Notes: generated by a model from the sequence alone, not told the origin. 64,000 bases of DNA from Nocardia amikacinitolerans NBRC 108937 (GCF_001612615.1 NZ_BDAU01000001.1:310001-374000); one strand, 5' to 3'. Positions 1-64,000 are shown, counted from the first letter of the stretch. A program made the numbers and translations.

Positions 1-1
1 C

Positions 2-1558
2 AACATCAGCAACTGGTACCGGCTGTTCCTGCAGATTCCCGGCATGGAGTTCGCGATCGAGGGGTGGGAAGCCGCCCTCAACATCGAGAACCGCTACCAA
101 CGCCCCGCCACACCGAAACGCGGTCTGGCGAGGCTGCGGATGTACGCGCTGCGGGTGCGGGTCTTCGCGATCATCGGCGCGGGCTGGCTGCGGCTGCCGC
201 GCAGGCTGCGGGCGTTCTTCACCGAGCTGGCCGCCTTCACCGCCGACCTCGACCGCCGCCTCGACCCCGAAACACCGGAGCGCGAACGCGATCCGGAGGC
301 GCTGTTGCAGTGGATGGAGCGCTGCCTCGGCGAGCTGGTGCCCGCGTACTCGGTGCAGATCTTCAACGACTTCCTCGCCCAGCAGCTGTTCCACGTCGTC
401 GGACTGCTGCTCGAACGGCAGGGGCTCGACGAGACCGAGGCGATCACGCTGCGCAACGAATTGTTCTGCGGTGAGGAGGGCGTCGACAGCGTCGACCCGG
501 TGCGTTCGGCGCTCGCGTTGACCGCGACGATCCGCGACGATTCGGCACTGCGTGCGCTGTTCACCGGCCCGTTGGACGCGGCGACGGTGTGGAAGACGTT
601 GGCGCAGACGGAATTCGCGGCCTTCCGTGCGGCCTGCCTGCGTCATATCGCGCTGTTCGGCGATCGCACCGTCGACGAGCTCAAGCTCGAAACCGATCCG
701 CTCGGCGAGCATCCCGAACGTCTGGTGCCGATGCTGCGCAACTACCTGCGCGGCGGACAGAACATCGACGAGATGGCGGCGCGGGAGAAGGCGATCCGCC
801 GCGAAGCCGAGCGGACCGCGGCCGCGCTTTTCCGCGACAGCTTCGCCCGGCGCCTCGCCTTCCGCCTCGCGCTCGGCCGCGCCCGCGAGCACGTGAAGCA
901 GCGCGAGAACATGCGATTGGGCCGCAGCCGTTCCTTCGGCCTTGTCAAGCGGGTGTTCCGGGAGTTCGGCAAGCAGATGCACGGCGCGGGGCTGCTCGAC
1001 GATCCGCGCGACATCTTCTGGCTCACCTACGAGGAGATCGCGGCGCTGACCCGCGGGACCGCCGTCGACACCGACGCCGCCCGCACCGTCGCCACCCGCA
1101 AACGCGACCACGAGCGGTGGCGCGACACCGAACTCCCCACCCGGATCGTCACCACCGGCATCGCCGCGGCGAGCATCGACGACCCCGCCTTCGACGCCGC
1201 GAATTCGGCAGTCGACGCGACGGCGCAGACCGTGCTGCGCGGCATCGGTTGCGCGCCAGGGCGTGTCGAGGCGCCCGCGCTGGTGCTCGGTACCCCGGAT
1301 CCGGAGGTCGAGATCGACGGGCAGATCCTGGTCGCCTCGACCACCGACCCCGGCTGGGTCTTCCTGATGGTCGCCGCGGGCGGCCTGGTGAGCGAGAAGG
1401 GCAGCGTGCTCTCGCACACCGCCATCATCGGCCGCGAACTCGGCATCCCCACCGTCGTCGGCGTTCCCGGCGTCACCCGCCTCGTCGCGACCGGAGACCG
1501 CTTGGTGCTCGACGGACGCGCGGGCACCGCAACGATCGTGCGCGAGGACGAACAATGA
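2..1558 (+). CDS. PEP-utilising enzyme, rifampicin phosphotransferase-like (5' truncated)
   Basis: The reading frame is open from base 2, so the true start lies outside the window. The C-terminal ~100 residues form the swivelling phosphohistidine domain of PEP synthase, PPDK and rifampicin phosphotransferase: the segment GSVLSHTAIIGRELGIPTVV holds the phospho-acceptor His in the SHTAI motif, preceded by DPGWVFLMVAAGGLVSEKG. The long middle part, including GLLDDPRDIFWLTYEEI, matches the linker region of rifampicin-phosphotransferase-like proteins. The expected N-terminal ATP-grasp domain would be upstream. Such enzymes move phosphate from ATP through the His to a substrate (pyruvate, rifampicin or other). 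The stop overlaps the start of the next gene (ATGA), so it is translationally coupled to an alpha-oxoamine synthase. That makes a small-molecule or lipid phosphorylation role more likely than central metabolism (inference). Family call firm, substrate unknown. Confidence 0.85.
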   Translation, partial: NISNWYRLFLQIPGMEFAIEGWEAALNIENRYQRPATPKRGLARLRMYALRVRVFAIIGAGWLRLPRRLRAFFTELAAFTADLDRRLDPETPERERDPEALLQWMERCLGELVPAYSVQIFNDFLAQQLFHVVGLLLERQGLDETEAITLRNELFCGEEGVDSVDPVRSALALTATIRDDSALRALFTGPLDAATVWKTLAQTEFAAFRAACLRHIALFGDRTVDELKLETDPLGEHPERLVPMLRNYLRGGQNIDEMAAREKAIRREAERTAAALFRDSFARRLAFRLALGRAREHVKQRENMRLGRSRSFGLVKRVFREFGKQMHGAGLLDDPRDIFWLTYEEIAALTRGTAVDTDAARTVATRKRDHERWRDTELPTRIVTTGIAAASIDDPAFDAANSAVDATAQTVLRGIGCAPGRVEAPALVLGTPDPEVEIDGQILVASTTDPGWVFLMVAAGGLVSEKGSVLSHTAIIGRELGIPTVVGVPGVTRLVATGDRLVLDGRAGTATIVREDEQ

Positions 1559-2856
1559 GTGCATCACCAGCTACGACCGCCGGTCACGGCGAGAACTTCA
1601 GTCTCGAACACTATCTCGACCCGGCGGCGCACACCTTCGAACAGCGCTTCGAGGAATTCCGGCCGTACGTCACGAACGCCAGGGGCAGCGGTTTCGTGTT
1701 GCGCGAGATCACCGGCCCGGCCGGACCGGTCGTCCAGGTGCGCGACCCGGACGGCGGCGAGACCCGCGAGCTGATCATGCTCGGCTCCAACAACTATCTC
1801 GGGCTCGGCAGCGAGCCGGAGATCATCGAGGCCGCGGTCGCCGCGACCAGGGAGTTCGGCGTCGGCTGCGGCGGACCGCCGTTGCTCAACGGCACCACCT
1901 CGCTGCACCGGCGGCTGGAGGAGCGCCTCGCGGAGACCAAGGGCTGCGAATCCGCGATGGTGTTCTCCTCCGGCTACGCGGCGAACGTCGGCTGGGTGAC
2001 CGGTCTGCTGCGCAACGGCGACACGCTGCTCTACGACGAGCAGAGCCACGCCAGCCTCTACGACGGCATCCAGCTCGGTCGCGTCCGGTCGATGGCCTTC
2101 CAGCACAACGATCTGCGCCACTTGCGGCACCGCCTGATGCAGGTGCGCTGGCGCAATCCGGGCGCGAACATCGTGGTCGCGGTCGAGGGCGTCTACTCGA
2201 TGGACGGCGATATCGCCCCGCTGCCGGAGATCCGCGCGCTGTGCGATTCGTTCGGCGCGTGGCTTGCCATCGACGACGCGCACGGCACCGGCGTGCTCGG
2301 CGCGAAAGGCCACGGCACCGCCGAGCATTTCGGTCTCGGTGACGGGTCGGTGGAGCTGTACATGGGCACCTTCTCGAAGGTGTTCGCCACCACCGGCGGT
2401 TTCGTCGCAGGGTCCAAGGACCTGGTCGACACGCTGCGCTTCTTCGCGCGCTCGTACATGTTCTCGGCGTCGCTGTCGCCCGCGGTGGTCGCGGCGGTGC
2501 TCGCCTCGATCGATTTCATCGACGCCCATCCCGAGCGGGTCGCCCAATTGCACGACAACACCGCTTATTTCGCGCGGGAGCTGCGCCGGATGGGGTTCGC
2601 GGTGGATCCGCAGACGGCGATCATCCCGATTCTGGTGCCGCAGCGTCTGGCCGTCGCCGAGGTGGTCGCGGCACTGCACCGGGCGGGCGTGTTCGTCAAC
2701 GGCGTCGAATTCCCCGCGGTGCCACGGGAACAGCAGCGTTTGCGGGTGTCGATGATGGCCACCCTGACCCGCGATCAGCTCGACTTCGCGCTCGAACAGA
2801 TCTCGACCGTCGCGAGAAGCTTCGGTTTTCATCCAGAACAGGAGGGTGCGGCATGA
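1555..2856 (+). CDS. PLP-dependent alpha-oxoamine synthase (AONS/serine palmitoyltransferase-like)
   Basis: A 433-aa fold-type I PLP enzyme that condenses an amino acid with an acyl-CoA or acyl-ACP, with decarboxylation, to give an alpha-amino ketone. Visible motifs: SNNYLGLGSEPEI (79-91), LLNGTTSLHRRLE, DEQSHASLYDG (His165, PLP stacking), EGVYSMDGDIAPL, AIDDAHGTGVLG (Asp/His near 240-243) and GTFSKVFATTGG with the Schiff-base Lys275. Biotin-pathway AONS is about 390 aa; this protein has an extra ~40-residue N-terminus, as many non-biotin members do. The ATG at 1555 overlaps the upstream stop and the gene ends in another ATGA overlap at 2853. No bio genes are nearby, while a lipid kinase and an SDR follow, which argues for a sphingoid-like or amino-ketone product rather than biotin. 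Family certain, substrate inferred. Confidence 0.9.
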   Translation: MSASPATTAGHGENFSLEHYLDPAAHTFEQRFEEFRPYVTNARGSGFVLREITGPAGPVVQVRDPDGGETRELIMLGSNNYLGLGSEPEIIEAAVAATREFGVGCGGPPLLNGTTSLHRRLEERLAETKGCESAMVFSSGYAANVGWVTGLLRNGDTLLYDEQSHASLYDGIQLGRVRSMAFQHNDLRHLRHRLMQVRWRNPGANIVVAVEGVYSMDGDIAPLPEIRALCDSFGAWLAIDDAHGTGVLGAKGHGTAEHFGLGDGSVELYMGTFSKVFATTGGFVAGSKDLVDTLRFFARSYMFSASLSPAVVAAVLASIDFIDAHPERVAQLHDNTAYFARELRRMGFAVDPQTAIIPILVPQRLAVAEVVAALHRAGVFVNGVEFPAVPREQQRLRVSMMATLTRDQLDFALEQISTVARSFGFHPEQEGAA

Positions 2857-4253
2857 CCGGAACCGCGATCGCCGTGGGCGGCACCGCCGTCGAACGGCTG
2901 CTGGTGCACGCGGCACTGGCCGCGCCCAGCGCCGACGAGCGCGCCGAATCGGCCAAGCTGGCCCACGACGTCACCGATTGGGCCGAGTTCTTCGCGCTGG
3001 CGAAGCTGAACGCGACGGTGCCGCTGGTGCAGCGCAGGCTCGAGGCCGAGGGACTCTACGAGCTCGTACCGGACGCGGTCCGCGCCGAGTTCGCCGCCGT
3101 CACCGACCACATCGCCGCGGTCAACGAGCGCAGGCTGGCCGGGGCGCTGGAGTTGTTGCGCCGCTTCGACGAACACGGCGTGCGCTGCGTGGTGCTCAAG
3201 GGGATGCTGTTCTCCACCGAGATCTACGGCGACCCGCGCTACAAGCGGATGAACGACCTGGACATCCTGATCGAGCTGGATCAGGTCGACACCGCCATCG
3301 AGATCTACCGGGAGCTGGGCCTTTTCGCGACCTCCGAGCTGCTCGGCAAGGCGCCGAAGGTGCGGTCCGAGCGCTCGCACCATCTGCCCTCCTTCGTCTC
3401 GCGCGACGGCGCGTTGGTGGTCGGCACGCACTGGGGACTGATCACGCCGCTGGCTCCGTACACCATCGACTACGCCGCCATCTGGAACCGGGTGCGCCGC
3501 ATCGACTTCTACGGTGTGCCCGCATGGGCCATGGCGCACGAGGACAATCTGCACCACCTCGGCGTGCACCTGCCGTACTACAAGACCGGCGTGCGCGAAC
3601 TCGGCGATCTGTGGAACCTCGCCCGCTACGCCACCGATCTCGACTACGACCTGCTCGCGGGCGAGATCGCGAAGGCGGGCACCGAAAGCCTGATGTACCA
3701 CGCGCTTTCCCTGAGCCACCGGCTGGTGCCGAACCCGGCGTTCGCCGACCTCGTCGACCGGGTGCGGCCGCGGATCAACCGCTTCACCCGCTACGACACG
3801 GCCCGCAAGACCGCCGACATCCACGCGCTGCTGCGCAGCCGCTCCACCCACACCTCGCGCATCGAGAAGGCCTACACCGAGTTCAACATGACGGCGCAGG
3901 CGGACGAGAAGCGCGCCAGCTTCGGGCGGCTGTGGTCGGATCTGCTGCTGGTTCCCGCCGCCGAGGCGGAGCGGATGAGTTCGCTGCGCGAGCCGAAAGC
4001 GCTCTCGGCGCTCGGCGCGCGGGTGTCCGCCCCCTACCGGTTGACCCGGGTGTTCCAGCGCGATCTCGGCCGCTGGCTGTTCCCCGCGGCGCTGGCCAAG
4101 ACCGTCGTCGACCTCGGCGCGGCCTACGGCGCCGAGCTGGCGCAGCGCGCGGGTGCGCGGGCGGCCACCGCCCGGCCCGGGATCGACGAGTACGCGGCAG
4201 AGCTCGGGCTGACCCGCGCCGACCTGCAAGCCGTGCTGGACAGTCAGGAATGA
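2853..4253 (+). CDS. Uncharacterised nucleotidyltransferase (PF14907-type)
   Basis: A 466-aa protein whose central motif, VLKGMLFSTEIYGDPRYKRM followed by NDLDILIE, matches the 'uncharacterised nucleotidyltransferase' family (NTP_transf_5). The two aspartates of DLDILI are the probable metal ligands, and the GMLF turn precedes them as in the nucleotidyltransferase fold. The ~190-residue C-terminal part is helical with no domain I recognise. Known members occur in peptide and polysaccharide gene clusters, but their reactions are largely undefined. The ATG at 2853 overlaps the previous stop and has GGAGGG at 2841-2846. It ends in an overlap with the HAD gene. It may activate or cap a phosphorylated intermediate with a nucleotide (inference). 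Confidence 0.8.
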   Translation: MTGTAIAVGGTAVERLLVHAALAAPSADERAESAKLAHDVTDWAEFFALAKLNATVPLVQRRLEAEGLYELVPDAVRAEFAAVTDHIAAVNERRLAGALELLRRFDEHGVRCVVLKGMLFSTEIYGDPRYKRMNDLDILIELDQVDTAIEIYRELGLFATSELLGKAPKVRSERSHHLPSFVSRDGALVVGTHWGLITPLAPYTIDYAAIWNRVRRIDFYGVPAWAMAHEDNLHHLGVHLPYYKTGVRELGDLWNLARYATDLDYDLLAGEIAKAGTESLMYHALSLSHRLVPNPAFADLVDRVRPRINRFTRYDTARKTADIHALLRSRSTHTSRIEKAYTEFNMTAQADEKRASFGRLWSDLLLVPAAEAERMSSLREPKALSALGARVSAPYRLTRVFQRDLGRWLFPAALAKTVVDLGAAYGAELAQRAGARAATARPGIDEYAAELGLTRADLQAVLDSQE

Positions 4254-4987
4254 CCGCGGCGCACCGCACCGTGCTGTGGGACCTGGACGGCACTCTGGTA
4301 GGCCTGCGCAAGCGCGGCTTCAAGACCTTGATGCCGCTCACGGCGGCGCTGGCCTTTCGCGACCTGACGCCGCCGCACCGGTTCCTCCGGGTGCTCGCCG
4401 GGGTCCTTCCGGAGGTGCGCCGCAACGAAACCGACCGCACCAATACCGAATTCATGGTCGACCTGCTCGCGGATCGTCTGGACATCGGACGCGAGCGGGT
4501 GGACGAGCGGCTACGGCGGCTGGCCGAACACGATTTCGTCCGGCTGCGGCGCTGTTTCCCGGCGCTGCCCGAGGCCGTGTCGACGGTGCGCGATCTGCGC
4601 GACGCGGGCGTCCCGCAGATCGTCGCCACCAATCCGCTCTGGCCGCTGAGCACCGCGACCACCCGATTGCGCTGGGGCGGCCACGATCCCGGCGTCTTCG
4701 AGTTCATCACCAGCGGGGAGACCATGCGGCGGTCGAAGCCGCGCGTGGAGTTCTATCGCGAACTGCTGGACAGGCTCGGCCTCGCGGCGCGGGACTGCGT
4801 GATGATCGGCAACGACGCCGCCAACGACGCGCCCGCCGCCCGGATCGGTATCCCCGTCTTCCTGCTCGGCGTCGCGGAAACCGCTGTGCCGCAGGACTGT
4901 TCGCGAACCGGTCTGGTCACCACGGGAGATTGGACCCGGCTGCGCGTGTGGCTGGGCAACGAGGAGAAGTCATGCTCGTCATCTTGA
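4250..4987 (+). CDS. HAD-superfamily hydrolase
   Basis: A 245-aa HAD phosphatase. Motif I is WDLDGTL (Asp11 nucleophile, Asp13 acid/base), motif II the ATN of IVATNPLWP, motif III the Lys of RRSKPRVEFYRELL and motif IV MIGNDAANDAPAARIGIPV. All four catalytic motifs are present, so it should be active. It is longer than phosphoserine-phosphatase types and carries a helical cap between motifs I and II. The ATG at 4250 overlaps the previous stop, and the 3' end overlaps the lipid kinase by 16 nt. In this operon it could remove a phosphate put on by the PEP-utilising enzyme or the kinase (inference). Confidence 0.85.
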   Translation: MTAAHRTVLWDLDGTLVGLRKRGFKTLMPLTAALAFRDLTPPHRFLRVLAGVLPEVRRNETDRTNTEFMVDLLADRLDIGRERVDERLRRLAEHDFVRLRRCFPALPEAVSTVRDLRDAGVPQIVATNPLWPLSTATTRLRWGGHDPGVFEFITSGETMRRSKPRVEFYRELLDRLGLAARDCVMIGNDAANDAPAARIGIPVFLLGVAETAVPQDCSRTGLVTTGDWTRLRVWLGNEEKSCSSS

Positions 4988-5925
4988 ATCCGCAATCCAA
5001 CGCGGGGACCGCCCTGCGCCGCTGGCAGCCGGTGGAACGTGCGCTGCGGGAACGCCATCCGGACATGTCCGTCGAACTGCCCGCCGACGCCGACCAGGCC
5101 GTGAAGCTGGTGCAAGCCCATCTCGAAAGATCGGACGGCACAACACCGGAGGCGATCGTCGCGGCGGGCGGCGACGGCATGGTGAACCTGGTGCTCAACG
5201 CGATCATGGATACGGAGACCGATCGGCCGCGGCCCGGCGCGGAGGAGATCGCGCTCGGCGCCATCGGACTCGGCAGCTCCAACGACTTCCACAAGCCGGT
5301 CCCGCCCTCGGCCACCATCGAAGGCGTCGCGGTGCGGGTCGACGCGGCGCGGGCGGAGGCTGTCGACGTCGGCAAGGCGACGATGCTGCTGCCCGACGGC
5401 ACCCGCGCGGTGCGCTACTTCCTGCTCAACGCGAGCATGGGACTCGTCGCGGCGGGCAATGATTCGTTCAACAACGCGACCGGCGCGCTGGCCTGGCTGA
5501 AGTCGCGGAACGTGGAGGCCGCCATCGTCGCCACCGCGCTGCGCAATATCGCCACCCACCGCCCGCTGCGCCTCGAGGTGCGCGGCACCGACTGGTCGCA
5601 CACGGCGCCGATCACCAATATCGGGGTGCTCAAGAGCGTGCACTTCGCGGGCGGCATGTACTACGACACCCCCGTCACCCGGACCGACGGTCGGTTCGAC
5701 GTGAACATCTGGGCGGCGGCGGGACGACTGCGCGTCCTCGGCCTGATCGCCGGGCTGTACCGCGGCGCGTTCACCGGATCGCCGCTGGCGATCTGTCGTC
5801 GCGACACCACCGTGGAGCTGCGGCCCGAACGGCCCGTCCCGCTGGAGTTGGACGGCGAGATCACCGTGGTCGAATCCGCGCGCCTGGAAGTGCTGCCGCG
5901 AGTGCTGAAGGTGTGTGCGGCATGA
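4972..5925 (+). CDS. Diacylglycerol kinase/sphingosine kinase-like lipid kinase
   Basis: A 317-aa protein of the DAGK catalytic family (YegS/LCB5 type), which transfers phosphate from ATP to a hydroxyl on a lipid or long-chain base. It starts directly with the nucleotide-binding strand and NPQSNAGTALRRW. The glycine-rich AAGGDGMVNLVLNAIM motif is present, as is GLGSSNDFHKP, corresponding to the G(T/S)xNDF motif. The C-terminal beta-sandwich ends with ELDGEITVVES, as in YegS. The ATG at 4972 (in gaagtcATGctc) is chosen because it lies within the end of the HAD gene and begins right at the family fold. The stop overlaps the SDR start. The combination with an alpha-oxoamine synthase recalls sphingoid-base phosphorylation, but no substrate is proven. 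Confidence 0.85.
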   Translation: MLVILNPQSNAGTALRRWQPVERALRERHPDMSVELPADADQAVKLVQAHLERSDGTTPEAIVAAGGDGMVNLVLNAIMDTETDRPRPGAEEIALGAIGLGSSNDFHKPVPPSATIEGVAVRVDAARAEAVDVGKATMLLPDGTRAVRYFLLNASMGLVAAGNDSFNNATGALAWLKSRNVEAAIVATALRNIATHRPLRLEVRGTDWSHTAPITNIGVLKSVHFAGGMYYDTPVTRTDGRFDVNIWAAAGRLRVLGLIAGLYRGAFTGSPLAICRRDTTVELRPERPVPLELDGEITVVESARLEVLPRVLKVCAA

Positions 5926-6731
5926 GCAAAGTCGTTCTGATCACCGGCGCGGCCAACGGCATGGGCGCGGCGACGGTGCAGCACTTGGCGCGCGCGGGGT
6001 ACATCGTGGAGGGGTCCGATCTCGTCGCGGGTCCCACCCACGCGACAGTGGACGTCCGCGACGCCGAAGAGGTGCGCGCGTGGGTGAAGGAGGTGGTGGC
6101 GCGGCACGGTCGCATCGACGCCGTGGTCACCTTCGCCGCCTACGGCGTGGTCGGCTCGGTCGAGGAGACCGAGCCGGAGGAGGCCGCCGCGCTGTTGGAC
6201 ACCAACGTCCTCGGCACCCACCGGGTGGTGCGCGCGGTCCTGCCGATCATGCGCGCGCAGGGCGGCGGGCGGGTGATCGTGGTCAGCTCCGGCGCGGGCG
6301 CCATCGCCGAGCCCTACGGCGGCTGGTACTCGGCCACGAAGGCGGCGGTGGAGCGGATCGGCGAGGCGATGCGGATGGAGGCGGCCGGGTTCGGCATCGC
6401 GGTATCGGTGCTCGCGCCGGGGTGGACGGTTACTCCGATCATCGAGTCGGCCACGCGCGTGTCCGCGCCGCTGCCGGAGTACGACGCCGATCGACAGGCG
6501 GTGCTGGAACGGGTCAGCGGGTACTTGGCCGACGGCCAACCGGCCGCCGCGGTCGCCCGGAAAGTGCAGCACGTCCTGGAGACCCCGCGACCGCGCCAGA
6601 CCTATCTGTGCGGCAACGACGTTCGGCTGTCCTTCTGGACCCGCCGCCTGGTTCCGGGCCGGTTGTACGAGCGGCTGGTCCTCGACTACTACGGGCTTCG
6701 GCGGGGGCGGGTGAACCCGCGCAGGGTGTAG
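5922..6731 (+). CDS. SDR-family oxidoreductase
   Basis: A 269-aa classical short-chain dehydrogenase/reductase. The cofactor motif TGAANGMG (positions 8-15), the catalytic Ser in VIVVSSGAGA and the YSATK catalytic Tyr/Lys are all visible. The usual NNAG element reads TFAAYG, a degenerate version. The ATG at 5922 overlaps the previous stop (ATGA) and is preferred over an upstream ATG at 5913. As the last gene of the coupled operon it is a good candidate to reduce the ketone made by the alpha-oxoamine synthase, as 3-ketosphinganine reductase does (inference). NAD versus NADP preference cannot be read from this. Confidence 0.85.
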   Translation: MSKVVLITGAANGMGAATVQHLARAGYIVEGSDLVAGPTHATVDVRDAEEVRAWVKEVVARHGRIDAVVTFAAYGVVGSVEETEPEEAAALLDTNVLGTHRVVRAVLPIMRAQGGGRVIVVSSGAGAIAEPYGGWYSATKAAVERIGEAMRMEAAGFGIAVSVLAPGWTVTPIIESATRVSAPLPEYDADRQAVLERVSGYLADGQPAAAVARKVQHVLETPRPRQTYLCGNDVRLSFWTRRLVPGRLYERLVLDYYGLRRGRVNPRRV

Positions 6732-6805
6732 GTCTCCAGACGAGTACCTGCAACGGAAGGACACGGCGCGCCAATACGCCATCAACGCACAAGAGCACCT
6801 ACCCG

Positions 6806-6819
6806 GCAGGTGAACCTGC
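6806..6819. promoter_or_regulatory. Inverted repeat upstream of the AraC/VOC/UvrA-like genes
   Basis: GCAGGT-GA-ACCTGC has perfect 6-bp arms and lies 83 bp upstream of the AraC gene start. It is nested inside a wider GAGCA...TGCTC pair (6793-6797, 6817-6821), and a CACCT at 6796-6800 pairs with AGGTG at 6808-6812. This could be an operator for the adjacent regulator or a hairpin at the end of the preceding operon. No T-run follows, so a simple terminator is less likely. Confidence 0.35.
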
Positions 6820-6901
6820 TCAGGTCGTGCGCGTATGCGCGGGCTTGGTTCGGACGCCGCCGGTCGTGCGCGATCCGCGGTGACGTGGGACGATCGCGGA
6901 G

Positions 6902-7351
6902 GTGAGCAGCAATTCCGCCTCGGAGCCGCACCTGCGCGACCTCGCGCGGTTGCGTCGCGTCCGCGATCGCATCGACCGCGAGTACGCCAAACCGCTGGAC
7001 GTCGAGAAGCTCGCCCGTGACGCGCACATGTCGGCGGGGCACCTGAGCCGCCAGTTCAAGCTCGCCTACGGCGAGTCGCCGTACTCCTACCTGATGACGC
7101 GGCGCATCGAGCGCGCGATGGCGCTGCTGCGGCGCGGCGACCTCAGCGTCACCGAGGTCTGCTTCGCGGTCGGCTGCTCGTCGCTCGGCACCTTCAGCAC
7201 CCGGTTCACCGAGTTGGTCGGCATGCCGCCCAGCGTCTACCGGCGCGAAGCGGCGGACGCGACCGAGGGCATGCCGTCGTGCGTAGCGAAGCAGGTGACC
7301 AGACCGATCAGGAATAAAGAAGCGTCGGCCGGTCCGGCGCAATTAGCCTGA
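6902..7351 (+). CDS. AraC-family transcriptional regulator (DNA-binding domain only)
   Basis: A 149-aa protein made almost entirely of the ~100-residue AraC double helix-turn-helix domain: LDVEKLARDAHMSAGHLSRQ for the first HTH, then the signature SVTEVCFAVGCSSLGTFSTR and FTELVGMPPSVYRR. There is no N-terminal ligand domain. Short AraC proteins of this kind are often paired with a VOC gene in actinobacteria. The start is GTG at 6902. The VOC gene begins 5 bp after its stop, so they form an operon. It probably regulates itself and the two downstream genes. Confidence 0.9.
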   Translation: MSSNSASEPHLRDLARLRRVRDRIDREYAKPLDVEKLARDAHMSAGHLSRQFKLAYGESPYSYLMTRRIERAMALLRRGDLSVTEVCFAVGCSSLGTFSTRFTELVGMPPSVYRREAADATEGMPSCVAKQVTRPIRNKEASAGPAQLA

Positions 7352-7356
7352 TCAGC

Positions 7357-7767
7357 ATGGATATCAGCATTCTCGCGAGCTTCCTTCCGCAGAACGACCC
7401 GGACGCGGCGCTGGCCTTCTACCGAGACACGCTCGGCTTCGAGGTCCGCAACGACGTCGGATACAACGGGATGCGCTGGATCACCGTCGGCCCCGCCGAC
7501 CAGCCAGGCACGTCGATCGTCCTCTACCCCCCGCAGGCCTCCCCCGGCATCACCGACGAGGAACGCCGCACCATCGAGGAGATGATGGCCAAGGGCACCT
7601 ACGCCAGCGTGCTGCTGGCGTCCAAGGATGTCGACGGCGTCTTCGATCGGATCCAGGCCGGTGACGCCGAGGTTGTCCAGGAGCCGACCGACCAGCCGTA
7701 CGGCGTCCGCGACTGCGCCTTCCGCGATCCCGCTGGCAACATGGTCCGCATCCAGCAGGTGAGCTGA
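7357..7767 (+). CDS. VOC-family (glyoxalase/bleomycin-resistance fold) protein
   Basis: A 136-aa single vicinal-oxygen-chelate domain with the usual pseudo-repeat: ILASFLPQNDPDAALAFYRD at the start, GFEVRNDV after it, and a C-terminal half ending PYGVRDCAFRDPAGNMVRI, the hallmark RD(P)xGN motif. Members bind metal and open epoxides, isomerise thiol adducts or sequester drugs. Adjacent to an AraC regulator and a UvrA-like ATPase, a detoxification or resistance role is plausible, but the substrate is unknown. Confidence 0.9.
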   Translation: MDISILASFLPQNDPDAALAFYRDTLGFEVRNDVGYNGMRWITVGPADQPGTSIVLYPPQASPGITDEERRTIEEMMAKGTYASVLLASKDVDGVFDRIQAGDAEVVQEPTDQPYGVRDCAFRDPAGNMVRIQQVS

Positions 7768-7884
7768 CCACCCCACCCGCAGCGGTGGCCGCCGACCCGG
7801 TGGCCACCGTCGACAACCGCTCGCGTATCGCCAGGCGCGTCGAAGGAGACCGCGAAGACGGCCCGCGAATCAGAGGGAGAAACG

Positions 7885-10305
<2,421 letters not shown>

Positions 10306-10315
10306 CCCGCGACTT

Positions 10316-10355
10316 TCCGGTGGCGCTTCAGCAATTTCGCCTCGGCGCCACCGGA
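10316..10355 (+). terminator. Hairpin terminator after the UvrA-like gene
   Basis: Perfect 11-bp arms (TCCGGTGGCGC at 10316-10326 and its complement at 10345-10355) enclose an 18-nt loop, 11 bases after the stop codon. There is only a TT after the stem, typical of GC-rich actinobacterial terminators. Confidence 0.7.
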
Positions 10356-10392
10356 TTCACACAGCACGTAACTGAATAGTTGCTGATATCTA

Positions 10393-10420
10393 GCTCGAGG
10401 CGATGATTTCCGCCTCGAGC
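10393..10420. repeat. Second inverted repeat, upstream of the arylsulfatase
   Basis: GCTCGAGGCG (10393-10402) and CGCCTCGAGC (10411-10420) are perfect 10-bp arms around an 8-nt A/T-rich loop (atgatttc). It starts 37 bp beyond the terminator stem and ends 70 bp before the sulfatase start. It may be an operator, a 5'-leader hairpin or a second terminator. The AT-rich stretch just before it (taactgaatagttgctgatatc) could carry the sulfatase promoter. Confidence 0.4.
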
Positions 10421-10490
10421 GAGGCATTCGGCGGGATATCCTCCCATCAGCACGTCGACAGCAATCTTCCAACCACGATCGGGGTGCTCG

Positions 10491-12842
10491 ATGGCGACCG
10501 ATTTCAAGGGCAAGATCGCACTGGACATCCGCGACTCCGAACCGGATTGGGGCCCGTTCGCGGCACCCACCGCGCCGGAGGGGGCGCCGAATGTGCTCTA
10601 CCTCGTCTGGGACGACATCGGCATCGCCACCTGGGACTGCTTCGGCGGCCTCGTCGAGATGCCGAACATGACGCGAATCGCCGAGCGCGGCGTGCGGCTG
10701 TCGCAGTTCCACACCACCGCGCTGTGCTCGCCGACGCGCGCGTCGTTGCTCACCGGACGCAACGCCACCTCCGTCGGCATGGCGACGATCGAGGAATTCA
10801 CCGACGGCTTCCCCAATTGCAGCGGCCGGATTCCCTTCGAGACCGCGTTGCTGTCGGAGGTGCTCGCCGAACGTGGTTGGAACACCTACTGCGTCGGGAA
10901 GTGGCACCTGACGCCGCTGGAGGAGTCGAATCTGGCTGCCACCAAACGCCATTGGCCGCTCGGCCGGGGTTTCGAACGCTTCTACGGATTCATGGGCGGC
11001 GAGACCGACCAGTGGTACCCCGAGCTGATCTACGACAACCACACCACCGCCCCACCGGCCACCCCGGAGGAGGGCTACCACCTGTCGAAGGACATCGCGG
11101 ACAAGACCATCGAATTCATCCGCGACGCCAAGGTCATCGCGCCTGACAAGCCGTGGTTCTCCTACGTCTGCCCCGGTGCGGGCCACGCCCCGCACCACGT
11201 GTTCGCCGAGTGGGCCGACCGCTACGCCGGCCGCTTCGACATGGGCTACGAGGCCTACCGCGACATCGTGCTGGAGAACCAGAAACGGATGGGCATCGTC
11301 CCGCCCGACACCGAGATGTCGCCGGTCAACCCGTATCTCGGCGCCAAGGGGCCCAACGGCGAGCCGTGGCCGTTGTTGGACACCGTCCGCCCGTGGGACT
11401 CGCTGAACGCCGAGGAGAAGCGGCTGTTCGCCCGAATGGCGGAGGTCTTCGCCGGGTTCCTGAGCTACACCGACGATCAGATCGGCCGGATACTCGACTA
11501 TCTGGAAGAGTCGGGCCAGCTGGACAACACCATCATCGTGGTCATCTCCGACAACGGAGCCAGTGGCGAAGGCGGACCCAACGGCTCGGTCAACGAGGTC
11601 AAGTTCTTCAACGGCTACATCGACACTGTCGAAGAGAGCATGCGGTTCTACGACCAGCTCGGCGGCCCGCAGACCTACAACCACTATCCGATCGGCTGGG
11701 CGATGGCGTTCAACACGCCCTACAAGCTGTACAAGCGTTACGCCTCCCACGAGGGCGGCATCGCCGATCCGGCGATCATCTCCTGGCCCAACGGAATTCG
11801 CGCGCACGGCACCGTGTGCGACAGCTACGTCAACGTCTGCGACGTGACGCCGACCGTCTACGACCTGCTTGGCATCACCCCGCCCGACACCGTGCGCGGC
11901 ATACCGCAACGGCCGCTGGAAGGCGTGAGTTTCAAAGCGGCACTTCAGGATCCGGCCGCCGAGACCGGCAAGGACACGCAGTTCTACACGATGCTCGGCA
12001 CCCGAGGCATCTGGCACCGCGGCTGGTTCGCCAACACCGTGCACGCGGCCACCCCGTCCGGCTGGAGTCACTTCGATCAGGACCGCTGGGAGCTCTACCA
12101 CATCGAGGAGGACCGCAGCCAGAATCGCGACTTGGCCGCCGAGAATCCCGGCAAGCTCGAAGAATTGAAGGCGTTGTGGTTCTCCGAGGCCGCCAAGTAC
12201 AACGGGCTGCCGCTGGCCGATCTCAACATCCTGGAGACGCTGAACCGTTGGCGGCCCTACCTGGTGGCCGACCGGACGAATTTCACGTACTACCCGGGCA
12301 CCGCCGAGGTCGGCATCGGCGCGGGGGTCGAGATCCGCGGTCAGTCCTATTCGGTGCTCGCCGAAGTCACCGTCGACTCCCCCGCCGCCGAGGGCGTGCT
12401 GTTCAAGCAGGGCGCGGGCCACGGCGGACACGTCCTCTTCGTCAAAGACGGACGCCTGCACTATCTCTACAACTTCATGGGCGAGGACGAGCAGTGGGTG
12501 TCCGCGCCGGACTCCCTGCCCTTGGGCAACCACCTGTTCGGCGTCCGATACGAGCGAACCGGCACCGTCGACGGCAGTCACACCCCGCTCGGTGAGGTCT
12601 CGCTGTATATCGATGACGCGGTCGTCGCGTCCCGGTCCGGCATGCGTACCCATCCCGGCACCTTCGGATTGGCCGGCGGCGGAATCGGCGTGGGCCGCAA
12701 CGGTGGGCAGTCGGTGTCGAGCGCCTACACCGCACCGTATCCGTTCACCGGCGGCACCGTCGCCAAGGTGATCGTCGACACCTCGGGCACCCCGTACATC
12801 GACGTCGAACGGGAGCTCGCCGCGGCGTTCGCCAAGGACTGA
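10491..12842 (+). CDS. Arylsulfatase (formylglycine-type), large form
   Basis: A 783-aa sulfatase hydrolysing sulfate esters. The first metal-binding pair DD is in YLVWDDIG (41-42) and the formylglycine motif is CSPTRASLLTGR with Cys79 to be oxidised. VGKWHL and the metal-binding Asp/Asn of VVISDNGASGEGG are present. The family core ends near residue 590; the last ~190 residues form a beta-rich region (LFVKDGRLHYLYNFMGEDEQ onward) as in the large PAS-like arylsulfatases. No signal peptide is visible, so it may be cytoplasmic. No formylglycine-generating enzyme is in the window. It stands alone, with a hairpin on each side of its promoter region. Confidence 0.92.
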   Translation: MATDFKGKIALDIRDSEPDWGPFAAPTAPEGAPNVLYLVWDDIGIATWDCFGGLVEMPNMTRIAERGVRLSQFHTTALCSPTRASLLTGRNATSVGMATIEEFTDGFPNCSGRIPFETALLSEVLAERGWNTYCVGKWHLTPLEESNLAATKRHWPLGRGFERFYGFMGGETDQWYPELIYDNHTTAPPATPEEGYHLSKDIADKTIEFIRDAKVIAPDKPWFSYVCPGAGHAPHHVFAEWADRYAGRFDMGYEAYRDIVLENQKRMGIVPPDTEMSPVNPYLGAKGPNGEPWPLLDTVRPWDSLNAEEKRLFARMAEVFAGFLSYTDDQIGRILDYLEESGQLDNTIIVVISDNGASGEGGPNGSVNEVKFFNGYIDTVEESMRFYDQLGGPQTYNHYPIGWAMAFNTPYKLYKRYASHEGGIADPAIISWPNGIRAHGTVCDSYVNVCDVTPTVYDLLGITPPDTVRGIPQRPLEGVSFKAALQDPAAETGKDTQFYTMLGTRGIWHRGWFANTVHAATPSGWSHFDQDRWELYHIEEDRSQNRDLAAENPGKLEELKALWFSEAAKYNGLPLADLNILETLNRWRPYLVADRTNFTYYPGTAEVGIGAGVEIRGQSYSVLAEVTVDSPAAEGVLFKQGAGHGGHVLFVKDGRLHYLYNFMGEDEQWVSAPDSLPLGNHLFGVRYERTGTVDGSHTPLGEVSLYIDDAVVASRSGMRTHPGTFGLAGGGIGVGRNGGQSVSSAYTAPYPFTGGTVAKVIVDTSGTPYIDVERELAAAFAKD

Positions 12843-13043
12843 CGGCCCGGCCAGAAGGTCGCCGCGATCGTCGCGACCTATCCGGACGCACCGGCGCTCG
12901 AACTGGAGGACGTCCAGCGGCACTGCCGAAAGACGTTGGCGGGCTACAAGGTACCGCGATCCATGGTCGTGGTGGACGAGGTCCGGCGCACACCGCCGGG
13001 CAAGGCCGACTACCGCTGGGCGGCCGCGGTCGCGGCGGGATAG
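12843..13043 (+). pseudogene. Decayed 3' end of an acyl-CoA ligase (FadD-like)
   Basis: Directly after the sulfatase stop, in the same frame, 66 codons read as the C-terminal lobe of an acyl-CoA synthetase: GQKVAAIVA, LEDVQRHCRKTLAGYKVPRS and VVVDEVRRTPPGKADYRWA, ending at a TAG (13041-13043). The conserved Lys near the C-terminus of these ligases (PxGKxDYR) is present. The N-terminal ~450 residues are missing and no start or RBS is visible. The last 34 bases overlap the end of the MmpL gene on the other strand. It reads as a remnant of a fadD that once neighboured the MmpL gene, removed by an insertion or deletion at the sulfatase boundary. Confidence 0.75.
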
Positions 13044-15097
13044 GGGGCTCGCGCGGCAGGCCCGCCGGGCCACCACACCTTGTCGCCCAGCATCGCGAAC
13101 AGGGCCGGTACGACCAGCGTCCGCACCACGAAGGTGTCCAGCAGGATGCCGATGCCCACGACGATGCCCAACTGGGTCAGGGTGATCAGCGGCAGCACGC
13201 CGAGGACGTAGAACACCGCGGCGAGGACCACGCCCGCGCTGGTGATGACCGCGCCGGTCGAGGCGACCGCGCGGACCATCCCCCGCGTGGTGCCGTGCGC
13301 TTTCGCCTCCTCCCGCGCCCTCGTCACCAGGAAGATCGTGTAATCCACGCCGAGCGCCACCAGGAACAGGAAGCCGAACAGCGGGACGTTGGTGTCCAGC
13401 GCAGGGAAACCGAACACGTTGTCGCTGATCCAGCTGCCCGCGCCGAGCGCGGCGAGCGCGCTGAGCACCGTGACACCCACCAGCAGCACCGCGGCGGGCA
13501 GCGCACGGAGCAGCACCACGAGCACCAGCAGCACGACGGCGAGGATGAGCGGAATGATCAGAGCCTGGTCGCGGCGCGCGGCGTCGCGGATGTCGAGCGC
13601 TTCGGCGTCGGACCCGCCGACCAGGGCCTGCGCGCCGGGCGCCGCCGCCACCGCCGACCGGATGTTCTCGATGGTGGTGAACGCCGCGGCGGAGGCCGGA
13701 GCCGCGTCCAGCACCACCGACCAACGGGTCCAACCGCTTTCGGATGTTCCGGTCACCGTGGCGCGCGAGACCCCGGAGACCGTGTCGAGCGCCGACTGGA
13801 CCGGCGCGGTAGCGCTGGTGCGCGCGATCACGACGGCCGGGTCCGACGTTCCGGATGGAAAGTGCTCGGCGAGGACATTCAAACCGTCGACCGATTCGGC
13901 TCGGACACGGAACTGCTCGGTGCGCGAGAGTCCGATGTCGCTGGTCGCCAGACCGGCGGCGAAGACGACGAGCATCGCCGACGCACCGCAGGCGACGACG
14001 ACCGGGCGACGCACCACGCGCGTCGCGACCGCCGCCCAGGCCCCGCCCTCGGCGGCGTCGCGGCCATCCGGCCGAGGCACGAACGGCCAGAACACCCCTC
14101 GTCCGCACAGCGCGAGGGCGGGCGGCAGCGCGGTGAGCACGAAGATCACCGCGACCACCAGGCCCGCCGCCGCGAACGCGCCGAGGCTGCGGGTGTTGGG
14201 CAACAGCGCGAGCAGCAGGGTCAGCAGGGCCAGGACAACGGTGACGTTGCTGGCGACGATGGCGGGTCCGGCGCGCCGCACCGCCGCGCGCAGCGCGTCT
14301 CGATGGTCGGTGTGCCGGTGCAGTTCGTCGCGGTAGCGCGACACCAGCAGCAGCGCGTAATTGGTTCCCGCCCCGAAGACCAGCACGCTGGTGATGCCGG
14401 AGGTCGATCCGTCGAAGGCGAGTCCGGTGAGGTCGGCGAGTGCGGTGCCGACGCTGGTGGCGACCCGGTCCGCGAGGCCGACCACCGTCAGCGGTACCAG
14501 CCACAGCACCGGCGAGCGGTAGGTCACGATCAGCAGCACCATCACCACGAGCGCGGTCACGGCGAGCAGCAGGGTGTTCGCGCCGGAGAACGAGTCGGCG
14601 ATATCGGCACCGAAGGCCGGTCCGCCTGTCACCTGCAACCGGAGCCCCTCGGGTGCGCCCGCGGTGACCGCGGCGCGCAGTTCCTCGATCCGGTCGGTGA
14701 GCGCGAAGCCGTTGAGATCCGACGGGACCACGACGGGTCCGAGCGCTGCTCGACCGTCCGGGGCGACGACGACGCCGGTCGGTCCCGCCTTGGCATCGGC
14801 GCGGGCGAGTGCCGCATCGAGCGCGGCGAGATCGGCTGGCGTCAGCTCGCCGTCGTCGGCGCGGGTCGCGACCACGATGGCGGCGGCGTTTCCGGCGTCC
14901 GGGAACTGTTCGGCCGCCAGCGCGGCGCGGGCGGACTCGGACGAGGCGGGTAGCGAATCGGGCGCCTGTCCCGCGCTGTCGTTGCCGCCCGCCAGCGCCA
15001 TGATCGCCATCGCCGCCGCGAGGATCACGAGCAGCACCACCCACGATCGTCGCCCGGTGACCAGCCTGGCGAATCGGTCCCACGCGTTCCCGTTCAC
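13010..15097 (-). CDS. MMPL/RND-family transporter
   Basis: A 695-aa membrane protein with the two-fold RND layout: one TM near residues 18-37, a ~130-residue external domain, five TMs at ~175-330, a TM near 365-385, a second external domain (390-510) and five TMs at ~513-690. Actinobacterial MmpL proteins export lipids or take part in efflux. The second proton-relay motif ALGVDYTIFLVTRAREE (Asp586-Tyr587) is intact, but the first reads GAGTNYALLLVSRYRDE with Asn246 where Asp is usual. The gene is divergent from a MarR regulator with an AT-rich palindrome between them, and its 3' end abuts a fadD remnant. It is shorter than mycobacterial MmpL3/MmpL7. Confidence 0.92.
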   Translation of the reverse strand: MNGNAWDRFARLVTGRRSWVVLLVILAAAMAIMALAGGNDSAGQAPDSLPASSESARAALAAEQFPDAGNAAAIVVATRADDGELTPADLAALDAALARADAKAGPTGVVVAPDGRAALGPVVVPSDLNGFALTDRIEELRAAVTAGAPEGLRLQVTGGPAFGADIADSFSGANTLLLAVTALVVMVLLIVTYRSPVLWLVPLTVVGLADRVATSVGTALADLTGLAFDGSTSGITSVLVFGAGTNYALLLVSRYRDELHRHTDHRDALRAAVRRAGPAIVASNVTVVLALLTLLLALLPNTRSLGAFAAAGLVVAVIFVLTALPPALALCGRGVFWPFVPRPDGRDAAEGGAWAAVATRVVRRPVVVACGASAMLVVFAAGLATSDIGLSRTEQFRVRAESVDGLNVLAEHFPSGTSDPAVVIARTSATAPVQSALDTVSGVSRATVTGTSESGWTRWSVVLDAAPASAAAFTTIENIRSAVAAAPGAQALVGGSDAEALDIRDAARRDQALIIPLILAVVLLVLVVLLRALPAAVLLVGVTVLSALAALGAGSWISDNVFGFPALDTNVPLFGFLFLVALGVDYTIFLVTRAREEAKAHGTTRGMVRAVASTGAVITSAGVVLAAVFYVLGVLPLITLTQLGIVVGIGILLDTFVVRTLVVPALFAMLGDKVWWPGGPAARAPYPAATAAAQR

Positions 15098-15106
15098 GTC
15101 GGCAAC

Positions 15107-15125
15107 TATTTCAGAAACTTAAATA
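15107..15125. promoter_or_regulatory. Candidate MarR operator
   Basis: TATTTCAG-aaa-CTTAAATA is a 19-bp inverted repeat with 8-bp arms and one mismatch in an AT-rich island between the divergent MmpL and marR starts. MarR sites are usually 16-20-bp AT-rich palindromes in this position, so the adjacent regulator probably controls both genes through it. Confidence 0.55.
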
Positions 15126-15185
15126 ATCGGCAACGGGCGCCCACCCGAGTGACTAAGCTCTGAGCCGGACAGACAGGAGGCGCAG

Positions 15186-15707
15186 GTGAGCGACAGCGTC
15201 GCGAACACGACGGACCCGAGCACCGATCGGACGGCATTGGAGACCGAGATCGCTCGGGACCTGCGCGCGCTCACGGCCGTCTCGGAACAGATCGGTCACC
15301 GCTTCGCGCGGGCGAACGACCTGCGCCCCAACGATTTCCGCGCCCTGATGCACATCGCGACGGCCGATGCCGAAGGCACGCCGGTCACCGCGGGGCAGCT
15401 GAGCAAGTTGATGGGGATCTCCGCGCCCGCCGTCACCTACCTGGTCGAGCGGATGCTCGACTCGGGTCACCTGGAACGCACGCAGGACGCCGCCGATCGA
15501 CGTCGAGTCCACCTGCGCTACACCGATCACGGCATGGCGGTCGCGGCGGGCTTCTTCGGTCCGCTCGGCGCCCGGACCCGCGCCGCGCTGGCCGAGCTGC
15601 CCGATGCCGACCTGCGGGCGGCCCATCGGGTTCTCGTCGGTGTCATAGCCGCGCTGCGCGAATTCCACGGCGAATCGCTTGCGGCAGGTGGGCCGGTCTC
15701 GGAGTAG
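15186..15707 (+). CDS. MarR-family transcriptional regulator
   Basis: A 173-aa winged-helix protein. Helices around LRPNDFRALMHI and GQLSKLMGISAPAVTYLVER form the HTH, followed by the wing DAADRRRVHLRYTDHG with the conserved D(x)RR. The start is GTG at 15186, with AGGAGG at 15175-15180. It is divergent from the MmpL transporter with a palindrome between, the standard arrangement for a repressor of an efflux or export gene. Ligand unknown. Confidence 0.9.
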   Translation: MSDSVANTTDPSTDRTALETEIARDLRALTAVSEQIGHRFARANDLRPNDFRALMHIATADAEGTPVTAGQLSKLMGISAPAVTYLVERMLDSGHLERTQDAADRRRVHLRYTDHGMAVAAGFFGPLGARTRAALAELPDADLRAAHRVLVGVIAALREFHGESLAAGGPVSE

Positions 15708-15775
15708 CCACCCGGCGAACATCGGCAGGTGCGCGGCGGTTCGCGAAGGAGCAGAATGGAGTCGGAAAGGTCATC

Positions 15776-15982
15776 ATGCGGCTGCTCAAGGGCCTGCTCG
15801 ACGTAGTGGTCGGGCTTCTGACCGGCGTGCTCGGCACGGTGGTCGGAATTCTCGCCGCCGTGGTCTGGCTCCTCGGCGCGGTGCTCTGCGTGACGATCAT
15901 CCTCCTTCCGCTCGGCCTTCCCGTCGTGCGGCTCGCCCGCCGCCTCTTCGGTCTCTCCCGACAGCTCATGCGCATGCCCTGA
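15776..15982 (+). CDS. Small membrane protein
   Basis: A 68-aa protein with one long or two short hydrophobic segments (residues ~8-52) and a basic tail ending RLARRLFGLSRQLMRMP. GAAAGG lies 8 nt before the ATG at 15776. I do not recognise a family; similar short basic-tailed membrane proteins are common in Nocardia-type genomes. It is 68 bp downstream of the marR gene on the same strand and is followed by a strong bidirectional terminator. Coding is supported by composition and RBS, function unknown. Confidence 0.65.
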   Translation: MRLLKGLLDVVVGLLTGVLGTVVGILAAVVWLLGAVLCVTIILLPLGLPVVRLARRLFGLSRQLMRMP

Positions 15983-16055
15983 GCACGCGACGCCAGGTGG
16001 GCACCGACCTGATCCTGTTGCCTCCGCTCTTCGACGACGCGAATCGCCCGTGACG

Positions 16056-16094
16056 CCGGACCCCCGCGCGGCATAGATCCGCGCGGGGGTCCGG
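16056..16094. terminator. Strong bidirectional terminator
   Basis: Perfect 16-bp arms, CCGGACCCCCGCGCGG (16056-16071) and its complement (16079-16094), with a 7-nt loop. The stem extends through GTGA/TCAC with a 2-nt bulge. It lies between convergent genes ending at 15982 and 16103. Confidence 0.8.
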
Positions 16095-16102
16095 TCACCG
16101 GC

Positions 16103-16585
16103 TCAAGAAGCCCTGACAGTACCCAGCCCCGAGGACACATTGATGGCGACGCCACCGGCGGTCGCGAGTGCGACGATCGAGCCCGCGCCGGTCCGCACCC
16201 GCACCGGCGCCGGGGCGCAGTCACAGGGGCGCAGCGCCGTTTCCCGATCCGGCACGTCCACCACGCCGACCGCTCCGGTCGTCAGGTTCGACCAGTGAAT
16301 CCGGGCGTGGGAGTCGAAAATCGTACCGCCGCTGAACGGTCCCGGGTTGGCGACGCCGAAGGTGGTGACTCCGGGCTCCTCGCCGACGGTCGCCGTCAGG
16401 TAGACGCTGAATATCGATGGCACACCCCATGTTTGGGACAACTTGATCAGCGGTAGATGGAATGTGGTCGTCTCCGCGGCGTGCGCGACGGTGTGCTGTC
16501 CAAGCACCAACGCACCGACCGCCGCACCGACGAGACCCACTTTGGCGCTCACCCCGGCAGCCCGGCGCACCACGTCCTTCGCCAC
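16103..16585 (-). CDS. Secreted protein of unknown function
   Basis: A 160-aa protein with a Sec signal peptide: a basic N-terminus (MAKDVVRR), a hydrophobic stretch over residues ~12-30 and a likely AHA cleavage site near 35. The mature ~125 residues are beta-rich (TTFHLPLIKLSQTWG, GTIFDSHARIHWSN, TGAVGVVDVPDRE) and hold one CDC cysteine pair. I do not recognise a domain. It is a stand-alone gene sharing a terminator with the small membrane protein. Confidence 0.75.
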   Translation of the reverse strand: MAKDVVRRAAGVSAKVGLVGAAVGALVLGQHTVAHAAETTTFHLPLIKLSQTWGVPSIFSVYLTATVGEEPGVTTFGVANPGPFSGGTIFDSHARIHWSNLTTGAVGVVDVPDRETALRPCDCAPAPVRVRTGAGSIVALATAGGVAINVSSGLGTVRAS

Positions 16586-17027
16586 TAGCCCTCCTCACAG
16601 TCGATTCCGGCCAAACCTCCACACCGGCAACGCCATCGCGATCCAGGACACGACCCCGGTTCGGCATTACCGCATCCACGGCCCCGTTCGCGTATTCGAC
16701 AGGGTCCGTGCGTGAACATCCCGCCAAGTAAACAACCCGAGGGGCGATATTCAGGTCATCGACCCGCCCCGACTTGCGGCGAACCGACCTGGCGGTCACC
16801 CAGCTAGGCCAGGACGAAACCGACGATCACTGCGCGAGGGCGAGGCCGCCGAGCACGAGTTGGTCGAAGAATCCGCGGGGACCGGGCTCGCCGGATCGCG
16901 GGCGCGTCTTCGCCCGGGGTCGTGCAGCCCCGGGCGAAGACGCGTCCCGATGCCCTGCGGCGCCGACGGTTTCGGGCCGGCGTTCACCACGGATGATCTC
17001 GCGACAGCCGCGGGCCGAGGCGAACGG
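16586..17027. other. 442-bp intergenic region containing one long hairpin
   Basis: This stretch separates the starts and ends of two minus-strand secreted-protein genes. Open frames here have no RBS and overlap on both strands; none looks coding. The only clear structure is the hairpin at 16903-16944. The promoter of the 16585 gene should lie in the part nearest to it. Confidence 0.6.
16903..16944. terminator. Long GC-rich hairpin, probable terminator of the 53-aa peptide gene
   Basis: Perfect 17-bp arms, CGCGTCTTCGCCCGGGG (16903-16919) and its complement (16928-16944), with an 8-nt loop. It lies 84 bp downstream of the small secreted peptide's stop on the minus strand. No T-tract is present on either strand. 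Confidence 0.55.
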
Positions 17028-17189
17028 TTACAGGCAGAGGCTCAGCTCGACCGGACCGACCGGGATACCGGTGCACACTTCCACCGAACCCGACACCGGG
17101 CTGGCCGCGGTAGCGGTGCCTGCGGTCAGGGAGCCGGCGGAGAGCACCAAGGCGGCAATGGCAAGCGGGCGAACAATTTTGGAGGTCAT
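17028..17189 (-). CDS. 53-residue secreted peptide with two cysteines
   Basis: A short gene easily missed. The ATG at 17189 is preceded by GAGGA (17196-17200 on this strand) at good spacing. The 53 residues begin MTSKIVRPLAIAALVLSAGS, a textbook Sec signal with hydrophobic core ~8-20 and a likely ATA/AS cleavage near residue 28. The mature part of ~25 residues is PVSGSVEVCTGIPVGPVELS-LCL, with two cysteines (39 and 52) that could form one disulfide. Small secreted peptides of this look are frequent in Nocardia and Rhodococcus (recollection), with no known role. It is isolated, with a long hairpin downstream. Confidence 0.75.
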   Translation of the reverse strand: MTSKIVRPLAIAALVLSAGSLTAGTATAASPVSGSVEVCTGIPVGPVELSLCL

Positions 17190-17428
17190 ACATCATCCTC
17201 TGGTTGTGCATTCACTGCATCCCGGTTTCGGGACCGGCCCATCAGACCACGCTTCGTTACCCGCCGGTAGCCTTCTGTGAACGGCTCGTGGAGAAAACAA
17301 AGTGTCACGAAATGTTTGTGTGAATCCGGTTCGCAGACAACCTCGTTCGCGGTCGTGACGATTTACTACACGTCCCGGAGCTCTGCGGTAAATTCGGCGC
17401 GACCGGCGAACAACATCGGGGGTGCCCA

Positions 17429-18583
17429 ATGGCGGCAATCAGGCGGTTCGCCGCGACGCTGGCGGCGATGTTCTGTGCCGTAGCGGCAGATCCGGTTGCG
17501 GCGCAGCCGGTGTCGACCATCGAGTGGTTGTGCAGTCCCGCGCTGTCAGCCGATCCCTGCGACGTTCCGCTCGACACCACCGACCAGCTCACCGGCGCCG
17601 TGACCACCCCCTCGGTCGGACCCGAGCAGGACAAGCCGGTGGACTGCTTCTACGTCTACCCGACCGTCACCAACGGTCCCGCGATCTACGCGGACCCACC
17701 CTTCGAGCCCGCGGTGGCGTCGATGGCGACCATGCAGGCGGCAAGGTTCTCTACGCAGTGCCGGGTGTTCGCCCCGCTCTACCGTCAACTGACGACCCCG
17801 CCGGGGATCTCGCTGCAACTGCTGACCGGGTTGCCACTCATTCAGCGGTCCTATGACGACCTACTCGCCGCCTGGGACCGATATCTCGCCGAGGACAACG
17901 ACGGCCGCGGATTCCTGCTGATCGGCCACTCGCAAGGAAGCCTACTGTTGCGCAAGCTGATTCGCGAACGGATCGATCACGATCCGCAGCTGCGCGAACG
18001 CCTGGTCGGCGCCTTCCTGCTGGGCGGAAATGTGCAGGCCGCCAGGGGCAGCGTGGTCGGCGGCGACTTCGCCAATATCCCCCTCTGCACCACGCGCGGC
18101 GAATTCGGCTGCGTCGTGGCGTATTCCACCGCCATGCTGGATCCACTGCTGGTGCTCTCGATCTATGGGAACAGTGCACTGGATCCGCTCTCCGCGATGG
18201 TCGGCGCACCGAGCGGTCCGGCGTACGAGGTCGCCTGCACCGATCCCGCTGTGCTGAGCGGAGATCCGAGCCCGGTAGGGCTGACCGTGCCCTCGGCGCC
18301 GTACGCCGCCGGCATCACCGCGCTCATCTACGAGTACATGACCTTCCCCGGCGGCATGCCCGAATCCGCGTCCACCTGGACGACCAGCGCACAGCGGATG
18401 CAAGGGCGGTGCGAGACGCAGCATGGATACCACTTCTATCGGTACCGGCCGACCGGAACGGGTGATCTGCACATCAACGAGTTGCCTTATGCGGCAAGCC
18501 ATTACCTCGACATCAATCTCGGCTACGACCGCTTGGTCGACATCGCGGCACAGCAAGCGCGCGGCTGGGCCGCGCGGCGATGA
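17429..18583 (+). CDS. Secreted DUF3089-type alpha/beta hydrolase
   Basis: A 384-aa protein with a signal peptide (basic start, hydrophobic residues ~7-20, likely AAQP cleavage near 26). The body matches the DUF3089 family: DCFYVYPTVTNG, ARFSTQCRVFAPLYRQLT, a nucleophile elbow LIGHSQGSLLLRKL (GxSxG with the catalytic Ser) and a late His in HGYHFYRY or HYLDINLGYD. DUF3089 proteins are extracellular esterase- or lipase-like enzymes of mycolate actinobacteria, with substrates mostly unknown. The gene stands alone, divergent from the small peptide gene across a 239-bp gap. Confidence 0.85.
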   Translation: MAAIRRFAATLAAMFCAVAADPVAAQPVSTIEWLCSPALSADPCDVPLDTTDQLTGAVTTPSVGPEQDKPVDCFYVYPTVTNGPAIYADPPFEPAVASMATMQAARFSTQCRVFAPLYRQLTTPPGISLQLLTGLPLIQRSYDDLLAAWDRYLAEDNDGRGFLLIGHSQGSLLLRKLIRERIDHDPQLRERLVGAFLLGGNVQAARGSVVGGDFANIPLCTTRGEFGCVVAYSTAMLDPLLVLSIYGNSALDPLSAMVGAPSGPAYEVACTDPAVLSGDPSPVGLTVPSAPYAAGITALIYEYMTFPGGMPESASTWTTSAQRMQGRCETQHGYHFYRYRPTGTGDLHINELPYAASHYLDINLGYDRLVDIAAQQARGWAARR

Positions 18584-18601
18584 ACAACGGCCCGCGCAGC
18601 G

Positions 18602-18850
18602 CTAATTCTGCGGTAGTCCCCAGCACGGGTATTCACGGCCCGCGTCGATGAGGCCGACGCTGGCCGGTGTCCGACAGGTGACGTGCGGTTTGTGGCGATA
18701 GTCGACCACCAAATGCAGGTTCGCGGCCTTTTCACCGGTGAACGTCTGATGGCATTGCGAACAATGGCACACATTGTGGGCGCTCAACGGCCACCAGGCC
18801 TGACATCCCCGGCATTTCACCGTCTCCGGCGATTTCGTCTTCATGATCAC
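18602..18850 (-). CDS. Small zinc-binding protein, FDXHR-like
   Basis: An 82-aa protein (or 80 aa from the second Met, at 18844) with a CRGCQAWWPLS and HCSQCHQTFTG pattern: CxxC then CxxCH with aromatic and Phe residues between, followed by HKPHVTCRTP and a C-terminal W. This arrangement matches the FDXHR-type putative zinc-binding proteins I know mainly from actinophages, although the FD-x-HR motif itself is altered here to a NLHLV segment. It may be a stray phage-derived gene. It is convergent with the DUF3089 gene with 18 bp between. Function unknown. Confidence 0.65.
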   Translation of the reverse strand: MIMKTKSPETVKCRGCQAWWPLSAHNVCHCSQCHQTFTGEKAANLHLVVDYRHKPHVTCRTPASVGLIDAGREYPCWGLPQN

Positions 18851-19142
18851 TCACCTGCTCGCGCAAACACGCGCGGTCCGCCACCGACACCTCGGTCGTA
18901 CCCGCACCGTGCTGCGTCACACCTTCATACTCGATCGCCGTAGCGGCGGTTTTCCCGGTTCGAACTCGATGTGCTTGCGCGGTGAGCACCACCGATCGCG
19001 AGCGCGACGAACAGTGTATGCCCGATGTCGAGAGGGGTCGGCCCGGCGCGGAACCGCGTCCCGCACACCGTGTCCGGCGTTGGTTCGAGCAGGGTGAGAC
19101 CGACAGCGCGGAAGTGGTCGTCGGCCGCGGCGAGGTCTCCTG

Positions 19143-19886
19143 TCAGTGCGGGTTCTCTGCCCGCAGGTCCTCGACCAGCGTGTCCAGGGTGTCGACGAGC
19201 CGGCCGATAGCGCGGGCCTGCGGGTGCGGCACGTCGACCGCGACGGCGTCGCCGACCGCGGCTCGCAACAGTTCGACCGCCTCGGCGATCAGCGCCACGT
19301 TGCGCGCCAAGCGCTGCCGAGAGATTCGGTGCTGGCCGTCGGGGCTGTTCCAGTCCGGGCGCGGCAGCTCCTGCAGCATCTGACTCACCCGAGCCCGGAT
19401 CGCGCTGGCCAGCGCGATGGCTTCGGCCCACTGCTGGGCGAGCGCGGCGGCACCGTGGGTGCGGCGCGGGTCGCTCGGTTCGGGGCACGCGGCGTCCAGC
19501 TTCGCGGGGAGCTGGCCCAACAGCTCGATCAGCAGATCCACGTGGTGGCCGGTCAGACTCGACTCGTCGGTGAGAGTCGGGTCGATGTCGAAGATTTCGG
19601 CCGCGCTCCGCGAGTGCGCGACGGCGTCGGCAAGCAGCGCCTGCGCGCGGCGGCGTTCCTCGTCGGTGTAGCCGGGAGCCGATGCGAGGTGGCCTGCCGC
19701 CACGCGGATGGCCTCGAGCAGACGGCGTTGCTCCGGGCAGGGGCGGGTCGCCGGTCGGTGATGCACGCCGAAATCTCCGGCACGGTCATCGCTCGTCGAC
19801 GTCCACCCCGATCCCACGGCGGCGGGCTCGTGGGGACGATTCACGGTCACACAGCGGTCGATGACGCGGTCAGTAGTCGTGATCAC
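19143..19886 (-). CDS. Hypothetical helical protein
   Basis: A 247-aa predicted protein that I do not recognise. The first ~50 residues are low-complexity, and the true start may be internal; GTG at 19886 is the longest option, with GAGAAGG upstream. The rest is alanine/leucine-rich and helical (RLLEAIRVAAGHLAS, HVDLLIELLGQLPAKLDAAC, AEAIALASAIRARVSQMLQE, LARNVALIAEAVELLRAAVG), with no membrane segment or signal. Composition supports coding on this strand rather than the antisense frame. The neighbours give no clue to function. Confidence 0.55.
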   Translation of the reverse strand: MITTTDRVIDRCVTVNRPHEPAAVGSGWTSTSDDRAGDFGVHHRPATRPCPEQRRLLEAIRVAAGHLASAPGYTDEERRRAQALLADAVAHSRSAAEIFDIDPTLTDESSLTGHHVDLLIELLGQLPAKLDAACPEPSDPRRTHGAAALAQQWAEAIALASAIRARVSQMLQELPRPDWNSPDGQHRISRQRLARNVALIAEAVELLRAAVGDAVAVDVPHPQARAIGRLVDTLDTLVEDLRAENPH

Positions 19887-20047
19887 CCTGCGACCTTCTC
19901 ACCTGCGGCAACGGCAACGGCTGATCCGGGCGCGTGTCTCGCCGACATTTTCCGCGGCGGCGCCGTCGACGCGGTCGGCGCAACGCACGGCAGGCCCGGC
20001 ATCGGCTGGCCCGCCACCGCGACGAAGGAGTAGCACGCGGCGTCCGG

Positions 20048-20704
20048 TCAGGACGCGGCTTCGGCGGCGGCCTTCAGATCGCGCAACCAGGCTTCGAGGC
20101 CCGCTCCGAGAAAAGCGGTGGAGGTGGGCACGTCGGCTTCGACCTGCGCGCCGGTCCAGTTCTCCTCGGTGCGCACCAGGACACCACCGTCGACCTCGGT
20201 GAAGGTCCAGACGTGGATGCCGTTGTCGATGCGCAGTCCGTCGCCGATACCGGGGCCGCTCCAGCGAATGCACCCATTGAGTTGTAGTTGGTGGACGCTC
20301 GAAGTGATGACCAGGGTGGTGGCCGGGGTCGTGGCGGTCGCAGGGGCTGGGGTCGTCCACTGGAAACGCGAACCTTCCCGCAGCGGCCCCTGGTCCAAGA
20401 GCTTCATGCTTGTGACGGGCTGCTGCCAGGAGGGCCAGCGTTCCACGTCGGTCTGCAACTCCCAGATGGTGCGCAACGGCGCATCGATCAAGGTCTCCGT
20501 CCGGTACCGGATCCGCGCATCGCCGTCGATACCGGCCCCGCCGCAGGTCAGCGGAGCCGGGTGCGCGGGAGCGGTGGTCGTTGCGGCTTGGCCTGTTTCG
20601 TTGTCCGCGCCGCCGCATGCGGTCACGGCGGTCAGCGCGAGCGCGGCGGCCAGCGGGACGAGGAAGCGGGCGGCGCGACGAGAGGTGCGCGGGGTAGTGG
20701 ACAT
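20048..20704 (-). CDS. Lipoprotein with a START/SRPBCC-like domain
   Basis: A 218-aa protein beginning with a basic N-terminus, a hydrophobic stretch (residues ~13-28) and a lipobox LTAVTAC giving acylated Cys30. A short Thr/Ala/Pro linker follows. Residues ~65-215 have the SRPBCC pattern: TETLIDAPLRTIWELQTDVE with RWPSWQQPVTS, then GSRFQWTT and a C-terminal helix. SRPBCC domains bind hydrophobic ligands; a surface-anchored one is unusual but known in actinobacteria. It is divergent from a TetR regulator and probably controlled by it. Confidence 0.8.
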   Translation of the reverse strand: MSTTPRTSRRAARFLVPLAAALALTAVTACGGADNETGQAATTTAPAHPAPLTCGGAGIDGDARIRYRTETLIDAPLRTIWELQTDVERWPSWQQPVTSMKLLDQGPLREGSRFQWTTPAPATATTPATTLVITSSVHQLQLNGCIRWSGPGIGDGLRIDNGIHVWTFTEVDGGVLVRTEENWTGAQVEADVPTSTAFLGAGLEAWLRDLKAAAEAAS

Positions 20705-20741
20705 GGGGGTTCTCCTCGTTCAGAGTTCGGAGCCGACAACC

Positions 20742-20762
20742 ATCGAGTTAGAGAGACTCGAT
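20742..20762. promoter_or_regulatory. Candidate TetR operator and AT-rich divergent promoter
   Basis: ATCGAGT (20742-20748) and ACTCGAT (20756-20762) are perfect 7-bp arms around 7 nt. A second, widely spaced pair AGTTAGA (20765-20771) and TCTAACT (20818-20824) follows, with TATAAC at 20775-20780 as a possible -10. The whole 150-bp gap between the lipoprotein and tetR starts is markedly AT-richer than its surroundings. Confidence 0.45.
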
Positions 20763-20856
20763 TTAGTTAGAAGCTATAACCGATCACCCGTAAGAGTCAA
20801 TAGGAAAAGTGATAAGGTCTAACTGGCGTAACCAGCCGATGAGGAGGTGGTGGACG

Positions 20857-21495
20857 ATGGCCGCCGGAGCGAGTTCGCGCGAGCGCTACCGGACCCAGGT
20901 GCGCGAGGAGATCAAGCAGCACGCGTGGGAGCAGATCGCCACGGCGGGCGTGTCCGCGCTGTCGCTCAACGCGATCGCCAAACACGTCGGCATGAGCGGT
21001 CCAGCGCTGTATCGGTACTTCGCCAGCCGCGACGAGTTGATCACCGAGTTGATCCGAGATGCCTATCGAAGCCTCGCCGACGCGATGCGCGCGACGTTCG
21101 ACTCCGGCGCCGACGTCGCCGGGCTGGCCGGCACCGTGCGGGAATGGGCCTTGGCCGACCCGCAGCGCTACTTCCTCCTCTACGGCACGCCCGTCCCCGG
21201 CTACCACGCCCCCGACGACACCACCGCGATCTCCTCCGAAATCATGTCGGTACTCATCGAGGCTTTCGCCGCGCTGCCCACCGGCGAGCCGACCACACCG
21301 TTCGACGTCCACCTCGACGACCACCGCCGATGGGCCGAAGGCCACGCGGTGCCCGCCGCCACCCTCCATCGCGCCGTCTCCTTCTGGACCCGGCTCCACG
21401 GCGTCCTCTCCCTCGAACTCGCCGGGCACTTCACCGGAATGGAGTTCGACCCCGCCCTCCTGTACGCCGACGAAGTGAACACCCTCCTGGCCTGA
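20857..21495 (+). CDS. TetR-family transcriptional regulator
   Basis: A 212-aa repressor. The N-terminal HTH is clear: EIKQHAWEQIATAGVSALSL, then NAIAKHVGMSGPALYRYFAS and RDELITELI. The C-terminal ligand domain resembles the WHG/TetR_C_33 type (FLLYGTPVPGYHAP, FWTRLHGVLSLELAGHF). The ATG at 20857 is chosen over upstream starts because GAGGAGG lies at 20841-20847 and the protein then begins at the usual distance from the HTH. It is divergent from the START-fold lipoprotein and 28 bp upstream of another START-fold gene, so it may control both. Confidence 0.88.
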   Translation: MAAGASSRERYRTQVREEIKQHAWEQIATAGVSALSLNAIAKHVGMSGPALYRYFASRDELITELIRDAYRSLADAMRATFDSGADVAGLAGTVREWALADPQRYFLLYGTPVPGYHAPDDTTAISSEIMSVLIEAFAALPTGEPTTPFDVHLDDHRRWAEGHAVPAATLHRAVSFWTRLHGVLSLELAGHFTGMEFDPALLYADEVNTLLA

Positions 21496-21523
21496 CGCGA
21501 CCTGAGATGGTTCGATACCGCAC

Positions 21524-21997
21524 GTGACCGAGCAGACCGATGAAATCCGCCTCGTCAGCGCCAGTCGTGAGATCGCGGCGGACTCCGCCGACATCTTCGA
21601 GCTGATCGCCGATCCCACGCAGCAGCCGCGGTGGGACGGCAACGACAACCTCGCCGAGGCGCCGACCGGGCAGCGGGTGCGTGCCGTGGGCGACGTCTTC
21701 AGCATGACGCTCACGAACGGCGCCGTGCGCGACAACCATGTCGTCGAGTTCGCCGAGGGCGCCCGCATCGCGTGGCGACCGTCGGAGCCGGGCAAGCAGC
21801 CGCCCGGTCACCTGTGGCGCTGGGAGCTGGAGCGGGTGGGCGAGGGTCGCACGCTGGTGACGCACACCTACGACTGGACCGCGCTGACCGACGAGAAGCG
21901 GCTGGTGCGCGCCCGTGCCACCACCGCGGACAAGCTGTCCGCGTCCATCGAACGTCTCGCCGAATTGGCGGAGCGGCAAGCGAATTCCGCTCGATAG
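21524..21997 (+). CDS. SRPBCC-family (polyketide-cyclase-like fold) protein
   Basis: A 157-aa single-domain START-fold protein: REIAADSADIFELIADPTQQ, then PRWDGND, a middle strand set, HLWRWELERVGEGRTLVTHT and a long C-terminal helix SASIERLAELAERQ. It begins with GTG at 21524, 28 bp after the tetR stop. The fold binds lipids or aromatic ligands; many actinobacterial members are annotated only as polyketide cyclase/dehydrase-like. No catalytic residues can be assigned. Confidence 0.85.
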   Translation: MTEQTDEIRLVSASREIAADSADIFELIADPTQQPRWDGNDNLAEAPTGQRVRAVGDVFSMTLTNGAVRDNHVVEFAEGARIAWRPSEPGKQPPGHLWRWELERVGEGRTLVTHTYDWTALTDEKRLVRARATTADKLSASIERLAELAERQANSAR

Positions 21998-22105
21998 CCA
22001 AGCTCGAGTCTCGGCGCGGCCGACCGTGCCGTCGCCGAGCCTCGTCCTGCCTCACCGCCTACTGACCAGCTCCCCGCGGCTGAACGCGTTGTCCCCGAGA
22101 ACCGC

Positions 22106-22582
22106 TCAGGTCAGGCGGCGGACGTGCAGGTCCTGGGTCGCGCGGGCCACCAGGCTCCCGTCGGCGGCACGAATCTCCGTGACGTGCGTGCTGACCGAGC
22201 GGCCGGCGTCGTCGGCTCGCGCGCGGATCGCCGCCGCCTCGTCGGGCGTCAGAAGCATGGTCGCGGTGACGACGTCGTAGCCGGGGGCGAGAAACTCGAT
22301 GGCGCCCTTGATGTTCCAGATGCGATAGCCGCCGCCGAGCTGGCCGGCCGCCATGACGGCGTAGAACGGGTCGGTCATCGCGAAGAGGGTGCCGCCGAAG
22401 GCGGAACGGTTGACGTTGCGGTTCCAGGCCCGCACCCGGTGCGAGACCCGTACCGAACTCCAGTCTTCGGCGACGTGCCGGATCCGCACCCCCGTGAACA
22501 GCAGCGGCGGATACAGGTTCATCAGCAGATGGAACGCCCTCGGACTCGACATGGCACGGGCGCGGGCCGAATTCTTCGCCAT
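22106..22582 (-). CDS. DUF4442/PaaI-like hotdog-fold protein
   Basis: A 158-aa protein: FHLLMNLYPPLLFTGVRIRH, a core helix region RNVNRSAFGGTLFAMTDPFY and strands to VARATQDLHVRR. The NxxxxxFGGTLFAM pattern fits DUF4442, a thioesterase-like hotdog family. It lies 25 bp beyond the stop of the free-standing ketosynthase on the same strand, so it may be the last gene of the polyketide operon. If so, it could act in chain release or editing, since no thioesterase domain is present elsewhere in the locus (inference). Confidence 0.75.
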   Translation of the reverse strand: MAKNSARARAMSSPRAFHLLMNLYPPLLFTGVRIRHVAEDWSSVRVSHRVRAWNRNVNRSAFGGTLFAMTDPFYAVMAAGQLGGGYRIWNIKGAIEFLAPGYDVVTATMLLTPDEAAAIRARADDAGRSVSTHVTEIRAADGSLVARATQDLHVRRLT

Positions 22583-22607
22583 GGGAACACCTTTCGCTGA
22601 AACTCGC

Positions 22608-24086
22608 TCATCGTGTCGCGGGCGGCGCGCCGAGGAAGGCGGGCACGCAGACGACTCGGTTCCGCGCCCGCCGCGCGACCGTCTCGCCGAATCTCCCGTT
22701 CGGTGCCGCCTCGGCGGCGCGCACGGGCGCCGGCCCCACGATCACGTGTGCGTTCGTGCCGATGATGCCGAACGCGCTCACCCCCGCCAGCGGACCGGAA
22801 TCCTCCGTCGACCAGCGCGCGGTCTCTCCAGACACCCGAATGTCCGTGCCGTCGAGCGTGATTCGCGGATTCAACGTGCCGAAATGGACCAGCGGCGGTA
22901 CGACACGTTCGCGCGCGCACAGCAGCGCCTTCACCAGGCCGACAACACCGGCGGCCGCTTCCAGGTGCCCGAGATTCGTCTTCAACGTCCCCACGTGCAA
23001 CGCACGGCCACCGTTGCGGGCGCCGAGCGCGGCGACGATCGCGCTCATCTCGATCGGATCGCCCAGCGAGGTGCCCGTTCCGTGCGCTTCGACCACGCCG
23101 ATGTCGGCCGCCGAGCATCCGGCATCGGCCAGCGCCGCCTCGATGACGCGCTGCTGGGCCCGCGCGTTCGGCGCGGTGAAGCCCGACGAGCGGCCGTCCT
23201 GATTGACCGCGCTGCCGTGGATGACGCCGAGGATCCGGTCGCCGTCGCGTTCGGCGTCCGCCAGACGCTTCAACACCACCGTCGCGCACCCTTCCCCGCG
23301 CACATACCCGTTCGCCCGCGCGTCGAAGGACTTGCACAGCCCGTCGGGCGCGAGGGTGCCCGTCTGCTCGATCAGGCGGGTCGAGTTCGGCGCCAGTACC
23401 AGATTCACGCCACCGGCGACCGCGAGCGCGCACTCCCCTCGGCGCAGCGATTGGACGGCGTGGTGGATCGCCACCAGCGACGAGGAGCACGCGGTGTCGA
23501 AAGCGATGGCGGGCCCGGTGAATCCGAAGGAGTAGGCGATGCGGCCGGCGGCGAAACTGTGGCCGTTGCCGAGCGCGGAGTGCGCGTCGACGTGCCGCCC
23601 CGACCAGTCGGCGTAGTCGAAGCGGCCGGTGATCCCGACGAAGGTGCCGATCGGCTCCTCGTGCGGCCCGTTCGGCTCCAGACCGGCGTGCGCCATGGCG
23701 TCCCAGGTCGTTTCGAGCAGGAGCCGATGCTGCGGATCGATCGACTGCGCCGCGCGCGGGCTGATGCCGAAGAACTCCGGGTCGAAGTGCAGCGCGTCCT
23801 CGATGAAGCTGCCCACGGTCGGCAGCCGGGTCCACTCGTCCTCGAAGGGCCAGCGGCGGTGGATCGGCATGTCCGCCACCAGGTTCCGTCCCGCGAGCAG
23901 CGCCGCCCACAGGCCTTCGAGGTCGGTGATGCCGCCCGCGAGGCGCAGACCGACACCGACCACCGCGATGGGTCCGGTCGCCGAGCGCAGGGTCAGCTCC
24001 TCGCGCAGTTTGCGGATCGTCTCGGTCGCGCGGCGCAGCGCGGCGTCGGCGGGCTGCGGCGCGGGCGCGAGGTCGGTGTCGTTCAT
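22608..24086 (-). CDS. Free-standing type I polyketide ketosynthase with N-terminal docking helix
   Basis: A 492-aa protein that is one complete ketosynthase (residues ~39-465) and nothing else: no AT, reductive domain or ACP. The catalytic triad is intact: Cys200 in DTACSSSLVAIH, His335 in VEAHGTGTSLGDP and His374 in LKTNLGHLEAAAG. Residues ~14-36 (DAALRRATETIRKLREEL) form an amphipathic helix of the kind used for docking to an upstream PKS. The last ~25 residues are non-homologous. The ATG at 24086 overlaps the stop of the 2074-aa PKS (ATGA), making it the last overlapping gene of the operon. It could do a final chain-chain condensation or release step (inference). Confidence 0.88.
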   Translation of the reverse strand: MNDTDLAPAPQPADAALRRATETIRKLREELTLRSATGPIAVVGVGLRLAGGITDLEGLWAALLAGRNLVADMPIHRRWPFEDEWTRLPTVGSFIEDALHFDPEFFGISPRAAQSIDPQHRLLLETTWDAMAHAGLEPNGPHEEPIGTFVGITGRFDYADWSGRHVDAHSALGNGHSFAAGRIAYSFGFTGPAIAFDTACSSSLVAIHHAVQSLRRGECALAVAGGVNLVLAPNSTRLIEQTGTLAPDGLCKSFDARANGYVRGEGCATVVLKRLADAERDGDRILGVIHGSAVNQDGRSSGFTAPNARAQQRVIEAALADAGCSAADIGVVEAHGTGTSLGDPIEMSAIVAALGARNGGRALHVGTLKTNLGHLEAAAGVVGLVKALLCARERVVPPLVHFGTLNPRITLDGTDIRVSGETARWSTEDSGPLAGVSAFGIIGTNAHVIVGPAPVRAAEAAPNGRFGETVARRARNRVVCVPAFLGAPPATR

Positions 24087-27000
24087 ATCGCTTCCTCTCG
24101 GGTGGGGGTCGCGGCCGCCAGCCGCTCGCCGATCGCGCCGGACAACGCCTTGGTCGTTCCGTAGGTCCACAGCACGGTCGCGGAAAGCTCGAGCCGGAAG
24201 GTGAATTCCAACTTGTTGCGCATCTCCAGACTCATCAGCGAGTCCAGGCCCAAGGTTTTGAGCGGCGTCGCACCGTCCAGACCGGCCGTTGGCATGCGCA
24301 GCACCTGCGCGGCGATTTCGGTGACTTTCGCGTGCACGAGCCGGTGCCGTTCGTCGCGGGTGGCGCGGGCGAGGGTGTCCAGGAAGTCGTGGGCGCCGGT
24401 GTCGCGGCCGCCGACCTCGGCGCTGTCCCGTAGGGCGCGCCAGCTCGACTGGGCCGCGCAGTCCGGGTAGGCGTCGAACCACTGCCGCCGGTTGAGCGAC
24501 AGGTATCCGACCACCGGGCGGTTCTCGCGCAGAAAGCAATCGAGTGCTTTCCAGGCGTCGGCGGCGCTGATGCCCGTGAGGCCGCGCGCCGCCAACCGGG
24601 CGCCCCTGTTGTCCCGCGTCGCCGCCAAGCCGATGTCCTCGAACGGACCCCACTGGACGCTGGTGCCTGGCCGCCCGTCCCGCCTGCGCGCGGTGGCCAG
24701 CGCGTCGAGATAGGCGTTGGCCGCCGCGTAGGCGCTCTGACCCGGGTTGCCGATCAACGCGGCGGCCGAGGAGAACAGCACGAACGCGTCGAGCGGATCG
24801 TCGGCGGTGAGCGCGTCGAGATGGCGGGCGCCGTCGATCTTCGGTCGCAGCACCCGCTCGATCTGCTCCGCAGACACCGTGGCGACGGTCGCGTCGTCGA
24901 GCACGCCCGCCGCGTGGAACACGCCGCGCAACGGCGGCAGCTCCGCTCGGACGGCATCGAGGACGGCGGCGAGCGCCGCGCGATCGGCGACGTCGGCCCG
25001 ATATTCGCGCACCACAACCGAATTGGGGTCGCGCCCCGAGTCGTGGATCGGATCCGACGACCTCGGCCCCGGATCGGAGGTGCCGCGGCTCACGAGCGCC
25101 ACCGCCCCCGCTCCGTGCGCGAGCAGGTGGGCGGCCAGACTGCGACCGAGCGCGCCGTGTCCTCCGGTGATCAGATACGTCCCGCCGCCGCGGAACCGGC
25201 CGTCGGGCATCGGCTCCGGAACGATGCTGTCGACTGTGCCCGGCCGAGTCAGTACGAGTTTGCCGACGTGGGTGCCGTCGGCCAGCTGTCGCAGCGCGCG
25301 CGGACCGTCGGCGAAGTCGTACACCGTCACCGGCGGCGCGGCGAGCCGTTTCGACACGACCTGGCGCCAGGTCTCACGCAACACCGTCGCGAAACGTTCG
25401 GGCCGTCGGGTCATGAGCCCGGCCAGATCGACCGCGCTGACCGTGATCCCCTTGGCGAAGGCGCCCAATCCGATCCTGCGGTCGGCGTAGATGTCCTTCT
25501 TGCCGACCTCGAGGAAGCGGCCGTCCTCGGCCAGTACGTCCAGGCCGCGGTCGATGGCCGCCCCCGCGAGCGAATTGAGCACGATGTCCACGCCGCGCCC
25601 ACCGGTCACCTCGCGTACGTCGTCCGGCCAGTCGGGCGAACGCGAGTCGAAGACGTGCTCGATACCGCACGTGTCGCGCAGGTACGCGCGGCGCCGCTCG
25701 GTGCCCGCCGTGGCGATCACGGTCGCGCCGACCGCACGGGCGACGCCGATCGCGGCCAATCCCAAACCGCCTGCGGCGGAATGGATCAGGATGGTGTCGT
25801 CGGCGGTTGCCGCCGCCAGCCGGACCAGTGCGTACCAGGCGGTGGCGGTCACGATCGGCAGCGCGGCCGCGGTCGCGGCGGGCATGTCGGCCGGTACGAC
25901 CGCCGTGTGGTCGGCGCGCACGGTCAGATGCGAAGCCAGCGAACCGAATCCGCAGGCGACGACCCGATCGCCGATCGCACGATCGCCGACCCCGACGCCG
26001 ACTGCGCGCACCACGCCCGCGCATTCTGCACCGAGCAACTCGCTGCCCGCCGAGTTGTCGGGATAAGCGCCGGTGGCTTTCATGACGTCCATGAAGTTGA
26101 GGCTCGCGGCCTCGACCTCCACCAGCACCTCACCGACGCCCGGCGCACGAATGTCCAAGGGCCGGAAGGACAATCCATCCCAGAACCGTCCCGGCGCCGA
26201 CCGGAGCAAGAAGGGCTGCGCCGCCGCGCGCAACGGCCGCGCACTCGTAGCGCCATCGGCCCGCGTCCCTTGTTCGAGCCGACCGACGTAGCGGCCGCCC
26301 CGGCGCAGCACCACTTGGTCGTCGCCCGGGGCGGCGAGCAGCTCGGCCGCGCACGCCGCGACACCCGCCCCGCCCGCCGGATCGAGATCGACGAGTTCGG
26401 CGGACAATTCGGGGTGTTCCCGGCGCAACACGCGCACGAATCCCCAGAACAGCGCGCCACCTGGGTCCGGACGATCCGCCGGTTCCGCGGCCTGGGCGTT
26501 CGCCGTCACCACGACCAGCCGGGCCGGTGTCGCCGTGGCATCGTGGAAGCGCCGCACCAGCGTCGCGAGTTCGGTCAACCCGTTGCGCTGAGCGTCGAGT
26601 CCGTCGCGGCCGGTCGGCGCCAGGAACACGACGGTCTTGCCCGCCCAGCTGGGCACCTCCGGCTCGACCGAGACCGCGGGTCCACCGGCGTCGCGCAGCG
26701 CCACGGACAATTCGGCATGCGAGTGCGCGGCACCGCTCAGCACGAAAGTGGCAGCGAGCGTGCGCTGTTCGCGCGGGACGGACCGAAAGGCCAGGATGAA
26801 CTCCCGGTCCGAACGACGCCCGCCGGTCCGTTCGCCCTCGATGGGATGCAGGTGCAGCCCGCCGATCCGAGCCAGCGGTGCGTGATCGTCGGCGAAGAGG
26901 TGAATGTCCACCTGGGTCTCGGATCGGCGCGACGCGTAAGCCCAGGCGGCATCGATGTATCCCGCCGGTTCACCGTAGAACCGCAACTCGTCGATTCCGG

Positions 27001-30000
27001 CGGGCAGCATCGTCCGCTCGTCGTCGAACAGTGCCAAGGCGGTCTGCAATACCCCGTCCAGCAGGGCGGTGTGCAGTTCCGCGCGGCCGGTCTGCGCGCG
27101 GCACTGTTCGCCGAGCGCGACCCGGCTCAGTGCGACCCGGAGCGCGCCGTCGCCACGGACCCGCAGCTCACGGATCACCTGGAACCGCGGACCGTAGTGC
27201 AGGCCGCGCCGCTCGCAGGCGCGATAGAAGTCGGCGACCGGCACCGGGTCCGCGTCGAGCAAGCCTGCGGGAAACGCGGCCGGTGCGTCCGTCGGCTCGG
27301 CAGACCGCTCGGCCTGGCCGCGCGCGTGCTCGACCCAGCCGTCGGCGTCGCCGGTCAGGGACGCGACCTCGAAGCTCGTTCGTGCCGCGATGTCGTCGCG
27401 CATGCTGACCTCCACGCGCACCGGCCGCACGCCGAGCACGAGGGTGTCGACGAACCGCAGATCGCACAGCGCGGCAGGCCAAGCGCCGAATCGCGCTCGC
27501 ACAGCGGCGATCACGAGCGCCGTCATCATCGCGGCGGGCGCGAGCACCGCGTCGCCGACCCGGTGGTCGGCGAGCCACCCCAACGCGCCGGACAGGTCCC
27601 CCACCCGCGCCAGCCAAGCGCCGGATTCCAGAGAACTCGGCGCCACCTCTACCCGCAAGGACTCGGTGGCGCGGCTTTCCGGTGCGATTGCCGAAGGCAG
27701 CCAATGGCTTTCGGGCTGGAACGGATACCGGGGCAGCCGCGCGACGTCGCGCGCCTCGACATCGGCGAACGGGAGAAGACCGGCGACGTAGGCCCGAGCG
27801 CGACCGCGGTTCATCTCGGCGACCGGATCGCTGTCCCGGTACAGCGACGGAAGAACCGCCGGTGGTCGCGGGCGCGTCGCGGCCAGTTGCTCCGCGGCGG
27901 GCAGCAGGACGGGATGCGGACTGATCTCGACGACGTGGGTGACGCCGTCGTCGTACAGCGCCGACATCGCCTCGGCGAAACGCACACGTCGACAAAGATT
28001 CTCGATCCAGTAGTCCCCGGTGAGATCCCGCGGCGTCACCTTGCGCACCGAGACGGTGGACATCATCTCGACGCGGCCAGGCCGGGGCGTGATGCCGGCC
28101 AGTTCGGACAGCAACCGCGGCCGCAGCACCGACATCCGCGGGCTGTGCGAGGCGTAGTCCACGTTGACCAACCGGCAGTAGGCGCCCTCGGCGGTCAGGA
28201 TCTCCCGCAGCGCTTCGATGGCGTCGGTGTCGCCGGAGAGCACGCAGGAGCGCGGGCCGTTGTGCACCGCAAGCGCGACCAGGTCCTCGAAACCCGCGAC
28301 GGCCGAAGCTATTTCGTCGATGCCGAGATCCACCGCCAGCATGCGCCCTGTTCCCGCGACGGTGCGCAGCGCGGCACTGCGGCGGGCGACGATCGTCGCC
28401 GCGTCGGCCATGCTCAGCAGGCCCGCGACGGTCGCCGCCGCGATCTCGCCCTGGCTGTGTCCGATGACGACGTCGGGTTCGATTCCAGCTCGCCGCCACA
28501 TCGCCGCGATGCCGCAAGCCAGTGCCCACAGCACGGGCTGCACCTGGTCGACACGGTCGAGCCAGCCCGCACCGCCCGCTCCGGTGACGATCGCCTTGGC
28601 GTCCCAGTCGACATGGGGCGCGAGTGCGGCGCAGCACGCGTCGAGCGCGTCGGTGAAGGCGGAGTCCACGCCGTACAACGCGCCCGCCAGCCCGTGCCAC
28701 TGACCGCCCTGACCGGGAAAGACGAACGCTACGTCGCCACGATCGGCGGCGCGGCCGGACAACACCGAAAGCAGTCGCGCCGACGGGTCTTCGGCGTGCG
28801 CTCGCAGTGCGGCGGCCAGTTCGACGGGATCCTCGCCGAGCACCGCGCTGCGCAACGGGTGCGCGGTGCCGCGACGGGCCAGCGCGGCGATCACGGCCCC
28901 GGAACGCTCGGGTTCGCTGTCCAGCAGGTCGGCGATGTCGCGGCAGCGGCGGCGCAGCGCGTCGGGGGTATGGGCCGAGACCGGAAGGAAACCGAGGGCG
29001 GGCCCGGCGGAGACGTCCTCGACCACCGCATCGGCGGAGCGCAGGACGACATGGGCGTTGGTGCCGCCCCAGCCGAAGGAGTTGACGCCGATGTAGCACG
29101 GCCGGTCCGCGGGGAGCTCGATCGGCTCGCGAACGACACGCAGGTTCAGCGCGTCGAAGGGAATCTCGGGATTGAGTGTCTCCGAATGCAGGCTGGGCGG
29201 CACGCGCCGGTGCTCGAGGCACAGCACGGCCTTCACCAATCCGGCGATGCCCGCGGCCGCTTCCAGGTGGCCGATGTTGGTTTTGACCGACCCGATCGGC
29301 AGCGGCCCGTGTTCGGCGGGGCGGTCGGCGCCGAGGATCTCACCGAGCGCCAGCGCCTCGATCGGATCGCCTCGGCCCGTTCCCGTCCCGTGCGCCTCGA
29401 CGTAGGCCAGGTCGCCGAGGTCGACTCCGCTGGTGCGGTAGGCGCGGCGCAGTAGGTCGCGCTGGCCCGCCGGGTTCGGTGTGACCAGGCTGTCGCCGCC
29501 GCCGTCGTTGTTCACCACGCTGTCGAAGACGACGGCCCGCACCGGATCGCCGTCGGCGCGGGCGGCGCGCAACGGCTTCAGGTACACGGCCGCCACGCCT
29601 TCGCCGCGGACGAACCCGTCCGCACCGGCGCCGAACGCCGCGCAGCGGCCGGTCCGCGACAGACCGCCGAAGTGCGTGAGACCGATCGAGACCTCCGGCG
29701 CCAGAAGCAGATTCACGCCGCCGACGATGGCGGACTCGACATCGCCGGAGCGGATCGCCCGCACCGCGAGGTCCAGCGCCACCAGCGCCGAGGAGCAGCC
29801 GGTCTCGACGGTCATGCTCGGCCCGGTGAGCCCGAGGACATACGACACTCGCGAGGCGATCACATCGAGTGCCGTACCGACCAGGCTGTGCTGGCTGGCC
29901 CCGAGTTGCCGTTGCCTGCGCAGGATCTCGTAGTCGTGCCAGGACGCGCCCATGTAGACGCCGACGCGGTGACCACGCACCTCGGCCAGCGGAATACCGC

Positions 30001-30307
30001 CGTCTTCCATAGCGCGCCAGACCGTCTCGAGCATGATCCGCTGCTGCGGATCGATGTCGGCGGCTTCGCGGGGCGAGATGCCGAACAGCGCGGCGTCGAA
30101 CCGGTCGACGCCGTCGAGGAATCCGCCGACACCCTGAATGCGTTTCGATCCGTCCAGCGGCGCGTCGGCATCCCACCGCTCGGACGGCACGGGACGGATG
30201 GCGTCGCCGCGGGCCAGCAGCAACTCCCACAGCTCGTCGATGTCTTCGGCGCCCGGGAATCGGCCAGCCATACCGACGATCGCGATCGGCTCTCCGGTGT
30301 CGTTCAT
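24083..30307 (-). CDS. Type I polyketide synthase, KS-AT-DH-ER-KR-ACP (fully reducing)
   Basis: A 2074-aa single-module PKS. KS 7-425: Cys171 in ETGCSSALVAL (variant of DTACSSS), His306, His347. AT ~525-825: GHSQG with Ser618, and YASH at 718-721, the methylmalonyl-CoA signature. DH ~900-1190: His915 in HRVGDAVLAP (the usual Gly is Asp) and Asp1084. ER ~1370-1690: LNFMDVMKATGAYP, HSAAGGLGLAA and GKKDI, all intact. KR ~1705-1890: TGGHGALG, B-type LDD, Tyr1860. ACP ~1990-2062: Ser2023 in LGLDSLMSLEMR. Domain order and length resemble the iterative mycocerosic-acid-synthase-type enzymes that make methyl-branched chains. There is no docking region at either end and no thioesterase. The ATG at 30307 overlaps the FAD-enzyme stop. 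Confidence 0.92.
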   Translation of the reverse strand: MNDTGEPIAIVGMAGRFPGAEDIDELWELLLARGDAIRPVPSERWDADAPLDGSKRIQGVGGFLDGVDRFDAALFGISPREAADIDPQQRIMLETVWRAMEDGGIPLAEVRGHRVGVYMGASWHDYEILRRQRQLGASQHSLVGTALDVIASRVSYVLGLTGPSMTVETGCSSALVALDLAVRAIRSGDVESAIVGGVNLLLAPEVSIGLTHFGGLSRTGRCAAFGAGADGFVRGEGVAAVYLKPLRAARADGDPVRAVVFDSVVNNDGGGDSLVTPNPAGQRDLLRRAYRTSGVDLGDLAYVEAHGTGTGRGDPIEALALGEILGADRPAEHGPLPIGSVKTNIGHLEAAAGIAGLVKAVLCLEHRRVPPSLHSETLNPEIPFDALNLRVVREPIELPADRPCYIGVNSFGWGGTNAHVVLRSADAVVEDVSAGPALGFLPVSAHTPDALRRRCRDIADLLDSEPERSGAVIAALARRGTAHPLRSAVLGEDPVELAAALRAHAEDPSARLLSVLSGRAADRGDVAFVFPGQGGQWHGLAGALYGVDSAFTDALDACCAALAPHVDWDAKAIVTGAGGAGWLDRVDQVQPVLWALACGIAAMWRRAGIEPDVVIGHSQGEIAAATVAGLLSMADAATIVARRSAALRTVAGTGRMLAVDLGIDEIASAVAGFEDLVALAVHNGPRSCVLSGDTDAIEALREILTAEGAYCRLVNVDYASHSPRMSVLRPRLLSELAGITPRPGRVEMMSTVSVRKVTPRDLTGDYWIENLCRRVRFAEAMSALYDDGVTHVVEISPHPVLLPAAEQLAATRPRPPAVLPSLYRDSDPVAEMNRGRARAYVAGLLPFADVEARDVARLPRYPFQPESHWLPSAIAPESRATESLRVEVAPSSLESGAWLARVGDLSGALGWLADHRVGDAVLAPAAMMTALVIAAVRARFGAWPAALCDLRFVDTLVLGVRPVRVEVSMRDDIAARTSFEVASLTGDADGWVEHARGQAERSAEPTDAPAAFPAGLLDADPVPVADFYRACERRGLHYGPRFQVIRELRVRGDGALRVALSRVALGEQCRAQTGRAELHTALLDGVLQTALALFDDERTMLPAGIDELRFYGEPAGYIDAAWAYASRRSETQVDIHLFADDHAPLARIGGLHLHPIEGERTGGRRSDREFILAFRSVPREQRTLAATFVLSGAAHSHAELSVALRDAGGPAVSVEPEVPSWAGKTVVFLAPTGRDGLDAQRNGLTELATLVRRFHDATATPARLVVVTANAQAAEPADRPDPGGALFWGFVRVLRREHPELSAELVDLDPAGGAGVAACAAELLAAPGDDQVVLRRGGRYVGRLEQGTRADGATSARPLRAAAQPFLLRSAPGRFWDGLSFRPLDIRAPGVGEVLVEVEAASLNFMDVMKATGAYPDNSAGSELLGAECAGVVRAVGVGVGDRAIGDRVVACGFGSLASHLTVRADHTAVVPADMPAATAAALPIVTATAWYALVRLAAATADDTILIHSAAGGLGLAAIGVARAVGATVIATAGTERRRAYLRDTCGIEHVFDSRSPDWPDDVREVTGGRGVDIVLNSLAGAAIDRGLDVLAEDGRFLEVGKKDIYADRRIGLGAFAKGITVSAVDLAGLMTRRPERFATVLRETWRQVVSKRLAAPPVTVYDFADGPRALRQLADGTHVGKLVLTRPGTVDSIVPEPMPDGRFRGGGTYLITGGHGALGRSLAAHLLAHGAGAVALVSRGTSDPGPRSSDPIHDSGRDPNSVVVREYRADVADRAALAAVLDAVRAELPPLRGVFHAAGVLDDATVATVSAEQIERVLRPKIDGARHLDALTADDPLDAFVLFSSAAALIGNPGQSAYAAANAYLDALATARRRDGRPGTSVQWGPFEDIGLAATRDNRGARLAARGLTGISAADAWKALDCFLRENRPVVGYLSLNRRQWFDAYPDCAAQSSWRALRDSAEVGGRDTGAHDFLDTLARATRDERHRLVHAKVTEIAAQVLRMPTAGLDGATPLKTLGLDSLMSLEMRNKLEFTFRLELSATVLWTYGTTKALSGAIGERLAAATPTREEAI

Positions 30308-31686
30308 CCGACCTGCCTCCTGGCGAGCAGCCCGCGCTCCCCCGGCGTCAGCGGCGGTTCGGTGGGCGGCGCGCACCGCGGGCGGCGCACGGCCCCCGAC
30401 AGCACCGCGGGATGGGCGAGCAGCGACGGAGGACGGGCCAGGAACATGACCTCGATCAGCCGCGTCCCGAGCTCCGGGCGTTCCGATGCGGCGCGCAGCA
30501 GCCGATCGCCGTACCGCTTGCCCGCTCGGTCGACCCAGCGTGGACGCGCGCCGGTGGTGTTCGGGTAGTGCAGGTCCTGGCCGATCGCGGTCAGCCACGG
30601 ATAGTTCGCTGCGCCGGTGACGGCGCGCTGCAACCTGCGGGAATCCGGCGCGCCGCGTGCGACCGCTCGACGCAGCACGCCCGCGCAGCGTGCGGCGGCG
30701 GAAAGACCGTGGCCGTAGGTCGGATTCAGCGCCGTGGCCGCGTCGCCGATCACCACGAACCCCGAGGGCCATTCCCGCAACCGGTCGAAGCGATGCCGCC
30801 GGTTGACGGTGCTGCGGGAACGCTGGATCGAGGACAGCGGCGCGGCGTCCGCGATCAGCTCACCGATCAGCGGCGCGCGCACCCACCTGCGGGCCGCTTC
30901 GCGGAACTCGTCCTCGTCGGCGGGCAGGCGGCAGCCACGGGTGCCGCCCACGGTGACGAGCCACCGGCCGTCCTCGATCGGCAGCAACAGCGCGTTGTAT
31001 TCCGGTCTGCCGGAGGCCGGATGGGCCTGCACGATGACCATCGGGAAGCCGGTCTCCGCACCGGGCAGCGCGCGAAACTCCCGCGTGGTGTAGGTGTGAC
31101 CGGAGTCGACGATCTCCGGCGGCGCGATGGTCGTTCCGAGACTCGCCAGCCATTCGACGGTCCGCGAACCCCGGCCGGTGGCGTCGATCACCAAACTCGC
31201 GTCGAGCCGTTCGGTCTCGTCGTCGGGCGTACGCGCCTCCACGCCCGTGACCGCGCGCGCGTCGCCGAGCAAACGCACCGCCGCGGTCTCGGCACGGAAC
31301 TCGACATTGGGCCACTGCCGCACCATGTCGTAGACGACGTGGTCGAGCAACCGCCTGCTGCAGGTCAGGCCGTACCGGCTCGTCGGATACCGCGGCATCC
31401 ACCCGCCGGCACCGGAATACAGCAGCAGGTCGGCGTTCATGCCGACGCGGTGTGCGCCGGCCAGGACCAAGCGCTGGGTGAGACCCGGCAGCAATTCCTC
31501 GGCGACGGCGACGCCGCCGGGGACGAACAGGTGCGGGTGGCGCGCCTGGGGCACACCGCGGCGCAGCGCGGGCTGTTCCGGGAACCGGTCGCGTTCGAGC
31601 ACGCTGACGTGCTCGACGTACGGCGCGACGGCCGCCGCCGCCAGCAGCCCGGCGAAACCGCCGCCGATGACCACCACGTGACTCAT
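30304..31686 (-). CDS. FAD-dependent oxidoreductase/monooxygenase
   Basis: A 460-aa flavoprotein. An N-terminal Rossmann motif VVVIGGGFAGLLAAAAVAPY is followed by VLERDRFPEQPALRRGVPQ-type residues (a conserved Arg and Gln near the flavin), the DG-like VIDATGRGSR and the second FAD motif GFVVIGDAATALNPTYGHG with SAA. The pattern places it with aromatic hydroxylase/halogenase-like group A flavoproteins; the halogenase WxWxIP motif is absent. It probably oxidises the polyketide or a precursor. The ATG at 31686 and the stop both overlap neighbours. Confidence 0.85.
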   Translation of the reverse strand: MSHVVVIGGGFAGLLAAAAVAPYVEHVSVLERDRFPEQPALRRGVPQARHPHLFVPGGVAVAEELLPGLTQRLVLAGAHRVGMNADLLLYSGAGGWMPRYPTSRYGLTCSRRLLDHVVYDMVRQWPNVEFRAETAAVRLLGDARAVTGVEARTPDDETERLDASLVIDATGRGSRTVEWLASLGTTIAPPEIVDSGHTYTTREFRALPGAETGFPMVIVQAHPASGRPEYNALLLPIEDGRWLVTVGGTRGCRLPADEDEFREAARRWVRAPLIGELIADAAPLSSIQRSRSTVNRRHRFDRLREWPSGFVVIGDAATALNPTYGHGLSAAARCAGVLRRAVARGAPDSRRLQRAVTGAANYPWLTAIGQDLHYPNTTGARPRWVDRAGKRYGDRLLRAASERPELGTRLIEVMFLARPPSLLAHPAVLSGAVRRPRCAPPTEPPLTPGERGLLARRQVG

Positions 31687-32543
31687 GCGGCGTCCTTCCA
31701 CCGGAAGTTCGCCAATCGCACGGCGCCGCACCAGGATCGGGAGCGTTCGGGCCGACCGCGGAGTCCGGTCTCCGGCACCCACCGCCAAGGGCCGAACTGC
31801 AGCGGCGCCCGCTTCCATCGCGCGGCCGCGCGGAACGTCGAGCGGGCCACGTCGACCGACCAGCCGTCGTAGAAGTCCAGGGTGGCCGCGAAACGCCAAC
31901 GCGCGGAGCCGAGCTGGCGGCCCATCGTCAGATTCACCGCGCGCAGCATCACGGGCGACCAGTGGTCCATCACCCACCAGCGAATGCCACTATCCCGCAA
32001 TGTGTCCGACAGCGCGCGGACCTGCCGCGGTTCGAGGTAGGGCAGCAGCCCTTCGGTCAGCACGAGCGCCGAGCGCGCGCCCGCGGTGGCCTCGGCGAGG
32101 AACTCCGCGCACGCGGTCCGGTCGGTGACGTCCACGGCGCGAGTTCGTAAGCGGCAGTGCGGATCACGGTCCGCCAGCTGGGCCGTCTTGTACGCGATCA
32201 ACTCGGTCAGATCCGCCTCGTGCCAGGTGAGCTCGCCGGGCAGGCGCAGCCGGTAGGGGCGCGTGTCGAGGCCGGCGCCGAGATTGATCACCCGATCGCA
32301 CCCGCGGGCCAGCGACTCGATCACGATGTCGTCGACGAGCTTGGTCCGGACGACCGTCGGCCAGTGGTTGCGCGCCCCGGGAGGCAGGATGTTCGACGAG
32401 ACCAGGCTCTCCCCCGCCGACCCCGCGAGGGTGGCCGCGAGGGGGTCGTCGAACAGGGCGTCCGGCCGTGCCGATTCCATGGCCCGGTACACCGCGACCC
32501 AGCGCGCGGTCTCGGAAACGTCGCGGATCGACGGCGTGGTCAT
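31683..32543 (-). CDS. SAM-dependent methyltransferase, LCMT/TIGR00027-like
   Basis: A 286-aa class I methyltransferase of the leucine-carboxyl-methyltransferase-like family common in mycobacteria: SETARWVAVYRAMESARPDA with LFDDPLA near the start, the SAM motif VINLGAGLDTRPYRL, the acidic post-II residues HEADLTELI and LVLTEGLLPYLEP. It most likely methylates an oxygen (carboxyl or enol/hydroxyl) on the polyketide, as the position within the operon implies. The ATG at 32543 overlaps the BVMO stop; its own stop overlaps the FAD enzyme start. Confidence 0.88.
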   Translation of the reverse strand: MTTPSIRDVSETARWVAVYRAMESARPDALFDDPLAATLAGSAGESLVSSNILPPGARNHWPTVVRTKLVDDIVIESLARGCDRVINLGAGLDTRPYRLRLPGELTWHEADLTELIAYKTAQLADRDPHCRLRTRAVDVTDRTACAEFLAEATAGARSALVLTEGLLPYLEPRQVRALSDTLRDSGIRWWVMDHWSPVMLRAVNLTMGRQLGSARWRFAATLDFYDGWSVDVARSTFRAAARWKRAPLQFGPWRWVPETGLRGRPERSRSWCGAVRLANFRWKDAA

Positions 32544-34069
32544 GAGGCCTCCCGCTCGCGGTCGTCGCGGTCACCTTCGGCGACCGAGGTGAAGTCGTAG
32601 TGGTCGAGCGAGACGCGCCGCACGCGGCGCCGCGCCTCGGCACTGCTCGTCGGACGGAACAGTGGTGTATCGCCGCGCGCGTCGAAGTACCAGGTGTGCA
32701 CGCCTTCGCAGTTGGAGTGGTAGAAGACCGAGGACTGCTGCCGCTCGATCATCTCCCGCACATAGCGGTCGTAGGGCTCGGTTCGCACCGCCACGCGGGT
32801 CGCGCCGCGCCCCCGCGCCTCGGTGATGCAGCGGATCGCGTGGTCGACCGAGTCCTCGACGCTGCCGAAGAACGTGCCGGTCTGGGCGTAGAGACCTAGC
32901 ACGGTGAAACAGTTCGGCCAGCCGGGCAAAGTCACGCCCTCGTAGTGGCCTTTGGGATTGGTGTCCAGGAATCTACCGAGATCGGCGCCGCCGACTCCGG
33001 TGATCGGGAACTTCGGTTGGTTGGCACGTTCCAGCACCTCGAAACCGGTGGCCAGGATCAGCGAGTCGATCTCGTGGTGCCGTCCGTCGGCGGTGGTGAT
33101 TCCGTTCTCGGTCATCGCGACGATGTCGTCGGAGACGAGTTCGACGTGATCACGGGCGAAGGAGCGGTAGTACCTGTTCGACAACGTCAGGAACTTGCAG
33201 CCGAAACCGTAATGGGGCGTGAGCTTTTCCCGTAGGGCGCGGTCCCGGATCTGCCACCGCATCGTGAGGATCGACATGCCCTGCAGCAGGGTCATGAAGG
33301 CGGGGAGTTTGAAACGGAAGACGCAGGTGTAGATGAGTTCGAGCCAGACGAGCACGGCCCAGCGCACCGGACGCAGCAGCCAGGGCGCCGCACGGAAAGC
33401 GCGCCGGACGAACATGGGGATGCGGAAATCCGGCTTGGGTATCACCCAGATCGGCGTGCGCTGAAAGATGACGAGCCGCTCGGCCCGATCGGCGAGCTCG
33501 GGAATGATCTGCACCGCCGAGGACCCGGTGCCGATCAGACCGATTCGCCTGCCCTCGGGCGAATAGCCGTGATCCCAGCGGGCGCTGTGGATCACCGGGC
33601 CCGCGAACGTGTCGAGGCCGTCGATCGCCGGGACTTTCGGTCGGCCGAGACCGCCGTAGGCGACGACGAGATACCTGCTGCGCAGGACGCCGCGGCCGGT
33701 CTCCAGCCGCCACAGGTGCGCGTCCTCGTCGAACGCCGCGGCGAGGACCTCGGTGCCGAGCCGCAAATGCGCTCGGACACCGTATTTCTCGACGCAGTGA
33801 TCGGCGTAGGCCTTCATCTCGTGACCTTTGGCGTACACGTGGGCCCAGTCCGGATTGGGCTCGAACGAGAAGCTGTAGCCCCAGGTCGGAACGTCCACGC
33901 CGACATCGGGATAGGTGTTGTCTCGCCAGACGCCGCCGACGTCGTCGGCCTTGTCGACCACGACGAAATCGTGGATTCCGGCTTGCCGCAGCTTGATCGC
34001 CGCGCACAGACCCGCGAATCCGGCCCCGATGACGACGACTTCGTAGCGGCCGTGCTGAGTCGCGGTCAC
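32540..34069 (-). CDS. Flavin monooxygenase, Baeyer-Villiger type
   Basis: A 509-aa class B monooxygenase. FAD motif VVVIGAGFAGLCAAIKL (~10-26), the fingerprint FAGPVIHSARWDHG (matches FxGxxxHxxxW(P/D)), the NADPH motif LIGTGSSAVQIIPELA and LILATGFEV. This set defines Baeyer-Villiger monooxygenases, which insert oxygen next to a ketone to give an ester or lactone. GTG at 34069 is taken as start because it overlaps the previous stop (GTGA), like every other junction in the operon; an upstream in-frame ATG at 34099 is possible. It could convert a polyketide ketone to an ester (inference). Confidence 0.88.
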   Translation of the reverse strand: MTATQHGRYEVVVIGAGFAGLCAAIKLRQAGIHDFVVVDKADDVGGVWRDNTYPDVGVDVPTWGYSFSFEPNPDWAHVYAKGHEMKAYADHCVEKYGVRAHLRLGTEVLAAAFDEDAHLWRLETGRGVLRSRYLVVAYGGLGRPKVPAIDGLDTFAGPVIHSARWDHGYSPEGRRIGLIGTGSSAVQIIPELADRAERLVIFQRTPIWVIPKPDFRIPMFVRRAFRAAPWLLRPVRWAVLVWLELIYTCVFRFKLPAFMTLLQGMSILTMRWQIRDRALREKLTPHYGFGCKFLTLSNRYYRSFARDHVELVSDDIVAMTENGITTADGRHHEIDSLILATGFEVLERANQPKFPITGVGGADLGRFLDTNPKGHYEGVTLPGWPNCFTVLGLYAQTGTFFGSVEDSVDHAIRCITEARGRGATRVAVRTEPYDRYVREMIERQQSSVFYHSNCEGVHTWYFDARGDTPLFRPTSSAEARRRVRRVSLDHYDFTSVAEGDRDDREREAS

Positions 34070-34644
34070 GCTTGTCCCCTCCCGCGCAGTATTCGCCACC
34101 GTCCCCGCGGCGCCGGGTGGTCGTGCGGCGGCGCGGGAGCGGTGGATTGCTGGGCGCTCATGAGCAACCCGGTGAGCTGGTCCGCGAAGAGGTCGGCGGT
34201 GTCGAAGTCCTCGCGGGTCATGAGTTCGTTGACGACGCCGCCGACCACGTCGGGTGGCGTGATCTCGAGCAGTGTCGCGATCACCGCGGGATCGAGGTAC
34301 GGCGCCGCGTCCGCGAGCACCTCCGGTCGCACACCGGTCAGCATCGCGGTCGATTTCGCGCCGCGGCCCGCCAGCACCCCGCCGCTGAGCGCCCGGCCGA
34401 GCATGCGCGGCGGCAGGACACGGGTCGCGAACGGGACGCCAAGCCGCGGCGGCGCGAGCCTGCCGAGCCGGATGACCCGCCGATAGGACTCCGGGTACCG
34501 GCCGTGCAGGTAGCGGGCGATGTGCTCGCGTAGCGCCGCGATCTCGCGCGCCCCAAGGGGTTCCAGATAGTCGATGCGCTCCACCGGAACATGCAGCAGG
34601 ACGGCCAGTTTCCGCAGCTGGGTCGCGGTCGCGCGGTCGCTCAT
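34066..34644 (-). CDS. Unknown helical protein of the polyketide operon
   Basis: A 192-aa protein that I cannot assign. It is strongly helical: ATQLRKLAVLLHVPVERIDY, REIAALREHIARYLHGRYPE, a basic middle (RLGRLAPPRLGVPFATRVLP) and an acidic second half (DPAVIATLLEITPPDVVGGV, NELMTREDFDTADLFADQLT). The second half loosely recalls superhelical MgtE-N-like repeats, but not enough for a call. There is no signal or TM segment and no catalytic motif. The ATG at 34644 and the stop overlap both neighbours, so it belongs to the operon. Confidence 0.7.
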   Translation of the reverse strand: MSDRATATQLRKLAVLLHVPVERIDYLEPLGAREIAALREHIARYLHGRYPESYRRVIRLGRLAPPRLGVPFATRVLPPRMLGRALSGGVLAGRGAKSTAMLTGVRPEVLADAAPYLDPAVIATLLEITPPDVVGGVVNELMTREDFDTADLFADQLTGLLMSAQQSTAPAPPHDHPAPRGRWRILRGRGQA

Positions 34645-34871
34645 CGCCGCCTCCCCAGCAGTGCCACGCGCACCACGACGCGGGCGCCCCACGGCATGCG
34701 CTGGAGCCGTTCGCGCAGCTCGGTGTCCGCCGCGGCGCGATCCCGCTGCGGCGCGCCGTGGACCAGCATGAGCAGATCGGCGAGCCGAGCGGGGCTCAAC
34801 TGCCGAAGAGCGGGCTGGTCCACACCGAGCGCCTGCTCGAATGTGGTTCTGGTATCACTGATTTCGGTCAT
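34641..34871 (-). CDS. Small unknown protein of the polyketide operon
   Basis: A 76-aa protein, acidic at the N-terminus and basic at the C-terminus (RMPWGARVVVRVALLGRRR). A GAGGGA Shine-Dalgarno lies just before the ATG at 34871, 9 bp after the metallophosphoesterase stop. Its stop overlaps the start of the 192-aa gene, suggesting the two products act together. The helical segments PALRQLSPARLADLLMLVHG and ADTELRERLQ give no family assignment. Confidence 0.65.
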   Translation of the reverse strand: MTEISDTRTTFEQALGVDQPALRQLSPARLADLLMLVHGAPQRDRAAADTELRERLQRMPWGARVVVRVALLGRRR

Positions 34872-34880
34872 CGTCCCTCA

Positions 34881-35807
34881 TCACTTGCCGACCGAGGCAC
34901 GGCGGGCCATCGAGCGCGCCAGCCGCACAGCCCGGTCGGCGGAGCGCCGACCGAGACCACCGGCCGGACGCGCGAGGTCCGCGGGCTCCGGAACGATCTG
35001 GCGCAACAGCGGATCGGGCAGGCCACGCGTCCGCCATTCGCGCGGATAGCCGACGGAGACCTCCTCGAACCGCACTCCGTCGAAGTAGTCGGTCCTGCGA
35101 AGGTGCAGATGCCCGTACACCACGCACCGCACGTGGTAGCGGCGATGCCATTCGGCGGTGAGCTCGGTGCCGCACCACATCGCGAACTCCGCGCGCAGCA
35201 ACCGCTCGACCGGCCCGCGGATCAACGGAAAGTGGTTGATCAGCACCATCGGCACCGCGGGATCGAGGGCGTCGAGCCTGCGGCGCGTGTAGTCCACGCG
35301 CCGTCGGCACCACTCCTCCCTCGACTCGTACGGCGCAGGGTCGAGCAGCTGCTCGTCGGTCGCCACCGTGCCGCGGGCCTCGGCCAGCGCCAGGCCTTCG
35401 TCCTTGGTCCGCGCCCCTCGGGGCAGGAAGGTGTAGTCGTAGAGCAGGAACATCGGCGCGAGCACCGCCGGTCCGCCGGGACCCGACCACACCGGATACC
35501 GATCCTCCGGCGTCACCACATCGATCTCCCGGCATATCTCGACGAGGCGCCGGTAGCGTCCCTCACCGCGCTGCGACACCGGATCGCGCGCGGTGGTCCA
35601 TAGGTCGTGATTGCCGGGCACCCACACGACCTTCTCGAATCGCTCGCGCAGCGTGGACAGTGCGCGCCGCTGCGCTTCGGGCTTCTCCGCGACATCGCCT
35701 GCCACGATCAACCAGTCACCGCGCGACGTGGGCCGGATCCGGTCGAGCAGGTCCCGGTTGCCGGGATGACCGAGGTGCAGGTCGCTGACGGCGAGGACTC
35801 GACTCAC
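34881..35807 (-). CDS. Calcineurin-like metallophosphoesterase
   Basis: A 308-aa dinuclear-metal phosphoesterase. All five metal-ligand motifs are present: SDLHLGHPG (DxH), VAGDVAE (GD), VPGNHDLW (GNHD), LINHFPL (H) and VYGHLHLR (GHxH). It should therefore be active on a phosphomonoester or diester. GTG at 35807 starts directly before the first strand and overlaps the stop of a 24-codon ORF. Metallophosphoesterases are not usual members of PKS operons. It may remove a phosphate protecting group or act on nucleotide/CoA-type material (inference). Confidence 0.88.
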   Translation of the reverse strand: MSRVLAVSDLHLGHPGNRDLLDRIRPTSRGDWLIVAGDVAEKPEAQRRALSTLRERFEKVVWVPGNHDLWTTARDPVSQRGEGRYRRLVEICREIDVVTPEDRYPVWSGPGGPAVLAPMFLLYDYTFLPRGARTKDEGLALAEARGTVATDEQLLDPAPYESREEWCRRRVDYTRRRLDALDPAVPMVLINHFPLIRGPVERLLRAEFAMWCGTELTAEWHRRYHVRCVVYGHLHLRRTDYFDGVRFEEVSVGYPREWRTRGLPDPLLRQIVPEPADLARPAGGLGRRSADRAVRLARSMARRASVGK

Positions 35808-35878
35808 GACGTCGCCTCGCTGACGCTCGGTTCCGTCGTGCGCGAGGACGCCGGTGCCGACGGTGCGCTCGCACTCAC
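35804..35878 (-). CDS. 24-codon mini-ORF coupling the large PKS to the phosphoesterase
   Basis: GTG at 35878 overlaps the PKS stop (GTGA) and the TGA at 35804-35806 overlaps the GTG start of the metallophosphoesterase. The 24 residues are Ser/Ala/Pro/Thr-rich with no domain. It may be a true micropeptide, a translational relay that carries ribosomes between the two genes, or chance. Confidence 0.3.
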   Translation of the reverse strand: MSASAPSAPASSRTTEPSVSEATS

Positions 35879-38800
35879 AGGACCGCCCCGCTGACGGCGC
35901 CGATCCGGCCGACCGCGGTGGTGAGCCGTCGCAGCAGATCCTCGGGGACCACGCGATCCTCGTGCAGCGCTGCCAGCCGATCGAGCAGCATCTCCACCTC
36001 GGCGACGATCGGGTCGCTGAGTTCGGCGTCCTGCGGGGTGACCTGTTCGAGCACATGCCTGGCCAGCAGGTTCACCGTCGGGTACTGGAAGATCACCGAA
36101 TTCGCCAGCTTCACACCGGTCATCGCGCGCAGGTGCGCCCCGAGTTCGATGGAACTGAGCGAGTCGATGCCCAGCTCGGTGAATTCGCGATCCGGTTGCA
36201 CCGCATCGGGTGAGGAGTAACCGAGCACCATCGAGATCGGTGTCTTGAGCAACTCGACCACCACCTCGTGCTGCTCGGCCGGACTCAGGCCCGACAGCCG
36301 CTTGGCCAGTTGCGACGCGTCGCCCATCTGCTGGGTGGCGCGCGGCCTGGTGTGCAGCAGCGCACGGAAGAACGGCGGCAGTTCGGCCACCGAGGCGGCC
36401 ACCCGCAGCAGCGACAGGTCCATCCCGATCGGCAGCACGTTCGGCCTGCCGGTGCTCAGCGCGGCGTCGAACAGCGCGAGCGCTTGTCCGGTCGGAATCG
36501 GGGTCACGCCCATCCTGCGCAACCGGGCTCGATCCTTCTCGTCGAGCTTGCCGGTGTTGGAGGTGTCCTCGGACCACCAGCCCCACGCCATCGACGTGGC
36601 GGGCAGTCCGCGGTGGTAGCGGTGCCGGGCCAGGGTGTCGAGGAAGACGTTCGCGGCGCCGTAGTTGGCCTGACCGGCGTTGCCGAAAGTGCCCGCGGCC
36701 GAGGAGAACAGCACGAACATCGACAGGTCCGCGCCTTCGGTCAGCTCGTGCAGGTACCACGCGCCGCCGACCTTCGCGGGCAGGACCGTGTCCAGGTGCT
36801 CGTCGGTGAGCGCGTCGAAAGCCGCGTCGGCGAGCGTGGCCGCCAGATGGATCACCGCGCCGAGGGGGTGTTCGGCGGGCACGGCGTCGAGCACCGCCCG
36901 CAAGGCGTCGCGGTCGCCGGCGTCGCACTGGGCGACCGTGACCCGTGCCCCCGCCTCGGCGAGTTCGGCGACCAGCTCGGCGACTCCTTCGGCGCGCTCG
37001 CCGCTGCGGCTGGTCAGTACCAGATGCCTCGCGCCGTACGCCGAGACCATGTGGCGGGCGATGATGGCGCCGATGGTCCCCGTGCCGCCGGTGATCAGCA
37101 CCGTGTCGTCCGGATCGAAGGGCCTCGGCCAGGTGAGCACCACCTTGCCGATGTGCTCGGCCTCGCTGAGATGCCGCACCGCGGTCGCGGCATGACGAAC
37201 GTCGAAGCGGGTCAGCGGAAGTGGCGCGAGATCGCCGCGCTCGAACAGGTCGGCCAGCTCGACGAGCAGACCGGCCAGCGTGTCCACCGCCAGATCGCCC
37301 AGTTCGAAGGAGGCGTAGTCGACTCCGTGCGCGGTACGCGCCTGGTCGGGATCACGGACGACGTCCCTGGCGATCTCCACGAATCGGCCGGAACCGCCGA
37401 GCAATCCGAGGGAGTGTTCGGTGAAGACGTCCGGCAGCAGGTCGAGCACGATGTCGAAGGCGCCCGCGTCGGCGAACCGCGCGGCGAACTCGCCGGACCG
37501 TGAGCTCGCGATCCGGTCGTCGCCGAAGCCCATGCCCCGCAACGCGTCCCACTTCGGCTCGGCCGCGGTGGCGTAGCTGTCCAAGCCCAGATGCGCGGCC
37601 ACGTTCAGCGCGGCCATACCGACGCCGCCGGTGGCCGCGTGGACGAGCACCTTCTCACCGCGACGGGCGCCCGCGACATCGCGCAACGCGTGCAGCGCCG
37701 TCACATAGCCGACCGGCGCGGCGGCCGCCTGCGCGAACGACCAAGAGGTGGGTACCGGGGCGAGCAGCCGCTGATCGACGACCGATGTCGCGGCGATCTC
37801 GTCGAACAAGCCGAAAACCCGTGCGCCGGGTGCGAATCGGGTGACGTCCGGCGCTGTCGCGACCACCACGCCCGCCGCTTCGTGCACCAGCCGAGCGGGT
37901 CGTCCGGCGGGTGCGTCGAGGCCGGTGAGCGCGACCGGGAAGGACAATCCGGCCGCGCGGACGGAGACGACGACGGTTCCCGGCGCGAGCGCGGAGTCGT
38001 CGGGTTCGGCCGACTCGGACAGCGCGATGTCGTCGAGATTGCCGGAAGCCGGGATCTCGAGCCGCCACGGGCCGGCGAGCCGGGTTCCTTGCGCCACCGC
38101 GGATTCGAGCCCCGAGCGGATCCGGCGGGCGTAGAAGTCCCCGCGGCGCAAGGCCAGCTCGGGTTCGTCGGTGTGCAGTGCCGCGGCGAGCCGCTCGAGC
38201 GAGATCCCGGTCTCGTCCACGTCGATCTGCACGATGCGGTCCTGATACTCGGACTGGGCGCTGCGCACCAGCGCCCAGACGGTCGCGCCGACCATGTCGG
38301 AGATGTCCTCGGCGGCGCCGACCGACTGCACGCCGCGCGCGAGGACCACCAGTTTCGTCTCGGTGAAGCGCTCGTCGGCGAGCCACGACTGCATCAGCTT
38401 CAGCACGGAGGCCAGTTCGGTGCGCACCATATCGTTCAGGTGCGCGCCCGGCTCACCGCCCGCGGACGCGGCCATGCGCGGCAGCAGCACGACCTTGGGC
38501 GCCGCGGCGCCCGCCGCCATGTCCGCGCGCAACGCGTCGAGATCGGGATACGACGGGAGTTCGGCCTCGCCTGCGATGCCGAGCGGAGGCTCTCCGACGA
38601 TCACCCATTCACCGTGGGCCGCGGTGAAGTTCACGCGCTGCACGGGAGTGGCCAACCACTCGACGCCGAACAACGAGTCCTGGCGTTCCGCAAGGCCTCG
38701 GGTGGCGAGCTTGCCGACCGACACCGACCGAACCTGCAACGTGCCAGCGGCGACCACCTTGCCGGTAGTGTCGGCCAGCACCCACCGCACCCGATCGGCA

Positions 38801-41800
38801 CCCGCCGGTGTCAGTTTGCAGCGCAGTGCGCGGGCGCCGACGGCACGCAACTCCACCCGTTCCCACGCGAACGGCAGGGCCAGGCTGCCCGGTTCCGACG
38901 GCAGCAGCGCCGCGGAGGCGGCGACGGACTGCATCGCGGCGTCCAACAGCGCCGGATGCAGGCCGAACTTGTCCGCGTCCGGCACCTGATCGGGCAGCGC
39001 GACTTCGGCGAACACGTCCTCGCCGCGCTTCCAGACCGCCTTCATGCCCTGGAAGACCGGACCGTACTGGTAGCCGAGGGCGGCCAGGGTCTGGTACGCG
39101 TTCGCGGGCTCGACCACCGACTGCGCGCCGACCGGCGGCCACAGTTCCAGGCCGGCTGCCTCGGTGTCGTCCGGCTCGGCGGCCGCGGTGAGCTGACCGT
39201 CGGCGTGCAGGCTCCACTCGACCTGACCCGGCGCCTCGTCGGTGTTCTCCGGCCGCGAGTAGATCGCGACCTTCCTGCGGCCGGATCGCTCGAGTTCGCC
39301 GACGGTCAGCTGGAGCTGTACCGCGCCTTCGGCGGGCAGGGTCACCGGCGTGTACATGGTCAGCTTCGCCACCCGAGGGGTACCGAGCTTGTCGCCCGCG
39401 TGCAGGGCGAGTTCGAGCAGCATCGCACCGGGAACGAGGACGTTGCCGTGCAGCGCGTGATCGGCCAGCCAGCCGTGCGTCGCCAGCGACAGCCGGGTGC
39501 TGAACAGGAACCGGTCGGCGCCGGGGTTCTCGGCGACGGCGCCGAGCAAGGGGTGCCCGGCATCGGCGAGGCCCAGCCCGCTCGGTTTGCCGCCGCCGGA
39601 ACCCGCGACGCTGGACAGCCAGTACTTCTGGCGCTGAAAGGCGTAGGTGGGCAACGGGACCGACCGCGCGGTGCCCGCCGGGTAGAGCAGCGACCAGTCC
39701 GGCGAGACGCCCTTGACGTGGGCTTCGGCGACCGAGGTGAGGAAGCGCTCCATGCCCGCGTCCTCGCGCTTCAGCGAGCCGACGATCAGGCAGGATTCGG
39801 CGAACGGCCCGACATGGTCGAGCGATTCGTGCACGGCCGAGGTGAGAACGGGATTGACGCTCATCTCGATGAAGGCGTTGTACCCGGATTGGAAGGCGGC
39901 CTGGAGTCCCTCGTCGAACTGGACGGGCTCGCGCAGGTTGCGGAACCAGTACTCCGGCCCAAGGTTCGCGGTGTCCAGCTCGTCGGCGGTCACCGTCGAG
40001 AAGAAGCGAATCGAGGACGAGCGCGGCGAGACCGAGCGCACGGCGTCCTCCAGCTGCTCGCGCAGCGGGTCCACGTGATCGGTGTGCGCGGCGTAGTCGA
40101 CCGGGATGACTTTGGCGCGCAATCCTTCTCGCTCCGCCGCCGCCACGACCCGCGCGACCGCGTCGGCCCCACCGGCGATCACCGTGGTGGAGGGCGAGTT
40201 GATCGCCGCGACATGGATGTCCTCGACGCCGCTCATCAGCTCGCGCACCCGCGCCGCCGGTGCGTTGATCGAGGCCATGCCGCCGGAACCAGGAAGCGCG
40301 CGCAACGGCTTGCTGCGCATGGTCACGATCCGCGCGGCGTCGGTGAGCGAGAGCGCGCCAGCCACGTAGGCCGCGGCCACCTCGCCCTGCGAATGACCGA
40401 GTACCGCTTCGGGTTCGATGCCGACCGACCGCCACAGCGCCGCGAGCGACACCATGGTCGCGAACAGCGCGGGCTGCACCACGTCGACACGGTCGAGTGT
40501 CGGCGCACCGTCGACCTCGTTCAGCACATCGGTCAGCGACCAGTCGACGAACTCGGCGAACGCTTCCTCGCAGGCGCGGATCTCGGCCGCGAACACCGGC
40601 GATTCGCGCATCAGTCGCGCGCCCATTCCCGCGTACTGCGCGCCCTGACCGGGAAACACGAAGCACACCCGGCGATCGGGCAGCGACTGCCCACAGATCG
40701 GGCCCACCGGCCTGCTCTCCGCCACCGCGGCGAGTCCGGCGAGCACGTCGACGCGATTGGCGCCGAGCACGACGGCGCGATGCTCGAACGCGGTCCGCGT
40801 CGTGCCGAGCGCGTAACCCAGGTCGTGCAAACCGAACTCGGGATGCTCCTGGATATGACGGGCGAGCGCGCCTGCCTGGGCGGCCAGGGCTTCCGGTGTC
40901 CGCCCGGAGACCGGCAACACGGCTATCGGCAACGCCGCGTCCTCGGTGGGTCGCGCCGGTTCGGCGGGCGCGGGCGGGGCCTGTTCGAGAATGACGTGGG
41001 CGTTGGTGCCCGCGATGCCGAACGACGACACGCCCGCCCGGCGCGGGCGATCCCGCTCGGGCCAGGCCACGGTCTCGACCGGGACCTCGATGGCGCCGCT
41101 CGACCAGTCGACGGCCGAGGTCGGCTCGGCGAAATTGACGGTGCCCGGCACGGCCGCGCGGCGCATGGACTCGACGACCTTGATGACGCCCGCCGCACCC
41201 GCGGCGGCCTGAGTGTGCCCGAAATTGCCTTTGACCGAGCCGAGCAGCAACGGCCTTCCGTCCGGGCGCCCCGGTCCGAAAGTGTCGAACAGCGCGGCCA
41301 ATTCGATCGGATCGCCCACCGGTGTTCCGGTGCCGTGGCCCTCGACCATGTCGATGTCCTCGGGCCGCAGATCGGCGTCGGCCAGCGCGGCGCCGATCAA
41401 TTTGCGCTGCGCCTCCGTGCTCGGGACGGTGAGCCCCTTCGTCGCTCCGTCCTGATTGATCGCGCCGCCGCGCAGGACGGCGAGCACTTCGTGACCGTTG
41501 CGCCTGGCGTCGGACAGCCGTTCCAGCACCAGCACCGCGACGCCTTCGGACATGCAGAATCCATCCGCGTCGGCGGAATACGGCCTGCTTCGCCCCTCCT
41601 TGGAGATGGCGCCGTGCTGCCCGAGCGCGTAGAACCCGGTGAGCGTGGACATGATCGAGACGCCGCCGGCCAGCGCGAGGGAGCATTCGCCGGACTTCAG
41701 CGCCCGCGCGGCCAGGTGCATCGCGACGAGCGAGGACGAGCAGGCCGTGTCCACGCTCATTGTCGGACCTTGCAGACCGAGGATGTAGGAAACGCGTCCC

Positions 41801-42276
41801 GACAGCACGCTCTGGCTGACGCCGAGCGACACATAGCCCGGGTCGAGATCCTTCTGTCCCGGAATGAGGTAGGCGTAGTCGCCGCCCATCGCGCCGATGT
41901 AGACGCCGGTGTCGCTGCCGCGCAGCCGATCGGCGTCGATCCGCGCGTCTTCGATTGCCTGCCAGGCGGTTTCGAGGACCATTCGCTGCTGCGGGTCCAT
42001 GGCCTTCGCCTCGCGCGGGCTGATTCCGAAGAACTCCGGATCGAATTGTCCAGGCTCATCGATGAATCCGCCCATCGGCGCCATCGCCGCGGCGACCTCG
42101 GGCGACGCCATGTCCGCCAGCTCCGTCATCGCCCTGTCGCCGGGAAATTTGCTGGAGGTGTGCTTTCCCGCGACCAGGAACTGCCACAAGGATTCCGGCG
42201 AATCGATTCCACCAGGAAACCTGCATGCCATTCCCACGATGCCGACAGAATCGTCCGAACAATAATCGCGCGCCAT
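35875..42276 (-). CDS. Type I polyketide synthase, KS-AT-DH-(ER)-KR-ACP with C-terminal docking region
   Basis: A 2133-aa single-module PKS, first gene of the operon. KS 10-430: Cys179 in DTACSSSL, His314, His354. AT ~538-840: Ser629 in GHSQG; the substrate motif is YAAH (728-731), close to the methylmalonyl YASH but not identical. DH ~905-1190: HALHGNVLVP (His940) and HPALLDAAMQ (Asp1112), intact. ER-like ~1420-1715: NADPH motif HAATGGVGMAA is present, but the LNFxDV and GKxD elements are lost. KR ~1724-1905: TGGTGTIG, Ser1858/1859, Tyr1872, LAD in place of LDD. ACP ~2005-2075: Ser2039. The last ~45 residues are helical (EVEMLLDRLAALHEDR) and look like a docking region. ATG at 42276 with a GGGGGCG-type RBS; the KS begins at residue 10, so no N-terminal docking helix. 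Confidence 0.92.
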   Translation of the reverse strand: MARDYCSDDSVGIVGMACRFPGGIDSPESLWQFLVAGKHTSSKFPGDRAMTELADMASPEVAAAMAPMGGFIDEPGQFDPEFFGISPREAKAMDPQQRMVLETAWQAIEDARIDADRLRGSDTGVYIGAMGGDYAYLIPGQKDLDPGYVSLGVSQSVLSGRVSYILGLQGPTMSVDTACSSSLVAMHLAARALKSGECSLALAGGVSIMSTLTGFYALGQHGAISKEGRSRPYSADADGFCMSEGVAVLVLERLSDARRNGHEVLAVLRGGAINQDGATKGLTVPSTEAQRKLIGAALADADLRPEDIDMVEGHGTGTPVGDPIELAALFDTFGPGRPDGRPLLLGSVKGNFGHTQAAAGAAGVIKVVESMRRAAVPGTVNFAEPTSAVDWSSGAIEVPVETVAWPERDRPRRAGVSSFGIAGTNAHVILEQAPPAPAEPARPTEDAALPIAVLPVSGRTPEALAAQAGALARHIQEHPEFGLHDLGYALGTTRTAFEHRAVVLGANRVDVLAGLAAVAESRPVGPICGQSLPDRRVCFVFPGQGAQYAGMGARLMRESPVFAAEIRACEEAFAEFVDWSLTDVLNEVDGAPTLDRVDVVQPALFATMVSLAALWRSVGIEPEAVLGHSQGEVAAAYVAGALSLTDAARIVTMRSKPLRALPGSGGMASINAPAARVRELMSGVEDIHVAAINSPSTTVIAGGADAVARVVAAAEREGLRAKVIPVDYAAHTDHVDPLREQLEDAVRSVSPRSSSIRFFSTVTADELDTANLGPEYWFRNLREPVQFDEGLQAAFQSGYNAFIEMSVNPVLTSAVHESLDHVGPFAESCLIVGSLKREDAGMERFLTSVAEAHVKGVSPDWSLLYPAGTARSVPLPTYAFQRQKYWLSSVAGSGGGKPSGLGLADAGHPLLGAVAENPGADRFLFSTRLSLATHGWLADHALHGNVLVPGAMLLELALHAGDKLGTPRVAKLTMYTPVTLPAEGAVQLQLTVGELERSGRRKVAIYSRPENTDEAPGQVEWSLHADGQLTAAAEPDDTEAAGLELWPPVGAQSVVEPANAYQTLAALGYQYGPVFQGMKAVWKRGEDVFAEVALPDQVPDADKFGLHPALLDAAMQSVAASAALLPSEPGSLALPFAWERVELRAVGARALRCKLTPAGADRVRWVLADTTGKVVAAGTLQVRSVSVGKLATRGLAERQDSLFGVEWLATPVQRVNFTAAHGEWVIVGEPPLGIAGEAELPSYPDLDALRADMAAGAAAPKVVLLPRMAASAGGEPGAHLNDMVRTELASVLKLMQSWLADERFTETKLVVLARGVQSVGAAEDISDMVGATVWALVRSAQSEYQDRIVQIDVDETGISLERLAAALHTDEPELALRRGDFYARRIRSGLESAVAQGTRLAGPWRLEIPASGNLDDIALSESAEPDDSALAPGTVVVSVRAAGLSFPVALTGLDAPAGRPARLVHEAAGVVVATAPDVTRFAPGARVFGLFDEIAATSVVDQRLLAPVPTSWSFAQAAAAPVGYVTALHALRDVAGARRGEKVLVHAATGGVGMAALNVAAHLGLDSYATAAEPKWDALRGMGFGDDRIASSRSGEFAARFADAGAFDIVLDLLPDVFTEHSLGLLGGSGRFVEIARDVVRDPDQARTAHGVDYASFELGDLAVDTLAGLLVELADLFERGDLAPLPLTRFDVRHAATAVRHLSEAEHIGKVVLTWPRPFDPDDTVLITGGTGTIGAIIARHMVSAYGARHLVLTSRSGERAEGVAELVAELAEAGARVTVAQCDAGDRDALRAVLDAVPAEHPLGAVIHLAATLADAAFDALTDEHLDTVLPAKVGGAWYLHELTEGADLSMFVLFSSAAGTFGNAGQANYGAANVFLDTLARHRYHRGLPATSMAWGWWSEDTSNTGKLDEKDRARLRRMGVTPIPTGQALALFDAALSTGRPNVLPIGMDLSLLRVAASVAELPPFFRALLHTRPRATQQMGDASQLAKRLSGLSPAEQHEVVVELLKTPISMVLGYSSPDAVQPDREFTELGIDSLSSIELGAHLRAMTGVKLANSVIFQYPTVNLLARHVLEQVTPQDAELSDPIVAEVEMLLDRLAALHEDRVVPEDLLRRLTTAVGRIGAVSGAVL

Positions 42277-42722
42277 AAAACGCCCCCGTATCGATAATTC
42301 GTGCCCTACCGGCACAAGTGAATGAACATGACCCCATGCGGGAGAAGAATCCCGGAAATCTTTCCCCACCACGTCCGACGCCGAAAGGGTTTCCCCACAG
42401 CGCCGCAAGATCGGTGGTCCACGTGTCGAACCCCGATGTCGCGGACGAATCTAACACCAGTTATCGCCGCCCGCAACGGATCCGGACAGCGATCCCGGCG
42501 ATAGCATCGCGCTATTCCATAACGCCTTCATGGCATTTGTCCGCGTTACTGTGACTTCAAGTCACTAGCACGTAGCGGCCCCATATGTAATCCTCGATTC
42601 ATTCGCGCCGTGAAGCGCCGAGTCCGGGCATGCCCGACGCGGTACGGGGACCGGCGCGTGCTGTCACAGCGGGGGGTTTTCGTATCCCCGCACGCTCGGC
42701 GAAATGCCTTTGGGAGGGGTTA
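42277..42722. other. 446-bp divergent control region of the polyketide locus
   Basis: This gap lies between the first PKS (minus) and the START-fold/exporter genes (plus). Short open frames on the plus strand (42318, 42322) have no RBS and no protein-like composition. The middle (about 42500-42600) is AT-richer and holds the palindrome at 42551 and TATGTAAT at 42583-42590, a possible -10. Long 5' leaders are likely on both sides. Confidence 0.6.
42551..42565. promoter_or_regulatory. Perfect 15-bp palindrome, candidate operator
   Basis: GTGACTT-C-AAGTCAC: 7-bp perfect arms about a single central C. It is the only clear palindrome in the shared promoter region. With flanking bases it reads TGTGA-N7-TCACT, one base longer than a CRP box. 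No regulator gene is next to it. Confidence 0.5.
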
Positions 42723-43166
42723 ATGGCCGGCTTCGAGATAACCCAAGAACTGGATGTCAGCGCGACGCAGATCTACTCGATCATCGCCGACACCGGTACC
42801 TGGGGCGAGTGGTTCATGATGCACGACGGCTTCCTGGAAGACCCGCCCGAGCACATGACCGTGAACTCCAAACTCGTGCAGAGCATCCGCATGCTCGGCA
42901 TGACGCATCGGCTGGAGCTGACCATCACCGCGTTCAAACCGCCTATGCAGCTGGTGTTTTCGGGAAGCAGCCCGGCCGGCGTGTCGTGCGAGTTCAGCTT
43001 CGGCATCCAGCGCGTCCCCGGCGGCTGCAGCCTGACCATCGCGGGCGATTTCGCGGGCCCGATGGTGAACGGCCAGCTCGGACAGGTGATCGAGCGAGAC
43101 GCCCGGCAACTGCTCACCGACTCGATGCACAAGCTCGAGGCGATGACCGGATCGGCGGGCCGATGA
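42723..43166 (+). CDS. SRPBCC-family protein of the polyketide locus
   Basis: A 147-aa START-fold protein: FEITQELDVSATQIYSIIAD, TWGEWFMMHDGF, central strands LELTITAFKPPMQLVFSG and a long C-terminal helix ERDARQLLTDSMHKLEAM. ATG at 42723 with GGGAGGGG just upstream (42712-42719). It is the first gene of the plus-strand operon with the ABC exporter, so a role in binding or cyclising the polyketide, or handing it to the exporter, is plausible. No catalytic residues can be named. Confidence 0.82.
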   Translation: MAGFEITQELDVSATQIYSIIADTGTWGEWFMMHDGFLEDPPEHMTVNSKLVQSIRMLGMTHRLELTITAFKPPMQLVFSGSSPAGVSCEFSFGIQRVPGGCSLTIAGDFAGPMVNGQLGQVIERDARQLLTDSMHKLEAMTGSAGR

Positions 43167-43200
43167 CACCGGGAGCTGTCGCGGCCGCCGGGAGGTGGGC

Positions 43201-43890
43201 GTGCTCGCGCTGAGCGATGTCGTCCGGACCTATCACCTCGGCAGTCAGAGTGTGCGCGCCCTCGACGGCGTGAGCATGAAAATCGAAGCGGGACAGTTCG
43301 TCTCGATCGTCGGACCGTCCGGCGCAGGTAAGAGCACCCTGCTGCACCTGCTCGGCGCGCTGGATCGGCCGGACGAGGGCTCCATCCGGTTTCGCGACGA
43401 GGAGCTCGCGCACCTCGACGACGATCGGCAGTCCCGTTTCCGGCGGCACCACGTGGGTTTCGTGTTCCAGTTCTTCAATCTGCTTCCGACGCTGTCCGCT
43501 TGGGAGAACGTCGCCGTCCCGAAATTGCTGGACGGCGCCCGGCTGCGCACCGCCCGCACCCGAGCACACGAGCTGTTGGATCTCGTCGGCCTCGGCGACC
43601 GCGCCGCGCACCGCCCCTCGGAACTGTCCGGCGGCCAGATGCAGCGTGTCGCGCTGGCGCGGGCGCTGATGATGGATCCGCCGCTGATCCTGGCCGACGA
43701 ACCGACGGGCAATCTGGATTCCAAGACCGGCGCCGACATCCTGGCGTTGCTCGCCGACATCGCGCACGCCGAGGATCGCGCGGTGGCCATGGTCACCCAC
43801 AATCCCGACGCGGCGGACGCCACCGATCGGATCATCGGCTTGGCCGACGGCCGCATCGTCACCGACGAACTCGCGGCGGGTTCGCGATGA
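43201..43890 (+). CDS. ABC transporter ATP-binding protein (LolD/MacB type)
   Basis: A 229-aa ATPase with Walker A GPSGAGKST, Q-loop FVFQFFNLLPTLSAWENV, signature LSGGQMQR, Walker B LILADEPTGNLDS and the H-loop MVTHNPD. The 'DEPTGNLDS' and 'FNLLPTLSAWENV' segments are typical of the LolD/FtsE/MacB subfamily. GTG at 43201 is preferred to GTG at 43195 because GGAGG (43191-43195) would overlap the earlier codon. Its stop overlaps the permease start. It energises the permease, probably for export of the polyketide or a lipid. Confidence 0.92.
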   Translation: MLALSDVVRTYHLGSQSVRALDGVSMKIEAGQFVSIVGPSGAGKSTLLHLLGALDRPDEGSIRFRDEELAHLDDDRQSRFRRHHVGFVFQFFNLLPTLSAWENVAVPKLLDGARLRTARTRAHELLDLVGLGDRAAHRPSELSGGQMQRVALARALMMDPPLILADEPTGNLDSKTGADILALLADIAHAEDRAVAMVTHNPDAADATDRIIGLADGRIVTDELAAGSR

Positions 43891-46382
43891 GGACCGTCAT
43901 CGATCGGTGGCGGCTGTTCGGCTTGCGCGAATTCGCCGTCCACCGCGGCCGTACCCTCGCGTCGGTGACGGTGACGGCGGTGTCGGCGGCGTTCCTGGTC
44001 GCGGTCTTCGGCCTCTTCGGTTCGCTGACCGGGTCGATCGATCGGCTCGTCGGCGGCCTGGCCGGCTCCGCGACGTTGGAGGTGTCCGGCATCACCGACA
44101 CCGGCTTCCCCGCGGCTGTGCACGCCGATGTCGCCGGGGTCCCCGGCGTGGCCGCCGCCGTGCCGATGGTGCGCCAGGTGGTGTCCACCGCCGCGGGCGA
44201 CGTGCTGCTGCTCGGCACCGACATGAGCGCGACCGCGCTGCGCAGCGACCTGCAGCGGGCGCTGGAAACGCACCTGAACGCCCTCGCCGCCACCCCCAGC
44301 GGCGTCCTCGTCGGAACGGAAGTTGGTGCGGCAGAAGGTGATTCACTCCGGCTGGCGAGCACCGAAGTAACCGTCGCCGGTGTCGTGCGCGACGGAAGGG
44401 CGGCGCGTCTCAACGAGGGCCGCTTCGTGCTTGCGGCCTTGCCGGTCGCCCAGCAGGTGACCGGCCACGCCGACCGGATCGATTCGATTCTGATCGTTCC
44501 GTCCGCCGCGGCGGACGGGGCGACCCTGCGCACCGCGGTCGAGGACGCGGTGGACGGCCGCGCCGTGGTGGCCGCACCGAGTCTGCGAGCGGTACAGGCG
44601 GGCAACGGAATTCGGATTCTGCAGTACATGATGCTGATGGGTGCGGCGCTCGCGTTCATCGTGGCCGCGTTCCTCATCTACACCACGGTGACGATGGCGA
44701 TCGCCCAACGCCGGGCGACCATCTCGATGCTGCGCGCCGTTGGCGGGCGCGGGCGGACGCTGGTGACCGATCTGCTCGTCGAAGCGTTCCTCGTCGGCGC
44801 GCTCGGCGGCCTGATCGGGTCGGCGCTCGGGGCCGTACTCGGCCGTCTCGCGGTCGGCACCCTGCCCGCGGCGCTCATGCAGTCGGTGGAAGCACGGACG
44901 GTGTACATCCTGCCGCTGTACGCGATTCCGATCGCGGTCCTCGCCGCGGCCGGAACCAGCGTGGCGGCCTCGGCGGTGGCGGCGCGACAGGTGTACAAGG
45001 TGTCACCCGTCGAGGCGCTCGCACCGGTCGGCGCGTCCACCGCGGACCGCGTTCCGGCCTGGCTGCGGTGGGGCGCGGCGGTCTCCGCGATCGGGTCGGT
45101 GACGATCGCGGCCGGGCTCGCGGTGCTGCGGCTCGGCGAGTTCCTGTGGTCGGGGATCGCGCTGTCGATGTTCTTCGGCGCGAGTGTCACCCTGTGCTTC
45201 GCGCTGTCCGGGCAACTCGTCCAGGCCGCTACGGCGGTGGCGCGGCGCCTCGGCCACGCGGGCGAACTCGCGGCGGCGACGCTCGAGCGCGCGCCGCGCC
45301 GGGTGTGGGCCACCCTCATGACCGTCTTCATGGCGGTCGCGGTCACCGTGACCATCACCGGCTCGAACGGGGATCTGCTCGGGTCGGTGCGCGATTCGGT
45401 GACGCCGACGGGCGGTGTCGACTTCTGGGTGGCTTCGCACGGGCCCGACCAACTGCCCACCGGCCCCGCGCTGCCGAACGACCTCGCGCCGACGATCGCC
45501 GGACTGCCGAGCGTGGCGCGGGTCAGCGAAGGGCAGGTCGCGTACGCGACGCTGGGTGAACACAAGATCGCTGTGCACGGACTCGGGGAGAACGCGGCCA
45601 GCCCCCTGTTCGACGACCTCGACCCGCGGACCCGAGCCGACATCGTCGCCGGACGCGGTGTCGTGCTGTCCAGGGATCTGAGCCGCACCCTCGAGCTCGA
45701 GGTCGGCGACGAACTCGCGCTGCGCACGCCGGACGGAATGCAGCGCACCGAGGTGCTCGCCGTCGTGCCGTACTTCACGACCCTGTCCGGCACGGCGGGT
45801 ATCGGATTGACGCAGATGCGGACCTGGTTCGACCGGCCGGGGGCGACCGTCTTGCAGGTCGAGGGCGCCGCGGGGACCGATGCGGAGCGGCTCCGGGAGT
45901 CGATCCGCGCGGTCACCCCGGATCGGGTGCACGTGTACTCCAGCGAACAGTCCACCGCGGGCGTCGAAAGCGCCCTCCGCCAGGGCATGGCGGTGAGCAA
46001 CGCCCTCTGGGTGATCGTCGCGCTGATCGCCGCGATCGCGCTGCTCACCACGCTGACCCTGTCGGTGCTCGAGCGCCGCCGCGAGCTCGGCGTGCTGCGG
46101 GCGATGGGCTCGAGTCGCAGGCTCACCCTCGGCATGGTGCTGGCCGAGGCGGCGAGCGTCGGGATCGTCGGCGGCGGCCTCGGGCTGGTGTTCGGCATGG
46201 CGAGCCAGTACTTCTTCGACCGCCTCAGCGTGGACATCATGAACATCGACGTGGCCTACCGACCGAGTGCGGCGGTACTCGCCTTCGCGATCGGCGCTGT
46301 CGCGCTGAGCCTGCTCGGCGCCGTCCCGCCCGCGATCCGAGCGGCACGTCTGAACATCATCGAGGCCGTCGGCATCGACTGA
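43887..46382 (+). CDS. ABC transporter permease, FtsX/MacB-like, two FtsX domains
   Basis: An 831-aa integral membrane protein. One TM near residue 25-45 is followed by a large external domain, then a TM block (~245-375) forming the first FtsX domain (QYMMLMGAALAFIVAAFLIY, TTVTMAIAQRRATISMLRAV). The architecture repeats, ending with NALWVIVALIAAIALLTTLT, ERRRELGVLRAMGSSRRLTL and a terminal TM pair. The duplicated 'RR(A/E)..(I/L)..(L)RA(V/M)G' coupling motifs contact the ATPase. These transporters move lipids, lipoproteins or antibiotics without a periplasmic binding protein. Coupled to the ATPase by ATGA. Confidence 0.92.
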   Translation: MRTVIDRWRLFGLREFAVHRGRTLASVTVTAVSAAFLVAVFGLFGSLTGSIDRLVGGLAGSATLEVSGITDTGFPAAVHADVAGVPGVAAAVPMVRQVVSTAAGDVLLLGTDMSATALRSDLQRALETHLNALAATPSGVLVGTEVGAAEGDSLRLASTEVTVAGVVRDGRAARLNEGRFVLAALPVAQQVTGHADRIDSILIVPSAAADGATLRTAVEDAVDGRAVVAAPSLRAVQAGNGIRILQYMMLMGAALAFIVAAFLIYTTVTMAIAQRRATISMLRAVGGRGRTLVTDLLVEAFLVGALGGLIGSALGAVLGRLAVGTLPAALMQSVEARTVYILPLYAIPIAVLAAAGTSVAASAVAARQVYKVSPVEALAPVGASTADRVPAWLRWGAAVSAIGSVTIAAGLAVLRLGEFLWSGIALSMFFGASVTLCFALSGQLVQAATAVARRLGHAGELAAATLERAPRRVWATLMTVFMAVAVTVTITGSNGDLLGSVRDSVTPTGGVDFWVASHGPDQLPTGPALPNDLAPTIAGLPSVARVSEGQVAYATLGEHKIAVHGLGENAASPLFDDLDPRTRADIVAGRGVVLSRDLSRTLELEVGDELALRTPDGMQRTEVLAVVPYFTTLSGTAGIGLTQMRTWFDRPGATVLQVEGAAGTDAERLRESIRAVTPDRVHVYSSEQSTAGVESALRQGMAVSNALWVIVALIAAIALLTTLTLSVLERRRELGVLRAMGSSRRLTLGMVLAEAASVGIVGGGLGLVFGMASQYFFDRLSVDIMNIDVAYRPSAAVLAFAIGAVALSLLGAVPPAIRAARLNIIEAVGID

Positions 46383-46400
46383 CGGCCGGAAGGAATCATC

Positions 46401-46901
46401 ATGCGCAGGCAATCATTCCCACGCGCCCGTGTTCTACTCGTCGCCGCGGCGGCGATCGTCGCTGTCGGCTGCGGAGATTCGGGCGACGACAGCCCTGCCA
46501 ACCCCGCCGCGGGAAGCAGCACGCGGCAGGCGACCGACCGGCCGCCGGTGCCGCTGCCGAGCCCGGCCGAACTCAACGCGGGACTCGGCATAGCCCTGAA
46601 CCCCGCCACCCCGGCCGACCAGAAGCTCACCTTCGTTCAGGGCGCGGAGAACGACCCGGAGCTGATCGCCAGGGTGACCGAGGCAGCCACGAAGAACGGC
46701 GTCACCATGACGGTGACGCAGGTGGAGTACACCGGCGGCGAGACCATGCAGGCGCGCGCGACCTTGTCCGTCAACGGCACGCCCGTCGAGGGTCAGTCCG
46801 TGATTCCGTTCGTCGCCGAGAACGGTCGCTGGAAGTTGCAGAAGGCATGGGCGTGCCAGATGCTCGCCAACGCCCAGACCACCTCCCCCAGCTGTCCTTA
46901 G
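46401..46901 (+). CDS. Mtb12-like lipoprotein
   Basis: A 166-aa protein with a lipoprotein signal (RARVLLVAAAAIVAVGC; lipobox AVGC, Cys24) and a Ser/Pro-rich linker. A ~110-residue domain resembles the low-molecular-weight antigen Mtb12 family of mycolate actinobacteria (PSPAELNAGLGIALNPATPA, QKLTFVQGAENDPELI, then VIPFVAENGRWKLQKAWAC). It follows the permease by 18 bp and may be the surface component of the exporter. Function of the family unknown. Confidence 0.8.
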   Translation: MRRQSFPRARVLLVAAAAIVAVGCGDSGDDSPANPAAGSSTRQATDRPPVPLPSPAELNAGLGIALNPATPADQKLTFVQGAENDPELIARVTEAATKNGVTMTVTQVEYTGGETMQARATLSVNGTPVEGQSVIPFVAENGRWKLQKAWACQMLANAQTTSPSCP

Positions 46902-46927
46902 CGAGAGGCGACCGATTCGCCGAGCCC

Positions 46928-46966
46928 TTGACTGACCGTTCATTCGTAAGTGAGTATATCGTCAGT
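46928..46966 (+). promoter_or_regulatory. Candidate promoter/operator of the secreted sulfatase
   Basis: TTGACT at 46928-46933 is a good -35 element. AT-rich TGAGTATATC follows at 46951-46960. ACTGAC (46931-46936) and GTCAGT (46961-46966) form an inverted repeat bracketing the presumed core. No regulator is adjacent. Confidence 0.4.
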
Positions 46967-46999
46967 TAGGTGGGTAGTCGGCGAAAGGTTGTGTCTCAC

Positions 47000-48487
47000 A
47001 TGCCCCAACGAACGATGGTCGGCCGCCGCGAGGTGCTGGCCATGATGGCCGCGGCGCCGGTGCTGGCGGCCGCGCCCGTCCCGCGCGCGGCGGCAGCACC
47101 CGCATCGCGTCGGCCGAACATCCTGGTCGTCATGACCGACCAGGAACGCGCGGACGTCGCGTTGCCGCCGGGATTCAGCCTGCCCGCACGCGACCGAATA
47201 GCCGCCGCCGGAGTGCGTTTCGCCATGCACCACACCCCGACCGCGCCGTGCTCGCCCGCCAGGTCGACGTTCTTCACCGGTCGGCAGGCGCCCGTCACCG
47301 GCATGCTCGACAATGTCCGCGGCAGCGAGCCCATGGGCGCGCTGCTCGGCGCGATGGAGGCGTTCAGCCCGAATCTCGACGCCACCATCCCCACGCTCGG
47401 CACGGTCTTGCGCGGCGCCGGATACCGCACCGCCTACATCGGCAAATGGCATCTGTCCGATCCGGTCGGCCCCGAGCCGACGGCGTTGTCGCAGTACGGA
47501 TTCGACGAGGCGCTCGACATCCTGTCCGGCGGCGGACCGAACGAGGGAACCCACGAGGATCCCGGGGTCGTGGACCAGGCGGTGGACTGGTTGCGCGGAC
47601 GCGCGGGCGCCCCCGAGCCGTGGCTGTGCGTGGTGAGCATGGTCAACCCGCACGACATGATGTTCTGCCCGCGCTTCTACCGGCTCGAAGACGTCCCCGA
47701 CTACGGCGCGGCGGTACCGGCGAATTTCGAATCCGATCTGTCGACCAAACCGCGTGTGCAAACCGCTTGGCGCACAGCGAATTCCCTCGTCGGTGGCGTC
47801 ATGCCGGAGGAGGTCACCTCACCGCTCGCCCAACGGCAGTGGCGGCAGTGGGGCAACTGGTATCTCGAATTGTTGCGCCGCACAGACGAATTGATCGACC
47901 GCGTGCTCGGCGCTCTCGACGACAGCGGCGCCGCCGCCGACACCGTCGTGGTCCGGGTCGCCGACCACGGGGAACTCGGTGGCGCGCACGGGCTTCGGCA
48001 GAAGGGCGCGATGATCTATCGCGAGAACAACAGGGTCCCGCTGGTCATCGCCGACCCGCGCAACCCCGGCACCCACGGGACGACCGCCACCGGCCTGACC
48101 TCGCACGTGGACCTGGTGCCCACGCTCGCGGCGCTGGCCGGAGCCACGCCGGGGCCGGTCGCCGGCCGCGACCTGACACCGCTGCTGACCGATCCCGGCC
48201 GAACGGTGCGGGAGGCCCTGCTGCTGACCTCCGACGCCAAGTCCAGCGGCGGTCTGCTGCCCGACGTCGGCTACTGCCTGCGCGGCGCGATCACCCCGCG
48301 CTACAGCTTCGCCCGATACGCCACACCGGAGAAGCTGTCCGGCCCGCGCTCGGAGTTCGAGTACGAGCTCTACGACCGCCAGGAAGATCCGCTCGAGCTG
48401 CGCAACCTCGCCAACGCGGGCGGCGCACCGAACCTCGTCGCGGAGCTGAACGACCTAGTGGATTCGCTGATCGCCCAGGAGTTGTGA
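47000..48487 (+). CDS. Secreted sulfatase (formylglycine-type)
   Basis: A 495-aa sulfatase starting with a Tat-like leader: GRREVLAMMAAAPVLAAAP followed by an Ala-rich cleavage region near 33. Metal-binding Asp is in NILVVMTDQERAD, and the formylglycine motif is CSPARSTFFTGR (Cys84). YIGKWHLSD, MVNPHDMM and VRVADHGELGGAHGLRQKG complete the active site. The DHGE motif and choline-sulfatase-like CSPAR suggest a small sulfate or phosphonate ester as substrate. ATG at 47000; GTG at 46991, with GAAAGG close by, is an alternative start. It is flanked by its own promoter and terminator, so it is independent of the PKS locus. Confidence 0.9.
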   Translation: MPQRTMVGRREVLAMMAAAPVLAAAPVPRAAAAPASRRPNILVVMTDQERADVALPPGFSLPARDRIAAAGVRFAMHHTPTAPCSPARSTFFTGRQAPVTGMLDNVRGSEPMGALLGAMEAFSPNLDATIPTLGTVLRGAGYRTAYIGKWHLSDPVGPEPTALSQYGFDEALDILSGGGPNEGTHEDPGVVDQAVDWLRGRAGAPEPWLCVVSMVNPHDMMFCPRFYRLEDVPDYGAAVPANFESDLSTKPRVQTAWRTANSLVGGVMPEEVTSPLAQRQWRQWGNWYLELLRRTDELIDRVLGALDDSGAAADTVVVRVADHGELGGAHGLRQKGAMIYRENNRVPLVIADPRNPGTHGTTATGLTSHVDLVPTLAALAGATPGPVAGRDLTPLLTDPGRTVREALLLTSDAKSSGGLLPDVGYCLRGAITPRYSFARYATPEKLSGPRSEFEYELYDRQEDPLELRNLANAGGAPNLVAELNDLVDSLIAQEL

Positions 48488-48508
48488 GGGCGGCTCACCC
48501 GACGATCT

Positions 48509-48541
48509 CGCCGACCGGGCGAACCCCACCGCCGGTCGGCG
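48509..48541 (+). terminator. Hairpin terminator after the sulfatase
   Basis: CGCCGACCGG (48509-48518) pairs perfectly with CCGGTCGGCG (48532-48541) across a 13-nt loop, 21 bp after the stop. It separates the sulfatase from the hydrogenase locus. Confidence 0.7.
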
Positions 48542-48622
48542 GACGGATTCTCCGTTATCGCGCCGCCCGATGTGCCGCGGAGTAGCCTCGATAGGGGTCA
48601 TATCCCAAAAGCCGAGGCCACG

Positions 48623-48994
48623 ATGCACGAAATGGCGATAACTCGAAGTGTCGTCGACGCCGTGTGTGAGCATGCGGCGGGACGGCGGGTGCACAGCGTC
48701 ACCGTGGAGGTCGGCGCGCTGTGCGCGATTGTGCCCGAGGCGATGCGGTTCTGCTTCGAGCTGGCGACCGAGGGGACGGTGGCGGACGGTGCCGAGCTGG
48801 TCGTGCAGACCGTGCCAGGCGCCGCGCTCTGCCGGTCCTGCGGCGCCGAGTTCGCCCTCGTCGATCTGATTCCGCTGTGTCCGTGCGGTAGCGCGGACGT
48901 CGAGATCAGGTCCGGGCGGGAGCTTCGAATCCGGACGATGGAAGTGAGCGAATCATGTGCGCGACCTGCGGATGCGGCGATTCGACAGCCATGA
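48623..48994 (+). CDS. hypA: Hydrogenase nickel-insertion protein HypA
   Basis: A 123-aa protein starting MHEMAI, whose His2 is the nickel ligand of HypA. The zinc site has two CxxC-type pairs: LCRSCGAEF and LCPCGS. HypA works with HypB to load nickel into the hydrogenase large subunit after the Fe(CN)2CO centre is placed. The C-terminus is ~10 residues longer than usual and overlaps hypB by 40 bp, so the two are translationally coupled. It is the first gene of the hydrogenase locus; a terminator lies upstream. Confidence 0.93.
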   Translation: MHEMAITRSVVDAVCEHAAGRRVHSVTVEVGALCAIVPEAMRFCFELATEGTVADGAELVVQTVPGAALCRSCGAEFALVDLIPLCPCGSADVEIRSGRELRIRTMEVSESCARPADAAIRQP

Positions 48995-49824
48995 TCACGG
49001 TCCTGCGCGACCACCCGCACGAGCACGACCCCGACCACCGGAACGACCCCGATCACCAGCACGCGCACGGCCACCACCACGGCCACGAAGACGACGACGC
49101 GCACGGCCACGAGCACGCGGATCACGTCCACGTGCCGATCACCGAAACCGTGACCTTGGAGCAGAAAGTGCTGGCCAAGAACGATCGACTGGCCCAGCAC
49201 AACAGGGAACGGCTGCGGCGCGGCGGCATCGTGGCACTCAACGTCACCAGCTCGCCGGGAGCAGGTAAGACGACGCTGCTCGAGCGGACCATCCGCGATC
49301 TCAGCGATCGACCGGTGGCGGTGGTCGAGGGCGATCAGGAGACCTTGATCGACGCCCAACGCATCAAGGCGACGGGGTGCCGAGTGGTCCAGGTCAATAC
49401 CGGCGCCGGTTGCCACCTGGATGCCGAAATGATGCGACACGCTCTGGACGAGCTCGATCCCGCGCCGGGCACGCTGCTGTTCATCGAGAATGTCGGCAAT
49501 TTGGTCTGCCCCGCGCTGTTCGATTTGGGCGAGCTCGCCAAGGTCGTGGTGTTCTCGGTGACCGAGGGCACGGACAAACCGCTGAAGTATCCGCACATGT
49601 TCGCCGCGGCCGGATTGGTGATAGTCAACAAAATCGATCTGATTCCGTACGTCGATTTCGATCTCGACCGGTGCGCCGAATACGCGCACTCGATCAATCC
49701 CGGGGTACCGATCATGCCGGTCTCCGCGATCACCGGCGAGGGCTTGCCGAACTGGTACACATGGCTTTCCGGGCAGATGTCGCCGCCATCGGCCTCCCTT
49801 GAGGAAGCCTCCGCCCCCGCCTAG
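48955..49824 (+). CDS. hypB: Hydrogenase nickel GTPase HypB
   Basis: A 289-aa protein. The N-terminus MCATCGCG holds the high-affinity metal motif CxxCGC. Residues ~20-58 are an Asp/His-rich tract (HAHGHHHGHEDD and similar) for nickel storage, as in HypB of Rhizobium. The SIMIBI G domain follows: P-loop NVTSSPGAGKTTLLE, VVEGDQETLIDAQRI, FIENVGNLVCPALFD (metal Cys) and VNKID. It hydrolyses GTP to drive nickel transfer from HypA. A CRP-like box lies directly after the gene, ahead of the structural subunits. Confidence 0.95.
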   Translation: MCATCGCGDSTAMITVLRDHPHEHDPDHRNDPDHQHAHGHHHGHEDDDAHGHEHADHVHVPITETVTLEQKVLAKNDRLAQHNRERLRRGGIVALNVTSSPGAGKTTLLERTIRDLSDRPVAVVEGDQETLIDAQRIKATGCRVVQVNTGAGCHLDAEMMRHALDELDPAPGTLLFIENVGNLVCPALFDLGELAKVVVFSVTEGTDKPLKYPHMFAAAGLVIVNKIDLIPYVDFDLDRCAEYAHSINPGVPIMPVSAITGEGLPNWYTWLSGQMSPPSASLEEASAPA

Positions 49825-49829
49825 ACTGA

Positions 49830-49845
49830 CGTGACGAGTGTCACA
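49830..49845. promoter_or_regulatory. CRP/GlxR-like box upstream of the hydrogenase structural genes
   Basis: CGTGA-CGAGTG-TCACA differs by one base from the actinobacterial CRP consensus TGTGA-N6-TCACA. It sits 5 bp after the hypB stop and 64 bp before the small-subunit ATG, where a separate promoter for the structural genes would be. Confidence 0.55.
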
Positions 49846-49908
49846 TTCCGGACGGTTTTCTCGAATCGGAAACCTGTGCGGCGCTCCAGCTTCGAAAGGT
49901 GGCATCTC

Positions 49909-50964
49909 ATGCCGACTAAGGAAGCAGTCAAAGCCGAAGACACGCTGATCCACGTTCTCTGGATCAACGCCGGCCTCAGTTGTGACGGTGACTCGGTGGC
50001 GCTGACTGCCGCCTCCCAGCCCAGCATCGAGGAGATCGCCCTGGGTTCGCTACCCGGTCTCCCCAAGGTTGCCGTCCATTGGCCGCTGATCGATTTCGAA
50101 TGCGGTCCCAACGGTGGGGCCGACGATTTCCTGGAATGGTTCTTCCGCGCCGACCGCGGCGAACTCGAACCGTTCGTCCTCGTTGTCGAGGGATCGATTC
50201 CCAACGAGCAGCTCAAAACCGAGGGCTACTGGTGCGGGTTCGGCAACAACCCCGAGACCGGCCAGCCGATGACGACCAGCGAGTGGCTGGATCGTCTCGC
50301 CCCGAAGGCCACCGCCATCGTGGCCGCAGGTACCTGCGCCACCTACGGCGGCATCCACGCCATGGCAGGAAACCCGACCGGGGCGATGGGCGTGCCGGAC
50401 TACCTCGGCTGGGAGTGGCGGAGCAAGGCGGATATCCCCATCGTCTGCGTGCCGGGCTGCCCGATTCACCCGGACAACCTCTCCGAGACCCTGACCTACC
50501 TGCTCTACATGGCCACCGGCCAGGCGCCGATGATCCCGCTCGACGACGCGCTGCGGCCCAAGTGGCTGTTCGCCGCGACCGTCCACGAGGGATGCGATCG
50601 CGCCGGGTACTACGAGCAGGGCGACTTCGCGACCGAGTACGGATCGCCGAAGTGCATCGTGAAGCTCGGCTGCTGGGGTCCGGTCGTGAAATGCAATGTG
50701 CCCAAGCGCGGTTGGATCAACGGCGTCGGCGGCTGCCCCAATGTCGGCGGCATCTGCATCGGCTGCACCATGCCCGGTTTCCCGGACAAGTTCATGCCGT
50801 TCATGGACGAGCCGCCAGGCGGCAAGCTCTCCTCGGCGGCCTCCGGACTGTACGGGTCGGTGATCCGCAGCCTGCGCTCGGTCACCGGCCGCACCGTGGA
50901 CAAGGAACCGCGCTGGCGACACCGCGGCGAGAAGCTGGAAACCGGCGCGACGCGCACCTGGTAG
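49909..50964 (+). CDS. hhyS: [NiFe]-hydrogenase small subunit, group 1h (actinobacterial) type
   Basis: A 351-aa Fe-S subunit that passes electrons from the active site through three clusters. The proximal motif reads LSCDGDSVAL, i.e. Cys25-x-x-Asp28 in place of CxxC. This 3Cys/1Asp proximal cluster is known from the oxygen-insensitive actinobacterial-type hydrogenase of Ralstonia eutropha. Other ligands: Cys143 (AAGTCATYGG), Cys184 (CVPGCPIHPDN), distal His226/Cys229/Cys249/Cys255, and medial Cys262, Cys283, Cys286, with an additional Cys276. There is no Tat leader, as in group 1h enzymes. ATG at 49909 (GAAAGGTGG just upstream) is preferred to the longer frame from 49831, which would overlap the CRP box. 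Confidence 0.93.
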   Translation: MPTKEAVKAEDTLIHVLWINAGLSCDGDSVALTAASQPSIEEIALGSLPGLPKVAVHWPLIDFECGPNGGADDFLEWFFRADRGELEPFVLVVEGSIPNEQLKTEGYWCGFGNNPETGQPMTTSEWLDRLAPKATAIVAAGTCATYGGIHAMAGNPTGAMGVPDYLGWEWRSKADIPIVCVPGCPIHPDNLSETLTYLLYMATGQAPMIPLDDALRPKWLFAATVHEGCDRAGYYEQGDFATEYGSPKCIVKLGCWGPVVKCNVPKRGWINGVGGCPNVGGICIGCTMPGFPDKFMPFMDEPPGGKLSSAASGLYGSVIRSLRSVTGRTVDKEPRWRHRGEKLETGATRTW

Positions 50965-50974
50965 GAGGACTTCG

Positions 50975-52771
50975 ATGACTCAGATCATTCCGGAGCCGTC
51001 GCACCGAAAGGTCGATCCGAACGCCCTCGTGGAGATGGCGTGGGATCCGATCACCCGGATCGTCGGCAGCTTGGGTATCTACACCAAGATCGATTTCGAG
51101 AACCAGCAGGTCGTGGAGTGCCACAGCACGTCGTCGATCTTCCGCGGCTACTCCATCTTCATGAAGGGCAAGGATCCGCGCGACGCGCATTTCATCACCA
51201 GCCGGATCTGCGGCATCTGCGGCGACAACCACGCCACCTGCTCGTGCTACTGCCAGAACATGGCCTACGGCGTGCAACCGCCGCACCTGGGCGAGTGGTT
51301 CGTCAACCTCGGTGAAGCGGCCGAGTACATGTTCGACCACAACATCTTCCAGGAGAACCTGGTCGGCGTGGACTTCTGCGAGAAGATGGTCTCCGAGACC
51401 AATCCCGGTGTGCTGGCCCGCGCCGAGCGCACCGAAGCGCCGCACGCGGACGCGCACGGGTATCGGACGATCGCCGACATCATGCGGGCGCTGAACCCGT
51501 TCAGCGGCGATTTCTATCGCGAGGCGCTGCAAGTCAGCCGGTACACGCGCGAGATGTTCTGTCTCATGGAGGGCAGGCACGTGCACCCGTCGACGCTGTA
51601 CCCCGGCGGTGTCGGCACCGTCGCCACCATCCAGCTGATGACCGATTACATGACGCGGCTGATGCGGTACGTGGAGTTCATGAAGAAGGCCGTGCCGATG
51701 CACGACGATCTGTTCGACTTCTTCTACGAGGCGCTGCCCGGCTACGACAAGGTCGGTCTGCGCCGCACGCTGCTCGGCTGCTGGGGTTCGTTCCAGGATC
51801 CCGAGTTCTGCAACTTCTCCTACAAGGACATGGAGGACTGGGGTCGCAAGATGTTCGTGACCCCCGGCGTGATCGTGGACGGGAAGCTGCTCACGACCAG
51901 CCTGGTCGACATCAACCTCGGCATCCGAATCCTGTTGGGCAGTTCGTATTACGACGACTGGACCGACCAGGAGACGTTCGTGAAGACCGACCCGCTCGGC
52001 AATCCGGTGGATCGGCGCCACCCGTGGAACCAGCACACCAACCCCAAGCCGCAGAAGCGCGACCTGGAGGACAAGTACAGCTGGGTGATGTCGCCGCGCT
52101 GGTTCGACGGCACGGACCACTTGGCGCTGGACACCGGCGGCGGACCGCTGGCGCGGCTGTGGTCCACGGCGCTGGCCGGGCTCGTCGACATCGGCTACGT
52201 GAAGTCGACCGGGCACAGCGTGCAGATCAACCTGCCGAAGACCGCACTGAAGGGGCCGGTCGAGCTGGAATGGAAGATTCCGTCCGTCGGCAGCAACACC
52301 ATCGAACGCGACAGGGCCCGCACCTACTTCCAGGCCTACGCGGCGGCCTGCGCCCTGCACTTCGCCGAGAAGGCCATCGAGGAGATCAGGGCCGGACACA
52401 CCAAGACCTGGGAGCCGTTCGAGGTGCCCGAGGAAAGCATCGGGTGCGGCTTCACCGAGGCCGTGCGCGGTGTCCTGTCCCATCACATGGTGATCAGGGA
52501 CGGCAAGATCGCCAACTACCACCCGTATCCGCCGACGCCGTGGAACGCCAGCCCGCGCGACAGCTTCGGCACACCGGGCCCCTACGAGGACGCGGTGCAG
52601 GGCCAGGCGATCTTCGAGGAGAACAACCGGGAGAACTTCAAGGGCATCGACATCATGCGCACGGTGCGCAGCTTCGATCCGTGCCTGCCGTGCGGCGTGC
52701 ACATGTATCTCGGCAAAGGCAAGACGCTGGAGAAGGTGCACTCCCCCGCCCAGACGCTGACGCCGGAGTAG
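50975..52771 (+). CDS. hhyL: [NiFe]-hydrogenase large subunit, group 1h type
   Basis: A 598-aa catalytic subunit that binds and splits H2. The L1 motif RICGICGDNHATCS gives Cys79 and Cys82, and L2 DPCLPCGVH gives Cys570 and Cys573, the four Ni/Fe ligands. After His576 a 22-residue C-terminal peptide remains, which the endopeptidase encoded at 56812 should remove during maturation. The CGICGDNHAxCS form of L1 and the length fit group 1h high-affinity enzymes used to scavenge atmospheric H2. It starts 10 bp after the small subunit and is followed by the NifU/Rieske fusion after 3 bp. Confidence 0.95.
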   Translation: MTQIIPEPSHRKVDPNALVEMAWDPITRIVGSLGIYTKIDFENQQVVECHSTSSIFRGYSIFMKGKDPRDAHFITSRICGICGDNHATCSCYCQNMAYGVQPPHLGEWFVNLGEAAEYMFDHNIFQENLVGVDFCEKMVSETNPGVLARAERTEAPHADAHGYRTIADIMRALNPFSGDFYREALQVSRYTREMFCLMEGRHVHPSTLYPGGVGTVATIQLMTDYMTRLMRYVEFMKKAVPMHDDLFDFFYEALPGYDKVGLRRTLLGCWGSFQDPEFCNFSYKDMEDWGRKMFVTPGVIVDGKLLTTSLVDINLGIRILLGSSYYDDWTDQETFVKTDPLGNPVDRRHPWNQHTNPKPQKRDLEDKYSWVMSPRWFDGTDHLALDTGGGPLARLWSTALAGLVDIGYVKSTGHSVQINLPKTALKGPVELEWKIPSVGSNTIERDRARTYFQAYAAACALHFAEKAIEEIRAGHTKTWEPFEVPEESIGCGFTEAVRGVLSHHMVIRDGKIANYHPYPPTPWNASPRDSFGTPGPYEDAVQGQAIFEENNRENFKGIDIMRTVRSFDPCLPCGVHMYLGKGKTLEKVHSPAQTLTPE

Positions 52772-52774
52772 CGG

Positions 52775-53704
52775 ATGGCGAACCCGCGGCGGGAGAGAGG
52801 AAACGGACACGACGAGGCCGTAGTCGACGACGATCGCTGGCGCGGCGCGGGTGAACGCATCGAAACGCTGCTCGAATCGAGTTCGGTGGGCGGCGCCGCG
52901 GCCAGGGAGCGGGCCGAGGAACTGGTCCGCGAGGTCGCCGATCTCTACGGCGCGGGCCTCGAGCGCATCGTCGGCATGCTCGACGACACCACGCTCGAAC
53001 GCCTGGCCGGTGACGACCTCGTCGCGAGTCTGCTGCTCGTGCACGGGCTGCACCCGCACGACGTCGTCACGCGGGTGCGCACCGCGCTCGACAGCGTGCG
53101 GCCCTACCTCGGTTCGCACGGCGGCGACGTCGAACTGATCGAGATCGAGGACGGGATCGTGCGGCTCGAGCTGGCGGGCAGTTGCCGCACCTGCCCGTCG
53201 TCGTCGGTGACGCTGGAACTGGCCGTGGAGGACGCGGTGCGCGCCGCTGCCCCCGAGATCGAGGCGATCGAGGTGGTCGCGGCCGAACCGGAGTCGGGCT
53301 CGGGCGTGATCGCGGCGGAGTCGCTGTTCGCGCGCGTGCACGCGGCAGGTCCGCACCCGGGCAGCTGGATCGCCGTCCCCGAACTCGCGGCCATCGGGGC
53401 CGGTGAAGTCGGGGGGTTCGCGGTGGCCGGTGTGCCGGTGCTGGCCTGCCGGGTCGGCGACGAACTGTTCGTCTACCGCGACCGGTGTGGTGCCTGCGGC
53501 CGTTCGATGGCTGGCGCGGTTCTGCACCGCCGCCTCGGCTTCCCGGTGGGCGACGCCGTGCTGCGCTGCCCGTCGTGCGGCGCGCATTTCGACGCGGTAC
53601 ACGCCGGTGCGCGGGTCGACGGCGACGGACACCTCGAACCGCTGCCGGTACTGGTTCGCTCGGGTGAGCTGTCGGTGGCGGTTCCCGCGAAGGTGGCCGG
53701 ATGA
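52775..53704 (+). CDS. NifU-domain/Rieske-like fusion protein of the hydrogenase locus
   Basis: A 309-aa protein. Residues ~85-170 form a NifU C-terminal domain: VRPYLGSHGGDVELIEIEDG and AGSCRTCPSSSVTLE with the CxxC that binds a [4Fe-4S] cluster. Residues ~200-300 have a Rieske-like fold (CRVGDELFVYRDR, LRCPSCGAHFDAVHAG). The ligand pairs are CGAC and CPSC, i.e. four Cys where Rieske proteins have two Cys and two His. It could act in cluster delivery or as the electron acceptor of the hydrogenase. Its ATG follows the large subunit stop by 3 bp and its stop overlaps the next gene. Confidence 0.85.
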   Translation: MANPRRERGNGHDEAVVDDDRWRGAGERIETLLESSSVGGAAARERAEELVREVADLYGAGLERIVGMLDDTTLERLAGDDLVASLLLVHGLHPHDVVTRVRTALDSVRPYLGSHGGDVELIEIEDGIVRLELAGSCRTCPSSSVTLELAVEDAVRAAAPEIEAIEVVAAEPESGSGVIAAESLFARVHAAGPHPGSWIAVPELAAIGAGEVGGFAVAGVPVLACRVGDELFVYRDRCGACGRSMAGAVLHRRLGFPVGDAVLRCPSCGAHFDAVHAGARVDGDGHLEPLPVLVRSGELSVAVPAKVAG

Positions 53705-54333
53705 CTTCGGCGTTCGGCGTGCTGCGCCGCCTGACCGCGCCGCGACCGCCCGCCCCGGCGGGCGAGCGCTGCGAGATGTGCGCGGACCCGATCGGCGAAG
53801 CCCACCAGCACGTGGTGAATGTCGAAGGCAGACAGCTCATGTGCGTCTGCCGCGGCTGCTATCTGCTGTTCACCGACCAGACCGCCGCGTTGCGGTACCG
53901 CGCGGTGCCGGATCGCTATCGGTCGTTCCCGGACGTGGTCATCGATCAGGACGAGTGGGACGCGCTCGAGATCCCGGTCGGCTTGGCCTTCTTCTTCCGC
54001 AATTCGGTGCTCGAGCGCACCGTCGCGTTCTATCCGAGCCCGGCGGGCGCGACCGAGTCCGAACTGCCGTTGCCGCGCTGGCGCGCGATCTTGGACCGGC
54101 ATCCGGAGATCGATGTCGCGGCCGACGACGTCGAGGCGTTGCTGATCCGCATGCCGCACCGCGGCAGGCCCGGCGCCTGCCTGCTGTTGCCCATCGACGC
54201 CTGCTACGAGTTCGTCGGCCGGATGCGGCTGCTGTGGCGCGGTTTCGACGGCGGCCAGGAGGCGCACGACTACATCGAGGAATTCTTCGACACCATGTCG
54301 GCGCGGGCGCGCACCGAGGGGGGCGCGCGATGA
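53701..54333 (+). CDS. Conserved hydrogenase-locus protein (DUF5947-like)
   Basis: A 210-aa protein with an N-terminal zinc-ribbon-like part: RCEMCADPIGEAHQHVV and MCVCRGCYLLFTD (two CxxC pairs plus His). The rest is alpha/beta (WDALEIPVGLAFFFRNSVLE, AFYPSPAGATESELPLPRW, ACLLLPIDACYEFVGRMRLL). From memory it corresponds to DUF5947, always found next to group 1h hydrogenases, with no assigned role. Start and stop both overlap neighbours (ATGA), implying tight stoichiometry. Confidence 0.8.
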   Translation: MTSAFGVLRRLTAPRPPAPAGERCEMCADPIGEAHQHVVNVEGRQLMCVCRGCYLLFTDQTAALRYRAVPDRYRSFPDVVIDQDEWDALEIPVGLAFFFRNSVLERTVAFYPSPAGATESELPLPRWRAILDRHPEIDVAADDVEALLIRMPHRGRPGACLLLPIDACYEFVGRMRLLWRGFDGGQEAHDYIEEFFDTMSARARTEGGAR

Positions 54334-54977
54334 GCCCCGCCTACTCGATCACCTTCGCCGTCCTGGACATCCGGCCCGAGCCGTACTCGGCGACGCCGAC
54401 GCTGTCGGCGCGCGTCGGGATCGCGGCGCTGCACGAGGAGCCGGTGCACGCCATCGCGCTGCGCGCGCAGGTCAGGATCGAACCGCGCCGCCGTTCCTAC
54501 ACCGACGAGGAGGCGGCGGGGCTCACCGACCTCTTCGGCGCGCGGGAACGATGGCACGACACGCAACGATCGTTCCTCTGGATGCACTGCGCGACAACGA
54601 TTCCCGGGTTCACCGGCGGCGCGGAGGTGGATCTTCCGTTGCCGTGCACCTACGACTTCGAGGTCGCGGGATCGAAGTACCTGCACGCGCTGCGCGAGGG
54701 CACGGTGCCGTTGCTGTTCCTGTTCAGCGGCACCGTATTCATCAGGGGCGCGGGCGGTTTCGCGGTGCAACAGGTGCCGTGGGATCGCGAGGACAAGTTC
54801 GACATGCCGGTCTCGGTGTGGCACGACCTGATGGCCGCGCACTTCCCCAATTCCGGCTGGGTCCGGCTGTCCCGTGAGACGCTCGACGCCCTGTCGGCCT
54901 ACAAGCACGAGCGCGGGCTGCTCGGCTACGACGACGCGGTGACCAAGCTGCTCGCCTCGGCGCAGGAGCCGACATGA
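54330..54977 (+). CDS. Conserved hydrogenase-locus protein (DUF6084-like)
   Basis: A 215-aa beta-rich protein: YSITFAVLDIRPEPYSATPT, LRAQVRIEPRRRSYTDEEAA, HCATTIPGFTGGAEVDLPLP and PLLFLFSGTVFIRGAGGFAV, then a short helical C-terminus. The alternating strands suggest a beta-sandwich. I recall this as DUF6084, another hydrogenase-associated family of unknown role. It lacks cysteine clusters, so it is probably structural or an assembly factor. It overlaps genes on both sides by 4 bp. Confidence 0.78.
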   Translation: MSPAYSITFAVLDIRPEPYSATPTLSARVGIAALHEEPVHAIALRAQVRIEPRRRSYTDEEAAGLTDLFGARERWHDTQRSFLWMHCATTIPGFTGGAEVDLPLPCTYDFEVAGSKYLHALREGTVPLLFLFSGTVFIRGAGGFAVQQVPWDREDKFDMPVSVWHDLMAAHFPNSGWVRLSRETLDALSAYKHERGLLGYDDAVTKLLASAQEPT

Positions 54978-56326
54978 GCACCGGTCGTTCGGTCCGGTCC
55001 GCGCGCGCAAGGGCGCGGGCGGTCGCCGACGCGATCCTCTACGAGGGCTATCTGCTGTATCCGTACCGGGCGAACGCGCGAAAGAACCAGTGCCGCTGGC
55101 AATTCGGCGTCCTCGGTCCCGAGGGCGCCGCGCGGGCCGGCCTCGGTGAGGATTCGATGCTGCGCGCGCGATTTCCGGTCACCTCGGACGGTGACCCCGC
55201 GCTCGTCCTGACCGTCCGGTTCCTGCAACTACAGCGGCGCACCGTCGAAGATCCCAACGGAACTCCGGTGGCCGAGCTCGACGTCGGCGGCCGGGCCTTG
55301 ATCAGCTGGGACGAGGCTGTCGAGCACGAGATCGAGCGCGGGCCGATGCCGCTGGCGGACACCGCGTTCGACGTGTCCGTTCCCGGCGGCGTCGATACCG
55401 AGGACGTGCACGACGCCGCGGGCGCCGTGGCGGGACGGATCGTGCGTACCCGGCAGCCGCTCGGCGGCCGGGTCGAGGTATCGGTCGACGAGACGGCGGG
55501 GTGCCATCGCGTGACCATCGAAGTGCGCAATACCGCTGCCGCCCAGTCGAACTCGGACGACGCACTCGCGCACTCGCTGCTCGGCACGCACGTGATCGCC
55601 GAGCTCGACGACGGCGAGTTCGTGTCGCTGCTCGAGCCGCCGCCCGAAGCGGCCGCCGCGGTCGAACAGTGCGACCAGCACCGCTGCTTCCCGGTCCTCG
55701 CCGGGCCGCCCGGCGACCACGGTCTGCTGCTGATCTCGCCGATCATCCTCTACGACCACCCGGAGATCGCCGAACAGAGCGAGGGTCCGTTGTTCGACGC
55801 GACCGAGATCGACGAGATCCTGACCCTGCGGGTGATGAGCATGACCGACGAGGAGAAGGCGCAGGCCCGCGCCACGGATCCGCTCGCCGCGCGGATCGTC
55901 GACCGCTGCGACGCCACCACGGCCGACCAACTGGACCGGCTGCACGGCGTGCTGCGCGAATCAGCGAACCCGCCGCGCGTGCTGCCCGAGGTACCGGACG
56001 GCGTCGACTGGTGGGACCCGTTGGCCGACAACGCGGTTCGTCCCGATTCCGATGCGGTCGTCGTCGCGGGCGTGCTGGTCAGCCGAGGCAGCAGGGTGCG
56101 GCTGCGCCCGTCGCGGCGCGCCGATGCCCACGATCTGTTCTACGACGGCGAGCTCGCGCGGGTGGTGTCGGTGCACGAGGACGTCGACGGCGACGTGCAC
56201 GTCGGCGTCGTCGTCGAGAACGACCCGGCCGCCGACCTGCACGAGTGGTACGGCCGCTACCTCTACTTCGCGCCCGACGAGATCGAGCCGATCGACGGGC
56301 CGTCCGAGCAAGACCGAGACGAGTGA
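54974..56326 (+). CDS. Conserved hydrogenase-locus protein, 450 aa, unknown
   Basis: A 450-aa protein that I recognise only as a regular companion of actinobacterial group 1h hydrogenases. The N-terminal ~240 residues are beta-rich, with a YEGYLLYPYRANARKNQCRW segment shared by its homologues (recollection) and SMTDEEKAQARATDPLAARI mid-protein. The C-terminal ~90 residues (SRGSRVRLRPSRRADAHDLF and LHEWYGRYLYFAPDEIEPI) look like a small beta-barrel. There are no cofactor motifs or TM segments. It is coupled to the DUF6084-like gene by ATGA and followed after 13 bp by a micro-membrane protein. Confidence 0.75.
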   Translation: MSTGRSVRSARARARAVADAILYEGYLLYPYRANARKNQCRWQFGVLGPEGAARAGLGEDSMLRARFPVTSDGDPALVLTVRFLQLQRRTVEDPNGTPVAELDVGGRALISWDEAVEHEIERGPMPLADTAFDVSVPGGVDTEDVHDAAGAVAGRIVRTRQPLGGRVEVSVDETAGCHRVTIEVRNTAAAQSNSDDALAHSLLGTHVIAELDDGEFVSLLEPPPEAAAAVEQCDQHRCFPVLAGPPGDHGLLLISPIILYDHPEIAEQSEGPLFDATEIDEILTLRVMSMTDEEKAQARATDPLAARIVDRCDATTADQLDRLHGVLRESANPPRVLPEVPDGVDWWDPLADNAVRPDSDAVVVAGVLVSRGSRVRLRPSRRADAHDLFYDGELARVVSVHEDVDGDVHVGVVVENDPAADLHEWYGRYLYFAPDEIEPIDGPSEQDRDE

Positions 56327-56339
56327 AAGGAGGGTCGGC

Positions 56340-56459
56340 ATGGACAGGGTAGGAGTCGTCGCGATCGCTGTCACCGCGGCGATCGGAGGTGTGTTGGCCG
56401 TCATCGGACTGCGGTCGATACCGGACATCCGGCGCTATTTCCGAATCCGCAACATGTAG
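56340..56459 (+). CDS. 39-residue single-TM protein (DUF6893-like)
   Basis: A very short gene with an excellent Shine-Dalgarno, AAAGGAGGG at 56326-56334, six bases before the ATG. The product begins MDRVGVVAIAVTAAIGGVLA, a single TM helix, and ends in a basic tail RSIPDIRRYFRIRNM. I recall equivalents as DUF6893 in hydrogenase loci. A one-TM peptide with a basic cytoplasmic tail could anchor the otherwise soluble hydrogenase to the membrane (inference). Confidence 0.75.
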   Translation: MDRVGVVAIAVTAAIGGVLAVIGLRSIPDIRRYFRIRNM

Positions 56460-56477
56460 CGAAGGCGAGGACAAGTC

Positions 56478-56798
56478 ATGGGTGACAGGAAAGAAGAGCC
56501 GCAGTCGGCACGCGGAGCGCCTGGCTCGCGCGACACCGGTTCGGACACGGTCGCGGGCGGGCCGGCGGACCGCGAACCCGGCGACATCGGGCACGAGGAG
56601 ACGACCTCGGCCGAAGGCGAGCGCCCCGAGCGCGACGCCGAATTCACCACGAAGCCGGGCTCCGACGCCGAGCCCGCCGTCCCGCCCTACGACGAGCGCA
56701 AGGACACCGCGAACCGGCCGGGCGAGACGGCCGCGGGCGAGGTGGAAGGCGCCGATGTCGGCGGCGCGACGACGCCGACACCAACCGAGAAGGAGTGA
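56478..56798 (+). CDS. Acidic low-complexity protein
   Basis: A 106-aa protein rich in Glu, Asp, Gly, Pro and Thr (e.g. EETTSAEGERPERDAEFTT), predicted disordered, with no cysteine or hydrophobic segment. ATG at 56478 with GGCGAGG upstream, 18 bp after the micro-TM gene; the endopeptidase follows. It is in the right place to be part of the operon, but its composition gives no function, and it could be poorly conserved filler. Confidence 0.55.
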   Translation: MGDRKEEPQSARGAPGSRDTGSDTVAGGPADREPGDIGHEETTSAEGERPERDAEFTTKPGSDAEPAVPPYDERKDTANRPGETAAGEVEGADVGGATTPTPTEKE

Positions 56799-56811
56799 GA
56801 CGACGACGAAG

Positions 56812-57273
56812 GTGCTGGTCGCCGGGATCGGGAACATTTTCCTCGGCGACGACGGATTCGGCCCGGCGGTGGTGCGGCGGCTGGCCGCCCCCACCGCGGC
56901 GGACGTGCGCGTCGCCGACTACGGAATTCGGGGCATGCACCTCGCCTACGACCTGCTGGACGACTGGGACGCGCTGGTGCTTGTCGACGCGCTGCCCGAC
57001 CGGGGCGCTCCCGGCCGGGTCGAGGTGTTCCGCGCCGAACACGGCGAGCACTCCGGCGCGCGGCTCGACGCCCACGCCATGGATCCCGAGGCCGTGTTCG
57101 CGATGGTGCGGACGCTGGGCGGCACGGTGCCGCCGACGGTGATCGTCGGCTGTCAGGTCGTCTCGGTCGCCGAGGGAATCGGCCTCACCGAGCCCGTCGA
57201 GGCGGCCGTCGCGCCCGCCGCGGACGCGGTCGAGTCGGTGCTGGCGGACCTGCTCAGCCGACAGGAGGTGTGA
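56812..57273 (+). CDS. Hydrogenase maturation endopeptidase (HyaD/HupD family)
   Basis: A 153-aa protease that cuts the C-terminal peptide off the large subunit once nickel is in place. It begins VLVAGIGNIFLGDDGFGPAV with the GxGN-x4-DDGxG signature (metal-binding acidic residue in DDG), then VLVDALPDRGAPG (second Asp) and DAHAMDPEAVF (His ligand). The first in-frame conventional start is GTG at 56812, right at the first beta-strand. Homologues carry a few residues before this, and here the upstream codons are ACG ACG ACG AAG following GAGTGAG. The AAGGAG at 56790-56795 is too far from the GTG but well placed for one of the ACG codons. Confidence 0.88.
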   Translation: MLVAGIGNIFLGDDGFGPAVVRRLAAPTAADVRVADYGIRGMHLAYDLLDDWDALVLVDALPDRGAPGRVEVFRAEHGEHSGARLDAHAMDPEAVFAMVRTLGGTVPPTVIVGCQVVSVAEGIGLTEPVEAAVAPAADAVESVLADLLSRQEV

Positions 57274-57276
57274 ACG

Positions 57277-57519
57277 ATGTGCCTCGGGATTCCGGGCCGG
57301 GTCGTGCGGATGGCCGAGGGCTACCACGATCAGGTCGCCTTGGTCGACGTCTCGGGTGAGACGCGGAAGGTGAACATCGGCATGCTCGACGACGGTCCGG
57401 TCCGCCCCGGCGAGTGGGTCATCATCCACATGGGCTTCGCGGTCGAGCGGACCGACGAGGCGGGTGCGGCCGAGGCGCTCGCGGGGCTGCGACTGCTGGG
57501 ACGCGGGGAGGAACCGTGA
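57277..57519 (+). CDS. hypC: Hydrogenase assembly chaperone HypC (copy 1)
   Basis: An 80-aa HypC/HupF protein. It begins [10 protein letters not shown]; Cys2 is the residue that binds the Fe(CN)2CO group and pairs with HypD or the large subunit. [17 protein letters not shown] is the conserved C-terminal block. CAGGAGGTG lies before the ATG. Its stop overlaps the hypF start (GTGA). A second, longer HypC is encoded at 59853. Confidence 0.93.
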
Positions 57520-59834
57520 CCGCGCCGCGAACCCGGCGGCGGATCCTGGTCCGCGGCGTGGTGCAGGGTGTCGGCTTCCGGCCGTTCGTCTACACCACCG
57601 CCGCCGAACTGTCGCTGGCCGGTCGCGTGTCCAACGACAGCTCCGGTGTGATCGTCGAGATCGAGGGCGCCGCACGGGATCTGGACGAGTTCGAGCGCCG
57701 CGTCCGCCGCACGCCGCCACCGCTCGCCGTCGTCGAATCCGTCGAGACGACCGAGATTCCGGCGCGCGGCGGCACCGGGTTCCACATCGCCGACACCACC
57801 CGCGACGGCGCGGGACGCACGCTGGCCTCGCCCGACGTGGCGATCTGCGCCGAGTGCGCCGCCGAGCTGCGCAATCCGGCCGATCGCCGCTATCGGCACC
57901 CCTTCGTGAACTGCACCAACTGCGGCCCGCGATTCACCATCATCGCGAGCCTGCCCTACGACCGGGACCGGACCTCGATGGCCGAGTTCCCCATGTGCGC
58001 GGCGTGCGCGCGCGAGTACGCCGACCCCGCCGATCGCCGCTTCCACGCGCAGCCGATCGCCTGTCCCGCCTGCGGTCCCACGCTCGGCTACACCGGTCCC
58101 GGATCGGGAGACCCGATCGCGGCGTCCCGAGAGTTGTTGCGGGACGGCGGAATTCTCGCCGTCAAGGGCATCGGTGGATACCATCTGGCCTGCGACGCGG
58201 CGAACGAGGCCGCCGTCGCCGAGCTGCGTCGCCGGAAACGGCGCGGCGACAAGCCGTTCGCGCTCATGGTGCCGGACCTGGCGAGCGCGCGGGCGATCGT
58301 CGAGGTCGACGCGACCGCCGCCGAATTGCTGACCGGCCCCGCCCGGCCGATCGTATTGCTGCCGCGCCGCGCGGAGCCCGAATCGACTGCCGCCGAGAAC
58401 TTTCCGGCCCCGGCCTGCTCGGTGGCGCCGCGCAATCCCGATCTCGGCGTGATGATCGCCTACTCGCCGGTGCATCTGCTGCTGTTCGGGCTGCCCGGCG
58501 ACCCGCCAGGACCGCGGGCATTGGTGATGACCTCGGGAAACCTCGGCGGCGAGCCGATCTGCTACGACGACGCCGACGCGCGCGAGCGCCTCGCGGGCCT
58601 CGCCGACGCGTGGCTCACGCACAACCGGCGCATCGTTGTGCCCTGCGACGATTCGGTGGTCCGGCTGGTCGACGGCGTCGAACTGCCGGTACGCCGCTCC
58701 CGCGGGTACGCGCCGATGCCCCTTGCCCTGCCGACGCCGATGCCGCCGACGCTGGCGGTCGGCGCGGATCTGAAGAACACCTGCGCGGTGGCCGACGGTC
58801 GCTACGCGTGGTTGAGCCAGCACATCGGCGATATGGACGACCTGGCGACGCTGCGCGCGTTCACCGAGGCCGAGCGCCATCTCGAGGAGCTCACCGCCGT
58901 GCGGCCGATCCAGTTGGCCGCCGACGCGCACCCGCGCTACCGGTCCACCGCGTGGGCCGAACAACACGCGGGCGAGCGCCCGATGCGGACGGTGCAGCAC
59001 CATCACGCCCATATCGCGGCGGTGATGGGCGAGCACGGCCTCGACCCGGCCGCGACCGTGCTCGGAATCGCCTTCGACGGAACCGGTTTCGGTCCCGACG
59101 GGGCGATCTGGGGCGCCGAGGTGCTCGCCGCGGGATACAAGGGCTACCGGCGGCTCGCGCATCTGCGCTACGTACCCCTCGCCGGTGGCGACCTGAGCGT
59201 GCGACGGCCGTACCGCATGGCGCTCGCGCACCTGCGCGCCGCCGGAATCGACTGGACCGAGGACATCCCCGCGGTGCGTGTGTGCCCGGCCGGGGAACGC
59301 ATAGTTCTGGCGCACCAGCTGGATACCGGCTTCGGCTGCGTCCCGACCTCGAGCATGGGCAGACTCTTCGACGCGGTCTCGTCGCTGGCCGGGGTGCGCC
59401 ACGAGGTGGATTACGAGGCCCAGGCGGCGATCGAACTCGAGGGACTCGCTCGCGGCGCGGATCCGGGCGCGCGCGGCTACGAGTTCGCCATCCCGGCGAA
59501 GGACGACCCGCGCGGTCGCGGCGCGGGCGCGATCGATCCCGCCCCGGTGATCGCCGCGGTCGTCGCCGACGTGCGGGCCGGTGTCGCGCCCGAGGTCGTC
59601 GGCGCGCGCTTCCACGCGGCGGTCGCGCGCCTGATCCTCGACCTCGCCGTGGGATACGGGGCGTCGTCGACGCCCGTCGCACTGTCCGGCGGGGTGTTCC
59701 AGAACGCCCTGCTGCTCTCGGCCACTCGAAAACTGTTACAGGAGAAGGGCTTCGAAGTCCTCTGCCATCGCAGGCTGCCACCGAACGACGGCGGCCTCGC
59801 GTTCGGCCAGCTACTCGCCATCGGAGCGGGATGA
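57516..59834 (+). CDS. hypF: Carbamoyltransferase HypF
   Basis: A 772-aa enzyme that makes the cyanide ligand precursor from carbamoyl phosphate. Domains: acylphosphatase ~7-95 ([15 protein letters not shown]), two zinc fingers ~108-185 ([35 protein letters not shown]), YrdC-like ~195-380 ([32 protein letters not shown]) and a Kae1-like carbamoyltransferase ~385-770 ([43 protein letters not shown]). Length and order are standard. GTG at 57516 overlaps the hypC stop. Confidence 0.95.
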
Positions 59835-59852
59835 GCGGAAGGAGAAGCGACG

Positions 59853-60179
59853 ATGTGCCTGGCAGTACCAGGAAAGGTGCTCAGCCTGCACGAGCGCGAC
59901 GGCACGCTGATGTCGACCGTCGACTTCGGCGGCGTGCACAAGGATGTGTGCCTGCAATACATCCCCGACGCGGCGGTCGGCGACTATGTCGTCGTCCACG
60001 TCGGATTCGCGATTCAGCGCTTGGACGAGCAGTCCGCGCTACAGACCCTGGCCGAGTTCGAACGCCTCGGTGTGCTCAACGAAGAGTTCGGCGACGGTTT
60101 CGCCATCGCCGCGAAACAGGCCGGACTCGACAACCCCGAGACAACCGAGCAGCCAGACGATCCGGAGGTGACGTCGTGA
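59853..60179 (+). CDS. hypC: HypC paralogue (copy 2, extended C-terminus)
   Basis: A 108-aa HypC-family protein starting [15 protein letters not shown] (Cys2 present), with [20 protein letters not shown] as the conserved block. It is ~28 residues longer than copy 1, with an acidic tail ([15 protein letters not shown]). Two HypC proteins flank hypF, suggesting one serves HypD-bound cofactor assembly and the other delivery to the large subunit, as for HypC/HybG pairs. Its stop overlaps the hypD start. Confidence 0.92.
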
Positions 60180-61288
60180 AGTATCTCGACGAATTCAGTG
60201 ATCCACAGCTGGCCAAGGGCCTGCTCGACCGGATCCGCGGCGCGACGAGCAGACGGTGGTCGATCATGGAAGTCTGTGGTGGCCAGACCCATTCGATCAT
60301 CCGGCACGGCATCGACCAACTGCTGCCCGACCAGATCGAGATGATCCACGGCCCGGGCTGCCCGGTCTGCGTCACGCCGCTCGAGGTGATCGACAAGGCG
60401 CTGGAGATCGCCGCCCGGCCCGGGGTGATCTTCTGCTCGTTCGGCGACATGCTGCGGGTGCCGGGCAGCAACAAGGATCTGTTCCGCGTCAAGAGCGAGG
60501 GCGGCGACGTGCGGGTGGTCTACTCACCGCTCGACGCGCTCGAGCTGGCCCGCGCGAACCCCGACCGGCAGGTGGTGTTCTTCGGCATCGGCTTCGAGAC
60601 CACCGCGCCCGCCAACGCCATGACCGTCTACCAGGCCAAACGACTCGGCGTGCGGAACTTCTCGCTGCTCGTCTCGCACGTGCTGGTGCCGCCTGCCATC
60701 GCCGCGATCATGGAGTCCCCCGACTGCCGGGTGCAGGGCTTCCTCGCGGCCGGTCACGTGTGCACCGTGATGGGCACCGGTGAGTACCCGCCGCTGGCCG
60801 AGAAGTACCGGGTTCCGGTGGTGGTCACCGGCTTCGAGCCGCTCGACATCCTGGAGGGCATCCGCCGCACGGTGGTCCAGTTGGAGGCAGGACGGCACGA
60901 GGTGGAGAACGCCTACCCGCGCGCGGTCGCCGCGGCGGGCAACCCGGCCGCCAAGGCCATGCTCGAGGACGTCTTCGAGGTCACCGACCGGGCTTGGCGC
61001 GGTATCGGCGTCATTCCGCGCAGCGGCTGGCGGCTCTCGGAGCGCTACCGCGACTACGACGCCGAGCAGCGGTTCGCCGTCGACGAGCTGCACACCGAGG
61101 AGTCATCGATCTGCCGTTCCGGCGAGGTGCTGCAAGGCCTGATCAAGCCGCACGAGTGCGCGGCCTTCGGCAAGCAGTGCACACCACGGAATCCCTTGGG
61201 CGCCACCATGGTCTCCTCCGAGGGCGCGTGCGCCGCCTACTACCTGTACCGGCGGCTCGACCTGCCTGCGGAGGTCGCTCATGCTTGA
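60176..61288 (+). CDS. hypD: Hydrogenase cofactor assembly protein HypD
   Basis: A 370-aa [4Fe-4S] protein that assembles Fe(CN)2CO with HypC and HypE. Conserved blocks: [31 protein letters not shown] with the active Cxx[28 protein letters not shown] and a C-terminal cysteine set ([35 protein letters not shown]). GTG at 60176 has GGAGG at 60164-60168 and overlaps the upstream stop. Its 3' end overlaps hypE by 8 bp. Confidence 0.95.
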
Positions 61289-62357
61289 CGAGACCGGGTC
61301 GCCCGCGCCCGTCGACATGGGCAGCTGGGTCTGCCCGATGCCGCTGCGGGATTCGCCTAACATCGTCATGGGGCACGGCGGCGGCGGTGCGATGTCGGGC
61401 GAGCTGATCGAGCATCTCTTCCTGCCCGCGTTCGGATCGGCCGCCGAAGCGGGATTCGGCGATTCGGCGGTGGTCAGCCTCGGCGGCGCCCGGCTGGCGT
61501 TCACCACCGATTCGTTCGTGGTGAAGCCGATGGAGTTCCCCGGCGGTTCGATCGGGGAACTCGCCGTCAACGGCACCGTCAACGATCTCGCGATGTCCGG
61601 CGCTCGTCCCATGGTGCTGTCGACCGCCTTCATCCTGGAGGAGGGCACCGCGCTCGCCGATATCGCGCGCATCGCAGCGGCCATGGGCACCGCCGCCCTC
61701 GGGGCAGAAGTCAAGCTGGTCACCGGTGACACCAAGGTCGTCGACGCCGGTCACGGCGACGGCGTCTACGTCAACACCGCGGGGATCGGGCTGATCGACG
61801 ACGGCGTCGACATCCGCCCGCAGCGCGCGCGGCCCGGTGACGTGGTCGTGGTCAGCGGGGAGATCGGCCTGCACGGTGTCGCGGTGCTGAGCTGTCGCGA
61901 GGGCTTGGAGTTCGGCACCACGGTGTGCAGCGACACCGCGCCGCTGCACGGTCTGGTCGCCGCGATGCTGGCCACCGGCGCCGACCTGCACGTCCTGCGG
62001 GATCCGACGCGCGGCGGGGTTGCCGCGACGCTCAACGAGATCGCCGGCGTGGCGGAAGTCGGTGTGTCGCTGGACGAACGGAAGATCCCGGTGTCCTCGC
62101 AGGTTCGCGACGCGTGCGGACTGCTCGGCCTGGATCCGCTGTACGTCGCGAACGAGGGCAAGCTGGTCGCCTTCGTCGCGCAGGAGGACGCCGATAAGGT
62201 CCTCGCGGCCATGCGCGAGCATCCGCTCGGCGGGCGTGCCGAGGCGATCGGCGTCTGCGTCGACGAGCATCCCGGTATGGTGGTCGCCCGCACGGCGCTG
62301 GGCGGCAATCGGGTGGTGGACCTGCCCGCGGGCGAACAACTGCCGCGAATCTGTTGA
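61281..62357 (+). CDS. hypE: Hydrogenase cyanide-forming protein HypE
   Basis: A 358-aa PurM-fold enzyme that dehydrates the carbamoyl group to thiocyanate. The C-terminus PRIC carries the essential Cys358. ATP-binding blocks are [42 protein letters not shown] and [19 protein letters not shown]. It overlaps hypD at the start. The length is typical. The next gene's ATG (62359) follows by one base. Confidence 0.95.
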
Positions 62358-62358
62358 C

Positions 62359-63156
62359 ATGGGCGGTGATTCGGCTTCCGCCGGGGCGGCGAGAGGAGGT
62401 AGCGCGGCCACCGGACCGGACGCGGGGGGCTTCGACGGAACCGAGATGTTCGCCCGCTACGCCCACGCGCCCAACGCACTCGGCTACTGCGGACCCGCCG
62501 CCGGCGGGTCGATGGTCGACCTGCCCGCGGCGGAGGTCAGGGCGATGGCGCGCCGATTCTCCGGCGCCTGGCCCTACCTGCGGGTCATGGCGCGGCTGAC
62601 CGGCATCGACGACCCGCTGGACCGGCGGCTCGTCGAATCGTATTGGCTCGGAGGAGGACTCGGTGCGCGACTGGATCCGGCGGAGTTCATGGCGGAACTC
62701 TTGGCTGTCATCGGTCCGGTCGCCGGTCACTACTGGGCGCATCTGACCCCGGAACTCGCTCCCGAAGCCGCCGCCAACCACTGCTTCCACGTCTTCGGCG
62801 TCTACCCGTGGAGCAGATTGCTCGGACGGGGCAACGACGAGCATCCGTTGCGTGTGCTCGACAACTGCCGCATCACTTGGGGGACGGTCCTTACCCGGAC
62901 CGCCGACCACGTCACGGTGTCGAGCCGCCGCCTGGAGTGGGACGGACGTCGACTCGCGTTGTCCGCTCCGCGGGCCCGGCGAGTCGCGGTGTCGGTCGAC
63001 GGCTACTCCCCCGTACCGGACGTGCGCGAACCCGATCTCGTCGCGCTGCACTGGGATCGGCTCTGCGGACGGCTGGAGCCGGAGCAGGTCCACGACCTCG
63101 CCGACAGCACGGACCGCCAGTTGCGCGTCACCAACGACAGGCTGTCGCGGACGTGA
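62359..63156 (+). CDS. Conserved hydrogenase-locus protein (DUF6390-like)
   Basis: A 265-aa protein with a disordered Gly/Ala-rich N-terminus (~25 residues), then MFARYAHAPNALGYCGPAAG, RRFSGAWPYLRVMARLTGID, the segment LVESYWLGGGLGARL and ANHCFHVFGVYPWSRLL. I recall this as DUF6390, seen downstream of hypE in actinobacterial group 1h loci; the function is unknown. Conserved aromatic and His/Cys residues hint at ligand or metal binding. It is coupled to the nickel permease by GTGA. Confidence 0.78.
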   Translation: MGGDSASAGAARGGSAATGPDAGGFDGTEMFARYAHAPNALGYCGPAAGGSMVDLPAAEVRAMARRFSGAWPYLRVMARLTGIDDPLDRRLVESYWLGGGLGARLDPAEFMAELLAVIGPVAGHYWAHLTPELAPEAAANHCFHVFGVYPWSRLLGRGNDEHPLRVLDNCRITWGTVLTRTADHVTVSSRRLEWDGRRLALSAPRARRVAVSVDGYSPVPDVREPDLVALHWDRLCGRLEPEQVHDLADSTDRQLRVTNDRLSRT

Positions 63157-64000
63157 CCGTTTCCACCGGACGATCCCGCCTCGACGTCGTTCGCCACTCG
63201 CTGACCCGCACCGAATGGCTCGGCGCCGCAGGCATGTTCGCGGTGATCGCGGCCTTGCACCTGGTCGGCTGGATCACCCTGATCGTGTTCGTGGTGCCGC
63301 GCGACCTCGACATCGGCGCGCAGACGCTCGGGATCGGTGTCGGCCTGACCGCCTACACGCTCGGTCTGCGGCACGCCTTCGACGCCGACCACATCGCCGC
63401 GATCGACAACACCACCCGCAAGCTGATGAGCGACGGGCAGCGCCCGCTCTCGGTCGGATTCTTCTTCTCCCTGGGGCATTCGACGATCGTCTTCGGACTC
63501 GCCTTCCTGCTCTCGATCGGGATCAGGTCGATCGCCGGACCCGTCGAGGACGAATCCTCCAGCCTCCAGCACTACACCGGGCTGTTCGGCACCACGGTCT
63601 CGGGCGCGTTCCTCTACCTCATCGCACTGCTCAACATCCTCGTGTTGATCGGCATCCTCCGCGTCCTGCGGCGCATGCGGGCCGGCGACTACGCCGAGGC
63701 GGATCTCGAAGACCAGCTCGCCAGAAGGGGATTCGTCAATCGCCTGCTGGGACCGGTGATGCGGGCGGTCACCAAACCGTGGCACATGTACCCGGTGGGT
63801 CTGCTCTTCGGCCTCGGGTTCGACACGGCGACCGAGGTCGCGTTGCTCGTGCTCGCCGGAACCAGCGCGGCCGCTGGACTGCCCTGGTACGCGATTCTGT
63901 GCCTGCCCGTCCTGTTCGCCGCGGGCATGAGCCTGCTGGACACCATCGACGGGACCTTCATGAACTTCGCCTACGGATGGGCGTTCGCCCACCCCGTCCG
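63153..64000 (+). CDS. NiCoT-family nickel permease (3' truncated by window end)
   Basis: The frame is open from GTG at 63153 (overlapping the previous stop) to the window end: 282 complete codons, no stop. The NiCoT signature RHAFDADHIAAIDNTTRK (TM2, HxxxxDHI metal motif) and LLFGLGFDTATEVALL (the LGFDTATE motif) are both present, along with FSLGHSTIVF. TM helices fall near residues 25-45, 65-85, 110-130, 150-172, 210-235 and 245-265. HoxN/HupN/NixA proteins take up Ni2+ (or Co2+) with high affinity. Position after hypE makes hydrogenase nickel supply the obvious role. Confidence 0.93.
   Translation, partial: MTVSTGRSRLDVVRHSLTRTEWLGAAGMFAVIAALHLVGWITLIVFVVPRDLDIGAQTLGIGVGLTAYTLGLRHAFDADHIAAIDNTTRKLMSDGQRPLSVGFFFSLGHSTIVFGLAFLLSIGIRSIAGPVEDESSSLQHYTGLFGTTVSGAFLYLIALLNILVLIGILRVLRRMRAGDYAEADLEDQLARRGFVNRLLGPVMRAVTKPWHMYPVGLLFGLGFDTATEVALLVLAGTSAAAGLPWYAILCLPVLFAAGMSLLDTIDGTFMNFAYGWAFAHPV

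Follow-up and report, generated by a model that had tools for sequence, protein, structure and literature searches.

A Nocardia gene-cluster family with a three-protein type I polyketide synthase core, a divergent putative export operon and tailoring genes that vary between members

Judging by alignments and gene order, the polyketide locus of Nocardia amikacinitolerans NBRC 108937 found within the analysed window (a stretch of 64,000 nucleotides, NZ_BDAU01000001.1:310001-374000, from the first letter of which all positions are counted) represents a Nocardia gene-cluster family in which a three-protein type I polyketide synthase (PKS) core is accompanied by a divergent, putative export operon and by tailoring genes that are exchanged between members. 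The fuller reading, given a probability of roughly 0.45, is that the core of PKS1, PKS2 and a lone ketosynthase (KS), the latter working in trans, would make a small methyl-branched, oxidised product with the help of these tailoring and export genes. Neither a product nor a description of the cluster was found in the literature searched, and, within the limits of that search, the original remark that the combination matched no familiar cluster still stands.

The nine consecutive minus-strand genes (42276-22608), all with open reading frames in the window, follow the order PKS1, MPE, unkA, unkB, BVMO, MT, FAD, PKS2 and lone KS. After gaps of 67 bp (PKS1/MPE) and 9 bp (MPE/unkA), every one of the next six junctions is a 4-bp overlap of the ATGA/GTGA type (six of the eight within the operon), and a gene for a DUF4442 protein begins 25 bp after the KS. 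As six further Nocardia genomes show the same order, the nine coupled genes described originally are not a chance arrangement; the reported absence of thioesterase, reductase and acyl-AMP ligase was likewise borne out by Pfam and NCBIfam, neither of which detected a domain for a thioesterase, a terminal reductase or an acyl-AMP ligase in the nine, and no loading domain was seen in the operon with Pfam. Upstream of PKS1 lies a divergent plus-strand operon, kept in all seven full clusters and starting with a gene for an SRPBCC (Polyketide_cyc2) protein (42630..43166), which is followed by those for an ABC ATPase of the LolD/MacB type (43195..43890), an FtsX-like permease (43850..46382; start codon not fixed, first coordinate approximate) and a WKL-family lipoprotein (46401..46901). 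A 7+7 palindrome at 42551, considered as a conserved operator between the divergent operons, turned out not to be conserved, and a promoter/terminator scan gave no hit.

Within the comparison set of 150 genomes of the genus Nocardia, FAD and MPE genes at cluster-level identity are present in seven (the window's included), and the seven full clusters concerned (window, G222, G333, G312, G246, G164 and G194) share their gene order as well as the divergent export operon; outside Nocardia, no match to FAD exceeded 48% in 395 class-level and 399 order-level genomes. When the lone KS served as query, the set grew by G203, G299 and G247 (69-72% identity) and the more distant G154 (58%), with G247, a fragmented draft whose PKS2 frame is broken, being used for gene order only. 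PKS1, PKS2 and KS directly adjoin each other in G203 and G299, with MPE, unkA, unkB, BVMO, MT and FAD not between them, and their neighbours include genes for an acyl-CoA dehydrogenase, a PhaC-like protein, a P450, an SDR and an LCM-type methyltransferase (in G203, also for a crotonyl-CoA carboxylase/reductase scoring above the curated cut-off). This adjacency in the absence of the other six genes makes the three the invariant unit, and suggests that no genes but those for PKS1, PKS2 and the lone KS are common to all the cluster versions seen in the 150 Nocardia genomes. The accessory genes vary even among the full clusters. Four of the seven carry BVMO (window, G222, G333 and G312), and G246, G164 and G194 lack it. 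In G222, G333 and G312 a gene for a putative alpha/beta hydrolase, with a motif suggestive of an Asp nucleophile, separates FAD from PKS2. In G164, KS is directly followed by a gene for a PapA-like acyltransferase and, further on, by FadD-like, glycosyltransferase, FabH-like and P450 genes. A tree of the lone KS sets the cluster subtypes apart from each other, with weak support for its deepest forks. Natural variants of this family, in other words, separate core from accessory genes.

As to the core itself, the two complete PKS modules described at the outset are there in domain content (KS-AT-DH-ER-KR-ACP by Pfam and motif tables), but the description fails for function in PKS1 (35875..42276, minus strand, 2133 aa). 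Its enoylreductase (ER, 37135..37983), alignable both to that of SpnB (3slk) and to a second PKS ER, lacks the catalytic Lys (ARDV here against GKTD in SpnB, i.e., GK to AR) and the NFRD/MYPG segment (NFRD to SFPV). Alignments revealed a degenerate PKS1 ER in all seven full clusters as well as in G203 and G299; the domain is thus predicted to be catalytically dead in every homologue, and module 1 should therefore leave an alkene. The ER of PKS2 (24083..30307, minus strand, 2074 aa) is located at 25247..26134, and its features (NF.D, GKKD and the NADPH motif) are kept in eight of the nine clusters, the window's included, and degenerate in G203. The acyltransferase (AT) of PKS2 carries YASH, a motif of methylmalonyl-type ATs, and the corresponding motif of PKS1 varies (YAAH, VASH, CAGH). 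The dehydratase (DH) of PKS1 retains HxxxGxxxxP in the seven full clusters, and that of PKS2 departs from the consensus (HxxxG to HRVG[D/E]), which makes the activity of the latter uncertain; either module could, moreover, iterate. Further losses are seen in the PKS1 of G299 (KS Cys to Gly, DH His to Tyr) and of G203 (most of the KS missing), both of which could be decaying clusters, though each has open frames and the two have flanking genes in common. Mycobacterial methyl-branching PKSs of the MAS/Pks2 type are alike in being fully reducing KS-AT-DH-ER-KR-ACP proteins, and the PKS2 ER is closest to that of MAS; here, however, such a module is paired with an ER-dead one and a lone KS, and the window cluster is without a PapA or FadD partner.

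The lone KS (22608..24086, minus strand, 492 aa) is a type I PKS KS by Pfam, alignments and its place in the tree, and its Cys-His-His triad is intact in all nine aligned clusters, including those of G203 and G299, where it survives next to a PKS1 with a dead KS. A conserved N-terminal amphipathic helix of this protein (23985..24050, ALRRATETIRKLREEL) is docking-like, docking being read from the sequence pattern only; PKS1 has a conserved C-terminal helical extension, and PKS2 has neither. It is mainly because the PKS1 KS is dispensable and the lone KS is never lost that the latter most likely serves in trans to build the chain instead of releasing it, and the release role once proposed for it fits poorly with the intact condensing triad, the docking-like helix and the retention beside KS-dead PKS1 proteins. 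The role of this free-standing KS is directly testable, as the PKS1 KS is live in some species and dead in others, with the lone KS always intact.

Turning to the tailoring enzymes, FAD (30304..31686, minus strand, 460 aa) matches Lsd18/MonCI over its whole length (E 9e-110 for 8up4, and 3e-97) and is 45% identical to Lsd18, and the cluster FAD sequences form one clade in the tree. Two motifs, RKGxPQxRHxHxLWSxGA and AFNPxxGHGMSxxA, are conserved in the polyether epoxidases MonCI, Lsd18, SalC, NanO and TmnC (PMC10560226), whereas the window has RRGVPQARHPHLFVPGGV in place of the former (all seven clusters showing FVPGG, FLAPGG or FLGPGG) and ALNPTYGHGLSAAA in place of the latter. With both diagnostic motifs altered, and 45% identity to Lsd18 against the 49-60% reported among the polyether epoxidases, FAD appears as a divergent Lsd18/MonCI-type flavin monooxygenase outside the polyether subfamily as defined, one that probably acts like an alkene epoxidase. 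PKS genes were found within ~10 kb in only two of the 20 non-Nocardia FAD relatives inspected, and those viewed closely adjoin an XRE/ImmA-type gene set, so that context alone is no proof of epoxidation. The lasalocid and monensin clusters likewise combine an Lsd18-type FAD monooxygenase (Lsd18, MonCI) with type I PKSs, a likeness to which some members of the Nocardia family add an epoxide-hydrolase-like gene; unlike them, however, the Nocardia cluster has two modules only and lacks ACPX and a MonCII-type thioesterase. The putative alpha/beta hydrolase in question (G222, G333 and G312 only, absent from the window cluster) has the motif VGWDWGA and weak PDB matches (best E 8e-12), and when the rest of the window's genome was searched for an orthologue of the G312 protein, only 38% matches came up. 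BVMO (32540..34069, minus strand, 509 aa) carries the fingerprint of type I Baeyer-Villiger monooxygenases, FxGxxxHxxxW[P/D], as FAGPVIHSARWD, and shares it, along with the Rossmann motifs, with pentalenolactone-type and steroid BVMOs; within the Nocardia family its gene is confined to one subtype. MT (31683..32543, minus strand, 286 aa) belongs to the LCM/TIGR00027 SAM-dependent methyltransferases, scoring 108.7 bits against the curated NCBIfam cut-off of 93.55.

The only PDB match of MPE (34881..35807, minus strand, 308 aa) is 6UNC (E 2e-107), which we take to be PptH of M. tuberculosis (Rv2795c) on the grounds of residue numbering: subtracting three from the 6UNC numbering places Cys/His at 225, 246 and 248, the positions published for M. 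tuberculosis PptH. By alignment, MPE is homologous to that protein over its whole length and keeps the published catalytic residues (equivalents of C225, H246 and H248) together with the metallophosphoesterase motifs, all conserved in the seven clusters. Unlike PptH, it lies in a PKS operon, not beside pptT, as a second genomic copy: housekeeping PptH copies are pptT-linked (within 700 bp at 72 of 80 loci), the window's genome has such a pptT-linked copy on another contig, and the cluster MPE copies form a clade of their own in the tree, separate from the housekeeping ones. MPE thus seems to be a paralogue of M. tuberculosis PptH, an enzyme that removes phosphopantetheine from holo-carrier proteins, PKS13 included, and whose physiological role is an open question (PMC8557913). 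The simplest reading of what MPE might do is the clearing or resetting of the cluster's acyl carrier proteins (ACPs), and a PptH-type hydrolase in a PKS operon, next to obvious candidate substrates, provides a system for finding the role of such enzymes.

How the chain is released seems to depend on the subtype and not on the lone KS, with DUF4442 being the candidate in the window and two relatives and the PapA-like acyltransferase in G164; a PapA homologue acting in trans was also considered, but the window's genome holds no good match to the G164 protein. The gene for the DUF4442 hotdog protein (22106..22582, minus strand, 158 aa; Pfam score 48 against 25 bits) comes after KS in the window as well as in G333 and G247; G312 carries an unlinked homologue, and no homologue turned up in G222, G246, G164 and G194. 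In a Foldseek comparison, the AlphaFold model of the protein (pLDDT 82, pTM 0.78; E 1e-10 to 1sh8) resembled hotdog thioesterases (PA5026, AziG) as well as the decarboxylase MadB, at identities of about 14-22% in the fold alignments. The early suggestion of release by DUF4442 is, consequently, plausible for the window's subtype, where synteny and the hotdog-thioesterase match speak for it, and the gene is absent from other subtypes; since the MadB decarboxylase has the same fold, the protein could equally be a priming decarboxylase.

Three other accounts of release have to be weighed against this. That no cluster enzyme is involved, with the chain either cut free by a type II thioesterase of the housekeeping kind or lactonising spontaneously once an epoxide has opened, and with DUF4442 as a MadB-like decarboxylase that makes the starter, is on balance unlikely, even if it would agree with the lack of a release gene common to all cluster versions, the absence of a loading domain and the presence of the malonyl-ACP decarboxylase MadB among the best fold matches of the model; hotdog thioesterases match that model as well or better, and the fold alone is indecisive. 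Somewhat more doubtful still is a KSX-like lone KS. KSX proteins are part of polyether clusters, and a chain-transfer/release element of this kind would take over the completed chain at the last ACP and pass it on or let it off the assembly line. The lone KS is indeed the sole non-modular enzyme in every cluster version, and in L198, from an unrelated genus, a lone KS with an N-terminal helix occurs near an Lsd18-type enzyme and PKS genes; the tree, however, places the L198 protein in a different KS clade, which ruled it out as a sister, no discrete ACPX-like acceptor is encoded (there is no ACP domain outside PKS1 and PKS2, and unkA, considered as a discrete ACP, was ruled out for its missing ACP Ser motif), and the full condensing triad and the persistence beside KS-dead PKS1 proteins likewise count against it. 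Very improbable, finally, is release by a phosphodiester cut, in which the PptH paralogue would free the chain as acyl-phosphopantetheine. MPE is there in all seven full clusters with the PptH active-site residues kept, and M. tuberculosis PptH does act on PKS13 and other holo-carrier proteins (PMC8557913), but the core persists in G203 and G299 without MPE between its genes, in a Streptomyces cluster thioesterase-like genes accompany those for an MPE and a PPTase, and no precedent was found. The combined claim that the operon has a phosphopantetheinyl hydrolase dedicated to its own carriers and that the chain leaves as acyl-phosphopantetheine, not through thioester cleavage, is held to be just as improbable.

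Under the preferred reading, that of a three-protein core with the lone KS in trans, PKS1 would make a methyl-branched enoyl unit, its ER being dead, and PKS2 would add a fully reduced methylmalonyl-type unit, with the lone KS building the chain together with the core and docking through its N-terminal helix, probably onto the C-terminal extension of PKS1 (again a reading of the sequence pattern). The Lsd18-type FAD enzyme would then oxidise the surviving alkene, most likely to an epoxide, BVMO would insert a further oxygen, and the TIGR00027 enzyme would carry out O-methylation; the PptH paralogue would work on the carrier domains and clear or reset ACPs that are blocked. In the window's subtype DUF4442 would either hydrolyse the finished thioester or prime the first module, and the product would be exported by the ABC/FtsX/lipoprotein/SRPBCC set. 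Of the short, reduced, methyl-branched chain that was originally expected to be oxidised and methylated, all but the reduction fits the evidence (YASH in the PKS2 AT, the Lsd18-like enzyme, the BVMO fingerprint and TIGR00027), and "reduced" is only half right because the PKS1 ER is dead and that of PKS2 intact. The dead ER, and the additional dead domains of G203 and G299, might also mark the locus as what is left of a larger PKS cluster in decay; with nine open frames, the catalytic motifs of the other domains kept, tight coupling and a gene order conserved in seven species, this is the least credible of the readings weighed here.

The two remaining genes of the operon encode small helical proteins (unkA, 34641..34871, 76 aa; unkB, 34066..34644, 192 aa; both minus strand). 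The AlphaFold model of unkB (all-helical, pTM 0.53) had no significant PDB match, being weakly MgtE-N-like. unkA and unkB represent a wider actinobacterial gene pair that is found paired outside PKS contexts in related genomes, and unkB, a short member of its wider family, is in those contexts a longer protein of about 405-425 aa.

Two related Nocardia clusters show variations in or beside the trio of PKS1, PKS2 and the lone KS. In one (genome G203, locus L216), PKS1 begins at 7572, with most of its KS gone; ahead of it lie a free-standing AT-like gene and a gene for a crotonyl-CoA carboxylase/reductase (5378-7575), which suggests that an unusual extender unit is used there. In the other (genome G164, locus L032), the lone KS is followed by PapA-like, FadD-like, glycosyltransferase, FabH-like and P450 genes (5622-12576), making this cluster a possible lipid-conjugating variant. 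The palindrome GTGACTTcAAGTCAC, located in the region of the divergent promoters at window positions 42551-42565, is not kept in the relatives checked.

Relatives of individual cluster genes also occur elsewhere: in Streptomyces-type and other actinomycete genomes, Lsd18-like FAD genes, related to the cluster FAD monooxygenase, adjoin XRE regulator, ImmA-like peptidase and membrane protein genes (loci L179 and L187, ~9-13 kb) with no PKS nearby, and a PptH-type gene, related to the cluster MPE (L104, 9704-10840), shares a Streptomyces PKS region with a PPTase gene and thioesterase-like genes.

As for the cluster's surroundings, an MmpL-family transporter gene lies ~7 kb from the DUF4442 hotdog protein gene (window 13010-15097, minus strand), and past the export block, genes for the small and large subunits of a [NiFe] hydrogenase are accompanied by CobW/HypB-like and NifU-like genes (window 48955-53704).
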